Assembly: GCA_017940545.1 (NCBI GenBank)
Contig: JAGAYI010000008.1
Location: 17,011 to 81,010 of the forward strand
Reading direction: 5' to 3'
From: Prevotella sp.
GTDB lineage: Bacteria > Bacteroidota > Bacteroidia > Bacteroidales > Bacteroidaceae
DNA length: 64,000 nt
The translations under genes and the position numbers were made by a program. Below are positions 1 to 64,000 of the stretch, one piece after another. Below the pieces are notes generated by a model. It saw only the letters and a program-made list of their open reading frames with translations, was not told the origin of the DNA and ran no database searches. Within the stretch, counting starts at the first letter, position 1, and every line of letters starts with the position of its first letter.

Positions 1-1274
1 CCTCCAACGAACACGAAATCATCGCCTGAGGCTGTATTCATGACCATTTTGTAGGCTGTCGGAACGGTGGGTACGGCCCTACCGTCAAGTCCTGCCTGTG
101 TGCCCTTCTTCAGGAGTATTTCTTCGGGAATGGCCCGTTTGTTGTTTGCTTTGGTAAAATAATAGGTGGCATTGGTTGGAAGCAGTTTCATGACTCCGTC
201 AATGTCTTTGTCGTCCACCATGCCGAAGACGATGTACATGTGCCGGCACTTCACGTTCTTCAGTTGTCGGCTCAGGTATTCCCACCCTGCAAGGTTGTGC
301 CCCGTGTCGCAAACCACGTGCGGAACAATCTTCACTGTTTGCCACCGGCCTTGCAATCCGGTGAGCTCGCAGACATGCATGATTCCGTTTTCTATTTCCT
401 TCCGGCATTTCTCTTGGTCCTCGGGCTTTGAGCATTTGCACATGATGCCCATTTCCTCCAGTTTGCTGACAGCACATAGCACGGTGTTGGTGTTTTTCTC
501 TTGGTATATTCCTCCCAGTTCGCCGTTCAGCTCGCCATAGCTTCTGGTCAGGTAGTGCATGGTGCCGTCGTTTTGCGGCTTGGCACCCAGTACCTCCTGC
601 TGCTCTTCTGCAAACGTGATGGGGGCCTGTTCTTCCCGTGCCTTTGCTTCGAACACGGGGCGTGTCTCCTTGGTCGTTTCGCCTATGACGACAGGAATGC
701 CTTTCTTGATGATGCCTGCTTTTTCGGCTGCTATCTTGGCCAGCGTGTCTCCAAGAAATTTAACATGGTCGAAACTGATGTTGGTTATCACCGAGAGCAC
801 TGGGGTAATGATATTCGTACAATCCAGTCGTCCTCCCAGTCCTACCTCGACGACAGCAATATCAACTTTCATGTCGCTGAAATACTTGAATGCCATGGCG
901 GTAGCCAGCTCAAAGAATGAGGGTTTCAGGGGTTCGAAGAAGTTGCGTTCTTTCTCGACAAACTCCACCACGTATTCCTCGCTGATGCATTGCCCGTTGA
1001 TTCTGATGCGCTCGCGGAAGTCCACCAGGTGCGGCGAAGTGTAGAGTCCTACCTTGTATCCGCAGGTTTGCAGAATGGCTGCCAATGTGTGCGAGCAGGA
1101 CCCCTTGCCGTTGGTTCCTGCCACGTGAATGGTTTGGAAGTTCCGGTGCGGGTGCCCCAGGTGCTCGTCAAGTGCCAGCGTGTTGCGCAGTCCTTCGTGG
1201 AAACCAGTTGAGCCGTCTTTTTCAAATTGCGGCAACTGGCTGAACAGGTATTGGGTTGTTTCCTGGTAGGTCAT
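1..1274 (-). CDS. folC: Bifunctional folylpolyglutamate/dihydrofolate synthase FolC (partial)
   Basis: Adds glutamate to (dihydro)folates in the cytoplasm, retaining the cofactor in the cell. Translating the minus strand from the ATG at 1272-1274 gives an open frame that reaches the window edge, so the C-terminal end is missing (about 424 codons are present). The N-terminal part carries the Mur-ligase P-loop VAGTNGKGS, followed by TSPHLVDFRERI and a GLGGRLDCTN motif, which are hallmarks of FolC. It lies 38 nt downstream of dnaJ on the same strand with no visible terminator or TAnnTTTG box between them, so it may be read through from the grpE-dnaJ unit. The family assignment is secure; the operon link is inference. 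Confidence 0.93.
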   Translation of the reverse strand, partial: MTYQETTQYLFSQLPQFEKDGSTGFHEGLRNTLALDEHLGHPHRNFQTIHVAGTNGKGSCSHTLAAILQTCGYKVGLYTSPHLVDFRERIRINGQCISEEYVVEFVEKERNFFEPLKPSFFELATAMAFKYFSDMKVDIAVVEVGLGGRLDCTNIITPVLSVITNISFDHVKFLGDTLAKIAAEKAGIIKKGIPVVIGETTKETRPVFEAKAREEQAPITFAEEQQEVLGAKPQNDGTMHYLTRSYGELNGELGGIYQEKNTNTVLCAVSKLEEMGIMCKCSKPEDQEKCRKEIENGIMHVCELTGLQGRWQTVKIVPHVVCDTGHNLAGWEYLSRQLKNVKCRHMYIVFGMVDDKDIDGVMKLLPTNATYYFTKANNKRAIPEEILLKKGTQAGLDGRAVPTVPTAYKMVMNTASGDDFVFVG

Positions 1275-1312
1275 GGGGTGGGGGAGTTTTTTGAATGTTA
1301 AGATCAAGCGCT

Positions 1313-2467
1313 TTAATTAAAGTAGTTCTTGAACTTCTGGAAGATTGACTGCTTGGTGGCGGTGTCGCCCTTGAAGTTGTCGCTTTGCCTGAACTTTTCA
1401 AGTGTCTCTTTTTCCTCTCTGTTTAAAGTTTTTGGAACATAAACACTTACGTTTACCACTAAATCGCCTCTTCCTCTGCCGTAGCCTTGTACGGCGGGTA
1501 GTCCTTTACCGCGCAGTCGCAGCGTCTTTCCCGGCTGCGTTCCGCTTTCCATCTTGATTTTCAGTTTGGTGCCCTCAATGGTCGGAATCTCCACTTCGCC
1601 GCCGAGTGCTGCCGTGGGGAAGTCAAGCAGCAGGTTGTATATCAGGTCGTTCTCGTCGCGAATGAAGGTGTCGTTTTCTTCTTCCTCAATAAACACCTGG
1701 ATGTCGCCGTTGATGCCGTTGTTATGACCTGCGTTTCCCTTGCCGGGCACGTTGACCACCATTCCTTCGGCTACACCTGCCGGGATATTTATTTCCACGA
1801 CCTCTTCACCCTTTTCGACGCCTGTTCCGCCGCAGTGCTTGCATTTGTTCTTGATGACGTGTCCCGTTCCGTTGCAGGTGGGGCAGGTGCCCTGTGTCTG
1901 CATCATGCCGAAGATGCTTTGGGTGGTGTGGGTGATGACTCCCGAGCCGTGACACGTCGGACATATTTCGTCGGTGCTGCCAGCTTCTGCACCTGAGCCG
2001 TGACAGTGAGAGCAGGCAATGTCCTTGCGCACCTTGAATTTCTTGGTGACGCCTTGCGAGATTTCGTTCAGCGACAGGCGCACCTTCAGGCGCAGGTCGC
2101 TGCCGCGATGTTTCTGCGGGCGGCGTGATGCGCCGCCGAAGCCGCCGAAGCCTGCGTGTCCGCCGAAGATGTCGCCAAACATGGAGAAGATGTCGTCCAT
2201 GTTCATGCTGGCACCGCCGAAGCCGCCGAAGCCGCCGCCCATGGGGCCGTCGAATCCGAACTGGTCGTACTGCTGTCTCTTCTGTGGGTCGTGCAGCACG
2301 TCGTAAGCCTCGGCAGCCTCCTTGAATCTCTCTTCGGCCTCTTTGTTGCCGGGGTTACGGTCGGGGTGATACTTGATGGCGATGGTGCGGTATGCCTTTT
2401 TTATCTCGTCTTCGGTAGCGCCTTTGCTGACGCCCAGCACCTCGTAGTAGTCTCTTTTCTGTGCCAT
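1313..2467 (-). CDS. dnaJ: Chaperone DnaJ (Hsp40)
   Basis: Co-chaperone that delivers unfolded clients to DnaK and stimulates its ATPase. The 384-residue product has the J domain (residues 1-70) with HPD at 34-36, a Gly/Phe-rich linker including a GGFGGFGG-type stretch, four CxxCxGxG zinc-binding motifs ([32 protein letters not shown]) and the C-terminal substrate-binding domain, so it is a full type I DnaJ. The start codon is 1 nt downstream of the grpE stop, indicating translational coupling. dnaK itself is not in the window. Confidence 0.98.
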
Positions 2468-2468
2468 A

Positions 2469-3041
2469 TTATTGTCCTACAGCCACTTTGGCGTGGCGGA
2501 TTACCTTGTCGTTCATTTTGTAGCCTTGCTGCAGGCAGTCAATAACCTTGCCCTTCTTGTCGTCACCCATGCCGGGCACCATAGCAACGGCTTCGTGAAT
2601 ATCGACGTCAAAGTCTGCATCCTCTGTCTCTATCTTTTTCACGCCGAGGCCTTCCAGTACTTTCTGGAACTTCTGGTAAATCAGTTCCATGCCTTCGCGC
2701 AGCACCTGCGGGTCTTCGGTTTTTGAACCGTTCTCAATAGCCCGCTCCATGTCGTCGAGCACGGGCAGTATGGCCTTGATGGCGTTGGCACCGCCGTTCA
2801 GAATCAGCTCTGCCTTCTCCTTGGTGGTACGCTTGCGGTAGTTGTCAAACTCTGCTACCGAGCGGAGGTACTTGTCCCTTAGCTGTTCAATTTCTTCCTG
2901 TGCAGCCTCCATGGGGTCTTTCTCCTCGGCTTGCGTGGGGTTTTCCTGATTTTGGTTGTCGTCAGTTTGCTGTTCTGAGTTCACTTCTTCCTCTTTCAGA
3001 GTTTCTTCCTCTTCCAGGTTTTTCTTTTCTTCTTCTTTCAT
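2469..3041 (-). CDS. grpE: Nucleotide exchange factor GrpE
   Basis: Releases ADP from DnaK to complete the chaperone cycle. The 190-residue product begins with about 55 very acidic, Glu/Gln-rich low-complexity residues, followed by the long coiled-coil helix ([23 protein letters not shown]) and a C-terminal beta domain (HEAVAMVPG region) typical of GrpE. The acidic N-terminal tail is common in this phylum. It sits 41 nt downstream of the ABC-F gene and 1 nt upstream of dnaJ. No separate promoter box is obvious in the 41-nt gap, so transcription may begin at the promoter before the ABC-F gene. Confidence 0.97.
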
Positions 3042-3082
3042 AGCAATTGGTGTTTTTTCCTGCTGTACTGCAAAAAGTGTGC

Positions 3083-6438
<3,356 letters not shown>

Positions 6439-6443
6439 ATTTT

Positions 6444-7661
6444 TTACTGGTGTGGTTTCAGGGGTTCCAAGGCGTTGAAGAACTGCTGCGCATACTGGTT
6501 TTTGTCGTATTGTAGCGATGCCGCGAGGGCTGCCGCCCCCATGCGCTTGCAGATGTCGGGGTGGTGCTGCAGGTTGAGGATGGCCGATGCCAGCTGTGCG
6601 ACGAAGTCTTCTTCTTTGTCGCCGCCATGTGCAGGCAGCAGTATGGCGTACTCGTCGTGCAGCACTTCGGGTATGCCGCCGCGCCGGCTGGCTATGATGG
6701 GTCTGCCTGCCGCCATGGCCTCCAGGCAGGTAAGCCCAAAGGGCTCCTCCCACTGTGAGGGTATGATGGCGGCATCAGCCAGGCGGAGGTAGGCGGGTAT
6801 GCGGTGGTAGGGCACGAAGCCGGTGAACGTGATGCGCCCCTCTAACTGTGCTGCCTGCTGCTTCAGCCGGCTGATGAAGGGGTCGTCGCTCACGTTGTCG
6901 CCGAAGAACGAGCCGCCCATGACCAGCAGCTTGACGTCGCGTGCGTCCTTGATGAGCGTCATGGCCTGAACGAGCTGGGCAATGCCTTTCTCCGCGTTGA
7001 TGCGCCCGCTGTATGCCAGCACGAAGTCGGTGGGCAGCAGCCCCAGGTCCTGACGCGTGGGGCCGTCGGCCGTCGGGTTTGTGAAGGCTTCGCGGTTAAT
7101 GGCGTTCTTGACGGTCACGCACTTCGTGCCGCCGCCCGTCTCCAGCGTTCTCACGCGGCTGGCAATGAAGTCGGACACGGTGATGACGCGGCTCAGCGCG
7201 TTGTATATGGGCAGCGCTTCGGGGGTGTCGGCATTCAGGAAGTCGTTGTGCAGGTGGCAGACGAGTCTCGCCCTGGTGCGCCCGGCCACCTTCAGGCTGT
7301 AGGCGGGTCGGTTTTCCAGAATGACTACGTCGTAGTTCTTGCGCGCGATGTCGCTGAGCGCCCGTTCCAGGTAGTACTCAATGGTGTAGTGGAAGTACTG
7401 CTGCTGCGGGTGGCTCCATTTGTAGATGCGCTTGCGAATCTTCGCCCACGGGCTCCATATCTCTATGTAACGGTAGTGGTTCACCTCCGACTGCAGTGCC
7501 TGGTGGCCGGCGGTCAGCTTGTCGCCCACGCTATAGACGGTAATGTCGTGCAGCCGGTGCCGCTCGTTGTACTCCAGATAGAAGTCGATGAGGTTTTCGA
7601 CGGCTCCGCCCTTCACGGCCGGTATAGGCAGTATGCCTGATGTCAGTACGGCTATTTTCAT
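6444..7661 (-). CDS. GT4-family glycosyltransferase
   Basis: Retaining GT-B glycosyltransferase, probably adding a sugar to the growing exopolysaccharide repeat unit on the cytoplasmic side. The 405-residue product starts with a typical Rossmann N-terminus (MKIAVLTSGILPIPAVKGG, acceptor side). The C-terminal donor domain contains EPFGLTCLEAMAAGRPIIAS, including the EX7E motif, followed by GGIPEVL. No signal peptide or membrane segment is seen. It is 20 nt downstream of a GT2 gene and 5 nt upstream of the flippase. The sugar donor is unknown. Confidence 0.92.
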   Translation of the reverse strand: MKIAVLTSGILPIPAVKGGAVENLIDFYLEYNERHRLHDITVYSVGDKLTAGHQALQSEVNHYRYIEIWSPWAKIRKRIYKWSHPQQQYFHYTIEYYLERALSDIARKNYDVVILENRPAYSLKVAGRTRARLVCHLHNDFLNADTPEALPIYNALSRVITVSDFIASRVRTLETGGGTKCVTVKNAINREAFTNPTADGPTRQDLGLLPTDFVLAYSGRINAEKGIAQLVQAMTLIKDARDVKLLVMGGSFFGDNVSDDPFISRLKQQAAQLEGRITFTGFVPYHRIPAYLRLADAAIIPSQWEEPFGLTCLEAMAAGRPIIASRRGGIPEVLHDEYAILLPAHGGDKEEDFVAQLASAILNLQHHPDICKRMGAAALAASLQYDKNQYAQQFFNALEPLKPHQ

Positions 7662-7681
7662 GTTTCTTTCCCTCTTCCTCT

Positions 7682-8881
7682 TTACTTGTTGTGCGTGGTG
7701 TGAATGAAGTCGCGGCTGTTCTTGTCAATGTGTGCTACGTTGCTCACCATGCGCCACACAAGTCTGGGCAGCATGCCCACGCGGCTGAACACCGCCCGGG
7801 TGCGCAGTTGGCGGGGAATGGCCAGGAGCAGCGCCAGGCAGAAACAGCCCGTCAACAGCCACCACTTGAGGCCCCATACGGGAACCAGCAGCGTGACCAG
7901 CAGCGACAGCAGCGGCAGCAGAGCCAGCAAGATGCTGCGCGGCAGCAGTGCCTGCTGAATGGTCTTGTCGATGAAGTTGACGTTGCCCGTGGCGATGGCC
8001 TTAGGCAGCGACGGCAGCATGAGCAGCAGCGTCTGCACCTGTCCCGTCATCCAGCGCAGTCGTTGTCGCTGGAAGTTGTCGCTGCTGCTGACCTTCTCGT
8101 CATAGACGGGAATGTGGTCTTCGAACCTGACGAAGACGCGCTCCTTCATGAGCATGGCTTCCAGTTCACGGTCTTCGACGGCCGAGTAGAGCTGACCCAC
8201 GTGCGTGCAGAACCACTGGTACGAGAAACACATGCCCGAGCCGATGAGTGCCGACGAGAGCCCCACCACGTTGTGGGCGCGTCGGAACAGCGTGTTGTTG
8301 ATTTCCTCGCTGACACCGTCGAGCACCGCAATGTCGTTGTCAGAATTCTTGGCGCAGCGGTGACACTGTATGGCCCTGTGGCCCTGGGCGCACGAACGGT
8401 TCAGCTGGTGCAGGAAATCGGGACGCACCACGTTGTCGGCATCCAGTATCACCACGTAGTCGAAGGCTCTTTCGTCCTTCCCCGAAAAGTTCTGAACGGC
8501 GAACTGCAGCGCCTTGGCTTTCGAGCTTTTCTCGAACACCGGCTGCAGCAGCGTGATGGGCAGTTCAGCCAGTTGCCGGTTGGTGTCAGGCTCCATGTGG
8601 TCGGAAATGACGGCCACGTGGTACTTCTCCTCAGGGTAGTCAGACAGCAGGAACTGGCGCACGGAGTTGACGATGACCGCGTCTTCGTGGTAGGCAGGGT
8701 AAAGCACGAGGAAGGAAGCCTTCCTGACAGGCTCTTCCTCTCTTGTCCCCGTCACTCCTCTCTTGTCTTCTCTCTTAGAGAACAGCGAAGCCAGCGCGAA
8801 GGAAACCACGTAGCCGACGGAACCCGCCAGGGTGAGCCACAGCAGCCAGTCGGTAATATGTAGAATTGTCCAAAGTATCAT
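7682..8881 (-). CDS. Membrane GT2-family glycosyltransferase (processive-synthase type)
   Basis: Inverting GT2 enzyme of 399 residues with one N-terminal membrane segment (residues about 8-30), a cytoplasmic GT-A domain and two or three C-terminal membrane segments (about 305-370). All synthase motifs are present: VLYPAYHED, VILDADN (DxD), AVEDRELEAML (ED base) and QRLRW (QxxRW). This layout is that of hyaluronan/cellulose-synthase-like enzymes. It is probably part of exopolysaccharide assembly. The neighbouring gene at 8883-10064 is a clear paralogue; the two are separated by 1 nt. Confidence 0.9.
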   Translation of the reverse strand: MILWTILHITDWLLWLTLAGSVGYVVSFALASLFSKREDKRGVTGTREEEPVRKASFLVLYPAYHEDAVIVNSVRQFLLSDYPEEKYHVAVISDHMEPDTNRQLAELPITLLQPVFEKSSKAKALQFAVQNFSGKDERAFDYVVILDADNVVRPDFLHQLNRSCAQGHRAIQCHRCAKNSDNDIAVLDGVSEEINNTLFRRAHNVVGLSSALIGSGMCFSYQWFCTHVGQLYSAVEDRELEAMLMKERVFVRFEDHIPVYDEKVSSSDNFQRQRLRWMTGQVQTLLLMLPSLPKAIATGNVNFIDKTIQQALLPRSILLALLPLLSLLVTLLVPVWGLKWWLLTGCFCLALLLAIPRQLRTRAVFSRVGMLPRLVWRMVSNVAHIDKNSRDFIHTTHNK

Positions 8882-8882
8882 G

Positions 8883-10064
8883 TCATTGTTTCTTTTTCGG
8901 TTTTGCGTAAGTCAGTTTTTCTGCCTCCGTCTGCACCGCCTTGGCAGGGCTGAACAGTGAGCCCAGCATGATGAACGGTGCTTTGGCGAACGACTTGTTC
9001 CACTTCTTGTCAACCAGATAGTCGGGCGTAGCCAGGGCGAAGATGAACATGACGAAGGCGAACAGCAGCCACCACTTGATGGCCAGTGTGAGATAGATGA
9101 ACGGCATGAAGAGGCTCATGAAGGTGATGAGGCTCACCATGATGGTGCGAGGCATGAGCAGCCACTGCAGCAGCTTGTCAATCCAGCCGTAGTATCGGTT
9201 CAGAACGGCCGTGGGCAGGTAGCGCAGGTTCTTCACGGCAACATGGAACTGAGCCGAGAACCAACGGGCATGGCGGTCGTTGAACTCGCCGACGGTGCGC
9301 GACTTCTCGTCGTACACCAGTATGTCGTCGAAGTAGTCAATGAAGACGTGCTGGCGCAGCAGCAGCGCTTCGAGCTCCTTCTCGCAGTAAGGCGTGTTGA
9401 CCTTAAAGATGTTCTCGCGGAACCACCTGTAGCTGAACGCGTTGCCCGAGCTGGTCAGGGCGGCGGGCAGGCCGATGGCAATGTGCCCGCGGCGGAAGAT
9501 GGTGTTGTTGATTTCTTCGAAAACGGCATCCATGTGCGCTATTTCCGTCTCGCGGCTCTTCGACAGCCGGTGTGCCTGTATGGCCTTCGTGCCCGCCACC
9601 TCGTAGGCATCGTTCATCTCCTGCAGAAAGTTCTGGTCAACAATGGTTCCCGCATCTAATATGACCACCAGATCGTAAATCTTGAATTGTGGAAGGTTGC
9701 TCACGGCATATTGCAGTGCGCGCGCTTTGGTGTAGGTCGTAAAGTTGGGAGTCAGCAGCGTGATGGGCATCTGTGCAAGTCTGAAGTTGGTCATCTCGCT
9801 CTGCTCGTCGGAAATGACAATGACGTCAAAGAACCGCTGCGGGTACGTCTGCGACAGCACCGACATGACGGTTTCTGCCACCACCTTGTCGCGCCTGTAG
9901 GCAGGAATCAGCACAATGAAGCTGTTGTGGCGGTTAGCTCTGGGCACGGCAGGGTGGCTGCTGAACATGCCCGCAACGGCATAGAAGGCCAGGTAGAAAA
10001 CCGTGTAGCCGACAATGCCGAAGAGCACCCAGTCGATGCCGTATATGATTTGCCAGAAATCCAT
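8883..10064 (-). CDS. GT2-family membrane paralogue with altered catalytic motifs
   Basis: 393 residues, collinear with the next gene downstream (same N-terminal membrane helix, GT-A domain and C-terminal helices; shared stretches such as RxHVF...D.I.VYDEK and EEINNT.FRR). Two catalytic positions differ: the metal-binding DxD is VILDAGT (D-A-G), and the ED base motif is YCEKELEALL (C-E in place of E-D). RHARW still satisfies the RxxRW form. It may be inactive or have changed chemistry, perhaps acting as a partner of its paralogue. It is 3 nt from the upstream GT2 gene at 10068. Confidence 0.85.
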   Translation of the reverse strand: MDFWQIIYGIDWVLFGIVGYTVFYLAFYAVAGMFSSHPAVPRANRHNSFIVLIPAYRRDKVVAETVMSVLSQTYPQRFFDVIVISDEQSEMTNFRLAQMPITLLTPNFTTYTKARALQYAVSNLPQFKIYDLVVILDAGTIVDQNFLQEMNDAYEVAGTKAIQAHRLSKSRETEIAHMDAVFEEINNTIFRRGHIAIGLPAALTSSGNAFSYRWFRENIFKVNTPYCEKELEALLLRQHVFIDYFDDILVYDEKSRTVGEFNDRHARWFSAQFHVAVKNLRYLPTAVLNRYYGWIDKLLQWLLMPRTIMVSLITFMSLFMPFIYLTLAIKWWLLFAFVMFIFALATPDYLVDKKWNKSFAKAPFIMLGSLFSPAKAVQTEAEKLTYAKPKKKQ

Positions 10065-10067
10065 GTC

Positions 10068-10976
10068 CTACTGTTGTTTGAAGAATTGAATCACCCCGCG
10101 CACGACGGCTTTTGCCAGTGCCACGTCGCCGTGGAGCAGGTGTTTTGCCACGTCCTTGGTGCCTACTATGCCAATGAGGTAAAGGTAGTTGAGCAGTTTC
10201 TGCGGGTACTGCACGTTGCGCTGCACAAAGCGTAGCCGGTTGCGCGTAATGTAATAGGTGCGCAAGGGGCTGTTCTTGCCCGTGCTCATGCTCTCCTTGT
10301 GGAAGATGGTGGAGGCCGGCTCGTACCATATCTCGTAGCCGGCGCGGCGTATCATCAGCGACCAGTCGAGCTCTTCGTAGTAAAGGAAAAACGCCTCAGG
10401 CATCATGCCAGCACGGTCAACTGCCTCGCGCTTCACCATCATGGCGGCACCGTGAGCGTAGGGAGTGGGGTGGGGCGTGTCGTACTGCCCGTGGTCGGCT
10501 TCGCCAAAGCCTATGGAGCGGTTGCGCAGCGTGAAGGCCGACAGCGGTGTATAGCCGGCAAACTGAATGGGAGCATCGTCCCAGGCAAAACGAATCTTGG
10601 GGCACACCATGCCAATGTTGTCAGACGACTCCAGGCGCCTGATGAGCGGCTCGAGAAGCAGCTGTGCGCTCCCCTCAGGCTTCGCGGGGCCCCTGTAGCA
10701 CAGCGTGTCGTTGTTGATGAAGAACAGGTAGCGCCCACGGGCGACCCTGATGCCTAAGTTGTTGCCGCCGGCAAAGCCTAAGTTCTTCTCGCTGCGCAGG
10801 GTCTTCACACGCGGAAAACGCTTGCGGATTTCAGCTGCCTCGTCGGTTCTTGAAGCATTGTCAACCACGATGACCTCGAGCGTCGGGTCCTCTAAGGGCA
10901 ACGTCTTCAGCAACTCGCAGGTGTCTGACAACCCGTTGTAGTTGACGGTGATGATGGTTACTTCTATGATATTCAA
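10068..10976 (-). CDS. GT2-family glycosyltransferase (rhamnosyltransferase-like)
   Basis: 302 residues with a soluble GT-A fold: VTIITVNYNG at the N-terminus, VIVVDNASRTD, NLGFAGGNN and FFINNDT, the pattern of WbbL/RfbF-like rhamnosyltransferases, plus a C-terminal helical part. It probably transfers a deoxysugar in repeat-unit assembly, but rhamnose specificity is inference from the family. It lies 6 nt downstream of the Wzy-like gene in the exopolysaccharide operon. Confidence 0.9.
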   Translation of the reverse strand: MNIIEVTIITVNYNGLSDTCELLKTLPLEDPTLEVIVVDNASRTDEAAEIRKRFPRVKTLRSEKNLGFAGGNNLGIRVARGRYLFFINNDTLCYRGPAKPEGSAQLLLEPLIRRLESSDNIGMVCPKIRFAWDDAPIQFAGYTPLSAFTLRNRSIGFGEADHGQYDTPHPTPYAHGAAMMVKREAVDRAGMMPEAFFLYYEELDWSLMIRRAGYEIWYEPASTIFHKESMSTGKNSPLRTYYITRNRLRFVQRNVQYPQKLLNYLYLIGIVGTKDVAKHLLHGDVALAKAVVRGVIQFFKQQ

Positions 10977-10982
10977 TGTATT

Positions 10983-12521
10983 CTAATGTTTAAATCCTAA
11001 TCTCTGAACACTCTTACGCTTTCTGGCCTTCAGCCGCCTCTTGGCTTCCTGACGTGTCAACAGCTGTTCCTCGTAGGCTGTCCACTCGCCTTCAAGGTAG
11101 GGCAGCACATAGACAATGGTTAACCCGCCGTAGAAGAGAAGACAGTTGGGAAACTGCATGAGCACCTGGTTGCCGTAGCCGCCGAACTGCTGCGAAATCA
11201 TGGCGCAGCAGAACCCTGCACCTATTCCACGCAGCGACGGGCTGCGCAGCCGGAAAAGCACTATCCAGCAGGCACCGATGAGCATGATGGCCGTGCAGAC
11301 GAGGAAGACGGTAATGCCGATGACGCCCGTATGAATCCAAATGAACACATACTCGGAGTCGGGCGCCACGGTGGCCATAAACGTGTATTTGTTGTTGGCT
11401 GGCACATTCTTGTAACCCACGCCCATGCCGATGCCCCATGGTGCCTCGGCCAGGTATTTCTTCATGGCTGCCTGATTGATGCTGCGCACGTTGGCCGAGG
11501 CGTCATCCTTGTTGAACGCACTGCGCATGCGGCGTATCTGCTGGTTGCTGTTGCCGATGGTGGTAAACATCAGTATGAAGGCAAACAGGCCGAATAAGAT
11601 GGTGACGGGAATGGCTATCCTGAACGACTTGGACAAAAAGACGTATGCCATGATGCCACCCATCAGGCAGGCAATGGCTGTACGGGTGCCGGAGGGGAAG
11701 ATGGCCCACGCGCAAGCCAAGCCCGTCAGCAGAAAAAACACCTTGTGAGCCCTGATTCTGCTGGTGATGCTGAATATGAGAAACGCAACGGCCGTCGAGG
11801 CTATGCCTATGCCGAAGTTGGCTGCATCGTTGTAGAACGAAAAATAGCGTATCAGCGTGCCGCCCTGCAGTACGTGCGTCTCGCGGCCACGGCTCATGAG
11901 CCACGCGTTCTCGGCATCCATGAAACCGATGTTCTTCTGTTTCCACACCCAGAACACGGCGAAGAGCGACAGTGCGCCCCACACGTACAGGTACTTGATG
12001 AGCACCTTGGGCTCAGAGATATAAAGCGTAAACACCAGGAAGATGTACATGAGCTGGAAGGCTAAGGAACGCGCCGTGGTAAACCATGCCAGCACGTCGA
12101 TGCCCACGCCGCAGGTGTCGTTGAGCACCTCCAGAATGCAGAACAGGCACCATACAATCAGCGCCAGGAACATGACGTTGCCGCAGCGTTCGTACCGGGT
12201 GTTCTTCGTGTCGATGACGGCTAAGGCCAGCAGCACAATCTCCAGCAGCTCGTTGGGCACCGAGGTGGGGACGGGCAGCTGCGGCATGCCGTGCCACATA
12301 ACGAAGAAGTTGACCACCATGAGCACCCAGAACGTCAGCATGGTGTGTCTGAAGCCTGCCAGAACCACCAGCAGCATGATGGGAATCACGCTCACCAGCG
12401 CCATGCCGGTGATGCCCATGGAGTAGAACAGGTATAACGCAAGCAAAAACAGGAGAAAGAGTAACAAGACTCTTCCTCCGTGATCTTGTATGAAACGCTT
12501 ATAACCTGTTGCTATACTCAT
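10983..12521 (-). CDS. O-antigen polymerase/ligase-like membrane protein (Wzy/WaaL family)
   Basis: 512-residue polytopic protein with about ten to twelve membrane segments and a large periplasmic loop before the last ones (region containing AMKKYLAEAPWGIGMGVGYKN), the usual site of the Wzy_C domain. It is predicted to polymerise repeat units at the outer face of the inner membrane. The C-terminus is short, basic and cytoplasmic (RRLKARKRK). It begins 2 nt after the Wzz-like gene, consistent with tight coupling. Polymerase is favoured over ligase because of the Wzx/Wzz neighbours. Confidence 0.85.
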   Translation of the reverse strand: MSIATGYKRFIQDHGGRVLLLFLLFLLALYLFYSMGITGMALVSVIPIMLLVVLAGFRHTMLTFWVLMVVNFFVMWHGMPQLPVPTSVPNELLEIVLLALAVIDTKNTRYERCGNVMFLALIVWCLFCILEVLNDTCGVGIDVLAWFTTARSLAFQLMYIFLVFTLYISEPKVLIKYLYVWGALSLFAVFWVWKQKNIGFMDAENAWLMSRGRETHVLQGGTLIRYFSFYNDAANFGIGIASTAVAFLIFSITSRIRAHKVFFLLTGLACAWAIFPSGTRTAIACLMGGIMAYVFLSKSFRIAIPVTILFGLFAFILMFTTIGNSNQQIRRMRSAFNKDDASANVRSINQAAMKKYLAEAPWGIGMGVGYKNVPANNKYTFMATVAPDSEYVFIWIHTGVIGITVFLVCTAIMLIGACWIVLFRLRSPSLRGIGAGFCCAMISQQFGGYGNQVLMQFPNCLLFYGGLTIVYVLPYLEGEWTAYEEQLLTRQEAKRRLKARKRKSVQRLGFKH

Positions 12522-12523
12522 GT

Positions 12524-14704
12524 TTACTGCGCATGGCTGGTTTCTGTTGCGGTGAGGCCTAACTGTGAGATACGATAGACATAGTTCTTGAATTTGGTGT
12601 AGGGAGGAAGCTGACCCGTAAACTCCTCGACAGCAGCGCGGCTGGCCTCTGTCAGATACATGAACAGGGTGTGCTTGTGCTCCTCGTCGAGCATGGCCTC
12701 TATTTCGTTCAGCGCCTTCTGGTCAACATCCTTCCACGTGCGGTTGGCACGGGTTACCATCAGGTTGACGGTGCCCATGTTCAGCAATGACGGCGAGATG
12801 GAGTTCTCGTTCAGGTTGGGGTATTCCACAATGGCTATCTCGTCGGGCATGATGTCGGAGCAGAGGTCCCTGATGTCCCTGGCCATGATGAACTTGCTGT
12901 CTTCTGCCAGGAAGTCTTCGTCGTACGTCAGGCGGCGCACCTGAAGACCGATGGAGATCCAGTAGTCTTCCAGTTCCTGGGCAAGATAGCTCTTGCCGTT
13001 CTGGGCATCGGTCGAAATCAGGTTGAGCACGTTCTGCTGGCCTTCTTTGAAATAGGGCAGCAGCGACTTGCTCAGCTGTCGCAGGGCCATGTCGGAAATG
13101 GTTTTGTTGTAGCGGCGGTAGCGCAGATTGCTCTCCTTCGGGAAACAGCCGAGCACGGGCAGCTTCGTGATACGCTCGGAGCGCATGCGGTCGCGCAGCG
13201 TGCGGTCGAGCAGCTCGATGATAAAGAAGTAGATGGCCGTCATGATGAAGGTCAGCATGAAGGCACCCAGCAGTATCATCATGCGGTTCGTCGGCTGAGC
13301 GTTCAGGGGGAACATGGGTGGGTTGAGCACGCGCAGCGAGGCAGTCGTCATCTGCAGGTTACGCTGGCGCAGGCGTGCTGCATTCAGCGCCTTCAGCATT
13401 TCCATGTAGTTGCTTTCCAGAAAGCCGATGTGGCGGTCTTTACGGTCAATGGTAGCGCCGATGGGGGCGTAGAACATGTACTGCTGATCCAGCTTCTGTT
13501 GCATAATGTCCTGCGCACTGGCCATGGCCTTTGCTTTCTCTAAGGCCAGCACCTGGTCGAGCCAGTTGTCAAGCATCTTGTTGGCTTTTACGCCCGTTTC
13601 GGTGTTGTAGGTGGCTGCCTCAATGTCGCGCGTCAGCGTCTTCACACGTCCCGTAGCCTCCTGCAGGTCGCGCTGGGCCTTGGCCAGTTCCTGCTGCGCC
13701 TCGGCGTCGGCACCGCCGTTCTCGCTGCTCATAATCTGGAGGTTCGAGATGCGCGACTGGATGCGTGAAATGTCGCGCACGCTGTTGGTGAACTCACGGT
13801 TTGAGCGAATGACCTGGGCACGATTGCCTAACTGGCGCTCTAAGTAATCCATCAGCGCCTTCGTCGTCGTATATGACATGAGCTGGTCGTTGACCGCCAT
13901 CTGCTGCTGTGCCTCAAGCACGGTGAGCTGTTTGGTTTGTTCTTCGTAGTTAATGATGCGCTTGGAAATGTTGTAGCGTATCAGGTCGTCTTCGGCATTG
14001 GTCAGGTAGCGCAGCAGCTTGATGACTTCCTTTTCGTAGAACTTGATGACGTTGGTTGTCTCGCCAAACCTGATTTGCTCGTATTGCTTCTTGAACACGG
14101 AGTTCAGAATGTCAAGCGTGTTGTAGGCGATGCCGGCATCGTTGGCAGAGTAAGACACGTCGATGATGTCACTATTGTTGAGCTGCAGCACCTTGATGCG
14201 GCTGGTAATGTTGTTGATGCCAAAATAGGGGTGGTAATTCAGAAGACCGAAGATGTAGTTGCCCTGTATGGGTTTCTCGTAGGCTTTCAGGTTGGCATAG
14301 GTCTGCGCCTCGCTGTTGTGCTTGATCAGGGCTTTCACGTCGGCCGGCACGTGGGCGTTCAGCTGCCGGAAGTGTTCGGCCGAAATATAGTTGTTGTCCT
14401 TGTTGGGATTACCGTACATCATGCAGCGGGCAAAAAGGCGGAGGGCCACTTCGTGAATGGTATTGTCGGTGGTGATGATCAGCATGAGGTTGGTGATGTT
14501 TATCTGGGAGTTGCCGCCCACGGTTCCCGTACCCTCCATGTTGTAACCCGTAATCATACCCGTGTAGATGGTCGTGTTCGTGTCATACACACGCTCCATG
14601 TCGCGTGTCAGAAACCATGCGACTATCAGGGCAATGAGTGGCAGTATGACAAGATACCAGCGTATTTTGTATAAGAAGCGGATTAAGTATCTAAATGTAT
14701 CCAT
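12524..14704 (-). CDS. Wzz/BY-kinase-like polysaccharide co-polymerase with degenerate kinase domain
   Basis: 726 residues. A membrane segment near residues 16-33 and a second near 475-500 bracket a long periplasmic coiled-coil region, the Wzz arrangement. The C-terminal cytoplasmic domain (about 560-700) resembles a BY-kinase, but its Walker A is STDAQNGKSY (no second Gly before GKS, no usual Thr), the Walker A'/B aspartate strings are hard to see, and no C-terminal Tyr cluster is present. It probably controls chain length and export rather than acting as an autokinase. It lies between the TolC-like and Wzy-like genes. Confidence 0.85.
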   Translation of the reverse strand: MDTFRYLIRFLYKIRWYLVILPLIALIVAWFLTRDMERVYDTNTTIYTGMITGYNMEGTGTVGGNSQINITNLMLIITTDNTIHEVALRLFARCMMYGNPNKDNNYISAEHFRQLNAHVPADVKALIKHNSEAQTYANLKAYEKPIQGNYIFGLLNYHPYFGINNITSRIKVLQLNNSDIIDVSYSANDAGIAYNTLDILNSVFKKQYEQIRFGETTNVIKFYEKEVIKLLRYLTNAEDDLIRYNISKRIINYEEQTKQLTVLEAQQQMAVNDQLMSYTTTKALMDYLERQLGNRAQVIRSNREFTNSVRDISRIQSRISNLQIMSSENGGADAEAQQELAKAQRDLQEATGRVKTLTRDIEAATYNTETGVKANKMLDNWLDQVLALEKAKAMASAQDIMQQKLDQQYMFYAPIGATIDRKDRHIGFLESNYMEMLKALNAARLRQRNLQMTTASLRVLNPPMFPLNAQPTNRMMILLGAFMLTFIMTAIYFFIIELLDRTLRDRMRSERITKLPVLGCFPKESNLRYRRYNKTISDMALRQLSKSLLPYFKEGQQNVLNLISTDAQNGKSYLAQELEDYWISIGLQVRRLTYDEDFLAEDSKFIMARDIRDLCSDIMPDEIAIVEYPNLNENSISPSLLNMGTVNLMVTRANRTWKDVDQKALNEIEAMLDEEHKHTLFMYLTEASRAAVEEFTGQLPPYTKFKNYVYRISQLGLTATETSHAQ

Positions 14705-14718
14705 AGTCAGGCTTTTGT

Positions 14719-15675
14719 TTATTTCTTTTTTTTCTTGGCATCCTTCTCGGCTTTCCGTTTGGCCTCTTTCGCCTCCTTTTCAAGTTTCTCTATCTTCTTC
14801 TGCTCTTCGGCATTCTCTTTCCTGATTCTCTTTTCGAGTGCCTTCTTCTCTCTTTCCAGCTGGCGCTGGCTCTTCGTTATCTTACCGTCGAGCGTTATCT
14901 CCGTCGTCGTGTTGGTCATGATGGGCGTGTGGGTGATGATCTCCAGCGTAATGATGTCTGTCAGTATCTGGGTTTGAAGACTCTGGTACTGGTTGACCAC
15001 CTGTACTTCGCGCAGTTTTGTGTAGGCAAAGTCCTCAATGTTCATTTCGCCCTGGTGAAACTGCTCCTGGTTCAGCTGGCCGGCACCCTGATAGATGGCG
15101 GCTGCCTCGCCGTTCGTCTTCAGGGCAACAAGGTTGTTGGTGATGCGGGCATAGAGTGACCCTATCTGTAGCTTCAGGTCGTCGTAGGCCTGGTCTCTCT
15201 TGTAGCGTGCCTGTTCAGCTTCCAGCCGTTTGCGCTTCACGGCGGCTGTCAGGTCCAAAATGTCTTCCAACGGTACGGCCAGGTTCACACCCACGTTCCA
15301 GTAGCTCTGCTCGCTGCCCTGAAATTGGTACACCATGGTGTTGTAGGCCGTAGAGTTGTTGCCCCACATGTCGGCCTTGCCGTAGCTGTAGCTGGCGTGT
15401 CCGGTAATGTATGAGAATATGTGCCGTTTCTGCTTGGCCACTTCCGCCTGAGCCAGTTCGCGCACTTTCTCTGCTTCTAATATTTTCGGGTTTTCCTTGG
15501 CGTTTTCGTAGAGTACGCCAAGTGGTGGCAAATGAAATGAAGAGAAGTTGATAGTGCTGTTTTCGCTGGAGTCAAAGAAACCAGCGGTGATACCACTATT
15601 TTCGTATTGTGCATAGGCAGACGTGGTAGTTACAATAGCAATCAATGTACATAAAGAGAGTCTTACCCTGTTCAT
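14719..15675 (-). CDS. TolC-like outer-membrane efflux protein (short) of the EPS locus
   Basis: 318 residues with a Sec signal peptide (MNRVRLSLCTLIAIVTTTSAYAQ). The body has TolC-family helical repeats (KILEAEKVRELAQAEVAKQK; VGVNLAVPLEDILDL...RLEAEQARYKRDQAYDDLK). A normal TolC protomer is about 450 residues with two repeats; this one appears to hold roughly one repeat. It ends in about 65 residues of Lys/Glu coiled coil that finish KDAKKKKK. It may form a partial export channel or scaffold for polysaccharide export in place of a Wza protein, which is absent from the locus. Confidence 0.75.
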   Translation of the reverse strand: MNRVRLSLCTLIAIVTTTSAYAQYENSGITAGFFDSSENSTINFSSFHLPPLGVLYENAKENPKILEAEKVRELAQAEVAKQKRHIFSYITGHASYSYGKADMWGNNSTAYNTMVYQFQGSEQSYWNVGVNLAVPLEDILDLTAAVKRKRLEAEQARYKRDQAYDDLKLQIGSLYARITNNLVALKTNGEAAAIYQGAGQLNQEQFHQGEMNIEDFAYTKLREVQVVNQYQSLQTQILTDIITLEIITHTPIMTNTTTEITLDGKITKSQRQLEREKKALEKRIRKENAEEQKKIEKLEKEAKEAKRKAEKDAKKKKK

Positions 15676-15711
15676 CCTTCTTTGTTCTTATGGTTACGCC
15701 TTGTATATGTT

Positions 15712-16929
15712 CTATACGTTTTCTTTTTGTATAAAAGCGGTTAATGTGCGGAAAATAATCTTCATGTCAAGCGCAAAGTTGTATGTCTGACCATAGATGA
15801 TGTCCAGTTGCTTCCGCTCTTCGGCCGACATGTTGCCGCCCTTTCCGCGTTCCTCCACTTGCCAAAGCCCGGTAAGACCGGCAGGAGCCATAAAGCGGTC
15901 AATGCTCGTGTCGGCAGTCAGTTTCTCTGCTTCGTAGAGAGGCAGCGGACGGTTGCCTACAATGGACATGTCTCCCTTCAGGATGTTGAAAAGCTGCGGC
16001 AACTCGTCGATACTGTATTTCCTGATGAATTTACCTACCTTGGTAATGCGCGGGTCGTTTTCTATCTTGACAAAAGCATTGTTGTTCTCGGCTTCCTTTT
16101 GTTTCGTGAATTCACTTTCTGCTACTACAAAATCATCGCCCACAAGCATGATTTCTTCATCGCTGATCATCATTCCTGACTCCAACCCCTTGTCAAACAT
16201 CTGTTGTTCGGCTTCGTCACCCAACGGAGAAGTGATGACGCTCTTCTCGTCCTCATCATCGTCTTCATCTTCTTCACTTTCAGCATATTGGTTGTGTTCC
16301 TTGCTGATTTCCTTCAACCGCTTCTCGGCATCAACATACATGCTTCTGAATTTCAGGAAGTCGAAAATCGTGTAGTTGGTTCCCACGCGCTTTGACTTGA
16401 AGATGATGGGACCCTTGCTCTCCAGGCGGATGGCAATGGCCGTCAGCAGGAATATGGGTGACAGAAAGAGAATGGCAAGCCCGGAGAACACAATGTCAAA
16501 CGCTCTCTTCCAAAGAGGAATCTTAAACTTCAGAATCTTGTATTTTGCATCCTGGTCGTTGAACAGAATGTTCTCGCGGCTTGAAATGAACTGAATCTTC
16601 TTGTTCAGCTCAGTAATAGACGCTTGACGTTCAATGGTGTCGTTAATGCCACTCTTCAGGTACATCTTACGCTCTTCCTCGGTCAGAGGGTCAGTCATCA
16701 GTATGATGTACACACTGGGGCAATTCTTGTGGATGTAGGTAATAGCCGTCACATCCTCGTTCTGAATGTTTTTTTCAAAAAACAGAATGAAGTGTTCGTT
16801 AGGAATGCGCGGCGTGCATACAGATGCTGCTTCCTTATAGGTAGTCGTCGGCTTGATGGACTGACCGGGAATATATTTAAGTCGTTCTTTTGACTGAGGG
16901 CTATTACCTAAATATACAACATCTATCAT
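15712..16929 (-). CDS. Initiating sugar-phosphate transferase with receiver-like N-domain and acidic insert
   Basis: Starts exopolysaccharide synthesis by moving a sugar-phosphate to undecaprenyl phosphate. Residues 1-118 look like a receiver domain without the acidic pocket or phospho-acceptor (ILFFEKN where the Asp should be). Residues 138-400 are the bacterial sugar transferase domain: PLWKRAFDIVFSG and a membrane segment (about 143-167), KFRSMYVDAEKR (193-204), DPRITKVGKFIRKYSIDELPQ (292-312), GNRPLP and GLTGLWQV. Between KFRSM and DPRIT there are about 95 residues rather than the usual 25-30, including an acidic run at 217-228. The true response regulator gene lies just upstream. Confidence 0.92.
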   Translation of the reverse strand: MIDVVYLGNSPQSKERLKYIPGQSIKPTTTYKEAASVCTPRIPNEHFILFFEKNIQNEDVTAITYIHKNCPSVYIILMTDPLTEEERKMYLKSGINDTIERQASITELNKKIQFISSRENILFNDQDAKYKILKFKIPLWKRAFDIVFSGLAILFLSPIFLLTAIAIRLESKGPIIFKSKRVGTNYTIFDFLKFRSMYVDAEKRLKEISKEHNQYAESEEDEDDDEDEKSVITSPLGDEAEQQMFDKGLESGMMISDEEIMLVGDDFVVAESEFTKQKEAENNNAFVKIENDPRITKVGKFIRKYSIDELPQLFNILKGDMSIVGNRPLPLYEAEKLTADTSIDRFMAPAGLTGLWQVEERGKGGNMSAEERKQLDIIYGQTYNFALDMKIIFRTLTAFIQKENV

Positions 16930-16947
16930 AGCGGTGAAATTATTTTG

Positions 16948-17316
16948 TTAATTGGGAAGTATCTTCTTAACTCTTATTTTGAGCTCCATGGGGTTAAAAG
17001 GCTTGACAATATAGTCAACGGCACCAATCTCCAGCAGGCGGATGCGCTCGCTCGTCGAGTCTTCACTACTCAGCATGATGACCGGAATATGTCGGAACAG
17101 CTCGTTCTGCTTAATCCATTCAAGAAAGTCGTCACCACGCATGCCCGGCATGCGAATGTCTGAGATAATCAGGTCGGGAGTGTTGCCTGCCTGCAACCAT
17201 TTCACCCCTTGAAGACCGTCGGGCAGCCATTGTACGTCATAGTCAGTCATCAGATAGATAGAGAGCACTTTCGCTATGGTCTCCTTGTCGTCCAAAATCA
17301 AAATTTTCTTTTTCAT
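16948..17316 (-). CDS. Single-domain response regulator of the EPS operon
   Basis: 122 residues, a complete receiver domain and nothing else. The acidic pocket D9/D10, phospho-acceptor D53 (LIISDIRMPG), S83 and K105 (VKPF) are all present. The ATG at 17316 is preferred over a TTG at 17340. As the first gene of the exopolysaccharide operon, and next to a sugar transferase with a receiver-like domain, it probably acts by protein contact rather than by binding DNA. No histidine kinase is encoded nearby. Confidence 0.92.
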   Translation of the reverse strand: MKKKILILDDKETIAKVLSIYLMTDYDVQWLPDGLQGVKWLQAGNTPDLIISDIRMPGMRGDDFLEWIKQNELFRHIPVIMLSSEDSTSERIRLLEIGAVDYIVKPFNPMELKIRVKKILPN

Positions 17317-17400
17317 ATACGTATATTCTGTAATTTCCAAAGCTTAGACACGTGTTCTTTTACGGCAATTTTCCTCATGTGGAGTATGTAAACACCTTTG

Positions 17401-17434
17401 CAAAGGTAAAAAAAAGTTTTTAATTGTGTTCAAA
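17401..17434 (-). promoter_or_regulatory. Probable promoter of the exopolysaccharide operon
   Basis: On the minus strand TTTG (17431-17434) precedes TACCTTTG (17401-17408) with a 22-bp spacer, slightly long for the consensus. The box is about 85 nt upstream of the response-regulator start. The 17317-17543 divergent intergenic region is A/T-rich. A TATTTTTG at 17484-17491 on plus could serve the xylulokinase gene, but no good -33 element accompanies it. Confidence 0.55.
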
Positions 17435-17543
17435 TAATGGTAAAAAAATATGCAAAACTGCAAAAATAGTTGTTTTTTAAAAATATTTTTGGGAATTTTG
17501 TAGTGCTAATCGTATTATATAAAACGAAAAACATTAATTTGTT

Positions 17544-19034
17544 ATGGCAAACAGATATTTATTAGGTTTCGATGTAGGCAGCTCTTCTGTCAAGGCATCA
17601 TTGGTAAATGCCGATTCAGGCAGGTGTGTGGCAACGGCTTTCTATCCCGAGAAGGAGGCTCCTATCATGGCCGTGAAGGCCGGGTGGGCAGAGCAAGACC
17701 CGCAAATGTGGTGGGATAATGCAAAGCTTGCGTTAAAGAAGATTATGGCTGAAGCCGGTGCAACAGCCGAAGATGTGAAGGCGATAGGCATCTCTTACCA
17801 GATGCACGGCTTGGTGTGTGTCGATAAGAACCTGAAGGCCTTGCGACCCTCCATTATCTGGTGCGACTCTCGTGCTGTGCCTTATGGTGAGAAGGCGTTT
17901 AACGATTTGGGTGCTGACCAGTGTCTGAGCCATCTGCTGAATTCGCCCGGAAACTTCACGGCGGCTAAGCTGGCATGGGTAAAAGAGAACGAACCGGAAA
18001 TCTACGAGAAAATCTACAAGATTATGCTCCCCGGCGACTATATTGCCATGCGCCTTAGCGGTACGCCAAACACGACCGTGAGCGGTCTTTCGGAGGGTAT
18101 GTTCTGGGACTTCAAGAACAATCAGGTGGCCGATTTCCTGATGAAATACTATGGCTTTGATGCTTCACTCATCAGCGACATCGTGCCCACGTTCTCCGTG
18201 CAGAGCGAGGTGTGTGCCGAGGCCGCTGCCGAGTTGGGGCTGAAGGCAGGCACCCCGATAACATATCGTGGTGGAGACCAGCCGAATAACGCCCTTTCGC
18301 TAAACGTTTTTAATCCTGGCGAAATTGCTTCTACGGCAGGCACCAGCGGTGTGGTTTATGGCGTGTTAGGCGATGTGAATTACGACCAGAAGTCACGTGT
18401 AAACACTTTTGCGCATGTTAACCACAGTGCCGGGCAAGTGCGCCTGGGCGTACTGCTTTGCATCAATGGCACCGGCATTCTTAATGCGTGGGTGCACCGG
18501 AACATCACGCCCGACATTTCATATGCCGACATGAACGACCTGGCAGCCACCGTGCCCATTGGCAGCGAGGGCGTGTCCATCGTGCCGTTTGGAAACGGTG
18601 CGGAGCGCGTGCTGGAGAACCGGGAGATCGGTTGTTCCGTGAATGGCATCAACTTCAACAAGCACTCTAAGGCCCATGTGGTGCGTGCTGCGCAGGAAGG
18701 TATCGTGTTCTCCTTCTGCTACGGTATGGAGATTATGCAGCAAATGGGTATGGACATCAGGAAGATTCATGCCGGAAAGGCAAACATGTTCCTTTCGCCG
18801 CTCTTCCGCGACACGTTGGCCAGCGTCAGCGGAGCCACGATAGAGCTTTACGACACTGACGGCTCGGTGGGTGCTGCCAAAGGCGCAGGTATCGGTGCCG
18901 GCATCTACAAGGATCACGACGAGGCGTTTGCCACGTTGGAGAAGCTGCAGGTCATTACACCCGACGAGGCTCACAGGGCCGATTACCTGTCTGCTTATGC
19001 CCGCTGGAAGGAAGTACTGTCAAGGCAGATATAG
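17544..19034 (+). CDS. xylB: Xylulokinase (FGGY family)
   Basis: Phosphorylates D-xylulose to xylulose-5-phosphate for the pentose phosphate pathway. The 496-residue product has the N-terminal FGGY phosphate-binding strand LLGFDVGSSSVKASLV, the substrate-region motif YQMHGLVCVD, the catalytic Asp region YRGGDQPNNALSLN and a C-terminal ATP-binding segment with GAAKGAGIGAGIY. It is monocistronic here: no xylose isomerase or transporter gene adjoins it. The pentulose specificity is by family resemblance. Confidence 0.93.
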   Translation: MANRYLLGFDVGSSSVKASLVNADSGRCVATAFYPEKEAPIMAVKAGWAEQDPQMWWDNAKLALKKIMAEAGATAEDVKAIGISYQMHGLVCVDKNLKALRPSIIWCDSRAVPYGEKAFNDLGADQCLSHLLNSPGNFTAAKLAWVKENEPEIYEKIYKIMLPGDYIAMRLSGTPNTTVSGLSEGMFWDFKNNQVADFLMKYYGFDASLISDIVPTFSVQSEVCAEAAAELGLKAGTPITYRGGDQPNNALSLNVFNPGEIASTAGTSGVVYGVLGDVNYDQKSRVNTFAHVNHSAGQVRLGVLLCINGTGILNAWVHRNITPDISYADMNDLAATVPIGSEGVSIVPFGNGAERVLENREIGCSVNGINFNKHSKAHVVRAAQEGIVFSFCYGMEIMQQMGMDIRKIHAGKANMFLSPLFRDTLASVSGATIELYDTDGSVGAAKGAGIGAGIYKDHDEAFATLEKLQVITPDEAHRADYLSAYARWKEVLSRQI

Positions 19035-19093
19035 TTTCCCTTCCCCCGTGTCAGACTTCATTAATGATAAAGTTTAAATAGTTGAACAAAAGT

Positions 19094-19131
19094 GTAGGGG
19101 CGTGTCATCCTGAATGGTGGCGCGCCCCTAC
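19094..19131. terminator. Inverted repeat between convergent xylulokinase and CcsBA genes
   Basis: GTAGGGGCG (19094-19102) and CGCCCCTAC (19123-19131) form a 9-bp perfect stem with a 20-nt loop, placed between two convergent stop codons. There is no strong T-run on plus (minus has ACTTTTG), so termination is likely but not certain. Confidence 0.55.
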
Positions 19132-19135
19132 GGCA

Positions 19136-21274
19136 TTATGCGTAGGAGTGCATTCCTCCCAGGAAATAGTTGACACCGAAGTAGGTCATGAGAATGGTAA
19201 GGAATGCAATAGTCATGAAAATGTGGAAGGTTTTGGGACGCTGTAGAGCCGGAAATGATTGCGTGTGCACTGCAATGGCATAGATCATGAAGGTGATGAG
19301 CGCCCATACCTCCTTTGGGTCCCAGCTCCAGTATGTTCCCCACGAAATGTTCGCCCAGATGGCACCAAGGAAGATGCCGATGCCCAGCGTGGTGAGGGCA
19401 GGGTAGAGCATCAGCTGCGAGAGCAGCATGAGCTGTTCTGCCTGTTTTTTGACGATGAGGCCCGTCAGTCCGCAGATGAAGGTGAGCGACAGCAGGGCGT
19501 AGGCCATCATGATGATGCTGACGTGCAGCGAGAGCAGTGGTGACTGCAGGACGGGCATCATGTGGGACATTTGCGGGTCCATCAGCGAGATATGGCTCAC
19601 CAGCAGGAAGAAGCCCGACATGAGCAGTCCGAAGGTCAGCATGATGGGGAAACGCCGCATGGCCAGGAAGGTGAGCAGCTGTAGGAACCACGCCAGCACG
19701 AGCATTGTTTCGTAGCCGTTGGACATGGGCACATGGTCAACGATGATCCAGCGCAGGATGAGACATAGTGTCAGCGCAAGGAATGCCGCCGTCAGTACCA
19801 CCGTAGCAGCCATGCGGATGTAGCGCCACTTCATGAACGACAGGAAGCCGAACGTGAGGCATACCATGAACAGGATGGTGGCAAAGGGAATCTGGTTATA
19901 GAGTCGTTCTGCCTTTAGTTTCGTGGTGTCGGGCACCGAACGTCCTCCAAAGCTTTGTTGGTATTTCAGCATCTTGTCCAGGTAGGCATTGGCACGTGTC
20001 CATTTGCCTGCCTGCACCTCACCGTTGAGCAGCGTGAACACCTCACGCATGTATTTCTGGTGCTCACTGTCCATTGACTCCGGCAGCTTGTCGGTGGGTG
20101 AATACCATGTGGTAGTAGCCTTTTGGGTGTAGGGGAACAGCTTCAGTGGTGTTCCCTGGTGCAGTTCCATGACGAGCGAGAGTTTCTCGTCAGCCTTGGC
20201 CACTTGTTTGTAGAACGCGTCCTGCTCTCCCTGGTAGTATTGTCTGGCGTATGGTCCCAGCACGTAGCCGTTCTGGTTGAAGAACTGGTTGACGCTGGCG
20301 TAGGCAGGCAGTTGCAGGCGTTCCTGCAGTTCGCTGCCTTTCACTTTGATGACGGGTTCCCTGCACCAGTCGTCGTAGAAGAAGATGAACCCCGTCAGCA
20401 CCTGTGTGGCAGTAAAGTCCTTATAGGATCGCTTGCCGTACAGTTTCTTGGTGAAGTCGAGGGCGTAGGTTTCCATCGGACATACCCGGTCGTTATAGAC
20501 CACCATGAGGTTGGCAAAGCGGTCAGCCGTCTCGGTGGGCAGCACCTTCTGCGCCTTTGCGGGACTGAACGGCAGCCAGCCTATGATGACCATTAGGCTT
20601 AGTTTCCGTAGCAACTGCCTGTAGCTGCCTTTCGGGTCCAGGAGCATCCAGACGAGTGCCAGGAAGAGTAGCGCATAGCCGGTATAGGTGACGGGAATGC
20701 CCCAGGGGTCGCTGTTCACGGAGAGCAGGCTCCCGCGCCCGTCCTCGTCGAAGCTGCTTTGGTACAGGCGTATGGACCGGTGGCTCACAATGTTGTTCAT
20801 CGATACCACTTCGCGGTGCTCAACGTCGTCCATGACAGTCAGAAACGACTGGTAGTCAGAGGCTGCCATCGTTCCTTCGTGGAACACCGTCTTGAACGAG
20901 TCCAGCCGTAGCGTGAAAGGCAACTGGTGCTCTTCCCAGAGACCATTGTCTGCTTGTGCGATGTATTGGTTGGTGCTTTCGCCGTTGCGCAGGTGTATCA
21001 TGCCCTGGCGTGCTGTCAGGTGCGTGAGCAGCGCTCCGAGCAGAATCAGCAGGAACGAGACATGCAGCACTACGGTGGAAACCCGTTTCACGCGTCTCTT
21101 CAGGAAATAGAAAATGCCGAATGCGGCCAGTAGTGCCCACAGCAGCGAGAACCACCACGCCCCGTAGATATGGGAACTGACGTATGCTGACCCCTGATAT
21201 TTTTCGACAATGGTGGCGGCAGCCATGACGACTACCACCACCGCATATAAAGCTATGACCGTTTTCTTCAGCAT
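19136..21274 (-). CDS. Fused cytochrome c synthase CcsBA (System II)
   Basis: Exports haem and attaches it to CxxCH motifs of c-type cytochromes outside the inner membrane. The 712-residue product joins a ResB/CcsB-like N-terminal half (membrane segments near 5-25, 40-60, 70-90, a periplasmic domain to about 430) to a CcsA half with the WWD haem-handling motif WGTYWSWDPKEVW at 645-657 and paired membrane helices carrying His residues. It starts 7 nt after the stop of a di-heme oxidoreductase gene that has two CxxCH sites, so enzyme and maturation factor are encoded together. Confidence 0.93.
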   Translation of the reverse strand: MLKKTVIALYAVVVVVMAAATIVEKYQGSAYVSSHIYGAWWFSLLWALLAAFGIFYFLKRRVKRVSTVVLHVSFLLILLGALLTHLTARQGMIHLRNGESTNQYIAQADNGLWEEHQLPFTLRLDSFKTVFHEGTMAASDYQSFLTVMDDVEHREVVSMNNIVSHRSIRLYQSSFDEDGRGSLLSVNSDPWGIPVTYTGYALLFLALVWMLLDPKGSYRQLLRKLSLMVIIGWLPFSPAKAQKVLPTETADRFANLMVVYNDRVCPMETYALDFTKKLYGKRSYKDFTATQVLTGFIFFYDDWCREPVIKVKGSELQERLQLPAYASVNQFFNQNGYVLGPYARQYYQGEQDAFYKQVAKADEKLSLVMELHQGTPLKLFPYTQKATTTWYSPTDKLPESMDSEHQKYMREVFTLLNGEVQAGKWTRANAYLDKMLKYQQSFGGRSVPDTTKLKAERLYNQIPFATILFMVCLTFGFLSFMKWRYIRMAATVVLTAAFLALTLCLILRWIIVDHVPMSNGYETMLVLAWFLQLLTFLAMRRFPIMLTFGLLMSGFFLLVSHISLMDPQMSHMMPVLQSPLLSLHVSIIMMAYALLSLTFICGLTGLIVKKQAEQLMLLSQLMLYPALTTLGIGIFLGAIWANISWGTYWSWDPKEVWALITFMIYAIAVHTQSFPALQRPKTFHIFMTIAFLTILMTYFGVNYFLGGMHSYA

Positions 21275-21281
21275 AATTTGT

Positions 21282-23057
21282 TTAGATCGCCCTGAGGAAT
21301 TTCACCACGGCGTCGCGGTCTTTCTTGGGCAGGTTATAGAATTTGAGTGCACTGTCATAGGCATCCGACTTCTTGGAGTAGCCATGCCAGATGATGGCCT
21401 CAATCTCGTTGCGTGCACGGCAGTCGTGCAGGCGGTCTTCGGCACCCGTGTTGATGAGTGACAGTCCGCGTCCCCAGAGTGGGGTGGTGCGGCACCATGA
21501 GCCGTGAATGCCGTTCTTCATGTACAGCCGGTGCTGTATCATGTCGGTGTAGGGCCAGATGGTCTGGTTCTGGTAGCGTGGCAGCTGCAGGTTCTGTGCA
21601 GCAATGATCTGCGGGTTCCAGTAGTTGTCCTCCTTGGTTTTCCACGACGGGCGGTGACAGGTGGCACAGCCAATTTGGTTGAACACCTCCTTGCCGCGCT
21701 GCACGTCGGGGTCTTGCAGGTTACGGGCACGTGGAATGGCCAGTCCTCGGTGCCATACCTGGAAGGCCCAGAAGTTATTGTCGCTCATTTCCGGCTCGAA
21801 GTTGTGCCATTTGTTGTCAAACTGGTTGGTCGATGGCAGCAGCAGGTTATAGACAGCCTCCTTGATGCCTTCGTCCGTACCGTCGGCATGGTAGGGTGAC
21901 GTCGGGTCGGCCTTGATGGCAGCTATCACCTTCTGGTTCTCGCTCATGGCCTTGGCCCACGGCTCGGTGGTGTAGAGCTTCGGACGGTCAGAGCGTGACA
22001 CGTTGGTGATGTTCCAGATGGCATTGGCCCCGGCACCGTCCTGCAGCGAGCCGCGCGTCATGGCATAAGTGAACTTCTTGATGCGGTTCACCTGCTCCAC
22101 GCCGCTGGAGGCATTCACGTACATGGCCGTTGCCGCCCAGTCGTTGGCAGCAGCATCCCAGAAGGCGGGGTTCAGCTTCTCGCTGACCTCGATGTTGTTC
22201 TTTGCCCACCAGGCAGCCTGCCGCTGGTACTCCAGCTTGATGCTGTCGTCGGGAATAGCGTCCAGCAGTCCCGTGCCAATGATGCCGATGGTGCTCTCCA
22301 GTCGGAAGGCCACGGCACCGTTGCCCGTCTCCCAGGGGGTGGGGCTGGTGTTGAAAGCCGAGCGGTCAATGCTCAGCTCGGGGTAGATGAGCTGATAGCG
22401 CTCACCGTCGGGGAACTGGGTGGCAGAAATCTCGCTGCCGTCAGCCATGGTGCTGACGGTGAGCCAGTCCAGGTGAATGCCGCTCTCGTCGATGGGGGGC
22501 AGGAACGGACTGACGGCACGTGTCTGCGGCATGCCCGTCACCTCACTGACGTAGGGACCGTCGTCACTGTTCTGTCCGTCAGCCGGGTGATAGACCACCA
22601 GCAGGTAGCCGTTGCCCCACTCAGCAGTGTATTTCGTTACGCGCTTGCCGTGACCGTAGGCCGGATGGCAGTCCAGACACGACTTGCGGACGTAGGCCGG
22701 TCCCAGTCCGTTGAACGGTGCCTGGAACTCCGTGACGTTACGTTCAAAGAACTGCTCACCGCGATTGAAGGCCTCCGACAGCCCCATCTCGGTCACAGCA
22801 GGTGTCTCGTCCTCGTAGCAGCCCTGCGTCACGTTCATCGTCGTACCCTTCTCGCCGCCGACGAACCATTCCTCGGCAGTGAAGTTTCCGACGGCCTTGC
22901 CAATGTAACTCTCATCATCGTTGGACGTGGTTTCCTCTGGCGTCTGGTCGTCTGCCAGTTTGTCATCGTCCTTACAACCAGTCAAGGCAGCCCCCGCAAA
23001 GAGAGCTGCCATGACCAGATAGTTCATCCGTTTGTTTAGTATGTTCATAAAGTTCAT
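21282..23057 (-). CDS. Di-heme oxidoreductase lipoprotein (DUF1111-type)
   Basis: About 591 residues. A lipobox (AALTGC, Cys28 from the start used) indicates a lipoprotein. Two c-type haem sites are visible: CLDCH (127-131) and, late in the protein, CATCH in NQIGCATCHRPSW. This is the layout of the DUF1111/thiol-oxidoreductase-like family that accompanies imelysin proteins in iron-related loci. Several ATG codons lie in frame at the 5' end (23084, 23057, 23048, 23027). The chosen one is not decided by a ribosome binding site, but all keep the lipobox. It lies 75 nt downstream of the imelysin gene. The electron partner is unknown. Confidence 0.88.
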   Translation of the reverse strand: MNFMNILNKRMNYLVMAALFAGAALTGCKDDDKLADDQTPEETTSNDDESYIGKAVGNFTAEEWFVGGEKGTTMNVTQGCYEDETPAVTEMGLSEAFNRGEQFFERNVTEFQAPFNGLGPAYVRKSCLDCHPAYGHGKRVTKYTAEWGNGYLLVVYHPADGQNSDDGPYVSEVTGMPQTRAVSPFLPPIDESGIHLDWLTVSTMADGSEISATQFPDGERYQLIYPELSIDRSAFNTSPTPWETGNGAVAFRLESTIGIIGTGLLDAIPDDSIKLEYQRQAAWWAKNNIEVSEKLNPAFWDAAANDWAATAMYVNASSGVEQVNRIKKFTYAMTRGSLQDGAGANAIWNITNVSRSDRPKLYTTEPWAKAMSENQKVIAAIKADPTSPYHADGTDEGIKEAVYNLLLPSTNQFDNKWHNFEPEMSDNNFWAFQVWHRGLAIPRARNLQDPDVQRGKEVFNQIGCATCHRPSWKTKEDNYWNPQIIAAQNLQLPRYQNQTIWPYTDMIQHRLYMKNGIHGSWCRTTPLWGRGLSLINTGAEDRLHDCRARNEIEAIIWHGYSKKSDAYDSALKFYNLPKKDRDAVVKFLRAI

Positions 23058-23132
23058 AATTAGGGATTTCAAGTTTTGCAGCACAGAAAGCCTCCCCCTC
23101 GGGTGAGGGCGGAGGTGAGAGGGGGCTCCTCT

Positions 23133-24395
23133 TTAGTTGGCTGCTATCCAGGTAGCTGCCTCGTTAATGACTTCGTCCAGCGCATTGATGGCGTCCATAG
23201 CCTCTTTGGCGTTGCTGCTGTGCGGGTCAATCACGAACGGCGTGCCTTTCTTCGCTTTGTCAAGTGCATCCAGTGCTGCATTCAAACGTGCCTGCAAACC
23301 CTGTGCCAAAGTTGCGTTATACTTCTGCAGGTATGACATGATGGAGTTAGCCTGTGCCACGTCAGCGTCGGCACCGTTCAGCGAGTTGCGGATGCTCAGG
23401 ATGTTGTCATAGAAGTCATAGTACGAGCGCTGGCTGTAGGGCGACTCAATGTAGTCGGGGTCAGCACCGGTGTAGGCCTGTCCGATCTTCTGTCCGGCCA
23501 CCTCAGCACAGATGTTGCTGCAGCCAGCCACGAGGATGGTGCTCATCACCTTGCGCCAGGTAGCCAGCGTGCTGCCAGCCTTGGTGGCGTTCAGCATGTT
23601 CTCACCGTACGAGCTGTCGCTGCCTGCCAGTGTGGTGGGGAACTCACATTCCTCAACGCGCTCAATATGGGCAGCAGGGGCTTCGTCGCCCAGCCAGCTC
23701 ACTTCCAGCTGGAAGCACTTGTCGCGCAGGTCGCCTGCCACGGCAGCAGCGAAGATCAGTTCCTGCTCGCCGCTGATGTTACGGCCGGCGAAGGCCTCGT
23801 CGTCCTCGACACCTTTCAGGGCTGCCAGCGTACGGTTCTGACCGTTACGGAAGATGATGAACTCAATGCCGTGGAAGCCGAGCTGCTGTTCACCAACCAG
23901 TGCGCGGGCATTGTCGATGCCGCCGTCCTCCAGGTCGTCCAGGTCCTCAATAATCTCTGCCGAGCTCAGGGCCTTGGCCAGTGCGGTGCGGTCCAGCGGC
24001 CAGGTGTCAATGTGTGGGTCAATGCCGAAGTCGGTAGCGGCACCATAGAGGAAGGACTCGCTTCTCTCCCATGCAGAACGTGCGTCGATAAACGTAGAAC
24101 AGATTTCGTCGATGTCGCTCTGTGTCAGCGTACCTTCGCGCAGCTTCGACTTGGCATCCACCAGTTCGTCGTAGAGCTCGGCGGTCAGGGTGGCCAGTGC
24201 CTTGTACGTTGGGAAAATGACGTTGTTCACATACTGACCGGTTAGGGCCTTCATGGCTGCTTCCTTCTCTGCATTGACAGTTGCAGTGGGGTCAGTGGGT
24301 GTTACTGGTGAACTCGAATCGTCGTCGTCACCGCAAGCGGTGAATGTCAGGGCGCTCATGAGAACAGCCACTGACAGGATAAAATACTTTTTCAT
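23133..24395 (-). CDS. Imelysin-family (M75) lipoprotein
   Basis: 420 residues with a lipoprotein signal (TFTAC, Cys21), then an Asp/Ser/Pro linker and an all-helical imelysin domain. The family motif GxHxxE is present as GFHGIE (173-178), so His175 and Glu178 are candidates for metal binding. Imelysins (EfeO/IrpA/ICMP relatives) are mostly tied to iron uptake rather than proteolysis. Position between a porin gene and a di-heme oxidoreductase gene supports an envelope iron or redox role. Confidence 0.93.
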   Translation of the reverse strand: MKKYFILSVAVLMSALTFTACGDDDDSSSPVTPTDPTATVNAEKEAAMKALTGQYVNNVIFPTYKALATLTAELYDELVDAKSKLREGTLTQSDIDEICSTFIDARSAWERSESFLYGAATDFGIDPHIDTWPLDRTALAKALSSAEIIEDLDDLEDGGIDNARALVGEQQLGFHGIEFIIFRNGQNRTLAALKGVEDDEAFAGRNISGEQELIFAAAVAGDLRDKCFQLEVSWLGDEAPAAHIERVEECEFPTTLAGSDSSYGENMLNATKAGSTLATWRKVMSTILVAGCSNICAEVAGQKIGQAYTGADPDYIESPYSQRSYYDFYDNILSIRNSLNGADADVAQANSIMSYLQKYNATLAQGLQARLNAALDALDKAKKGTPFVIDPHSSNAKEAMDAINALDEVINEAATWIAAN

Positions 24396-24416
24396 TGTGT
24401 TTGTTTGATATAATGT

Positions 24417-25727
24417 TTACAGAAAGAATCCCTCATACGCCACGCCCAGGTTCAGGCTTGGCTCATTGTTGTACGTGCTCTTCAGCAGACGGGTGCTGTA
24501 GTCGGCCTTAATGACAATCTGGGGCAGGGGATGATAGTTCACGCCGACGGCCACGCGGTGGACGTTCGTGTAGTCGAACATCTCCTTGTTGCCCGTAGGA
24601 ATGTAGCTGTCGTAGTACTCAAAGCGTCCGAAGACGTACAGTTTCTGGTTGGTGCGGCGCAGTTTCTCAATCTGCGAGAACACGTTGTAGCCAGCCTCCA
24701 GGCCTACGCTGATGGCGTTCTTGCCTATCATGGCACTCTTCACGGGCGAGTTCGAGGCGTGCGCCTTTGCATCCTTGATGGTGTTCAGCTTGTCCGTCTC
24801 GCCCACGTAGCCGTAGTCGGCCTGTCCGCGCACAATCCAGTTCCAGCGCTTCAGCGTCATATCCACCGAGCCGAGTGCCACCGTGCCCTTCACCTTGTCG
24901 TAAGGCTTGCCGTCGCCCTTCAGGTCGTTGGGGAACGTGTTGTGGGCAGAGTTGCCGTAGAATCCGCTCACGCCGACGCGCAGTCCGGGCATGACGTGGT
25001 AGTCCAGCCGTCCGGCAAAGCCAAGCTGTGTGGCGGGCTTGAACTCGAAGGGCGAGCCTGCCCCGTGGTGAATCCACTTGTCGCGGTTGAACAGCATGGC
25101 GTTCAGACCAGCCACCACCTGCACCTCATACTTGAACTTCCCGGCACGTCCCCAGAACGATACGCCCGTGTCGTGCCACGTCGAGGGCAGGATGGTGTTC
25201 TCACCCTCCGGGCGATAGACCGTAAAGTAGTTCAGCGGCTCGTGGTGTGCATTGTTCAGTCCCACGGGCACCACGAAGTGGCCTATCTTCAGGTTGGCAG
25301 CAGGCGTGAATTCCTTGTTGATCCAGAGCTGCTCCAGCTCCACCTCGCCGCCTTTCTCCTGTTCGCGCTCCCATTCGGCAGCCTCGTCGGCCTCGTTCTC
25401 GATGGTCGAGCCCGTACCCGTGTGCTCAAACTCAATCTCCGTGCCCAGCGTCCAGCCTTTTCCGAAGTCGTAGCCTAAGTAGATGACGGCATGCGGAATG
25501 TCGAACCGCCCGTGGCTGGGGTCGTTCTTGTAGTTCTCGGGACTGCTGTAGCGGTTCACGTGGTCACTGTAGAAGTTTCGCGCGAAGGCCACCTCGCCAT
25601 ATCCGCCAATGCTCAGGCGGCTCCTCGTATGTGCGAATACGCTGTCGCCGGCGTTGGTCTGTGCTGCCGCCATGCTGCTGCATGACAGTGCAACAGTAAA
25701 TAGTACTAATTTCAGTTTGTTCTTCAT
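24417..25727 (-). CDS. Outer-membrane porin of the imelysin/di-heme operon
   Basis: 436 residues from the ATG at 25727, which opens a clear signal peptide (MKNKLKLVLFTVALSCSSMAAAQ); a start at 25814 would lie upstream of the promoter box. The mature protein is rich in alternating beta-strand patterns (SIGGYGEVAFARNF, YDFGKGWTLGTEIEFEHT, FGRFEYYDSY) and ends GVAYEGFFL with a C-terminal aromatic-rich strand, typical of an outer-membrane barrel of the porin O/P type. It is the first gene of the four-gene operon. The transported substrate is unknown. Confidence 0.85.
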   Translation of the reverse strand: MKNKLKLVLFTVALSCSSMAAAQTNAGDSVFAHTRSRLSIGGYGEVAFARNFYSDHVNRYSSPENYKNDPSHGRFDIPHAVIYLGYDFGKGWTLGTEIEFEHTGTGSTIENEADEAAEWEREQEKGGEVELEQLWINKEFTPAANLKIGHFVVPVGLNNAHHEPLNYFTVYRPEGENTILPSTWHDTGVSFWGRAGKFKYEVQVVAGLNAMLFNRDKWIHHGAGSPFEFKPATQLGFAGRLDYHVMPGLRVGVSGFYGNSAHNTFPNDLKGDGKPYDKVKGTVALGSVDMTLKRWNWIVRGQADYGYVGETDKLNTIKDAKAHASNSPVKSAMIGKNAISVGLEAGYNVFSQIEKLRRTNQKLYVFGRFEYYDSYIPTGNKEMFDYTNVHRVAVGVNYHPLPQIVIKADYSTRLLKSTYNNEPSLNLGVAYEGFFL

Positions 25728-25760
25728 CGTGTGTCTTGATGTTATTTTTTTTTTGCGGTG

Positions 25761-25792
25761 CAAAGGTACCTGTTTCACCTCAAGTATGCAAT
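25761..25792 (-). promoter_or_regulatory. Promoter of the porin-imelysin-di-heme-CcsBA operon
   Basis: Minus-strand ATTG (25789-25792), 20-bp spacer, TACCTTTG (25761-25768). It lies about 34 nt before the porin start codon and back-to-back with the promoter of the hemerythrin-LuxR gene; the two -33 boxes are about 42 bp apart. Confidence 0.75.
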
Positions 25793-25834
25793 ACCCAAAA
25801 ATAAGTAAAAACAATAAAATACCTATTAATAATG

Positions 25835-25866
25835 ATTGCGTATCTTAAAAATAATGTGTATTTTTG
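25835..25866 (+). promoter_or_regulatory. Promoter of the hemerythrin-LuxR gene
   Basis: ATTG (25835-25838), 20-bp spacer, TATTTTTG (25859-25866), 22 nt before the ATG at 25888. It mirrors the leftward promoter, so one regulator bound between them could control both operons. Confidence 0.75.
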
Positions 25867-25887
25867 CAGAAACTTGAAAAAACAATT

Positions 25888-26847
25888 ATGAAGCAGATGA
25901 AACTCTATGAGGCAGGCGACAAGATGATCACACTCATCAAGGACAACTACAACCTTCTGCAGTCGCTCGGCTCCTTTGGCATCAACCTTGGCTTCGGTGA
26001 CAAGACTGTGCGCGAAACATGCGAAATGAACAGGGTTGACACCTACACCTTCCTCGCGGTGGTCAACTTCACCATAAATGGGTATAGCCATTTCGAGGAA
26101 GACCAGCAGCTCAACGTGCCGACACTCATGCACTACCTGGAGGCCAGCCACCAGTATTTCCTCGACTTCCAGCTGCCCTTCATCAGGCGCGAACTCGAGG
26201 AAAGCATCGACGGCGACGACCATGTGGGACGGCTCATACTGAAGTTCTACGACGAGTATGCACACGAGATACGCCGACACATGAAGTACGAAGAGAAAAC
26301 GCTCTTCCCCTACGTGCAGTCGCTCATCGTTGGCGAACCACTGGGCAACTACAGCATCGACACCTTCTCCAAGCACCATGAGAGTGCCGACAAGAAACTG
26401 CACGAGCTGAAACTCATGATTATCAAGTACCTGCCGGCCAATGCACACCTCAACAACAAACTCACGGCCACACTCTACGACATCTACAACAACGAGGAGT
26501 GGCTGCGACTGCACGCACAGGTGGAAGACAGCATCTTCGTGCCTGCCATACGGCGGCTGGAGCAGGAAATGAAACAGAACGACCTGACGAAGAACATCTC
26601 GTCGATGGTGTTCAAGGGTGGCTCCGACAGCAGCGAGTCGCTCAGCGAGCGCGAGCGCGACGTCATCATAGGCGTCGTGCAGGGCATGCAGAACAAGGAG
26701 ATTGCCGACCACCTCTGCATCTCGGTCAACACCGTCATCACCCACCGGCGCAACATCGCACGAAAACTGCAAATTCACTCGCCGGCCGGACTCACCATCT
26801 ATGCCATCGTCAACGGACTGGTAGATATTAGCAGCGTAAAACTATGA
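25888..26847 (+). CDS. RIC/YtfE-type hemerythrin fused to a LuxR DNA-binding domain
   Basis: 319 residues. Residues about 35-225 match a di-iron RIC/YtfE hemerythrin-like domain. The ligand set seen is H88, H131 and E135 (HMKYE), H163 or H164 (SKHHE), H209 and E213 (HAQVE), in the same order and nearly the same spacing as the known YtfE ligands. Residues 250-319 are a GerE/LuxR helix-turn-helix (LSERERDVIIGVVQGMQNKEIADHLCISVNTVITHRRNI). It is therefore probably a transcription factor that senses oxygen, nitric oxide or iron state. The ATG at 25888 is used because a TTG at 25864 overlaps the -7 box. It is divergent from a haem/iron operon and 3 nt upstream of a dipeptidase gene. Confidence 0.92.
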   Translation: MKQMKLYEAGDKMITLIKDNYNLLQSLGSFGINLGFGDKTVRETCEMNRVDTYTFLAVVNFTINGYSHFEEDQQLNVPTLMHYLEASHQYFLDFQLPFIRRELEESIDGDDHVGRLILKFYDEYAHEIRRHMKYEEKTLFPYVQSLIVGEPLGNYSIDTFSKHHESADKKLHELKLMIIKYLPANAHLNNKLTATLYDIYNNEEWLRLHAQVEDSIFVPAIRRLEQEMKQNDLTKNISSMVFKGGSDSSESLSERERDVIIGVVQGMQNKEIADHLCISVNTVITHRRNIARKLQIHSPAGLTIYAIVNGLVDISSVKL

Positions 26848-26850
26848 ACA

Positions 26851-27672
26851 ATGAAAATAATGAACTGTAAATCATTCCTCCTCCTGTTCTTCCTGAACGT
26901 ACTGACCGCTACGGCCACTGCCCAGTGCGCCTGCTGCGGCCACCACACCACCGCAGCCGCCGTCAGCCCTGCCGACGACAGCAGCCAGTTTGTCAACCTC
27001 GCCGACGTCGTGCCCGACGCCATCCTGGAGATACGCTATTTCGGCACCTACAACTTCGTGGGACGACGTGTTGACGGATACCTGCAGCCCACAGCACTGC
27101 TCACACGACAGGCCGCCGAGGCGCTCAAGGCCGTCAGCGACGACGTGAAGGCCAAGGGCTACCGGCTGAAGATTTACGACGCCTACCGTCCGCAGTGCGC
27201 CGTTGACCACTTCGTGCGGTGGGCATCTGACCAGCAGGACACGCTGATGAAGCCCTACTTCTATCCCGACCTCGACAAGTCGGTGCTCTTCAAACTCGAC
27301 TACATTGCCGAGAAAAGCGGACACACCCGAGGCAGCACCCTCGACTTGACCCTGTTCGACATGCAGACCGAGAAGGAACTCGACATGGGCGGAACCTTCG
27401 ACTGGTTCGGACCTGAGAGCCACCCCGACTTCTGCGGAAACCCCGAGACAGGCGAATATACGGGCGACCGCCACCAGTCGCCTGCCGGACGCACCATCAC
27501 CGCACGGCAGTTCAGCAACCGCATGCTCCTGCGACGTGCCATGATGGCTCACGGCTTCAAGCCCTACGACTCTGAGTGGTGGCACTTCACGCTGCGCGAA
27601 GAGCCCTTCCCTGACACCTATTTCACCTTCCCCGTCAGGCAGCTTACTCCAAACGCCCACACACATAAATAA
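26851..27672 (+). CDS. VanX/DdpX-like D-Ala-D-Ala dipeptidase (M15D), secreted
   Basis: 273 residues with an N-terminal signal sequence ending near TATATAQ, then a Cys/His cluster CACCGHH. The zinc peptidase motifs are clear: SGHTRGSTLDL (SxHxxGxxxD) and EWWHF (ExxH). Such enzymes cleave D-Ala-D-Ala dipeptide. Because it is exported, it more likely works on cell-wall turnover products in the periplasm than in vancomycin resistance. It follows the hemerythrin-LuxR gene by 3 nt and is probably co-transcribed. Confidence 0.9.
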   Translation: MKIMNCKSFLLLFFLNVLTATATAQCACCGHHTTAAAVSPADDSSQFVNLADVVPDAILEIRYFGTYNFVGRRVDGYLQPTALLTRQAAEALKAVSDDVKAKGYRLKIYDAYRPQCAVDHFVRWASDQQDTLMKPYFYPDLDKSVLFKLDYIAEKSGHTRGSTLDLTLFDMQTEKELDMGGTFDWFGPESHPDFCGNPETGEYTGDRHQSPAGRTITARQFSNRMLLRRAMMAHGFKPYDSEWWHFTLREEPFPDTYFTFPVRQLTPNAHTHK

Positions 27673-27769
27673 CCACACAACAAAGTTCACCAACAACCTG
27701 GTCAGCCACAGTGTCCGACCGTTCAATACGGGGAATGACTCTCGCCGTCAGGCGTATAGTTTTTTGTTT

Positions 27770-27808
27770 GTTGTTGGTGCCGCCTATATATATAGCGGCA
27801 CCAACAAC
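27770..27808. repeat. Long inverted repeat after the dipeptidase gene
   Basis: Perfect 14-bp arms (GTTGTTGGTGCCGC at 27770-27783, GCGGCACCAACAAC at 27795-27808) around a TATATATATA-type loop; the pairing extends imperfectly into flanking T and A runs. It may act as a terminator for the dipeptidase transcript: a T-run follows at 27834-27842 but is not directly next to the stem. Confidence 0.6.
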
Positions 27809-27877
27809 GAACGAAAAACAGCCAGACTAAACAATTTTTTTCTGACACTTTTTCAACAATGAACAGTGTGACTTACT

Positions 27878-28045
27878 AAAGTGCCGCCTTCTGCCCCAGA
27901 AAACGGCACTTTCACTGTGTGTAAACGGCACTTGCAACCTGTAAAAGTGCCGTTTACACAACGTCTAAGTGCCGTTTACACAACGTCTAAGCGCCGTTTG
28001 CACAACTTCTAAGCGCCGTTTGCACTAAGCGGCGTTTGCAGCCAG
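27878..28045. repeat. 22-bp-period array 1 with core in both orientations
   Basis: Units begin at 27878, 27900, 27922, 27944, 27966 and 27988 (22-bp steps), then 28010 and a shortened step to 28026. The 11-bp core after the first base is AAGTGCCGCCT, AAACGGCACTT, AAACGGCACTT, AAGTGCCGTTT, AAGTGCCGTTT, AAGCGCCGTTT, AAGCGCCGTTT, AAGCGGCGTTT. Units two and three are thus the reverse complement of the others in the same register. There are no unique spacers and no coding frame. Confidence 0.85.
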
Positions 28046-28136
28046 TCAAGTAACCGTAAAAAATAGATTGTTACTATTATAATTTCTGATTATTTTCTGG
28101 CACTTTCTTTCCATTCAAAAAAATCAAGCATATCCT

Positions 28137-28167
28137 TTTGCGTTTCCGTTTTTTCTTCGTATCTTTG
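28137..28167 (+). promoter_or_regulatory. Consensus promoter with no coding gene downstream
   Basis: TTTG (28137-28140), 19-bp spacer, TATCTTTG (28160-28167). No plus-strand gene follows before the convergent LuxR gene, so it probably drives the structured RNA below. Confidence 0.75.
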
Positions 28168-28173
28168 CAACAC

Positions 28174-28440
28174 CGTATATTGTGGGTAGTGGCCTGCAGC
28201 GCGGCAACTTATCGGTAAAATGAAGCGTTGTGCTTCTGTCTTGTGTGTTGAAACCTGAGAAATTTCAAGAATAGTCAAGATGGAGTGACAATGGTTCACG
28301 CTTTAGGCGTGGCCTGTTATTTCTATGTCTTCCTATTCGGGTTTTCTCAGGACCTCAACACTGGGATGTGGAGCGTATCAGTTCCACGCTTCTGACGTAT
28401 TAACTGGTTTCGAGGGATTGGAAGCCGTCTTATTTCTATA
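28174..28440 (+). ncRNA. Candidate structured non-coding RNA
   Basis: The stretch behind the consensus promoter has no credible open frame but folds strongly. GTGTTGA (28245-28251) pairs with TCAACAC (28355-28361), CCTGAGAAA (28254-28262) with TTTCTCAGG (28343-28351), GAATAG (28269-28274) with CTATTC (28333-28338), and CACGC with GCGTG (28297-28311) close the tip, giving a long rod with internal loops. Flanking hairpins are GAAGC/GCTTC (28222-28236) and GTGGA/TCCAC (28368-28387). The rod-with-bulges shape recalls 6S RNA, but no family signature was recognised. It does not match tmRNA or RNase P motifs. The 3' end is a guess. Confidence 0.6.
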
Positions 28441-28548
28441 GTTTAGGAAGAATCCCCTTGCTGACATCGAAGACGAAGAAGAGGAATAGAATCATAACAA
28501 CAACAATATTATATACATTAAGGTAGTTACTCTGTTTCAAGCGGAAAC

Positions 28549-28597
28549 AACACAATCGCCCGGCTGGCCGTGAGGCCCGCCGGGCGGACGTGTGTTG
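28549..28597. terminator. Terminator of the partner-switch operon
   Basis: Nested stem: CAACACA (28549-28555) with TGTGTTG (28591-28597), and CGCCCGGC (28557-28564) with GCCGGGCG (28579-28586). It lies just past the LuxR stop codon; the minus strand then reads TTGTTTCC. Confidence 0.65.
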
Positions 28598-28618
28598 CAT
28601 AGCCGTGCCGTTGCTGCA

Positions 28619-29215
28619 CTATATCTTGTTGATATCCACGTAGCCGTGCATGACGGCATAGATGGTGAGGGCCGACACACTCTTGAAGCCCAGCTTGTCC
28701 ATGATGTTTTTGCGGTGGGTGACCACGGTGGCAAGGCTGATGCAGAGGCGCTCGGCTATCTCCTTGTTGATGAAGCCCTGCACAATGAGCGACATGACCT
28801 CTATCTCGCGGTCGGTGAGCAGCTTCTGCTCCAGCACCGGTGGCATGGGGGGCAGGTTGCGTCCGCCGCCGTGGGCGTGCTGAACCATCATGAGCAGCTG
28901 GCGCACCAACTGCTTCTCGGGCTGGTTGATGCAGAGCGCGTGGAACTCGCTGAGCTGCGAGGTGTCGCCCAGCGAGAGTGTCAGCACAATGGTCTTCCGG
29001 CGGTGCTCAGAGAAGAACGCCCGCTGCTGCAGCACAATGTTCATGGACACGAAGTAGTGGACGAAACGCTCGGGGGCGTCCGCCTGGAACTCGCCGAAGG
29101 AGCCGTAGGTCTCGACGGTCATGATGGGCATGACGTGCTGCAGCATCTGCTTCAGGCCTACTGCTGCCAGGGTGTTGGCATCGACGATGGCTATGAGTGG
29201 CCGGCTGTAGTGCAT
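28619..29215 (-). CDS. LuxR-family regulator with receiver-like N-domain
   Basis: 198 residues. The first 120 resemble a receiver domain in length and start (RPLIAIVDANTLAAVGLKQML), but no phospho-acceptor Asp is visible where expected (YFVSMNIVL). The C-terminal GerE domain is intact (LTDREIEVMSLIVQGFINKEIAERL...VVTHRKNIMDKL), and the tail LTIYAVMHGYVDINKI resembles that of the hemerythrin-LuxR protein (LTIYAIVNGLVDIS), so the two DNA-binding domains belong to one subfamily. It lies 7 nt downstream of the STAS gene and may be the output of that signalling unit. Confidence 0.88.
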   Translation of the reverse strand: MHYSRPLIAIVDANTLAAVGLKQMLQHVMPIMTVETYGSFGEFQADAPERFVHYFVSMNIVLQQRAFFSEHRRKTIVLTLSLGDTSQLSEFHALCINQPEKQLVRQLLMMVQHAHGGGRNLPPMPPVLEQKLLTDREIEVMSLIVQGFINKEIAERLCISLATVVTHRKNIMDKLGFKSVSALTIYAVMHGYVDINKI

Positions 29216-29222
29216 GGTGCTG

Positions 29223-29525
29223 TCACTTGATGTCGAAGAGGTTGAAGAAGCCCGTCATCATGAACACCTTGCGTATTTCTTCGTTGATGTTTTCAATGAT
29301 GACCTTTCCGTTTTTCAACTGTGCCTCCTTGCGCACGGCGAGGAACAGGCGGAGTCCGGAACTGCTGATGTATTCCAGATGGGTGCAGTCGAGAACAATG
29401 GTTTTGTCAGCATTCTCAATGAGGGGCTGAAAGTCTTTCTGTGCGCTGACTGCCGCGGGGGTGTCGAGTCGGCCGACAAGGCTGGCAGTAAGTCCGTTGC
29501 TGTTGTTTTGAATATTAATTTCCAT
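29223..29525 (-). CDS. STAS-domain anti-anti-sigma-type protein
   Basis: 100 residues, a single STAS domain. The switch-loop motif YISSSGLRLF is present; Ser55 aligns with the phospho-serine of SpoIIAA/RsbV. It is probably phosphorylated by an RsbW-like kinase and dephosphorylated by a PP2C phosphatase, both of which are domains of the protein encoded just upstream. No sigma factor gene is nearby, so the downstream target is unknown. Confidence 0.93.
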   Translation of the reverse strand: MEINIQNNSNGLTASLVGRLDTPAAVSAQKDFQPLIENADKTIVLDCTHLEYISSSGLRLFLAVRKEAQLKNGKVIIENINEEIRKVFMMTGFFNLFDIK

Positions 29526-29580
29526 ATTATATTAGTTTAAAATGTTGTTTGTCCGTCATGTGATGGGGGTTGGGGCGGGG

Positions 29581-31986
29581 CTACGCCTGCTGCTGCGGTG
29601 TGGTGAGGTTCTTGATGAGTGTCAGCGTGTTGACGTCGTTGATGCGCTCGTAGTTGACGGCATCCATGATTTTGCGCACCAGGAATATTCCCAGTCCGCC
29701 AATGGGTCGCTCCTTGACACCTAAGGTGATGTCGGCCTCCTCCTGTGCGGTGGGGTCGAAGGGCTGTCCCTCGTCGGTAATGATGAACTTCAGCTGTTGG
29801 TCGGTCAGCAGTGCGTCAATGCTGACGTGCCCCTCGCTGCCGTTGGGGTAGGCGTAGAGGATGACGTTGGTGACTGCTTCTTCGACGGCCAGGTTGAGGC
29901 TCATGGTTAGTGACATGTCGAGGCCTGCCTCGTCTCCTATTTCTTCCAAAAAGGCAGCGAGCTTGGAAATCTCTTCTACTTGATTGAGTAAGGTCAGTTT
30001 CTTTTCCATCTTTATCTCGTGTTGGGGACTACAATATTTGACAATGAGCATGGTGAGGTCGTCGCTTTGCTCGGCGCCGCCGGCATGCTGGCTGACGACG
30101 TTCTCCATGAATTCTATTTGTTGCCTGGGCGATGCATGGCGCACCTCCCTGAGTTTCTCAAGCACCTGCTCGTCGCCCAGCTCCTGGTGGTCGGCGTCCT
30201 CGGCCTCGTTGAGCCCGTCGGTAAAAAGGAAGATGCTTGCATTGGGCGACATCACGGTTTCCTGCCCCTCGTATTTGCTGTCTTCAAAGGCTCCGATGGG
30301 CAGGTTGGGGCGCACCTCAATGTAGTGCACGTCGTCGCCGTTGATGGCGATGGGGGCGTTGTGGCCTCCGTTGCAGAAGCGGAGCCGTCCTGTGGGCAGG
30401 TCGAGCACTCCGACAAAGAGTGTGACGAACATGCATGAGTCGTTGTCGTGGCTCATGGTCTCGTTGATGTGGGTGATGATTCTGGCGGGGTTGCTCTCGT
30501 GGGTGGAGAGTGTGCGGAACATGGCTCTGGTGAAGGCCATGAGCAGCGAGGCGGGTATGCCCTTTCCGCTGACGTCGCCGATGCAGAAGAAGAGCTTTTC
30601 GTCGCGGATGTAGTAGTCGTACAGGTCGCCGCCCACCTCCTTGGCAGGCGACAGCCAGGCGTAGATGTCGATGTCGTCGCGCTCGGGGAAGGGCGGGAAG
30701 CGCTTTGGCAGCATGGACATCTGAATCCTGTGGGCCGTGAGCAGTTCACCCTCTATGCGGCCCTTGGCTTCGTTGACGGTCTTCAGCTCCTCGATGTGCG
30801 ACGTCAGTGACTTCTGCATGGCGGTGAACGAGTCGTGCAGAAGGCGCATCTCGTCCTTCGACATGATGTAGGGCAGCGGGGTCTTGAAGTTGCCGCGGGC
30901 TATCTCGTCGGCCGACCGTGCGAACAGCCTGAGGGGCTTGGTGGTTCTGTGGATGGCGACGTGGCACACAAAGGCCACGATGATGAGACCGAGTACAATG
31001 ATGATTGCGAAGGTAAGAATCAGCGCATTGATGACGCCCGTGAAGTCGTCGAAGGGCGTGATGACGGCTATCGCCCAGTTGGTGTTCCTGACGGGGCTGT
31101 GGTGAACAAACTGTATCTGGTTGTTTTGCTTGAAGGTGGAAAAACCATCCTGGGCGCTGAGAATGTTGGCCACGACGGTGGTGTCGTTGCTGCCATCGCA
31201 GGTACGGCGGATGTAGTCGAAGATGGTTTTGTCATTGGCGGTCTGTTTGGTGTCAGAGGCAATGAAGTTGCCCTTCTGTGTGATGATGAAACTGTGAGAG
31301 TTTCCATGAGTAAACGTTGGCATGGCACCTTTGTTGTTGAAGATGCTGTCCATCTGCGAGCGTAGCTCTGACAGCCAGTCGAGCGAGATGTCGGCCGTCA
31401 GGGTGGCATACTGCCTGCCCTGTTTGTCGAAGAGGGGTGGGGAGTAGGTGACCATTCCCATGTTGCCTCCGCCGGTGTCTATGTAAGGTTCGCTCCAGTA
31501 GCCCTGGCCCTTTTCCTTTGCCTGCAGGTACCATTCGCGGTGAAGGTAGTCGTAATCGGGCGTGCCCAACTGCTTGGTGTGTACACCGGTGCTGTCGTTA
31601 TAGGCGTAAGGAGCGAACGTGGCGCCCTTTTGTGGAAAATAGTTCGGCTCGAAGGCCACGGCCGAGCCGGTGATGTAGGGGTTCAGCGTGACGATGTTTT
31701 CGACGACGGAGTAAAGGGCGTCAGGGTTCGATAGGCGCTCCTCCACCTCGGGAACATAGTTCTGCAGGGTTATTTCAACGGCCGTGAGCGGCTGGCTGAT
31801 GCGCTCCTCGGCCACGTCTAAGTTGGTCTGGAAGAAGATGGCAAGCATGGCGGTTCCCGTTGACCACAGGAGGCCCAAAATGACAGCGATAATGACGTCC
31901 ATAATGATGAACACCGTCAGCGTGACACGCCAGGTAAGACGGGTGGATATGGAGCGTGAGGGTCTGAAGTAATTAAGAATCTTCAT
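29581..31986 (-). CDS. Membrane sensor with fused PP2C (SpoIIE) phosphatase and RsbW-like kinase domains
   Basis: 801 residues. Order: membrane helix (about 20-48), periplasmic Cache-type sensor (about 60-310), second helix (about 320-345), HAMP (about 345-400), SpoIIE/PP2C phosphatase (about 430-650) with EVGGDLYD, GDVSGKG, TDGLNEA and DDLTML metal sites, then a GHKL ATPase (about 665-795) with the N-box NLAVEEAVTNV and GGLGIFLV. Opposing phosphatase and kinase activities toward a STAS protein are thus in one polypeptide, and the STAS gene follows 55 nt downstream. It probably responds to an extracytoplasmic small molecule. Confidence 0.94.
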   Translation of the reverse strand: MKILNYFRPSRSISTRLTWRVTLTVFIIMDVIIAVILGLLWSTGTAMLAIFFQTNLDVAEERISQPLTAVEITLQNYVPEVEERLSNPDALYSVVENIVTLNPYITGSAVAFEPNYFPQKGATFAPYAYNDSTGVHTKQLGTPDYDYLHREWYLQAKEKGQGYWSEPYIDTGGGNMGMVTYSPPLFDKQGRQYATLTADISLDWLSELRSQMDSIFNNKGAMPTFTHGNSHSFIITQKGNFIASDTKQTANDKTIFDYIRRTCDGSNDTTVVANILSAQDGFSTFKQNNQIQFVHHSPVRNTNWAIAVITPFDDFTGVINALILTFAIIIVLGLIIVAFVCHVAIHRTTKPLRLFARSADEIARGNFKTPLPYIMSKDEMRLLHDSFTAMQKSLTSHIEELKTVNEAKGRIEGELLTAHRIQMSMLPKRFPPFPERDDIDIYAWLSPAKEVGGDLYDYYIRDEKLFFCIGDVSGKGIPASLLMAFTRAMFRTLSTHESNPARIITHINETMSHDNDSCMFVTLFVGVLDLPTGRLRFCNGGHNAPIAINGDDVHYIEVRPNLPIGAFEDSKYEGQETVMSPNASIFLFTDGLNEAEDADHQELGDEQVLEKLREVRHASPRQQIEFMENVVSQHAGGAEQSDDLTMLIVKYCSPQHEIKMEKKLTLLNQVEEISKLAAFLEEIGDEAGLDMSLTMSLNLAVEEAVTNVILYAYPNGSEGHVSIDALLTDQQLKFIITDEGQPFDPTAQEEADITLGVKERPIGGLGIFLVRKIMDAVNYERINDVNTLTLIKNLTTPQQQA

Positions 31987-32008
31987 GTTTTCTCTGACAT
32001 TTTGCTTG

Positions 32009-32039
32009 CAAAGATACGATTAAGTGAGCAAAGTACAAA
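32009..32039 (-). promoter_or_regulatory. Promoter of the partner-switch operon
   Basis: Minus-strand TTTG (32036-32039), 19-bp spacer, TATCTTTG (32009-32016), 22 nt before the start codon at 31986. The spacer contains GCTCACTTAATCGT, nearly identical to the spacer of the ABC-F promoter. Confidence 0.8.
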
Positions 32040-32094
32040 AAGAAAAAGCATTTTTCTTTTTTACTTTCGAACAAAAGTATCTTCGACCGTAGGT
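32011..32094. repeat. Palindromic promoter-associated element, copy B
   Basis: Outer arms AAGATAC (32011-32017) and GTATCTT (32077-32083). The inner arms 32030-32047 and 32051-32067 pair with one bulged C. Compared with copy A at 4732, the outer pair G-C has become A-T on both sides, which keeps the pairing. Confidence 0.75.
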
Positions 32095-32097
32095 CAG

Positions 32098-32136
32098 AGA
32101 TACGATTAAGTGAGCAAAGTACAAAAAGAAAAAGCA
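32098..32136. repeat. Direct repeat of the left half of element B
   Basis: A 39-bp stretch identical to 32012-32050 recurs 86 bp further on, just beyond the full palindrome and before the terminator. In this second copy the -7 box is changed to TATCTCTG, so it is probably not a working promoter. Confidence 0.85.
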
Positions 32137-32142
32137 ATATGA

Positions 32143-32180
32143 AAAGAACGCACAGTAGTGAAACTGCGCGTTCTTTCCAT
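32143..32180. terminator. Terminator of the decarboxylase operon
   Basis: Stem 32143-32156 with 32163-32176 (14 bp, one mismatch), 6-nt loop; the minus strand continues CTTTTCAT. It follows the beta-subunit stop codon at 32210. Confidence 0.7.
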
Positions 32181-32209
32181 GTCTTGATGACGTTAAGGGT
32201 TGAAGTGCG

Positions 32210-33367
32210 TCAGGTCAGGAATCCCAACAGTGCTCCGGCAGCGACGGCCGAGCCGATGACACCGGCCACGTTCGGTCCCATGGCGTGCATGAGCAGGAAA
32301 TTGTGACGGTCGTACTCCAGTCCGAGGTTGTTCGATATGCGGGCTGCCATGGGCACGGCGCTCACTCCGGCATTGCCGATGAGCGGGTTGAGCTTCTTGT
32401 CCTTCGGCAGGAAGAGGTTCATCAGCTTCACAAACAGCACGCCGCTCATGGTTGCCACGATGAAGGCGCAGGCACCGATGAAGAAGATGAAGATGGTATT
32501 CAACGTCAGGAACTCTGAAGCCTGCGTGGAGCAGCCTACGGTAAGGCCGAGCAGCATCACCACGATGTCGTTGAGCGCCGAACCGGCAGTCTTGGCCAGA
32601 CGGGTGGTCTTGCCGCTTTCCTTCAGCAGGTTGCCGAAGAACAGCATGCCGAGCAGCGGCAGGCCGCTGGGTACGATGAACGTGGTGAGCAGCAAGCCGA
32701 TGATGGGGAACAGGATGCGCTCCGTCTGGCTCACCTCGCGGGCGGGCTTCATCTTGATGACGCGCTCCTTCTTGGTGGTGAGCAGACGCATCAATGGCGG
32801 CTGAATGAGCGGCACCAGAGCCATGTAGCTGTAGGCACAGACGGCAATGGCTCCCATGAGGTTCGGCGAGAGCTTCGAGCTGAGGAAGATGGCCGTGGGG
32901 CCGTCGGCACCGCCAATGATGGCAATGCCTGCTGCCTGATTCGGCTCAAAGCCTAAAGCCAGGGCCGTCATGTAGGCACCGAAGATGCCAAACTGCGCTG
33001 CGGCTCCTATGAGCACCAGCTTGGGGTTGGCTATCAGGGCCGAGAAGTCGGTCATGGCACCTATGCCGAGGAAGACCAGCGGCGGATACCAGCCCAGCTT
33101 TACTCCCTGGTAAAAAAAGTTCAGCACGGAATTGTCCTCGTAGAGTCCTATCTCCAGACCGGCATCAGCGCGGAAGGGAATGTTGCCAAGAATGATGCCC
33201 AGTCCGATGGGGACAAGGAGCAGCGGCTCAAAGTCCTTCTTGATGGCCAGATAGATGAGGATGGCACCGACGACAATCATGATGAGGTTACCTGCCGTGG
33301 CGTTGGCAAAGCCCGTATAGGTCAGGAACTCATTGAAATTTTCTGCTATGAAGTTTGTAAATCCCAT
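32210..33367 (-). CDS. Sodium-pumping decarboxylase, beta subunit (OadB/MmdB type)
   Basis: 385-residue integral membrane protein with about nine to eleven helices. It couples decarboxylation of a carboxybiotin intermediate to Na+ export. Family motifs are GIGAMTDFSALIANPKL, GGADGPTAIFL and LMHAMGPNVAGVIGSAVAAG near the C-terminus. The biotin carrier gene is 32 nt upstream. Because methylmalonyl-CoA mutase is encoded divergently nearby, the likely substrate is methylmalonyl-CoA (propionate pathway) rather than oxaloacetate; this is inference. The alpha (carboxyltransferase) subunit is not in the window. Confidence 0.95.
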   Translation of the reverse strand: MGFTNFIAENFNEFLTYTGFANATAGNLIMIVVGAILIYLAIKKDFEPLLLVPIGLGIILGNIPFRADAGLEIGLYEDNSVLNFFYQGVKLGWYPPLVFLGIGAMTDFSALIANPKLVLIGAAAQFGIFGAYMTALALGFEPNQAAGIAIIGGADGPTAIFLSSKLSPNLMGAIAVCAYSYMALVPLIQPPLMRLLTTKKERVIKMKPAREVSQTERILFPIIGLLLTTFIVPSGLPLLGMLFFGNLLKESGKTTRLAKTAGSALNDIVVMLLGLTVGCSTQASEFLTLNTIFIFFIGACAFIVATMSGVLFVKLMNLFLPKDKKLNPLIGNAGVSAVPMAARISNNLGLEYDRHNFLLMHAMGPNVAGVIGSAVAAGALLGFLT

Positions 33368-33399
33368 AGTTCTGTCTTTATTATTTTACGGTTCTACCT

Positions 33400-33870
33400 T
33401 TACCCGATGGTCAGGAGTACGGCACCCTCCATGACGGAGTCACCATTGCTGACGTTGATGCTCTTGACGGTTCCGGCATATTCGGCCTCGATGTTGTTCT
33501 GCATCTTCATGGCCTCTAACACAACGACCGTGTCGCCAACGTTTACCTGCTGGCCTACGCTGACGCAGATGTTCGTGATGGTGCCGGGCAGGGGAGCCTT
33601 CACGGCATTGCCACCGCCGGCATTGGCAGCAACACCTGCTGCTGCAGCAGCGGGGGCAGCAGAGGCTGCCGGTGCAGCACTCTCGGCAGCCGGCTGTGGA
33701 GCACTCACCTTGGGCTTCACAATGGTAGGATGCTTGGCAGCATTGATGGGCTGCTGCAGTTCCACCTCGAACGGAATGCCGTTCACGTTTACTTTGGCGA
33801 TGTTGCCTTCTACTTCCTCGATTTCTACTTCGTAGTCAACACCTTGTACTTTATATTGATACTTGCTCAT
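33400..33870 (-). CDS. Biotin carboxyl carrier (gamma) subunit of the decarboxylase
   Basis: 156 residues. A small N-terminal domain (1-45), an Ala/Pro-rich linker (about 50-90) and a biotinyl domain with the attachment motif EAMKMQN (Lys122). It carries CO2 from the carboxyltransferase to the membrane beta subunit. It lies between the OadG-like and OadB-like genes with 36- and 32-nt gaps. Confidence 0.95.
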   Translation of the reverse strand: MSKYQYKVQGVDYEVEIEEVEGNIAKVNVNGIPFEVELQQPINAAKHPTIVKPKVSAPQPAAESAAPAASAAPAAAAAGVAANAGGGNAVKAPLPGTITNICVSVGQQVNVGDTVVVLEAMKMQNNIEAEYAGTVKSINVSNGDSVMEGAVLLTIG

Positions 33871-33906
33871 AACTCTCTTTATTCTTTAATCTTTGTTCTT
33901 TTATTT

Positions 33907-34947
33907 TTATCGCATCTCGGGCCCCGTGGGAATCTTCGGGGCAGTGTGGGCTGTGGGAATAATCGGGTCGTGGAACTGGGTCATCTGTGAGTACTCGTCG
34001 TCCCAGCCGGTATCCTTCGACTTGATGGTAATGACACCACTCTCCACGTCGTGGACATCGTCCTGATACTGTTTCAGTGCCATGCCGATGACAGCCATAT
34101 ATACTTCCAGGTCAACACCCTTGGTCTTCAGACCGTCATGCAGGATGTTACCCGTAATGTGGCCCACCTCCATCGTCTTCTCGACGGTCTTGGTAATGGG
34201 CTTGATGGGTTGTTTGTTGACTACCTTCTTGGCCGTCTCTTGGTGTTTCATAATGACTCCGAAGATGGTAAAGAAGAGCCACAGCAAGGCCAGGCAGAAG
34301 AACACGATGCCCATGGCCATGACCGTCATGGCCAGGCCGTAGGGGTCTTCACGCTTGAACTTGTCAATCTTCGACTCGCTGACGGTCGTGTTGTTCGAGA
34401 TGCCCGGAGTCACGCGGTCGGCCGACTTCACTTCCCAGTCGGCAGCATTTCCGTTGTTGGCAATGCGGGCAAACGACTGGTCAGCCTGCATGGCGGGAAC
34501 CCGGACGGAGTCGATGAGCTGTGTGGCATTGCCGTTGTAGAGACCAATCCATACGGGCTCACCCGGTGAAACGTTGGTGGCGAGGTGCAGGGAACCCAGA
34601 TGGGGCTTACTGTTTAGAAAGAGTACCAAGTGTTTCCGTCCGGTAAGGTTGGTGCGCTCATCGCCGTTAGGGATGATGCTCATTCGCTTGATGCGTTCGG
34701 GAACACTCATGTGTGGGTCAAGTACGGAACGGTCGGTGGTAACATACATACCACGGATGTTGTAGGTGGAATAGGAGATGTTTTCAATCTCTAACCATGC
34801 CTTGTGCTCTCCGTACTCGTCCTGCAGGCTGTTGCTGTTGTCCGTCATCACTTCGTTCAGCTTGATGCTGGCGTCCATCTGGGCGTGCATCGCTGAAGTG
34901 CCGGCAAACAGCAAGGTGCCGATTAGAAAGCAGAATTTTTTAGTCAT
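33907..34947 (-). CDS. OadG-type delta subunit with N-terminal lamin-tail-like domain
   Basis: 346 residues. A signal peptide (MTKKFCFLIGTLLFAGTSAMHAQ) precedes an extracytoplasmic domain (about 25-185) with a lamin-tail-like pattern (IKLNEVMTDN, HKAWLEIENIS, YNIRGMYVTTD). Then comes one membrane helix (about 203-230) with the OadG-like context YGLAMTVMAMGIVFFCLALLWLFF, and a cytoplasmic tail. Ordinary OadG proteins are about 80-120 residues, so most of this protein is extra. It sits in the decarboxylase operon and probably anchors the complex. Confidence 0.82.
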   Translation of the reverse strand: MTKKFCFLIGTLLFAGTSAMHAQMDASIKLNEVMTDNSNSLQDEYGEHKAWLEIENISYSTYNIRGMYVTTDRSVLDPHMSVPERIKRMSIIPNGDERTNLTGRKHLVLFLNSKPHLGSLHLATNVSPGEPVWIGLYNGNATQLIDSVRVPAMQADQSFARIANNGNAADWEVKSADRVTPGISNNTTVSESKIDKFKREDPYGLAMTVMAMGIVFFCLALLWLFFTIFGVIMKHQETAKKVVNKQPIKPITKTVEKTMEVGHITGNILHDGLKTKGVDLEVYMAVIGMALKQYQDDVHDVESGVITIKSKDTGWDDEYSQMTQFHDPIIPTAHTAPKIPTGPEMR

Positions 34948-34986
34948 ATTATTTTTAGTACCTGTATTATTATATTCTTGTGTATC

Positions 34987-36693
34987 TTATCCGCAGAAGA
35001 ACAGCACGATGAGCTGTGCTGTCAGGATGCGCAGGAACATTGACAACGGATAAACCGTTGAGTAGCCTACGGCAGGAGCCTCCTTTGAGCAGATGCTGTT
35101 GGAGTATGCCAGTGCGGGGGGGTCGGTATAGGTGCCGGCTATCATGCCTGCAATGGTGAAGTAGTTGAACTTCAGGTGGCGGGCAACCGGGCCTATTATT
35201 ATAATAGGTATAAAGGTAATGAGGAAGCCGGTCAGCACGTAGAGCAGCCCGTCGCCTTGCATCACCGTCTCAAAGAATCCTGAACCGGGAATGGCGGGGT
35301 TGCCGGCGCCGGCCTTGATTCCCACAGAGGCAAGGAAGAGCACGAGACCTATTTCGCGTAGCATCATGTTGGCCGATGTGGTGGTGTAGGTCACCAGCTT
35401 AATCTTGTAGCCATAGCGGCCGATGAGGATGGCAATGATGAGCGGACCGCCGGCAATGCCGAGCTTCATGAGTGGCATGCCCGGAATGAAGGGCAGCGAA
35501 CCGAAGATGATGCCCAGGAAGATGCCCACGAAGATGGTGGCAATGTTGGGAGCATCGAGACGCTTGATGGAGTTACCCATTTTGGAGGCCACGCGATCGA
35601 CGGCATCCTGCGGTCCCACCACCATGATGCGGTCGCCCACCTGCAGGGGCAGGCTGGCAGAGGCGAAGAGGTCCATGCCGTGACGGGTTACCCGGGTGAC
35701 GTTGACACCGTACATGCTGGAGAAGTGCATGCCGCCGAGGGTCTTGCCGTTAATCTTCGGGTTGGTAACGAGGATGCGCTTCGAGACGAGCGGCTGGTCT
35801 GACTGCTCAAAGTCAATGTCTAACTTCGGACCGATAAAGGCCATGATGGCTTCCTGGTCGGCCTCTGCGCAGACAATGAGCATCTGGTCTCCCACGTGGA
35901 AGATGGTGTTTCGGTTGGGAATGGACAGCTCGCCGTTATGAACCAGTCGGGAGACCACAAAGTCGCGGTTCAGGAAGTCGTGAACCTGCAGCAAGGTCTT
36001 GCCCTCCAGGTATTTGTTGCTTACTTCCAGGTGCATCTTGTAAGGCTTCTGGTTGGCCTTTGCACCCTCTTGCGACTCGAGCTGTTGCTCTTCGTTCTCC
36101 ATCTTGATGCGGCAGATGTAGCGTATGAGGATAATGGCCCCGATAATGCCGAGCACACCGAGGGGGTAGGCACAGGCGTATGCAGAGGCAATGGGAGGTG
36201 CCTGGTCGCCCATCAGCGAACTGAGGGCTTCGTTGGCAGCACCAAGACCCGGCGTGTTGGTGACGGCACCATAGAGGGTACCCACCATCATGGGCAGCGT
36301 GGTCTTGTCGTTAGTGTCGAAGAAGATAAAGTAGCAGGCGAACATGACGATGATGTTCAGCAGAATGGCAGCTACCGCCAGTCCGTTCAGCTTGATGCCG
36401 GCCTTGCCGAAACTCTCGAAGAAGCCAGGACCCACCTGCAGACCAATCATGAAGACAAACAGAATGAGTCCGAAGTCCTGAATGAACGTCAGAATGGGCG
36501 TGGGGGCTACGAAACCCAGTGCTCCTGCCACGATGCCGGCGAAGAGCACGAATGTTACTCCTAAGGAAATGCCACAGATTTTAATCTTGCCGAGATAGAC
36601 ACCCACAGCAATGACAACAGCATACAGCAAGGCTATGTGAGCTACCGATTCGGTGTTCGTAAATAGGCTTTCAAGCCAGGTAAATGAATTCAT
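34987..36693 (-). CDS. AspT/YidE-type membrane transporter with two TrkA-C domains
   Basis: 568 residues: two sets of about five membrane helices flank two cytoplasmic TrkA-C (RCK-C) domains (about 210-285 and 295-375; VGDQMLIVC and VGDRIMVVG strands). This is the aspartate:alanine exchanger/YidE family. As first gene of the decarboxylase operon it may exchange a dicarboxylate or related acid (for example succinate) with the fermentation pathway; the substrate is not known from the sequence. A TAATTTTG box on the minus strand at 36731-36738 is the probable -7 element. Confidence 0.88.
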
Positions 36694-36882
36694 AATTAAT
36701 AATACTAACGCTTATTTTAAAAAACGGTTGCAAAATTACACAATTTCCGTCTTTTTGCGCAATTTTTATTCAACTTTTTTACGTGGCGGCCACCACTTTT
36801 ATGTTATTTTACATTTTCAGGATTTCCCTGAGTTCAAAAAAGGCATACGTGTGTCAGTATAAATATAAAATATTTATTAAAA

Positions 36883-36916
36883 TTTGCGGCAGTTCGAAAA
36901 TAAGTTGTTACCTTTG
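36883..36916 (+). promoter_or_regulatory. Promoter of the methylmalonyl-CoA mutase genes
   Basis: TTTG (36883-36886), 22-bp spacer, TACCTTTG (36909-36916), about 65 nt before mutA. No cobalamin-riboswitch motif was seen in the leader. Confidence 0.65.
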
Positions 36917-36981
36917 CAGGACTTTTGCAAACTGTAAAACGACAGTATTACTTATATAATAATATTTCAAAACGTAAAACT

Positions 36982-38829
36982 ATGGCAAACAAAGAAAAAC
37001 TCTTTACCGAGTTTCAGGCACCCACGACTCAAGAATGGCTCGACAAGATTGAGGTCGATTTGAAGGGCGCAGACTTTCAGAAACGTCTGGTATGGAGAAC
37101 CAATGAAGGTTTTAATGTGCAGCCTTTTTACCGCCGCGAGGACCTGAAGGACTTGAAGACTCCTGACGCTCTGCCGGGAGAGTTCCCCTTCGTGCGTGGC
37201 AACAAAAAGGACTCTAACCAGTGGTATGTCCGTCAGAACCTGGCTGTCAACGACCCTGCCGAGGCCAACAAGAAGGCGCTCGACATTCTGAACAAGGGTA
37301 TTGACTCGTTGGGATTCCGCATTCCAAAAGACCTGGTGACTGCTGAGACTCTTGACACGTTGCTTGAAGGCATCTACTGTGAAGTTATTGATCTGAATTT
37401 CCGTACCTGTCCGTGTCACGCCCTGAAACTGGCAGAACTCGTTGATGCCTACTTCACCAAGAAAGGCTTTGACAAGGAGAAGCTTTCGTTCACTGTAGGC
37501 TTCGACCCCATCGAGAAGATGCTTACCAAAGGCAAGGACGTGACGGCACGGCTGGCTGACGGTCCGAAAATCGTGGAGTTGCTGAAGGATTACCCGAAGG
37601 CTCATGTGATGACTGTCCACACCGAAACGCTGAACAATGCCGGTGCATACATCGTGCAGGAATTGGGCTATGCGCTGGCCTGGGGTAACGAGTATCTGCA
37701 GCAGTTGGTAGATGCCGGTATTGATGTAGATTTGGCTGCCCGTCAGATGAAATTCTACATGGGCGTCAGCGAAAACTACTTCATGGAGATAGCTAAGTTC
37801 CGTGCGGCTCGCCTGCTGTGGGCACAGATTGTCAAGCAGTATGAACCCAAGTGCGACTGCGCTTGTAAGATGACGATAAATGCCACAACGTCAACGTATA
37901 ACCAGACACTGTTCGACTCTTATGTGAACCTGCTGCGCTCGCAGACAGAGGCTATGTCGGCAGCACTGGGAGGTGTACACTCAATGGTGGTGACACCGTT
38001 TGATGCTCCTTACGAGAAGGCAACTGACTTCTCAGAGCGTATTGCCCGCAACCAGCAACTGCTCATCAAGGAAGAGAGTCACTTCGACCGCATCGTTGAC
38101 CCATCGGCCGGTTCTTACTACATAGAACACCTGACCGATGCCCTGGCTCAGGAGGCTTGGAAAATCTTCCTGAAGATAGAAGACGAGGGCGGTTTCTTGG
38201 AGGCTGTCAAGAAAGGTATCGTCCAGGACGACATCAACGCTACGAATGTGAAACGTCACGGCGATGCTGCCAAGCGTAAGGAGTTCCTGCTGGGTACCAA
38301 CCAGTTCCCCAACTTCACCGAGAAGAGCGACGGCAAGCGTCCTGTGGCTGCCACTTGCTGCTGCGCTGCCAATGAAGAGGCTCCCTTCAAGAAACTGGAG
38401 ACCACCCGTCTGGCAGCCGACTTCGAGGACCTGCGCATCCATACGGAGGAGACAAAGGTTCCTACAGCCTTCATGCTGACCATCGGCAACCTGGCCATGC
38501 GTCAGGCCCGTGCCCAGTTCTCGTGCAACTTCCTGGCTTGTGCCGGCTACAAGGTGATTGACAATCTCGGCTTTAAGACCGTTGAGGAAGGTGTTGACGC
38601 AGCACTTGAAGCTAAGGCAGACATTGTAGTGCTCTGCTCGAGCGACGATGAGTATGCCGAGTATGCTATCCCTGCCTTCAAGTATCTGGATGGCCGTGCC
38701 ATGTTCGTGGTGGCCGGTGCTCCTGCCTGCATGGACGACCTGAAGGCTGCCGGCATTGAGAATTTCATCCACGTACGTTGCAATGTGCTTGATACATTGA
38801 AAGAATATAATCAGAAACTTGGTATTTAA
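36982..38829 (+). CDS. mutA: Methylmalonyl-CoA mutase, small (beta) subunit
   Basis: 615 residues from the ATG at 36982 (MANKEKLFTEFQAPTTQEW); an in-frame start at 36925 would precede the likely leader. It is the non-catalytic partner that dimerises with MutB for succinyl-CoA/(R)-methylmalonyl-CoA interconversion. The TIM-barrel half is recognisable (SENYFMEIAKFRAARLLWAQIV) and the C-terminal domain resembles the B12-binding fold but lacks DxHxxG, as usual for this subunit. It is followed 19 nt later by mutB. Confidence 0.96.
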   Translation: MANKEKLFTEFQAPTTQEWLDKIEVDLKGADFQKRLVWRTNEGFNVQPFYRREDLKDLKTPDALPGEFPFVRGNKKDSNQWYVRQNLAVNDPAEANKKALDILNKGIDSLGFRIPKDLVTAETLDTLLEGIYCEVIDLNFRTCPCHALKLAELVDAYFTKKGFDKEKLSFTVGFDPIEKMLTKGKDVTARLADGPKIVELLKDYPKAHVMTVHTETLNNAGAYIVQELGYALAWGNEYLQQLVDAGIDVDLAARQMKFYMGVSENYFMEIAKFRAARLLWAQIVKQYEPKCDCACKMTINATTSTYNQTLFDSYVNLLRSQTEAMSAALGGVHSMVVTPFDAPYEKATDFSERIARNQQLLIKEESHFDRIVDPSAGSYYIEHLTDALAQEAWKIFLKIEDEGGFLEAVKKGIVQDDINATNVKRHGDAAKRKEFLLGTNQFPNFTEKSDGKRPVAATCCCAANEEAPFKKLETTRLAADFEDLRIHTEETKVPTAFMLTIGNLAMRQARAQFSCNFLACAGYKVIDNLGFKTVEEGVDAALEAKADIVVLCSSDDEYAEYAIPAFKYLDGRAMFVVAGAPACMDDLKAAGIENFIHVRCNVLDTLKEYNQKLGI

Positions 38830-38848
38830 AGAATAGGAGACTTGAATT

Positions 38849-41014
38849 ATGCGTAAACAATTTAAAGATATTGATATCTATGCAGGCATCAAGGCTCAGG
38901 ATGGTGCCAAGTGGATTAAAGAAAATGGTATTGTAGAGAACTGGAAAACCCCCGAGCACATTGAGGTTCGCCCAGTCTATACCAAAGAAGACCTGGAGGG
39001 CATGGAGCACCTCGACTTTACGGCCGGCATTCCCCCTTACCTGCGCGGTCCGTACTCCATGATGTACCCCTTCCGCCCGTGGACCATCCGCCAGTATGCC
39101 GGATTCTCAACGGCTGAGGAGTCAAATGCTTTCTATCGTCGTAACCTTGCCTCGGGCCAGAAAGGTCTTTCCGTGGCCTTCGACCTGCCGACACACCGCG
39201 GATACGACCCCGACAACGCCCGCGTCGTCGGCGACGTAGGTAAGGCTGGCGTAAGCATCTGCAACGAGGAGAACATGAAGGTGCTCTTCTCGGGCATTCC
39301 CTTGAACAAGATGTCCGTGTCGATGACCATGAACGGTGCCGTGCTGCCCATCCTGGCATTCTACATCGTGGCTGGTCTGGAGCAGGGTGCACAGCTTGAG
39401 GAGATGGCTGGAACCATCCAGAACGACATTCTCAAGGAGTTCATGGTGCGTAATACCTATATCTATCCGCCCGCATTCTCGATGAAGATTATTGCCGACA
39501 TCTTCGAATATACTTCCCAGAAGATGCCGAAGTTCAACTCTATCTCTATCTCGGGTTACCACATGCAGGAGGCTGGTGCTACGGCTGACATCGAGTTGGC
39601 TTATACGCTGGCTGACGGTATGGACTACCTGCGTACGGGTGTCAACGCCGGTATCGACGTCGATGCCTTCGCACCGCGTCTCAGCTTCTTCTGGGCCATC
39701 GGCATGAACCACTTTATGGAGATTGCCAAGATGCGTGCAGGCCGTCTGTTGTGGGCCAAGATTGTGAAGTCGTTCGGTGCCAAGAACCCGAAGTCGCTGG
39801 CCCTGCGTACCCACTCGCAGACCTCCGGCTGGTCGCTCACCGAGCAGGATCCCTTCAACAACGTGGGACGTACCTGTATCGAGGCCATGGCCGCCGTGCT
39901 GGGTCACACCCAGTCGCTGCACACCAACGCCCTCGACGAGGCCATCGCCCTGCCTACCGACTTCTCGGCACGTATTGCCCGTAACACCCAGATCTACATA
40001 CAGAACGAGACCAAGGTCTGCAAGCAGATTGACCCGTGGGCCGGCAGCTACTATGTGGAGACACTGACCAACGAGCTCGTTCACAAGGCTTGGGAGCACA
40101 TTCAGGAGATTGAGAAGCTGGGTGGTATGGCCAAGGCCATCGAGACCGGTCTGCCCAAGATGCGTATTGAGGAAGCCGCTGCCCGCACACAGGCCCGTAT
40201 CGACTCAGGTGTGCAGACCATTGTCGGCATCAACAAGTACCGTCTGGAGCACGAAGACCCCATCGATATCCTTGAGGTGGATAACACCGCCGTGCGCCAG
40301 CAGCAGGAGGAAAGCCTGAAGCAGGTTCGCGCTACTCGTGACGAAGCCGCTTGTCAGGCCGCCCTGAAGGCCATCACCGACTGCGTGCGTGACTTCAACG
40401 AGGGCCGCAAGAGCGAGAACAACCTGCTCGACCTGGCCGTCAAGGCTGCCCAGCTGCGTTGTACCTTGGGTGAGATAAGTGATGCCTGCGAAGAAATCGT
40501 AGGACGTTATAAAGCAGTAATCAGAACAATTTCAGGCGTGTATAGTTCAGAATCAAAGAACGACAGCGACTTCGAGGAGGCCAAGCGCCTTACCGACGAG
40601 TTTGCCAAGCGTGAGGGTCGCCGTCCCCGCATCTTCGTTGCCAAGATGGGTCAGGACGGTCACGACCGTGGTGCAAAGGTAGTGGCAACGGGATATGCCG
40701 ACTGTGGCTTCGACGTGGATATGGGCCCGCTGTTCCAGACTCCTGAGGAGGCTGCCCGCATGGCGGTAGAGAACGACGTCCACATTGTGGGAGCATCGTC
40801 GCTGGCTGCCGGTCACAAGACGCTTATTCCGCAGCTCATTGAGGAGTTGAAGAAGCTGGGCCGTGAGGACATCATGGTGACCGCCGGCGGTGTGATACCC
40901 GCTCAGGACTACGACTTCCTCTACAAGGCAGGCGTAGCAGCCATCTTCGGTCCTGGCACCCCGATTCCGTACTCTGCCATTCAGATGATGAAGATTCTGC
41001 TCGACGAAAATTAA
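38849..41014 (+). CDS. mutB: Methylmalonyl-CoA mutase, large (alpha) subunit
   Basis: 721-residue adenosylcobalamin-dependent enzyme of the succinate-to-propionate route. The TIM-barrel has [28 protein letters not shown] and the substrate-binding [19 protein letters not shown]. The B12 domain has DGHDRGAKV with His605 as lower axial ligand, and [11 protein letters not shown] strong bidirectional terminator follows. No epimerase gene is present in the window. Confidence 0.97.
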
Positions 41015-41044
41015 TTCGCTTGATGAGTGTGAATGACTGATAAT

Positions 41045-41084
41045 AAAAGAGCATCCTGCACGCGCAGGATGCTCTTTTATTTTA
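41045..41084. terminator. Bidirectional terminator between mutB and the hydrolase-peroxidase gene
   Basis: Perfect 15-bp stem AAAAGAGCATCCTGC (41045-41059) with 41064-41078 and a 4-nt loop; A-run before and T-run after, so it works on both strands between convergent genes. Confidence 0.95.
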
Positions 41085-41098
41085 TACCTTCACAGAAC

Positions 41099-43228
41099 TT
41101 ACATGTTTAACAAGTCGGCAATGTCTTTGCTGATGTTCTCCATAGGTTCTGTCGGTTCGTAGCGCTTAATTACCTGACCCTCACGGTTTACAAGGAATTT
41201 GGTGAAGTTCCATTTAATGCTGGCTTTCTTGTCGTAGTCGGCATCTTGCTTGCGCATCATCTCGTCTAACAGTTTTCCTAACCTGTCGTTCAGGTTGAAG
41301 CCGCCAAAGCCCTTCTGGCTTTTCAGGTAAGTGTAGAGTGGGGCTTCGTGTTCACCGTTCACGTCAATTTTGTCAAATTGCGGGAACTCAATGTCGAAGT
41401 TGGCTGTACAGAACTGGTGAATCTCCTTGATGCTTCCCGGAGCCTGTTGCCCGAACTGGTTGCAGGGGAAGTCCAATATTTCCAGGCCCTGTTGCCGATA
41501 CTGCGTATAGAGCGCCTGCAAATCCTTGTACTGTGGAGTGAATCCGCATTTTGTTGCCGTGTTGACAATCAGCAATACCTTGCCCTTGTACTTGCTCAGC
41601 CTGACGTTTTCGCCATCGTCGTTCACCACCTGAAAGTCATAAATGCTCGTCTCGGTTGCTGCGGCAGTTGTCGTGGGACAGATGGACTGAAGCCAGCTGA
41701 ACAGCTCGTCCAAGGCGTAGTCACCACTGTGGGGTCGGTTCCATGCTAAGAGGAAGTTCACGTTCTTCCCTGCATTCTGCAGTTTGGTAGCCAGATTGAC
41801 GGGTATGGGGAATGCCGTGTCGCGGTCTCTTGCGCCATGTCGGATGTACCAGTGGGGTGCAACGGTTGTAGCGGCATCGCCAATAAAACTCATGGGGTTC
41901 ATCAGACGCACGTTCTGACGTACTGCATCAGTGACGACCGTATGGTTTTTCTGGGCCGTGAAGTCGGTGAAATTTACGCTGCTGCCCGTCGCATCTCCGA
42001 ACTCCTCGTTCTCTCCGCTGCCTTCATTCACGTTCTCTATCCAACTGTCGAAGGCAGGAACACCCTTCAGGGCCTGTGTGGAAACCACGTAGTTCAGGTA
42101 TTTCTGCATGTCGAGTGCCGTAATGTATTCACCCACTTGTCGGCCTCCCGTGGCGTTGCCGCGTTTGGGACGCTTCACCTTGTAGCCTATTGGCGGCCGT
42201 CCGCCGGCAGGCAGCATGGGTTTCATGACGCCGTTGGCACCTCCGTTGACGGGTGCTGCAAACATGCCTCCTGCAGAGTTGCTGAACGAGAACCCAATGT
42301 TGTCAGGAATGTCAGCGCCGGCATTTTTTGCTATTTTTGCCGAACGTATGATTTCACTCATGATGTAGTCCATATAATTCTCTGCCGTGAGCGGTGTGCC
42401 GTCGGGCTTGCGCAGGTTCAGGCTGTTGATGTAGGCCGGAAACATGTCTGCCAGTTCCGCAGTGTAGGCCTTGTGTGTCTCGTCGAGTGCCTGCCGTGAG
42501 TCGGTCTGCCGGAACAGCCATTCGTATGCCATGTCGGCATGTTCGAGGTCGATGATGGGACAGTAGCAGACGGCGGCGAACACGTCGTCGCGTTCGTCGG
42601 CTGCCCCCATTGCTTTTAGCAGTTCGGCATATTCCGGCCGGTTGCCCGTGGCTCCTAACAGTGCCGACATGGCCCCGCCGGCGCTGGTCCCGTCGGTCAC
42701 GATGTGTTCTGCATCGCCCAACATCTCCTTGTCGAAGTGGCGCAGGTATCTGACAGCCGCCTTCAGGTCAAGAATGGCTTTCGGGGCACGTCCGGTGTAG
42801 ATGGTCTGTCCTTTCTTCACGCCTTTGTGCTTTTTGGCGTATGCCCGGTCGGCCGTAATCGTGGCGTTTCGCCCGCGCGTTCCCGGAATAACCACTACAT
42901 ATCCTTCCTTCAAGGCTCTTCCTGTGGCGTCGCCGGCCTGTGGCTGGGCAGCAGGTGAAGCCATATAGCCGCCGACGTAGGTGCGCAGGAATATCGGGGT
43001 CTGCTGGGTAGCGCCCTCGGGAACATAGACGTTCAGGAATTGATAGGTGGAGTCTTCCACGTTCGTTACATAGTAAAGCTGTTCGTAGGCAGTATAAGCC
43101 ACCGCTGTACCGTCGTGTAGCTCAATGGTTTCGCGGTGTCCTGCTGAAGCGTCGAACTTCAGCGATACCTGTGCCGTCGTTCCCATGGCGAAGCAGGCAC
43201 CAATAAGTAATAGTTTTAATTTTTTCAT
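41099..43228 (-). CDS. Secreted tannase-like alpha/beta-hydrolase fused to glutathione peroxidase
   Basis: 709 residues. Signal peptide (MKKLKLLLIGACFAMGTTAQ). Residues about 30-515 form an alpha/beta-hydrolase with the nucleophile elbow DGTSAGG (Ser182) and the overall look of subtype-B tannase/esterase proteins. From residue 528 to the end there is a complete glutathione-peroxidase/BsaA domain: NTATKCGFTPQ (Cys561), FPCNQFGQQAPG, and WNFTKFLVN (Trp673). The ATG at 43228 is chosen: it starts the signal peptide and has AGGGAGAG about 10 nt upstream; an ORF start at 43261 would overlap the upstream gene. The reading frame is continuous across the junction, so it is not two genes. Confidence 0.9.
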   Translation of the reverse strand: MKKLKLLLIGACFAMGTTAQVSLKFDASAGHRETIELHDGTAVAYTAYEQLYYVTNVEDSTYQFLNVYVPEGATQQTPIFLRTYVGGYMASPAAQPQAGDATGRALKEGYVVVIPGTRGRNATITADRAYAKKHKGVKKGQTIYTGRAPKAILDLKAAVRYLRHFDKEMLGDAEHIVTDGTSAGGAMSALLGATGNRPEYAELLKAMGAADERDDVFAAVCYCPIIDLEHADMAYEWLFRQTDSRQALDETHKAYTAELADMFPAYINSLNLRKPDGTPLTAENYMDYIMSEIIRSAKIAKNAGADIPDNIGFSFSNSAGGMFAAPVNGGANGVMKPMLPAGGRPPIGYKVKRPKRGNATGGRQVGEYITALDMQKYLNYVVSTQALKGVPAFDSWIENVNEGSGENEEFGDATGSSVNFTDFTAQKNHTVVTDAVRQNVRLMNPMSFIGDAATTVAPHWYIRHGARDRDTAFPIPVNLATKLQNAGKNVNFLLAWNRPHSGDYALDELFSWLQSICPTTTAAATETSIYDFQVVNDDGENVRLSKYKGKVLLIVNTATKCGFTPQYKDLQALYTQYRQQGLEILDFPCNQFGQQAPGSIKEIHQFCTANFDIEFPQFDKIDVNGEHEAPLYTYLKSQKGFGGFNLNDRLGKLLDEMMRKQDADYDKKASIKWNFTKFLVNREGQVIKRYEPTEPMENISKDIADLLNM

Positions 43229-43257
43229 ATAGACGACTCTCCCTGACGCTGTTCTAC

Positions 43258-43800
43258 TCAAAGCATAGCCTCAATATCTTTCTCAAAGTCCTTCGGCTCT
43301 GTGGTTGGGGCATAGCGCTTAATGGTTTCACCGTCTTTCGAGATGAGGAATTTGGTGAAGTTCCACATGATGTCACTCTCTTTCTCAACACTCTTGCTAA
43401 GCTTCTTCAGCAGGGCGTGAGTGGCTTTGGCCTTCAGTCCGAGATACTCTTCGGTGGGAGCCTGCGACTTCAGGTACTCGAAGATGGGTTCCGCATCAGC
43501 ACCGTTCACGTCGGTTTTCTTCATGATCTGGAATGTCACGCCGTAGTTCAGCTGGCAGAACTCTTCAATCTGTGCATCGTTGCCGGGGTCCTGCTCCTTG
43601 AACTGATTGCAGGGGAAACCGATAATTATCAGTCCCTTGTCCTTGTACTTCTGGTTCAACGCCTCTAACCCTGCAAATTGGGGGGTGAATCCACACTTGC
43701 TGGCCGTGTTGACAATCAGCAGTACCTTACCTTGAAACGCAGAGAAGTCTATCTCCTTGCCTTTGCTCGTGAGAGCCTTGAAATCATAAATCTTTTGCAT
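43258..43800 (-). CDS. Glutathione peroxidase (BsaA/Gpo family), cytoplasmic
   Basis: 180 residues without a signal peptide. Peroxidase motifs: NTASKCGFTPQ (peroxidatic Cys36, not selenocysteine), FPCNQFKEQDPG, and WNFTKFLISKDG. Such enzymes usually take electrons from thioredoxin in bacteria. It is 29 nt upstream of the hydrolase-peroxidase fusion, whose C-terminal domain is similar to it, so a duplication followed by fusion is likely. Confidence 0.96.
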   Translation of the reverse strand: MQKIYDFKALTSKGKEIDFSAFQGKVLLIVNTASKCGFTPQFAGLEALNQKYKDKGLIIIGFPCNQFKEQDPGNDAQIEEFCQLNYGVTFQIMKKTDVNGADAEPIFEYLKSQAPTEEYLGLKAKATHALLKKLSKSVEKESDIMWNFTKFLISKDGETIKRYAPTTEPKDFEKDIEAML

Positions 43801-43841
43801 ACCTTATCAGTTTTAAATCGTTATTTATATCGTTCACGATG

Positions 43842-43872
43842 CAAATATATTAACAAACATTTGTATAGCAAG
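43842..43872 (-). promoter_or_regulatory. Promoter of the glutathione peroxidase unit
   Basis: Minus-strand CTTG (43869-43872), 19-bp spacer, TATATTTG (43842-43849), about 41 nt before the start codon. Palindrome-like ATCGTTCACGAT (43829-43840) lies just downstream of the -7 box and could be an operator. Confidence 0.65.
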
Positions 43873-43954
43873 CGATTTGACTAAAACTTTAATATCCTTT
43901 AACGATATGTCGCGGACGATATAATCTTGCGGAAACGGCATCAGAAGTGGTCGT

Positions 43955-43995
43955 AACGTTGTTTTGAACGTTGTTATAACGTCGTTTTAACGAAC
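43955..43995. repeat. 11-bp-period AACGTTGTT repeat
   Basis: AACG starts at 43955, 43967, 43978 and 43989 (spacings 12, 11, 11), with AACGTTGTT, AACGTTGTT, AACGTCGTT and AACGAACTC. The period equals one DNA turn and half of the 22-bp arrays. Confidence 0.7.
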
Positions 43996-44044
43996 TCACG
44001 GAGAATGTGACTTCACGGTGTCCTTCACTAACAATAAAAGCGAA

Positions 44045-44139
44045 AAATCCTGCATTTCCTGCACCCGATACTGATTATCAGCATGTTGCAAAGATTTTTC
44101 TGCACCCAAACCTGCACCTAAATCACCATTTCTTGCACC
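44045..44139. repeat. Left arm of a ~95-bp inverted repeat
   Basis: This arm and the one at 44438-44533 are near-identical in opposite orientation, differing at only a few bases (for example TTTTTCTGCACCC against TTTTCCTGCACCT). The arms are rich in CCTGCACC motifs and enclose about 300 bp that contain 22-bp-period array 2. Confidence 0.85.
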
Positions 44140-44201
44140 TGACCGCTGTTTTGATATACGTTAACGTCAGTACCAGATTTTATCCAATATTTTGGTACGG
44201 A

Positions 44202-44338
44202 CAGTACCACGCGCATGTACAAGCAGTACCAGTCCCATGTATAACGGCTACCACGCCGCTGAACAAGCAGTACAACGCCGTTTGCAACTGCGTAAACGCC
44301 GTTCAAGATTGCTTAAACGCCGTTCATAAAGACTGCGG
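44202..44338. repeat. 22-bp-period array 2
   Basis: Units start at 44202, 44224, 44246, 44268 and 44290, then one near 44311. They share CAGTACCACGC at the left, which changes step by step to TACAACGCCGTTT and TAAACGCCGTT at the right. The right-hand core matches that of array 1. An inverted GGTACG core lies in the preceding 22 bp. Confidence 0.8.
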
Positions 44339-44437
44339 CAACCAGTGAAACTTAAAATAATACCCATGATTCCAATTCCTTTCAAGAAAATGTCGGTGTC
44401 ATTCTGGTGCTTAAGGGCGTTTGTTTCCTTGTCGGCA

Positions 44438-44533
44438 GGTGCAGGAAATGGGGATTTAGGTGCAGGTTTAGGTGCAGGAAAATCTTTGCAACATGCTGAT
44501 AATCAGTATCGGGTGCAGGAAATGCAGGAAATT
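44438..44533. repeat. Right arm of the ~95-bp inverted repeat
   Basis: Reverse complement of 44045-44139 with few differences. No recombinase gene is nearby. Confidence 0.85.
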
Positions 44534-45073
44534 TGGGAGAAACCGTGTGTTACTTGCGAAAGAGCTTTGAACAACCAATTAGGATAAATACGGGAAACAC
44601 GCATCAAACAGTCTGTCTGTTTATAAAAGACAGTCCACATCAACAATTTCAGATTATTCCGAAAAGCCAGTTGGAAAATTGTTTTAGCAACGGACCACAG
44701 GACTTTAGGACTATTTCACACACCATGCATAAAAGTCTTTCAAGTCCTGTATTCCGTTGCAAATACACAGCCGTATTTTCGGGTAGAATCATCATTTCTT
44801 GAAGAACCTCATTGCCGCAATCGGAGCATATTGTTGTCTTTGACAACAAACCAGAGGTCATTCAAGGATATCGTATTAAAGGCACTAAATAAAATGCGCA
44901 AGTTTACTGCCGATTGTATTCACAATAAAGTTGTTCCATATTGGAATCTTCTTTTTGAATAGCATATTTAAAATTGAGAGGCTCTATTGCTAAAAATCCT
45001 TCCAAATGGATTTCCTTTTACCAGTTCCATTGGACTGCTTGAAGTTGCCACTACCTTCACAAAGAATTTCATA
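44534..45073. other. Intergenic stretch without a recognised gene
   Basis: About 540 bp, A/T-richer than its surroundings. Only short overlapping frames are present. One minus-strand frame (44649-44861, 70 residues) has two CxxC pairs (CSDC, CMVC) like a zinc ribbon and could be a decayed gene fragment, but nothing supports it as expressed. Confidence 0.4.
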
Positions 45074-46111
45074 TCAATAGATAGGAACCTTTTTAGTTTC
45101 CCATTCAGATTGAGGTATCATGATTCCGGCTTTCCTTGCTTTATTCCGCCATTTCGCCATCTCTTTTTGTGCGTTACGAAGGAGTTCCATATTTTTTTGA
45201 TATGTTACAGTTCCACCGCTATGTCCTGCAAGAGAATTATATACATTCTGGGCTTGTTTCTCCCATTTTCGATACATCGTTTCGTAATTGCCGCCAGAAG
45301 ATGAATTGCTACCACTGCTATAAGACGAAGAGCCATAATAACCTGAGCTATAATTCTGATTTGCCTCTACTGCACTTGACCATGCGCTGGCTGCAGCACC
45401 GCCAACCGTTACAATTGTCAGAAGCGTTGCCCCGACATATCTCCATGCACTTGACTTGAAACGAATGCCAAGCGTGGCCATTACTACGGGTTTGTTTTCG
45501 TCTTTATATCCTTTATAGAAACAAGGTATATTGTAAGTTGCACCAAGACTTAAGCATTTCCAGTTGATGGCAACAGAGGGTTCTAAACCAACTTGTAGCT
45601 GGTCACCCCATTTCGAATCACTCCAGCCATTATTCGTGTTGTTTTCATTTCGATAAAATCTCCAACTGCCGTCAGGTATAAAAGACATGTATGGGCCAAC
45701 TCCGACATGAAGTGAAAAGTCTTTACCAAGTGGTTGCTTATATGTCAGGCGTAATGGCAATTCTATAAGGCTCTTGGCTTCGAATTGTCTGTTCTCTGTT
45801 TGTGTATAAGAACTGCCAACTGTTTTTATCGTGTATTCATTCTCTACAAATGAATGGTGCCTCTTATAACGCAGTCCTGTTTCCAGATTCAACTTGTCAT
45901 TAAGCGGAATTTCTATTCCCAAGCCCGCCATCCATTCCTGGAAATTTTCCTTCTCCCTGTTGTCGCTACTATGGGTATCATAGAAGTACGCTTCACGGGA
46001 CATCCAACCACCTTTCAAGTTCCACATTACCTGCGACTTAGCCGTAGCGAACAACACCATAAAGAGGATTGCAAAGGTTCCTCGTTTTCTAAAAAATCCA
46101 TCATTCTTCAT
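45074..46111 (-). CDS. Outer-membrane beta-barrel-like protein of unknown function
   Basis: 345 residues from the ATG at 46111 (MKNDGFFRKRGTFAILFMVLFATAKSQ, a signal peptide). Residues about 30-235 show alternating strands of a PorT/OmpW-like small barrel (GLGIEIPLNDKLNLETGLRYKRHH; FSLHVGVGPYMSFIP). Then comes a hydrophobic segment (YVGATLLTIVTVGGAAASAW), a Ser/Gly/Tyr-rich linker and a Lys/Arg-rich helical tail. No named family was recognised beyond the barrel pattern. A candidate structured RNA lies in its leader region. Confidence 0.7.
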   Translation of the reverse strand: MKNDGFFRKRGTFAILFMVLFATAKSQVMWNLKGGWMSREAYFYDTHSSDNREKENFQEWMAGLGIEIPLNDKLNLETGLRYKRHHSFVENEYTIKTVGSSYTQTENRQFEAKSLIELPLRLTYKQPLGKDFSLHVGVGPYMSFIPDGSWRFYRNENNTNNGWSDSKWGDQLQVGLEPSVAINWKCLSLGATYNIPCFYKGYKDENKPVVMATLGIRFKSSAWRYVGATLLTIVTVGGAAASAWSSAVEANQNYSSGYYGSSSYSSGSNSSSGGNYETMYRKWEKQAQNVYNSLAGHSGGTVTYQKNMELLRNAQKEMAKWRNKARKAGIMIPQSEWETKKVPIY

Positions 46112-46185
46112 AATTGTGTATTTTTGGTTAATAATAAAAAGAGTAGCAGAAGTAAGGGCAGAAAGAATGGCGTGGTCATCCTTAT

Positions 46186-46368
46186 GCACTAAACCTTAGA
46201 GGCGAGCCTAGGAAAATTGGAACCCCTACTATCTAATAAGAATGCTCCACGCCATAAGCGTGTGCATAGCATATACAGATAGTCAGGTATGCCCTTCCTC
46301 AGGCTTTCCCCTTGCTTCGTCTTTCGACCATTCCAAATTAAGTTTCCTAGGCTTCTTCGGTTTAGTGC
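46186..46368 (-). ncRNA. Candidate structured RNA (leader or independent transcript)
   Basis: GCACTAAACC (46186-46195) and GGTTTAGTGC (46359-46368) are perfect complements closing a 183-nt domain. Inside, 46206-46222 (GCCTAGGAAAATTGGAA) pairs with 46331-46352, ACTATCT (46228-46234) with AGATAGT (46277-46283), and ATGCT/AGCAT plus CACGC/GCGTG form a central hairpin. On the minus strand GTC-GAAA-GAC is a tetraloop hairpin. A TATCTTTG box on minus at 46419-46426 suggests leftward transcription, ending near the start of the barrel gene. It could be a riboswitch-like leader, a 6S-like RNA or a small palindromic element; no Rfam family was recognised by eye. Confidence 0.6.
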
Positions 46369-46418
46369 GAAATAAAAGCTAATGCATCTCTGACTCGGGA
46401 TTTCTCCCCAAATCGCTA

Positions 46419-46452
46419 CAAAGATAGTGAAAAAATTTCAAACAACTGCAAT
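46419..46452 (-). promoter_or_regulatory. Probable promoter of the structured RNA / barrel gene
   Basis: Minus-strand TATCTTTG (46419-46426) with ATTG (46449-46452) 22 bp upstream. Confidence 0.5.
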
Positions 46453-46532
46453 TTCGTTAGGAAATTTGTAAAAAAATATGTCAATTCGGGAAATATGCCA
46501 AAATCAGTACACATTACTGTCAAAAGAATTAG

Positions 46533-46642
46533 AGAGTGCCGTGGAAACCGGGAGAAAGCTATCAACTTTTGCCCACCGTGGTATCAACTTTTGTTTGCCG
46601 CAGTACCAACTTCGTCGGCATTTTGTGATACCACGGTGCATG
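46533..46642. repeat. 22-bp-period array 3
   Basis: Units start at 46533, 46555, 46577, 46599 and 46621, exact 22-bp steps. TATCAAC, TATCAAC and TACCAAC sit at the same offset in units 2-4. Unit 5 carries the opposite orientation: TGATACCACGGTG (46626-46638) is the perfect reverse complement of CACCGTGGTATCA (46574-46586). Confidence 0.75.
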
Positions 46643-46780
46643 AAAGTACACATTATCTTCAACAAAAGATTATACCATCTCGGGCAAAAGTAGATGCGAA
46701 ATCAAATAATAGTAGGAAAAACGCCAGTCAAGGTTCAAGGACATCGTGTTGAAGATGCAAGCTGAAACAACTGAAAAGAA

Positions 46781-46836
46781 AACCTCACTTGGCGAAGAAA
46801 CTTCTTGCAAAGCTTTCTTGATTGCCAAATGAGGTT
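46781..46836. terminator. Stem-loop after the lipoprotein gene
   Basis: AACCTCACTTGGC (46781-46793) with GCCAAATGAGGTT (46824-46836), 13 bp with one mismatch and a 30-nt loop; the minus strand continues TTCTTTTC. It is the likely terminator of the gene at 46884-47393. Confidence 0.6.
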
Positions 46837-46883
46837 GTGATATGTTCTTGAAAATCAATCAAGAACGTGAAGTCATTGACGTA

Positions 46884-47393
46884 TTAGTTAGGCCATTTGT
46901 TGTAACTGGACTTGGTGTAGCTGAACTTGTACTTGAAGTCAGTCTTTTCAAACCAGTAGCCGGAGAAGCTGTTTCCGTTGATGACCAGCTCCTGCGTTCT
47001 GTATTCGGCATAGACAGGTTTCCATCCCGATTTGCGGTACGATATTTTCAGCTGGTCATTATCGAAGCTCCACGTAAACTCGCTTGACTCCTTGATGGAC
47101 TCTTTGTAATTGTTCTCGAAAACCAGCAGCAAACCGGTGCCTGAGGTGGATGTGGTTGATGCACGGTCGAACCTGCGGACAACATAGTCCTGATCTTCGT
47201 CAGTCCAGTTTCCCAGCTCTTTGCGCTGTGCCTGGTCGTAGCCTTCCCAGGCAGCTGAAGTGGAGTTTTGTGTCAGGGCATTAGCAAATTTCAATCTGTT
47301 CTCCTCGGAATCAGAATCTTCGCTTTTACTGCAGCTTACCATCGTCATGCTGAATGCAGCAATCATGGCCATAAATAACAAATGCTTTTTCAT
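46884..47393 (-). CDS. Small lipoprotein of unknown function
   Basis: 169 residues with a lipoprotein signal (AAFSMTMVSC, Cys21) followed by an acidic Ser/Asp/Glu linker. The mature part has strand-rich segments (FTWSFDNDQLKISYRKSGW; LVINGNSFSGYWFEKTDFKYKFSY) that resemble a small lipocalin-like or DUF barrel found in Bacteroidota lipoproteins. Function unknown. A TAATTTTG box on minus at 47462-47469 could be its -7 element. Confidence 0.8.
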   Translation of the reverse strand: MKKHLLFMAMIAAFSMTMVSCSKSEDSDSEENRLKFANALTQNSTSAAWEGYDQAQRKELGNWTDEDQDYVVRRFDRASTTSTSGTGLLLVFENNYKESIKESSEFTWSFDNDQLKISYRKSGWKPVYAEYRTQELVINGNSFSGYWFEKTDFKYKFSYTKSSYNKWPN

Positions 47394-47533
47394 GTTCTTT
47401 TTGTAAAATAGTTATTTTAATATACCTTGTGACGTCAGGCATGTTATCCCGAAATCGGGCGCAAAATTACAAATAATTATTTAATAATAAGAACATTCTT
47501 GCCGCTTTAACGTTTTTTTTCAACAATTCTTTG

Positions 47534-47541
47534 TAATTTTG
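47534..47541 (+). promoter_or_regulatory. -7 box upstream of the beta-galactosidase gene
   Basis: TAATTTTG matches TAnnTTTG, 77 nt before the start codon; the -33 region has no clear TTTG. A small palindrome, CTTTTCGA-ATGG-TCGAAAG (47551-47569), follows and might bind a regulator. Confidence 0.45.
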
Positions 47542-47618
47542 CAGCATACTTTTCGAATGGTCGAAAGCAAACATGTGCAATAACTTTAGTTATTCTGTAA
47601 CTTTAATTATATAGAGCA

Positions 47619-51702
<4,084 letters not shown>

Positions 51703-51831
51703 GCATGAAATGGCGGCAAATGACAGGCAAAATGACAGTATTTTAGTTTGACTTAGGTCAAAATGTACCATAAAAATGGTATTTTTATAAATTTTTTACT
51801 AAAAACTGATACGTCGTATTTAATAAATTGC

Positions 51832-51839
51832 TACCTTTG
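51832..51839 (+). promoter_or_regulatory. -7 box of the small secreted protein gene
   Basis: TACCTTTG, 75 nt before the start codon at 51915. No TTTG is seen at the expected -33 distance. Confidence 0.5.
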
Positions 51840-51914
51840 CACTTGAAAAAAGAACAAATCGAAAATATATCGAGAAAGATTGTTTAAGAATTAACTTGAA
51901 AAAGAGAAAAGAAG

Positions 51915-52394
51915 ATGAAGAAAGTATTTGTTTTGGGAGTCTTCGCACTCCTCGGCGCAATGAATGTCAACGCGCAGTGTCTGGTAACAGAAGAAATTGA
52001 CACCACATACATCAAGTTGGATGCAAACCAGCTTCCCATCAACTATATTAACCTGACAAAGGCTGAACTGGTGGAGAAGGTTGGTGAGTTGGAGACCATT
52101 ATGGAGAACGAAGAGTTCGGTCTCTATGCTGCAGGCGACTATACGTTTAAGGTAGAAGGTGACAGAGTGATTTCCCAGTCAATTAATATTGCTGACAAGT
52201 CGGAAGAGAAGATTGTATATAACCAGATTCTGAATGCACTCTCAAAGAGTAACTCGCTGAAGGATTCGCACAACACGGGAGGCAACCTTTATGAGTATGC
52301 CGACTTCCAGATTGTGTTCGACGACTTCGACGGTTACGAGAAGCTGACCTTCCAGGCAATTCCTCAGGAGGTGGCCAGTGAGTACGACTATTAA
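51915..52394 (+). CDS. Small secreted protein of unknown function
   Basis: 159 residues with a clear signal peptide (MKKVFVLGVFALLGAMNVNAQ). The mature part is acidic and mixed alpha/beta (LTKAELVEKVGELETIMENEEFG; FQIVFDDFDGYEKLTF). No family was recognised. It is monocistronic with its own -7 box and a strong terminator, which suggests a well-expressed gene. Confidence 0.75.
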   Translation: MKKVFVLGVFALLGAMNVNAQCLVTEEIDTTYIKLDANQLPINYINLTKAELVEKVGELETIMENEEFGLYAAGDYTFKVEGDRVISQSINIADKSEEKIVYNQILNALSKSNSLKDSHNTGGNLYEYADFQIVFDDFDGYEKLTFQAIPQEVASEYDY

Positions 52395-52415
52395 GAAAAA
52401 GAACAATAACGAAAA

Positions 52416-52444
52416 AGGCGTTCCCCAGCGGAACGCCTCTTTTA
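52416..52444 (+). terminator. Rho-independent terminator
   Basis: AGGCGTTCC (52416-52424) pairs perfectly with GGAACGCCT (52430-52438), 5-nt loop, then CTTTTATT. Preceded by an A-run, so it may also serve the convergent GT2 gene. Confidence 0.92.
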
Positions 52445-52467
52445 TTATGTATGCAAGAAATGCATTC

Positions 52468-53340
52468 TTATTCCTTGATGCTGAGGAAGTAGCCAAGGCG
52501 GTAGAGGTTGAATATAAATAGATTTGGTTCTTGGCTACACAGATGCTGACGAAGCCTCTTTTGCATGTGACGGAAGATGAAACGCCAAAAACACGATGGG
52601 ATTAGACGGGAACTCCATGTAATGATTCCGGAGTAGTCTTGTAGCTCATTTCTGAATCTGTAAAGAGTCCTTAAGTTCCTTTCAGTCTTTTTCATGAACG
52701 TTTCATTGTCTTCGAATGAAGTCATCGTAACAGGGTTGTCTATATGAAGGATGGAAACATTTGCCTGTTCCAGTTGTTTTCCGTAGAAGACATCTTCATA
52801 TCCACTGGCAGTAAAGCGTTCATCAAAGGGAATCCGAAGCATGACATCCCGGCGTATCATGAAATTAGTCGTACGAAACTCTTTGTAGCCTTGCTTTTGT
52901 CGGGAAATGGCATTGTGGCAAAGTTCCGCATCTTTCTCGTATCTCCATCTAATGTTGTCTGGGTGACAGCCATCAACGTTGATGCCACCGTTGATTAGGT
53001 CGGAATGGTAATTGCATGAGAGATAGCGCTTGATGAAATCTTCCTGCATAATTGATATGTCACTATCAAGGAAAAGCAGCCACTCATGATGGCTCTGACG
53101 AGCAAGAAAGTTGCGTGTGGCAGCACTACCCTCATTTTTGTCTTTGACAATATATGTACAGTGGGGTAAGAGGTTAATGGACTCATTGGCTGACGTGTCT
53201 TCAGAACCGTCGTCAGCTACGATGATCTCAAAAGTCAGCTCCGTGTTCTGACATAGTTGTAGCAACCGCTTTACTAAGTCAACACACTGGCTGTTGTATG
53301 TCGGAATGAGTATAGACAACTCCTGTATTCTCTGATTCAT
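52468..53340 (-). CDS. GT2-family glycosyltransferase
   Basis: 290 residues from the ATG at 53340 (MNQRIQELSILIPTYNS). GT-A motifs: EIIVADDGSED, NEGSAATRNFLA and LLFLDSD (DxD), followed by a C-terminal helical region with SGYEDVFYGKQL. It is probably cytoplasmic and acts in surface-glycan synthesis. It stands apart from the GT cluster at 54-57 kb, with rpsP between. The -7 box is only 5 nt from the start codon, so the mRNA is probably leaderless. Confidence 0.9.
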   Translation of the reverse strand: MNQRIQELSILIPTYNSQCVDLVKRLLQLCQNTELTFEIIVADDGSEDTSANESINLLPHCTYIVKDKNEGSAATRNFLARQSHHEWLLFLDSDISIMQEDFIKRYLSCNYHSDLINGGINVDGCHPDNIRWRYEKDAELCHNAISRQKQGYKEFRTTNFMIRRDVMLRIPFDERFTASGYEDVFYGKQLEQANVSILHIDNPVTMTSFEDNETFMKKTERNLRTLYRFRNELQDYSGIITWSSRLIPSCFWRFIFRHMQKRLRQHLCSQEPNLFIFNLYRLGYFLSIKE

Positions 53341-53345
53341 GAGGA

Positions 53346-53377
53346 CAAAAGTACGCAAAAAATGTGAAAAACACAAT
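53346..53377 (-). promoter_or_regulatory. Promoter of the GT2 gene (leaderless)
   Basis: Minus-strand ATTG (53374-53377), 20-bp spacer, TACTTTTG (53346-53353); the start codon begins 5 nt after the box. Confidence 0.7.
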
Positions 53378-53395
53378 GTTTTTTACTTATTATTT

Positions 53396-53425
53396 TTTGT
53401 TTTCCAATTATTTGTTGTATCTTTG
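53396..53425 (+). promoter_or_regulatory. Promoter of rpsP
   Basis: TTTG (53396-53399), 18-bp spacer, TATCTTTG (53418-53425), about 69 nt before rpsP. Confidence 0.8.
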
Positions 53426-53494
53426 CGCCCGCTTTCACGAGTTGGAAGCATGAGATTCAAATTTTATATTAATAATTAAACATTACAAAAACAA

Positions 53495-54046
53495 ATGGCA
53501 ACAAAAATCAGATTGCAGCGCGGCGGTCGTAAGGGATACGCTTTCTATCGTATCGTCATCGCCGATGCAAGAGCACCACGAGATGGTAGATTTACTGAGA
53601 AGATTGGTACTTACAACCCTAACACCAACCCTGCCACAGTAGATTTGAATTTCGAGCGTGCACTCTATTGGGTAGAGGTAGGCGCACAGCCTACGGACAC
53701 CGTTCGCAACATCCTCAGCGGTGAGGGCGTCTATTTGATGAAGCACCTGAAGGGTGGCGTCAAGAAGGGCGCGTTTGACGAGGCAACCGCTCAGAAGAAG
53801 TTCGATGCCTGGAAGGCTGACAAGCAGAAGGGCCTGGACAAAGTTCGTGACGCTGAGGCTAAGGCTAAGAAGGATGCTGTAGCTAAGGAGCTCGATCAGG
53901 AGAAGAAGATTAACGAGGAAATTGCAAAGAAGGTAGCTGAGAAAAAGGCTGCTGCCGCTGCTGCTAAGGCAGAGGAAGAGGCTGCAAAGGCTGCTGAGGC
54001 TGCTGCCACTGAGGCTCCCGCTGAGGAAGCACCTGCAGAGGCATAA
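53495..54046 (+). CDS. rpsP: 30S ribosomal protein S16 with extended C-terminus
   Basis: 183 residues. The first 80 are a canonical S16 ([33 protein letters not shown]...[24 protein letters not shown]). About 100 more residues form a Lys/Ala/Glu-rich helical tail ending [11 protein letters not shown]. Most S16 proteins are about 80-90 residues, but long tails are usual in this phylum. It is transcribed alone, not with rimM/trmD/rplS as in many bacteria. Confidence 0.98.
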
Positions 54047-54075
54047 GGGTTTTATCGTATTTTCTGAAAAAACGG

Positions 54076-54108
54076 AAGGCTGATTCCTGAGGGAGTCAGC
54101 CTTTTGTG
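54076..54108. terminator. Terminator shared by rpsP and the convergent glycosyltransferase gene
   Basis: AAGGCTGA (54076-54083) pairs with TCAGCCTT (54096-54103), extended by weaker pairs toward the loop; TTTTG follows on plus. The minus-strand gene ends inside the right arm (its TGA is 54098-54096). Confidence 0.85.
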
Positions 54109-55193
54109 TTATAGAAATCTAAATATTTTTGTGCCACTTTCAGGTAGTCGTGATGCTTTTGGACAAACTCTATGCTTTGCTGTTTAAGTACAGGTATGCG
54201 TTCCGGGTGTAAGACGAGTTGTTCCAGTTCGTGATAGACGCTTTCGTAGTTAGGTTGTACGTTGATAATGGGATGTAGTTCCTTTTCGTTCAGGATATCG
54301 TAACATTCGGGTTCTCCGCCTCCTACGACGACGATGCCTTTCGACATTGCCAGTAGGGAGTTCATGGAGGGTGTATAGCTGTAAAGCTGGTCAAGAATCA
54401 CGTCGCTGCCGTTCATCATCTGCTGGTACTGTTCAAATGGTACTCCTTCGGCTATCTGCAGACTCACCTTCTCGGGATATCTGCTCTTGATGTCCTGGGC
54501 AGCCTGAAGCATGATTTCCGTGCCCTTGTATTCGCTACGGTTCTTGCTGATGCCGATGAATATCTTAACGGGAACGTGGATGGATGTGGTGTCGTTTATG
54601 TCATCCGCTGGTTTGATGGGTAATGGGATATAGCGCGTTTTCTCGGCCTGTTCAGATTGCAGGCAACGCCAGTATTCATAGAGAACGGCTGTGATTCCGT
54701 CGCATGTCCTGGCCATCCTCTTGTGCATGCGTTCGCGGTGTGTGCCAATCCATACGTTACGTGCTTCGATGGCTTCTTTGTTCTGACGGATATGATCACC
54801 GATAGTGAAATCGCTATATTCGAACGGCTTTTCATTCAGACAGGCATTCACATAGTACCAATCGGTTGATGTGGCACCCAGGAAGATGCGTTTGTTGTTT
54901 CTTCTCAGGTATTTGTATATGGGTTCTATTCTTTCGTCCTTCAGTTCCAGAAACATGGGGCTGATGAGCTGCACCACATCGTAATTCCGCATTTTGGGTA
55001 GGAGCGTCAACAGATGGAGGATGTATTTGATGCCTCCCCATTTGGTGTATGTCCTTGATAGGTCAATATCACGTGGATAGTTCTTCCAGAAGTCACCGTT
55101 GGAGATGACTACGGCTTCGTGGCCGAGTGTACGGAAACCTTCGGCCAGCGTGGCGTGCAGATTACTGTATTCGCCTAATAGCAGTATTCTCAT
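54096..55193 (-). CDS. GT4-like glycosyltransferase
   Basis: 365 residues from the ATG at 55193 (MRILLLGEYSNLHATLAEGFRTLGHE), a GT-B N-terminal domain. The C-terminal domain has KIFIGISKNRSEYKGTEIMLQAA (donor-domain opening) and YTPSMNSLLAMSKGIVVVGGGEPE, where the EX7E motif is changed (S-M-N-S in place of the first Glu region). It probably transfers a sugar in surface-glycan synthesis. Its start overlaps the stop of the preceding GT2 gene by 4 nt (55190-55193). Confidence 0.82.
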   Translation of the reverse strand: MRILLLGEYSNLHATLAEGFRTLGHEAVVISNGDFWKNYPRDIDLSRTYTKWGGIKYILHLLTLLPKMRNYDVVQLISPMFLELKDERIEPIYKYLRRNNKRIFLGATSTDWYYVNACLNEKPFEYSDFTIGDHIRQNKEAIEARNVWIGTHRERMHKRMARTCDGITAVLYEYWRCLQSEQAEKTRYIPLPIKPADDINDTTSIHVPVKIFIGISKNRSEYKGTEIMLQAAQDIKSRYPEKVSLQIAEGVPFEQYQQMMNGSDVILDQLYSYTPSMNSLLAMSKGIVVVGGGEPECYDILNEKELHPIINVQPNYESVYHELEQLVLHPERIPVLKQQSIEFVQKHHDYLKVAQKYLDFYNTKG

Positions 55194-56179
55194 CGTTCTT
55201 TCTTTAAGAGTGGTAACATGCGGAGTAGTATGTTCAGCCCCCATTCTGAGTTGGTTAGTCGGCGGAACCATTTGTATTTCGTAGTATAGTTTCTGTCGGG
55301 TAGGGGGTATAGGCCTTCGCGGCGGAGAATGTTCAATTTGCGGTCAAGATAGTGGCGTGAATGGGTTTGTATGATAACGTTATAGATATAATCCATTGTC
55401 AGTTGGTCGATGCGTCGTTGCAGGGCTTGTTGCTCATGGTGTGGCAAGGTGGAAGAATGCTTGTGAAGAGTTTGTATGACATAAAGACTGTCTGTGAGAC
55501 GTTTCACTTTGCTGCGCTTGTCTTTCTTGCTCGTAATGGTCCCCTTGTGTCGGCGGTAAACGTAGGCTTGGGCATTGGTATGGCAGATACGGTTGGCTTG
55601 CAGGAGCAGCTTCGGGGTAAATTCTTCATCCTCGTGGTAGATGGTTGGTGTGAAACGAAGATTGCCAATGATTGAGCGGCTGAAAATATACCCACACGCA
55701 GTTCCATGTATGTTATGTTTTTTTAAATATTCTGTGCCGGTCATGATTTGAGAGTCTTCAAAAGTTGATCCATGAGTAGGTCTGTGGGAAAAGTCAAAGA
55801 GAACCATCTCGGGTGCCCGGTAACGTACAATGTCTAAGCAGTGTTCATAGGAAGCTTGGTTAAGAAGGTCGTCAGCATCAATGAACTGGATGTAAGCGCC
55901 GGTTGCTATCCGTATGCCCATGTTGCGTGCCTCGCTCAGTCCTTTGTTTTTTTGACGTATGTAGATGATGTCGTCTCCGTATTTCATCAGTTCGTTCATG
56001 GGGCAAGTGTCCGACCCGTCGTCAACGATAATAATCTCTCGTTCGTAGGGACGAAGTGAGAGTACGAGGATGCTGTCCAGACACTCCCTTAGCATCTTGA
56101 CAGGCTGGTTGTAATAAGTCAGGACAAAACTTACCAGCGGTGTAGAATGAGTTGGTTGAGAACTTTGTATATTTGGCAT
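55190..56179 (-). CDS. GT2-family glycosyltransferase
   Basis: 329 residues. Motifs: VSFVLTYYNQP, EIIIVDDGSD, NKGLSEARNMGI and QFIDADD (DxD), then a C-terminal region with basic and aromatic residues. Soluble, predicted to act at the membrane face in assembly of an O-antigen-like or capsular glycan. It overlaps the upstream GT2 gene by 49 nt and the downstream GT4-like gene by 4 nt, so the three are translated as a coupled set. Confidence 0.92.
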   Translation of the reverse strand: MPNIQSSQPTHSTPLVSFVLTYYNQPVKMLRECLDSILVLSLRPYEREIIIVDDGSDTCPMNELMKYGDDIIYIRQKNKGLSEARNMGIRIATGAYIQFIDADDLLNQASYEHCLDIVRYRAPEMVLFDFSHRPTHGSTFEDSQIMTGTEYLKKHNIHGTACGYIFSRSIIGNLRFTPTIYHEDEEFTPKLLLQANRICHTNAQAYVYRRHKGTITSKKDKRSKVKRLTDSLYVIQTLHKHSSTLPHHEQQALQRRIDQLTMDYIYNVIIQTHSRHYLDRKLNILRREGLYPLPDRNYTTKYKWFRRLTNSEWGLNILLRMLPLLKKER

Positions 56180-57030
56180 AGTCTTTTAATTCCTAATATG
56201 TTGTATAATAAAATCTTCATGTTACACTTCCATGTGTAAGCATTTGAAAACCATAATTTTCCCCAGAACGGTTTAAGCGTAACGTCGCCACCCTTCCCGT
56301 ATGTTTCCATTTGTGTATTGATAATCTGGAGGTAGTAGTTCCTGATAGCAGGATTGTCTTCTGGCTTGAATTTTTCGAGCATGATGATTTGGGCATCAAG
56401 TAATTGACTGACGATGTGGTGGCTGGGATCTTTACTGATGCCGCCTGGCTCATAGTGGTACATGCCTTTATCGGTTGTTGCCACAGTCTTGCACAGAGCC
56501 AGTATCTTGGGCAGCGTATAGACATCCTCGAACACTTTGCCGACAGGAAAGCGTAAATGGTCAAATATCTGCCGACGGTATATTTTGTTCCAGGCATACG
56601 TATGCCGGTATGCTTCTCCCTCCAGCCAGTAGTCGTTCATGTCCGTATAGACGTGACTGCATAGTTGGGTTGTTGTGCAGGGAAATTCTAACAGGTCGTA
56701 TTCTGGATGTGCTGCCAGTATCTGCATGAGGGCAGGGTAGGTGTCGGGCTCCAGATAGTCGTCGGAATCGACAAAAGTGATATAGTCTCCTGTCGCCTGC
56801 TCGATACCGGCATTACGTGCATCGCTGAGTCCTCCGTTCTCCTTGTGGATGACGCTGATACGCTTGTCTTTACGTGCCCATTCATCACACATCTGTGGAC
56901 AGCGGTCAGGTGAACCATCATTCACCAAAATGATTTCAAGATTGTCATACTTTTGATTGAGTACACTTTCGACACAGCGGTCGAGGGTGTTCTCCACACG
57001 ATAGACGGGTATGACGATACTGAGTTTCAT
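56131..57030 (-). CDS. GT2-family glycosyltransferase
   Basis: 299 residues from the ATG at 57030 (MKLSIVIPVYRVENTL). Motifs: LEIILVNDGSPD, NGGLSDARNAGI, TFVDSDDYLE (DxD) and a later KVFEDVYTLPKIL. Typical WcaA/EpsJ-type enzyme. It is the first gene of the three-gene leftward unit. The -7 box lies only 6 nt from the start codon. It is divergent from a flippase gene, which completes a small glycan locus. Confidence 0.92.
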   Translation of the reverse strand: MKLSIVIPVYRVENTLDRCVESVLNQKYDNLEIILVNDGSPDRCPQMCDEWARKDKRISVIHKENGGLSDARNAGIEQATGDYITFVDSDDYLEPDTYPALMQILAAHPEYDLLEFPCTTTQLCSHVYTDMNDYWLEGEAYRHTYAWNKIYRRQIFDHLRFPVGKVFEDVYTLPKILALCKTVATTDKGMYHYEPGGISKDPSHHIVSQLLDAQIIMLEKFKPEDNPAIRNYYLQIINTQMETYGKGGDVTLKPFWGKLWFSNAYTWKCNMKILLYNILGIKRLCQIYKVLNQLILHRW

Positions 57031-57036
57031 ATTCTG

Positions 57037-57067
57037 CAAAGATACGGCAAAAATTGGGATTGACAAA
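57037..57067 (-). promoter_or_regulatory. Promoter of the three-gene glycosyltransferase unit (leaderless)
   Basis: Minus-strand TTTG (57064-57067), exact 19-bp spacer, TATCTTTG (57037-57044), ending 6 nt from the start codon at 57030. Confidence 0.82.
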
Positions 57068-57101
57068 ATAATTTGTCGTTTTTTACGTTTTATCGTATGA
57101 A

Positions 57102-58538
57102 ATGAGCGATAATAACAGCTATAGGCATATCCTGAAATATACAGGCGTGTTTGGCAGCGTGCAGGGCTTGAATGTATTGGTAAGTCTTGTGCGCAATAAG
57201 TTTGTTGCGCTGTTCCTCGGTCCTGCGGGTATGGGACTGGTTTCGCTGCTGAATACGGCGATGTCGTTCATTTCCCAAACCACGAATCTTGGCATTGCCA
57301 CGAGTGCTGTACGTCATGTGTCAGAATTATATGATAATGGTGACGAAAAGCAATTGGCACATTATATCAAGGTGGTACGAGCCTGGTGTGTCGTGGCAGC
57401 CCTGTTGGGTATGACCCTGTGCTTCATGTCGGCTCCTTTGCTTGACCTGCTGTCATTCAGCTGGGGTAATCACACGCTACACTATTTCCTTTTGGCTCCT
57501 GCTGTGTCCATGATTGCTGTGACTGGTGGCGAGACCGCTATTTTGAAGGCCACTCAACGGCTGAGTTCATTGGCCATTCTTCAGACGTGGACGATGGTCG
57601 CCTCGCTATTGATTTCGCTGCCGTTGTACTATTTCTATGGCGAGTCTGCCATTGTGCCTGTGATGACCTTGATGGCGCTGGCTACCATGTTGCTGACCAT
57701 CAGCTATTCTTACCATTATTACCCTTTGCGGGTGAAAGGCATGTGGAGCGTATTGGGAGAAGGAATACCCATGGTGAAGCTGGGTTTGGCATTCATCATG
57801 GCTGGCGTAGTGGGTAGTGCTTCTGAGATGCTCATCCGCTTTATCCTAAATGTTCATGGCAGTTTGGAAGATGTAGGATTCTACAACGCAGCCTATATGA
57901 TGACCGTTACGTATGCCGGTATGGTGTTCTCTGCCATTGACAGTGATTTCTTTCCACGTCTTTCGGCTGTCAATCAGGATGTCCAGGCTTCCAACGAGGT
58001 GGTGAATCGCCAGTTGGAAATGTCGTTGCTGATGGTGGCTCCCATGTTGGTTGCTTTTATCATCGGATTGCCGCTGCTGATTCCGCTGCTGTTCAGTAAT
58101 GAATTTCTGCCGATAGTGGCAATGACGCAACTCTCAGCAATGGCCATGTATATGAAAGTGTTGACATTGCCGGTCGCTTATCTGACTTTGGCACGTGGAC
58201 GCTCCAAAGCGTATTTAATTCTTGAAACGTCCTATTTTGTGTTCTTTGTCTTAGTCTCATGGGGTTGTTATGAGCACTGGGGATTGTATGGCATGGCAGT
58301 GGCTTTGGTCGCGGCTCATGTGTTTGATCTCATCATGATACATCTCTTTGCCCGTTGGCAGTATTCTTATAAGATATCACGTCCGGTAATTCTTTTTTCC
58401 GTAGTGCAGGTCGGACTCGGTGTTTTGGCATTTGCAACCACATTCATCAAAGAACCGCTGACTTATTGGGTCAGCGGCTCCGTGTTGTTGATTATCAGTA
58501 TCGTTTTCTCACTAAACCAGATTCGTCGCAAGGTTTAG
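57102..58538 (+). CDS. Wzx-type O-antigen/polysaccharide flippase
   Basis: 478 residues, about 12 membrane segments, with the O-antigen flippase/PST look (NKFVALFLGPAGMGLVSLLNTAMSF; GVVGSASEMLIRFILNV). It is predicted to flip the lipid-linked glycan made by the divergent glycosyltransferases. Its 3' end overlaps the convergent porin gene by 4 nt (58535-58538). A weak promoter, ATTG at 57059 and TACGTTTT at 57084-57091, may precede it. Confidence 0.9.
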   Translation: MSDNNSYRHILKYTGVFGSVQGLNVLVSLVRNKFVALFLGPAGMGLVSLLNTAMSFISQTTNLGIATSAVRHVSELYDNGDEKQLAHYIKVVRAWCVVAALLGMTLCFMSAPLLDLLSFSWGNHTLHYFLLAPAVSMIAVTGGETAILKATQRLSSLAILQTWTMVASLLISLPLYYFYGESAIVPVMTLMALATMLLTISYSYHYYPLRVKGMWSVLGEGIPMVKLGLAFIMAGVVGSASEMLIRFILNVHGSLEDVGFYNAAYMMTVTYAGMVFSAIDSDFFPRLSAVNQDVQASNEVVNRQLEMSLLMVAPMLVAFIIGLPLLIPLLFSNEFLPIVAMTQLSAMAMYMKVLTLPVAYLTLARGRSKAYLILETSYFVFFVLVSWGCYEHWGLYGMAVALVAAHVFDLIMIHLFARWQYSYKISRPVILFSVVQVGLGVLAFATTFIKEPLTYWVSGSVLLIISIVFSLNQIRRKV

Positions 58539-59623
58539 AAACGGAAGTCAAGTTCCACGTCAACTAAGTTGTAATTGTGCTTAGCTAATGAACGGTCGTT
58601 GACACGCGCATACTCGGCATTAATCTGCAGGTTCTTGGTGAAGTAGTAGTTGAGACCAACTTCGTACATCGTCTTGGCGCGGTTCCACTCCTTATTGTCA
58701 CGATAGGTCTGATAACGAGCCTTGGCGTGAAGTTTCGACTTAATGACGGGAACAATACCGAAGACATACCAGCCATCAGCCTTGTCGCCAAAGAGCTCTT
58801 TTGAACCCCAACCCTGGTTGTGAATATACTCGGCGCGGAAAGTGTATTCGTTCAAGTCATATTCGGCAGAGAGGGCATAGCGGTTCTTACGGGCGCTTTT
58901 AATTGTTTTGGTTGAGCCATCGAGCATGGTCATCTCCATCTCGCCACGCGTACCCGTCCATCCGAAGGCGCCTATGCGAACACCCTTGGCTGGCATTACC
59001 CATAAACCTCCAATGATGTCTTTCTTGTTGTCCTTGTCTTTCTGGTTGATGCCCTCACCATTATAAACACCTAACTGATAGTGAAGTAGGCGGCGTCCTT
59101 CAGCGTTGGGAAAAAGGTCGCCCTGTATTTGAATGCCAATGTCGCGTCCTCCGCTGGACTTCTCGCCAGTACGGTCACCGAAACCCGAGAGGTTGTTGAT
59201 GGCCAATGCATACGAATACCATCCTTGAGTGATGGGGTTGGTGGGGTTCTCGAAGGTGAATGCTCGCTTGAACTGACCGGCCTTTATCTTGAATTCTGGA
59301 AACTTCCTCCACTCGGCATATAGGTCAACGAGCTGTACGGTTGGCTCGCCAGGCCCCTTCACGTTGGTGCCTTGAATTTGGGCACGCCAGTCAAAGTTAC
59401 CTATTTTACCATCAAGAATGAAACGGGCAAGTCGTAAGTTGAATGAGTTGGTGTGGTTGCCCTCTGAGTCCTGTCCTTGGTACTGTAACATGCCGTATCC
59501 GCTGAACTTAATGTTCTTTACCCATTGTGGAAACTCAAAGCCTTTCTTCTCCTTTTCTTGTGCATTGACGGGTAGCACAAGGCCCGTAATGATGAGGGCG
59601 AGTGTCATGATTTTTTTCATCAT
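58535..59623 (-). CDS. OprP/OprO-type outer-membrane porin
   Basis: 362 residues with a signal peptide (MMKKIMTLALIITGLVLPVNAQ). The mature protein is a strand-rich barrel of the phosphate-selective porin O/P family (IKFSGYGMLQYQGQ at the start, FKIKAGQFKRAFTFENPTN, and a terminal aromatic strand VDVELDFRF). Ion specificity cannot be judged, because this family in Bacteroidota is broad. It begins 3 nt after the rlmD stop, so it is in the same operon. Confidence 0.88.
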   Translation of the reverse strand: MMKKIMTLALIITGLVLPVNAQEKEKKGFEFPQWVKNIKFSGYGMLQYQGQDSEGNHTNSFNLRLARFILDGKIGNFDWRAQIQGTNVKGPGEPTVQLVDLYAEWRKFPEFKIKAGQFKRAFTFENPTNPITQGWYSYALAINNLSGFGDRTGEKSSGGRDIGIQIQGDLFPNAEGRRLLHYQLGVYNGEGINQKDKDNKKDIIGGLWVMPAKGVRIGAFGWTGTRGEMEMTMLDGSTKTIKSARKNRYALSAEYDLNEYTFRAEYIHNQGWGSKELFGDKADGWYVFGIVPVIKSKLHAKARYQTYRDNKEWNRAKTMYEVGLNYYFTKNLQINAEYARVNDRSLAKHNYNLVDVELDFRF

Positions 59624-59626
59624 AGA

Positions 59627-61042
59627 TTATTTTTTTGTAAGTAATACGACGTTTTCTACATGTGGCGTATGAGGGAACATATCAACAGGTTGCACCTCTG
59701 TTACTCGATACGATTCGCTTAGTAGTTGGAGGTCACGTGCCTGTGTGGCAGGATTGCACGAAACATAGACAATGCGCCCTGGAGCCGTACGGAGAATAGT
59801 TTGTACTACGTCGGGGTGCATGCCGGCCCTGGGCGGGTCGGTAATGATGGTGTCAGGCTGCCCGTGTGTAGAGATGAACTCGTCGTTTAAGATATCCTTC
59901 ATGTCGCCGGCATAGAAGAGCGTGTTTTCAATGCCGTTGATTTGACTGTTGATTTTTGCGTCTTCAATGGCTTCTGGTACGTATTCTATTCCAATGACCT
60001 TACGGGCTTTGTTGGCCACGAAATTGGCAATGGTACCTGTACCGGTATAAAGGTCGTAAACAAGCTCGTTGCCTGTTAGTGCAGCAAACTCTCTTACTAC
60101 GCTGTACAGGTGATAAGCCTGCTCGGTGTTTGTCTGGTAGAATGATTTTGGACCTACTTTAAAGCGAAGGTTCTCCATTTGTTCAAAGATGTGGTCGTTA
60201 CCCTTGAAAGTCAGAATGTCCTGATCGCCAATAGTGTCATTACACTTTTGGTTGTCTAAGTACATTAACGAACTGATTTGCGGGAATTTATCGGCAATGT
60301 GCTTCAGCAAATTGCGGGCTCGTTCTTCGTCGCCCTCCTCTTCATAGTGGAATTGTATGATAACCATCCATTCACCAGTATTCGAATTGCGTATGATGAC
60401 ATCACGCAGCAGTCCTGTCTGTTGGCGTAAGTCGAAGAAGGTCATTCCGGTTTGCAAGGCATAGTCACGTATCTCATTGCGAATCTGGTTGTGAAGGTCG
60501 TCCATCAGCCAGCACTTGTCAATAGGCAGAATCTTGTCGAATGCTCCCGTAATGTGAAAACCAATGGCATTACGGCCGAATTCCTGACCGGAAGCAATCT
60601 CTTCATTTGTCAGATAACGGCGATTGGATGCTCCAAAGTCTAACTTGTTACGGTATTCGCAAGTTTTCACACTTCCTAATATGGGGCGAAACTCTGGTAG
60701 GTCAATCTTTCCGATACGCGTCAGCTGATCCTTCACTTGCTGTTGCTTCATGCGCAGCTGTTCCTCATAAGGCGTATGCTGCCATTTGCAGCCGCCACAC
60801 ACACCGAAATGTTGGCAAAAGGGCTCTATGCGCAGGGTACTGGGCTTGCTGATGCTGACAATCTCTGCTTCCATGAATGAATGTTTCTTGCGCCTTACTT
60901 GCAGGTCACAAACATCGCCTGGTACGGCATAAGGTACAAATACTACTATATCATTCACGCGCGCGAGGGCTTTACCCTCAGCAGCATATCCTGTAATTTC
61001 AATATCGTGTAACAGGGGTAGGGGCTTCTTCTTTCTTGTCAT
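59627..61042 (-). CDS. rlmD: 23S rRNA (uracil-5-)-methyltransferase RlmD (RumA)
   Basis: 471 residues. N-terminal TRAM domain (residues about 5-65), iron-sulfur cysteines CQHFGVCGGCKW, an SAM-binding fold with YDLYTGTGTIANFVA, and the catalytic region IITDPPRAGMHPDV with VSCNP. It methylates a 23S rRNA uridine; which of the RumA/RlmCD positions is not decidable here. The TACCTTTG box on minus (61047-61054) lies 4 nt from the start codon, suggesting a leaderless mRNA. Confidence 0.93.
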   Translation of the reverse strand: MTRKKKPLPLLHDIEITGYAAEGKALARVNDIVVFVPYAVPGDVCDLQVRRKKHSFMEAEIVSISKPSTLRIEPFCQHFGVCGGCKWQHTPYEEQLRMKQQQVKDQLTRIGKIDLPEFRPILGSVKTCEYRNKLDFGASNRRYLTNEEIASGQEFGRNAIGFHITGAFDKILPIDKCWLMDDLHNQIRNEIRDYALQTGMTFFDLRQQTGLLRDVIIRNSNTGEWMVIIQFHYEEEGDEERARNLLKHIADKFPQISSLMYLDNQKCNDTIGDQDILTFKGNDHIFEQMENLRFKVGPKSFYQTNTEQAYHLYSVVREFAALTGNELVYDLYTGTGTIANFVANKARKVIGIEYVPEAIEDAKINSQINGIENTLFYAGDMKDILNDEFISTHGQPDTIITDPPRAGMHPDVVQTILRTAPGRIVYVSCNPATQARDLQLLSESYRVTEVQPVDMFPHTPHVENVVLLTKK

Positions 61043-61046
61043 GCTG

Positions 61047-61054
61047 CAAAGGTA
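61047..61054 (-). promoter_or_regulatory. -7 box of rlmD
   Basis: Minus-strand TACCTTTG directly before the start codon (4 nt between). No clear TTTG at -33; the region is shared with the divergent ppdK promoter. Confidence 0.55.
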
Positions 61055-61073
61055 AGAAAAAAAATCCTAAATA

Positions 61074-61105
61074 CTTGCACGTGTTGGAAACTTTTTGTAT
61101 CTTTG
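61074..61105 (+). promoter_or_regulatory. Promoter of ppdK
   Basis: CTTG (61074-61077), 20-bp spacer, TATCTTTG (61098-61105), 63 nt before the start codon. Confidence 0.75.
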
Positions 61106-61168
61106 CACCTACGTAAAAAGAGAATAAACAAATATATTCATGTTAATCGTAAATAAAAACTAACTTTT

Positions 61169-63889
61169 ATGAGTCAAAAAAGAGTTTACCTTTTCGGCAA
61201 TGGTAAAGCCGAAGGTAATGCAAAAATGCGTGAGGAACTGGGTGGCAAAGGTGCAAACCTTGCTGAAATGAATCTGATTGGTGTGCCTGTTCCCCCAGGT
61301 TTTACTATCACCACAGATTGCTGTAACGAGTATTATCAGGTTGGCCAGCAGAAGATTATGGAACTGCTGAACGATGACGTGATGGCTGCTGTAAAGCACA
61401 TTGAGAATCTGATGAACTCAAAATTCGGTGACAAGGAGAACCCACTGCTTGTTTCTGTACGTTCGGGCGCACGTGCTTCTATGCCAGGTATGATGGACAC
61501 CATTCTTAACCTCGGCCTGAACGACGAGGTAGCCGAAGGCATGGTGAAGAAGACCAACAACCCGCACTTTGTGTATGACAGCTATCGCCGATTCGTACAA
61601 ATGTATGGTGACGTGGTGCTCGAGATGAAACCTGTCAACAAGACTGATATTGACCCGTTTGAGGAAATTATTGAGAAGGTAAAGGCAGAGCGCGGCGTCA
61701 AGCTGGATAAGGACCTCTCAGTTGACGAACTGAAAAAGCTGGTTCAGCTGTTCAAGGCTGCCATCAAAGAGCGCACAGGCAAGGACTTCCCCAACGATCC
61801 CATCGAGCAGCTCTGGGGCGCTATCTGCGCCGTGTTCCGCAGCTGGATGAACGAGCGTGCCATCCTTTATCGTAAGATGGAAGGCATACCCGACGAGTGG
61901 GGTACCGCTGTTTCTGTTATGGCTATGGTATTCGGTAACATGGGCGATACCTCAGCAACTGGCGTATGCTTCAGCCGTGACGCTGCCAACGGTGAAAACC
62001 TCTTTAACGGTGAGTATCTGGTGAACGCTCAGGGCGAGGATGTCGTTGCAGGTATCCGCACGCCTCAGCAAATTACCAAGATTGGCTCACAGCGCTGGGC
62101 CGAGCGTGCCGGTATCTCTGAAGAAGAGCGTGTGGCTAAGTACCCCTCTATGGAAGAAGCTATGCCAGAGATTTACGCTCAGCTGAACGGTATTCAGGAA
62201 AAGCTCGAGGAGCACTACCGCGACATGCAGGATATGGAGTTCACCGTCCAGGAGGGCAAGCTGTGGTTCCTGCAGACCCGTAACGGTAAGCGCACCGGTG
62301 CTGCCATGGTGAAGATTGCTATCGACCTGCTCCACGAGGGTAAGATTGACGAGAAGACCGCCATCATGCGCTGCGAGCCCCAGAAGCTTGACGAATTGTT
62401 GCACCCCATCTTCGACAAGAAAGCCTTATCTACAGCCAAGGTTATCGCACAAGGTCTGCCCGCCAGCCCAGGTGCTGCCTGCGGACAGATTGTCTTCCAT
62501 GCCGACGACGCCCAGGAGTGGCATAAGGACGGGCATAAGGTGGTACTCGTGCGTATCGAGACATCGCCTGAGGATTTGGCCGGTATGTCGGCTGCCGAGG
62601 GTATCCTTACTGCTCGTGGTGGAATGACCTCTCACGCCGCCGTGGTTGCTCGTGGTATGGGTAAGTGCTGTGTGTCGGGTGTTGGCTCGCTGAATGTTAG
62701 CTATAAGGACAAGACTGTCGAGATTGACGGAATTGTCTATAAAGAGGGTGACTACATCTCGCTAAACGGCTCTACCGGTCAGGTATATGCAGGAGAAGTG
62801 ACCACTAAGGCTGCCGAACTCAGCGGCGACTTCAAGGAACTGATGGACCTCTGCGACAAGTACACCAAGCTTCAGGTTCGTACCAATGCCGACACACCGC
62901 GTGACGCTCAGCTGGCTCGTGACTTCGGTGCTAAGGGTATCGGTCTGACTCGTACAGAGCACATGTTCTTCGAGGACAAGAAGATTATCGCCATGCGCGA
63001 AATGATTCTGGCCAGCGATGCTGCAGGTCGCGAGAAAGCACTGGCTAAGCTGCTGCCTTACCAGAAGGCTGACTTCAAGGGAATCCTTGAGGCGATGGAC
63101 GGGCTGCCTGTCAATATCCGTCTGCTCGATCCTCCCCTCCACGAGTTTGTACCACACGATTTGGCAGGTCAGGAGACGATGGCCAAGGAGATGGGTGTCA
63201 GTGTTGAGGACATCAAGCGTCGTGTTGATTCGCTGGCTGAGAACAACCCGATGCTGGGTCACCGTGGTTGCCGTCTGGGCATCACATTCCCCGAAATCAC
63301 AGCCATGCAGACCAAGGCCATCCTCGGTGCTGCCTGTGAGTTGAAGAAGGAAGGCAAGACCCCGATGCCAGAAATCATGGTGCCTCTGATTGGTACGCTC
63401 TACGAATTGAAGCAGCAGAAGGAAGTCATTCAGGCCGCTGCCAAAGAGACCTTCGCAGAATATGGCATCGAGGTAGAGTTCGAGATTGGTACGATGATAG
63501 AGATTCCACGTGCTGCTCTGACTGCCGACCGTATTGCTACTGAGGCTCAGTACTTCTCGTTCGGAACGAACGACCTCACACAGATGACCTTCGGTTACAG
63601 CCGCGACGATATTGCATCGTTCCTGCCTGTATATCTGGACAAGAAGATTCTGAAGGTTGACCCGTTCCAGGTGCTCGACCAGAAGGGTGTTGGTAAACTC
63701 ATCAAGTATGCTGTGAAGGCTGGTCGTGAGGTACGTCCCGAGTTGCGTTGCGGTATTTGTGGTGAGCATGGTGGTGAGCCCAGCTCAGTGAAGTTCTGCG
63801 CCAAGATTGGCATGAACTACGCATCTTGCTCTCCTTTCCGCGTGCCCATCGCCCGCCTCGCCGCCGCGCAGGCCGCTGTAGAAGAATAA
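61169..63889 (+). CDS. ppdK: Pyruvate, phosphate dikinase
   Basis: 906 residues, full length for the family. It interconverts PEP + AMP + PPi and pyruvate + ATP + Pi, which allows PPi-linked glycolysis or gluconeogenesis in anaerobes. Order: ATP-grasp domain (MREELGGKGANLAEM; ARASMPGMMDTILNLGLND), the swivelling phospho-histidine domain with GGMTSHAAVVARGMGK, and the PEP/pyruvate TIM barrel with GLTRTEHMFF, FGTNDLTQMTFGYSRDD and the end motif CGICGEHGGEPSSV. Monocistronic with its own promoter and terminator. Confidence 0.98.
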   Translation: MSQKRVYLFGNGKAEGNAKMREELGGKGANLAEMNLIGVPVPPGFTITTDCCNEYYQVGQQKIMELLNDDVMAAVKHIENLMNSKFGDKENPLLVSVRSGARASMPGMMDTILNLGLNDEVAEGMVKKTNNPHFVYDSYRRFVQMYGDVVLEMKPVNKTDIDPFEEIIEKVKAERGVKLDKDLSVDELKKLVQLFKAAIKERTGKDFPNDPIEQLWGAICAVFRSWMNERAILYRKMEGIPDEWGTAVSVMAMVFGNMGDTSATGVCFSRDAANGENLFNGEYLVNAQGEDVVAGIRTPQQITKIGSQRWAERAGISEEERVAKYPSMEEAMPEIYAQLNGIQEKLEEHYRDMQDMEFTVQEGKLWFLQTRNGKRTGAAMVKIAIDLLHEGKIDEKTAIMRCEPQKLDELLHPIFDKKALSTAKVIAQGLPASPGAACGQIVFHADDAQEWHKDGHKVVLVRIETSPEDLAGMSAAEGILTARGGMTSHAAVVARGMGKCCVSGVGSLNVSYKDKTVEIDGIVYKEGDYISLNGSTGQVYAGEVTTKAAELSGDFKELMDLCDKYTKLQVRTNADTPRDAQLARDFGAKGIGLTRTEHMFFEDKKIIAMREMILASDAAGREKALAKLLPYQKADFKGILEAMDGLPVNIRLLDPPLHEFVPHDLAGQETMAKEMGVSVEDIKRRVDSLAENNPMLGHRGCRLGITFPEITAMQTKAILGAACELKKEGKTPMPEIMVPLIGTLYELKQQKEVIQAAAKETFAEYGIEVEFEIGTMIEIPRAALTADRIATEAQYFSFGTNDLTQMTFGYSRDDIASFLPVYLDKKILKVDPFQVLDQKGVGKLIKYAVKAGREVRPELRCGICGEHGGEPSSVKFCAKIGMNYASCSPFRVPIARLAAAQAAVEE

Positions 63890-63918
63890 ACGGAAAGTGC
63901 TGAAAATTAGCTACATAC

Positions 63919-63960
63919 AGGGCAAGTATCTGGGAAACAGGTACTTGCCCTTAGTTTTTT
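63919..63960 (+). terminator. Terminator of ppdK
   Basis: Fourteen-base-pair stem (63919-63932 with 63938-63951, one G-U pair), 5-nt loop GGAAA-like, then TAGTTTTTT. Confidence 0.95.
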
Positions 63961-64000
63961 GTGCATGTTCTGCACGTTCTAAATGCAGAATAAGATGGCA

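Follow-up and report, generated by a model that had tools for sequence, protein, structure and literature searches.

Intergenic arrays phased at two helical turns in a Prevotella genome and their occurrence beside HU-HIG genes

Three arrays in the window

The window, a 64,000-nucleotide stretch of a Prevotella genome, holds three intergenic arrays in which 22-bp units are contiguous, free of spacers, as a preliminary description had stated. Array 1 (27879..28042, no strand assigned) consists of seven 22-bp units with the core AAGTGCCGTTT in both orientations. Plus-strand cores are located at 27879 (a variant), 27945, 27967, 27989 and 28011 and minus-strand cores at 27901 and 27923, and neighbouring cores are 22 bp apart throughout (n = 7). 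The minus-strand cores fill the same 11 unit positions as the plus-strand cores, so the reported reversal in register is borne out. The placing of the core in units 1 and 4 to 7 was right in orientation and register and needs amending in its letters: unit 1 carries the variant AAGTGCCGCCT and the final two cores read AAGCGCCGTTT. The best 66-bp stretch of the array has a lag-22 score of 59, which was reached by none of 1000 dinucleotide shuffles (maximum 34).

Array 2 (44202..44333, no strand assigned) proceeds in 22-bp steps and then in 21-bp steps. GTACCACGC-like words at 44204, 44226, 44248 and 44270 keep the 22-bp spacing and are followed by AACGCCGTT cores at 44274, 44295 and 44316. Because these last three cores step by 21 bp, the exact 22-bp period originally claimed for all three arrays fails for array 2; it holds for array 1, with all seven cores on the lattice, and is weaker in array 3. 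The lag-22 score of array 2 is 43, none of 1000 shuffles scored as high, and 22 is its top lag with 21 second. The array lies between inverted arms of 94 bp with 96% identity, the left one (44048..44141, plus strand) containing CTGCACC repeats and the right one at 44436..44529 on the minus strand. In this genome the arms match each other only, and in other genomes they weakly match a few places.

Array 3 (46555..46640, no strand assigned) has three GTATCAACTTTTG-like units spaced 22 bp apart and one further unit that is inverted (46621-46642), the latter present as first reported. It is the weakest of the three, with a score of 32 that was reached by none of 1000 shuffles (maximum 30). The best lag is 22 in each array. 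Copies of array 1 were sought in plasmids and phages and no match was obtained.

The lattice, its units and their distribution

The word AARYGCCGTTT occurs 50 times in the source genome, against 14 for its reversed control, and 27 of the 28 neighbour spacings below 150 bp are multiples of 22, the remaining one being 65. A scan that assumed no word was made over 464 kb of this genome, comprising the window and 20 stretches from contigs that already had word matches. It returned 22 places with autocorrelation at 22 bp and 15 at 44 bp, whereas other lags gave 0-2 each; the 38 control lags lay between 13 and 71 and omitted multiples of 3, at which coding DNA raises the count. The excess at 22 bp that had been proposed as a check is thus present. 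Two of the 22 places came from the original finding, five hold AARYGCCGTTT matches, one adjoins such a match and 14 are new. At least one of them (L060, 4996) resembles low-complexity DNA. A decayed coding gene was rejected as the origin of the arrays, since a period of 22 cannot be divided by 3 and it is at 22 and 44 that the excess appears. The arrays are found between genes of every relative orientation, for which reason an element confined to promoters or to 3' ends was rejected, and none of the short frames called within arrays matches a long gene.

Among 59 other congeners the word itself was clearly enriched only in G056 (46 versus 0 for the control), besides the source genome (39 versus 5), and the lattice was more widely spread. 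There were 14 lag-22 places in 200 kb of G016 (other lags 0-3, lag 44 excepted), five in 100 kb of G045 (other lags 0-4) and four in 100 kb of G010 with masked runs left out. Stretches of 20 congeners gave 13 lag-22 places in 272 kb, other lags giving 0-5; of the 13 genomes represented by at least 15 kb, eight had such places. The G040 stretch had been chosen around an earlier match, and without it seven of 12 genomes hold 12 unselected arrays. For 20 other genera of the family, which we take to be Bacteroidaceae in GTDB (one stretch being fully masked), 14 places at lag 22 in 368 kb, distributed over 11 genera, compare with 0-2 at other lags. Many of these are near threshold, and at a threshold of 40 the counts were five for lag 22, one for lag 23 and four for lag 21, the last being a coding multiple of 3. 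In 16 other families of the order, two lag-22 places in 258 kb correspond to background, with one convincing array, in G070. Thirteen named Prevotella or Prevotellaceae loci provide a slight indication, with six lag-22 places in 222 kb, one control lag giving five, and two of the arrays convincing. The three arrays of the window are members of a large class of satellites that lie between genes in this family. Words vary by species and by array while a lattice of about two helical turns stays fixed; the step is 22 bp, except that five loci of the genus g19 have 23 bp and part of array 2 has 21 bp.

The anatomy of the unit was determined from the AAGTGCCGTTT family, with 59 units at 13 loci of the source genome and 71 units at 18 loci of G056. 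Units were picked at no more than two core mismatches, so that conservation of the core is in part by construction; the linker played no part in the picking. The 11-bp linker is a gapped dyad with an empty centre, CTCYNNNRGAG in G056 and roughly TSACNNNGTSA in the source genome. Each unit thus has two dyads 11 bp apart. All four half-site combinations are present (AAGTGCCGTTT, AAACGGCACTT, AAGTGCCACTT and AAACGCCGTTT), and a flip in register is therefore what the pseudo-palindrome allows. The literal flip of the core that was first described is thus mostly half-site variation; a perfect palindrome that lies between opposite cores at L010 may nevertheless mark a true local inversion.

A best-axis dyad score, which lacked a null, was replaced by a test against column shuffles. 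Dyad symmetry was then seen at p < 0.05 in 31 of 74 arrays, and in 24 of 38 at HU-HIG loci. At doubly variable mirror positions, Watson-Crick cells numbered 1336 compared with 1112 after shuffling, an excess that would also be expected of transcribed arrays of small RNA hairpins. G-U cells (250 versus 293 shuffled) and A-C cells (208 versus 252) drop alike, however, and covariation without a G-U preference speaks for DNA rather than RNA. The cores, such as AAGTGCCGTTT, are moreover weak palindromes, the arrays occur with every gene orientation, and an Rfam scan of the window gave no match, so we regard RNA hairpins as very improbable. The idea that it is just the weak/strong pattern of bases that persists was dropped: A-T and C-G exchanges from one unit to the next are in excess in the source genome but not in the others.

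The arrays are mosaics. In the source genome the module that we labelled W3 (TTTCCCCGGCAGTTTCTCC; labels W1-W9 are our own) trails differing first modules, and in G045 the module GCACAACAGSTGTTGTGC is common to two arrays. A set of six arrays built from the same pair of modules can be aligned over about 170 bp of array; the ends differ, although three members have some sequence in common farther upstream. The replicating small element suggested in the preliminary description is thus supported in so far as these arrays align, while their ends are unshared and their flanks mostly so. No shared array was found in the orthologous gaps represented by 106 flanks of 53 ortholog-like genes; nine of the flanks (seven distinct arrays) bear an array in one genome only. 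The arrays are dispersed without positional conservation. Seven of 31 arrays had an inverted pair of 39 bp or more within 400 bp, and linkers from one locus resemble each other more closely than linkers from different loci do (5.1 versus 3.4 of 11 positions in the source genome, 7.6 versus 6.3 in G056).

The alignment of the six arrays with their differing ends, the lack of arrays shared between orthologous flanks, the inverted pairs and the likeness of linkers within loci would suit selfish or neutral dispersed minisatellites resembling BrickBuilt, which would spread as blocks and be grown, shrunk and inverted by slippage and template switching. Slippage does not explain, however, why unrelated words in many genera should have a single period, and it accounts neither for intervals that so consistently fall on multiples of 22 nor for the dyads. 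On balance we consider the minisatellite explanation doubtful.

HU-HIG genes beside arrays

Burroughs et al. reportedly published a paper in 2017 that is tied to the HU-HIG family (PF18291), and we know of no function for the expanded family. No target site was found described in the open-licence literature. The Pfam description of PF18291 gives an HU-type DNA-binding domain, with an added domain in some members. The family was first noticed through two matches that adjoin known arrays. A Pfam scan that covered 30 of the 34 genes flanking 19 arrays returned HU-HIG twice, and the sole noteworthy DNA-binding families to recur in it were HU-HIG and the BT4734-like/VapE helicase-primases.

The second of these families raises the possibility that the arrays are iteron-like cis sites of chromosomal elements with BT4734-like/VapE/DUF3987 helicase-primases, 22-bp iterons being known from plasmids. 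One array with inverted arms (L078) immediately precedes a BT4734-like/VapE gene and another (L061) lies between HU-HIG and DUF3987 genes. Arrays were present at 5 of 17 PF08800 loci, one of them weak, but the base rate, 0.16-0.27 per 3.3 kb, already predicts about 3 of 17, and G053 is dense in arrays without a PF08800 match. The helicase-primase was rejected as a partner on the strength of this near-background count, and iteron-like sites are in our judgement highly improbable.

There are 15 HU-HIG matches in the source genome, one of them unlisted. An array adjoins 7 of 11 full-length genes at a threshold of 36, and the three shorter matches (L218-L220) are without one. At a threshold of 38, arrays occupied 6 of the 20 flanks of 10 genes compared with about 1.0 expected, a figure summed by hand over gap-length bins. 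In G045 the count was 3 of 22 flanks, no more than the base rate predicts. Five of 12 further loci had an array (one AT-rich and marginal) where about two were expected; one of the 12 loci reappears as L260 in the following set, from G003.

G003 was picked for its 30 HU-HIG matches and compared with control windows that we set by hand at round coordinates of the contigs carrying the loci. An array was present at 18 of 20 HU-HIG loci and in 5 of 20 control windows (p = 7e-5, threshold 38), and at 14 loci and in four windows at a threshold of 40 (p = 0.004). At 17 of these 18 loci the gene had its nearest array no more than 142 bp away, and the array was on the 5' side in 10 to 12 of them, depending on the start codon chosen. 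With a second frame caller, 12 of 19 HU-HIG genes and 6 of 54 control-window genes had an array within 160 bp (p = 3e-5). Restricted to genes flanked by a gap of 250 bp or more, the comparison gave 11 of 18 and 5 of 20 (p = 0.047), and other genes with such gaps at the HU-HIG loci had an array in 7 of 18 cases. Long gaps attract arrays generally and account for part of the HU-HIG association, a point in favour of dispersed minisatellites, according to which HU-HIG genes merely co-occupy repeat-rich accessory regions. Matching by gap may over-correct, because the arrays themselves lengthen the gaps.

In other genera (five genomes of four genera), lag-22 arrays occurred at 10 of 30 HU-HIG loci and at 1 of 30 ABC-transporter loci (p = 0.006). 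With lag 23, which was added after the data had been seen, the counts were 15 and 3 of 30 (p = 0.0015). Thirteen of the 15 arrays were on the 5' side, 10 lay within 82 bp of the HU domain, and five, from g19, had the 23-bp step. Outside the family, G070 has nine full-length HU-HIG matches and G068, G072 and G073 have none; two G070 loci that were inspected had no lag-22 array and one weak lag-44 stretch. Taken together, arrays are over-represented beside HU-HIG genes in most, not all, of the genomes tested.

The number of HU-HIG genes does not track the density of arrays: G016 and G053 are dense in arrays and have only about three and one strong matches, respectively. This would fit operator arrays of another dimeric regulator or nucleoid protein, other than HU-HIG, stacking at two-turn spacing, and the dyads and phase suit any dimer. 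Such a binder leaves the HU-HIG adjacency in G003 and the other genera unaccounted for, and the flank scan repeated no candidate other than HU-HIG and the helicase-primases, the latter near base rate. We therefore think another binder improbable. HU-HIG remnants were looked for beside solitary arrays and none was found.

Similarity of words was correlated with similarity of HU-HIG proteins over 18 loci (rho 0.31, p = 0.001), and no clear correlation was left once close paralogs were merged into 10 representatives (rho 0.17, p = 0.13); the correlation is apparently carried by the close paralogs only. Four HU-HIG proteins with a W3 array directly 3' of the gene form one clade. Comparison of protein C60a with C37 and C59 gave 45 versus 38% for the C-terminal part and 57 versus 64% for the HU part, a hint from three proteins that the C-terminal parts may follow the first module better than the HU parts do. 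One HU-HIG protein was searched for in plasmids and another in phages, with no match, and no solved structure related to one of the proteins was found.

Interpretation and comparison with known systems

A helically phased protein-binding array had been among the suggestions in the preliminary description, and a phased, dyad-symmetric lattice fits the observations best, with HU-HIG as the candidate by association. The explanation we prefer, with some confidence short of conviction, is that the arrays are two-turn-phased sites to which dimeric HU-HIG proteins would bind, and that they are dispersed as satellites. HU-HIG dimers, each with its HU domain and some with a C-terminal extension, would line up along a single face of the helix with a dyad at the centre of every one; a core could then be reversed harmlessly, but its phase would have to hold. 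For arrays next to HU-HIG genes the function would be autoregulation. Those that stand alone would be remote targets of the same proteins, with a role in architecture, silencing or local control of transcription. Words are proposed to turn over fast through the divergence of paralogs and the copying of whole blocks of array.

A wider reading, which we put forward as speculative and rather less probable, is a bacterial chromatin-like system, in which a fast-evolving HU-type family with paralog-specific words would occupy mixed lattices on a common two-turn grid, with many satellite arrays per genome. Words would then change between species in the manner of eukaryotic satellite DNA, with the grid fixed.

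If HU-HIG dimers do occupy the arrays, the expanded family gains a DNA target and a direct test, and many repeats that otherwise resemble unrelated junk are united. A constant helical period with free sequence is an uncommon sign of spacing and symmetry being kept in place of letters. Autocorrelation at lag 22 or 23 would provide a simple marker by which any genome of the family could be searched for them.

A search of the open-licence literature yielded no account of these arrays. Iterons and tandem operators are alike in being helically phased sites for stacking dimers with orientation partly free. MetJ boxes, omega-repressor heptads and the 22-bp iterons of R6K are single loci with one word each, whereas here the phase is kept while words differ among arrays and species. 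CRISPR arrays, which are accompanied by cas genes, have constant repeats and unique, longer spacers, in contrast to the contiguous units with an 11-bp linker seen here. The BIME/REP elements are also intergenic mosaics, many per genome, with units in both orientations. The REPs of enterobacteria, which are associated with a RAYT transposase, have stronger hairpins and variable spacing; the present arrays have a fixed lattice and weak palindromes.

BrickBuilt is hosted by Porphyromonas gingivalis, presumably a member of the same order of bacteria as the source of the window. Its description (PMC4596501) presents this MITE as spacer-free tandem arrays of about two turns dispersed between genes, with a unit of 23 nt, the same step as at the five HU-HIG loci of g19. 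The same description reports one unit family, a leader, a tail and shared terminal inverted repeats. The arrays described here differ in having many words per genome, dyads and units in both orientations. Set against the 23-nt consensus given there, and compared by period and words only, the source genome has a period of 22 and other words. Shared ends of the type reported there were absent from the six two-word arrays, a single word family, and from the single pair of arms compared, those of array 2. BrickBuilt is thus the nearest known system, and the present elements are phased, dispersed arrays with a differing unit and, where tested, unshared ends.

Inverted sequences around arrays

Some of the arrays are bracketed by two inverted arms, each about 90-110 bp long: at 44048-44529 in the window and, outside it, at loci L068 (7988-8402), L078 (1810-2198) and L015 (823-1178). 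The arms of these four loci hold 11-12-bp direct repeats of their own (CTGCACC, CACCTACCT, CTATCCACTAA), and the words vary from locus to locus, those of L078 and L015 excepted. At L069 (16727-17614) an array is enclosed by a perfect 106-bp inverted repeat and is placed between two divergent long frames; this could be an invertible promoter region.

A palindrome of about 90 bp (27743-27834) adjoins array 1 of the window. A 95% copy of it is found on contig C37 of the same genome, at L012, again adjoining an array of the same word. The palindrome may be a two-way terminator or a component of the element.

Other repeats and genes of the window

Two short dispersed repeats were observed, one at 28117-28172, with four further copies in the window's genome, and one at 47525-47594, which matches seven places in the congeneric genome G056. 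Both look like promoter regions.

A LacZ-type beta-galactosidase is spread over two overlapping frames on the plus strand (47619-48530 and 48512-50710), with its N-terminal and C-terminal domains on separate frames; the gene may be broken or truly split, or the sequence may contain an error. On the minus strand, an esterase-like domain is followed by a fused glutathione-peroxidase domain (41099-43261), and a stand-alone glutathione peroxidase directly adjoins it (43258-43800).

Arrays beside HU genes

At five loci of another genus of the same family (g19; L308, L312, L314, L317 and L327) the array step is 23 bp rather than 22 bp, and these arrays stand directly 5' of genes for HU-HIG (PF18291), the histone-like family considered as a candidate array partner. 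In the nearest known system, the BrickBuilt minisatellite of Porphyromonas gingivalis, one of the 19 copies, BrickBuilt_14, is tabulated as adjoining PGN_0872, the gene for an HU-domain (PF00216) DNA-binding protein (PMC4596501).
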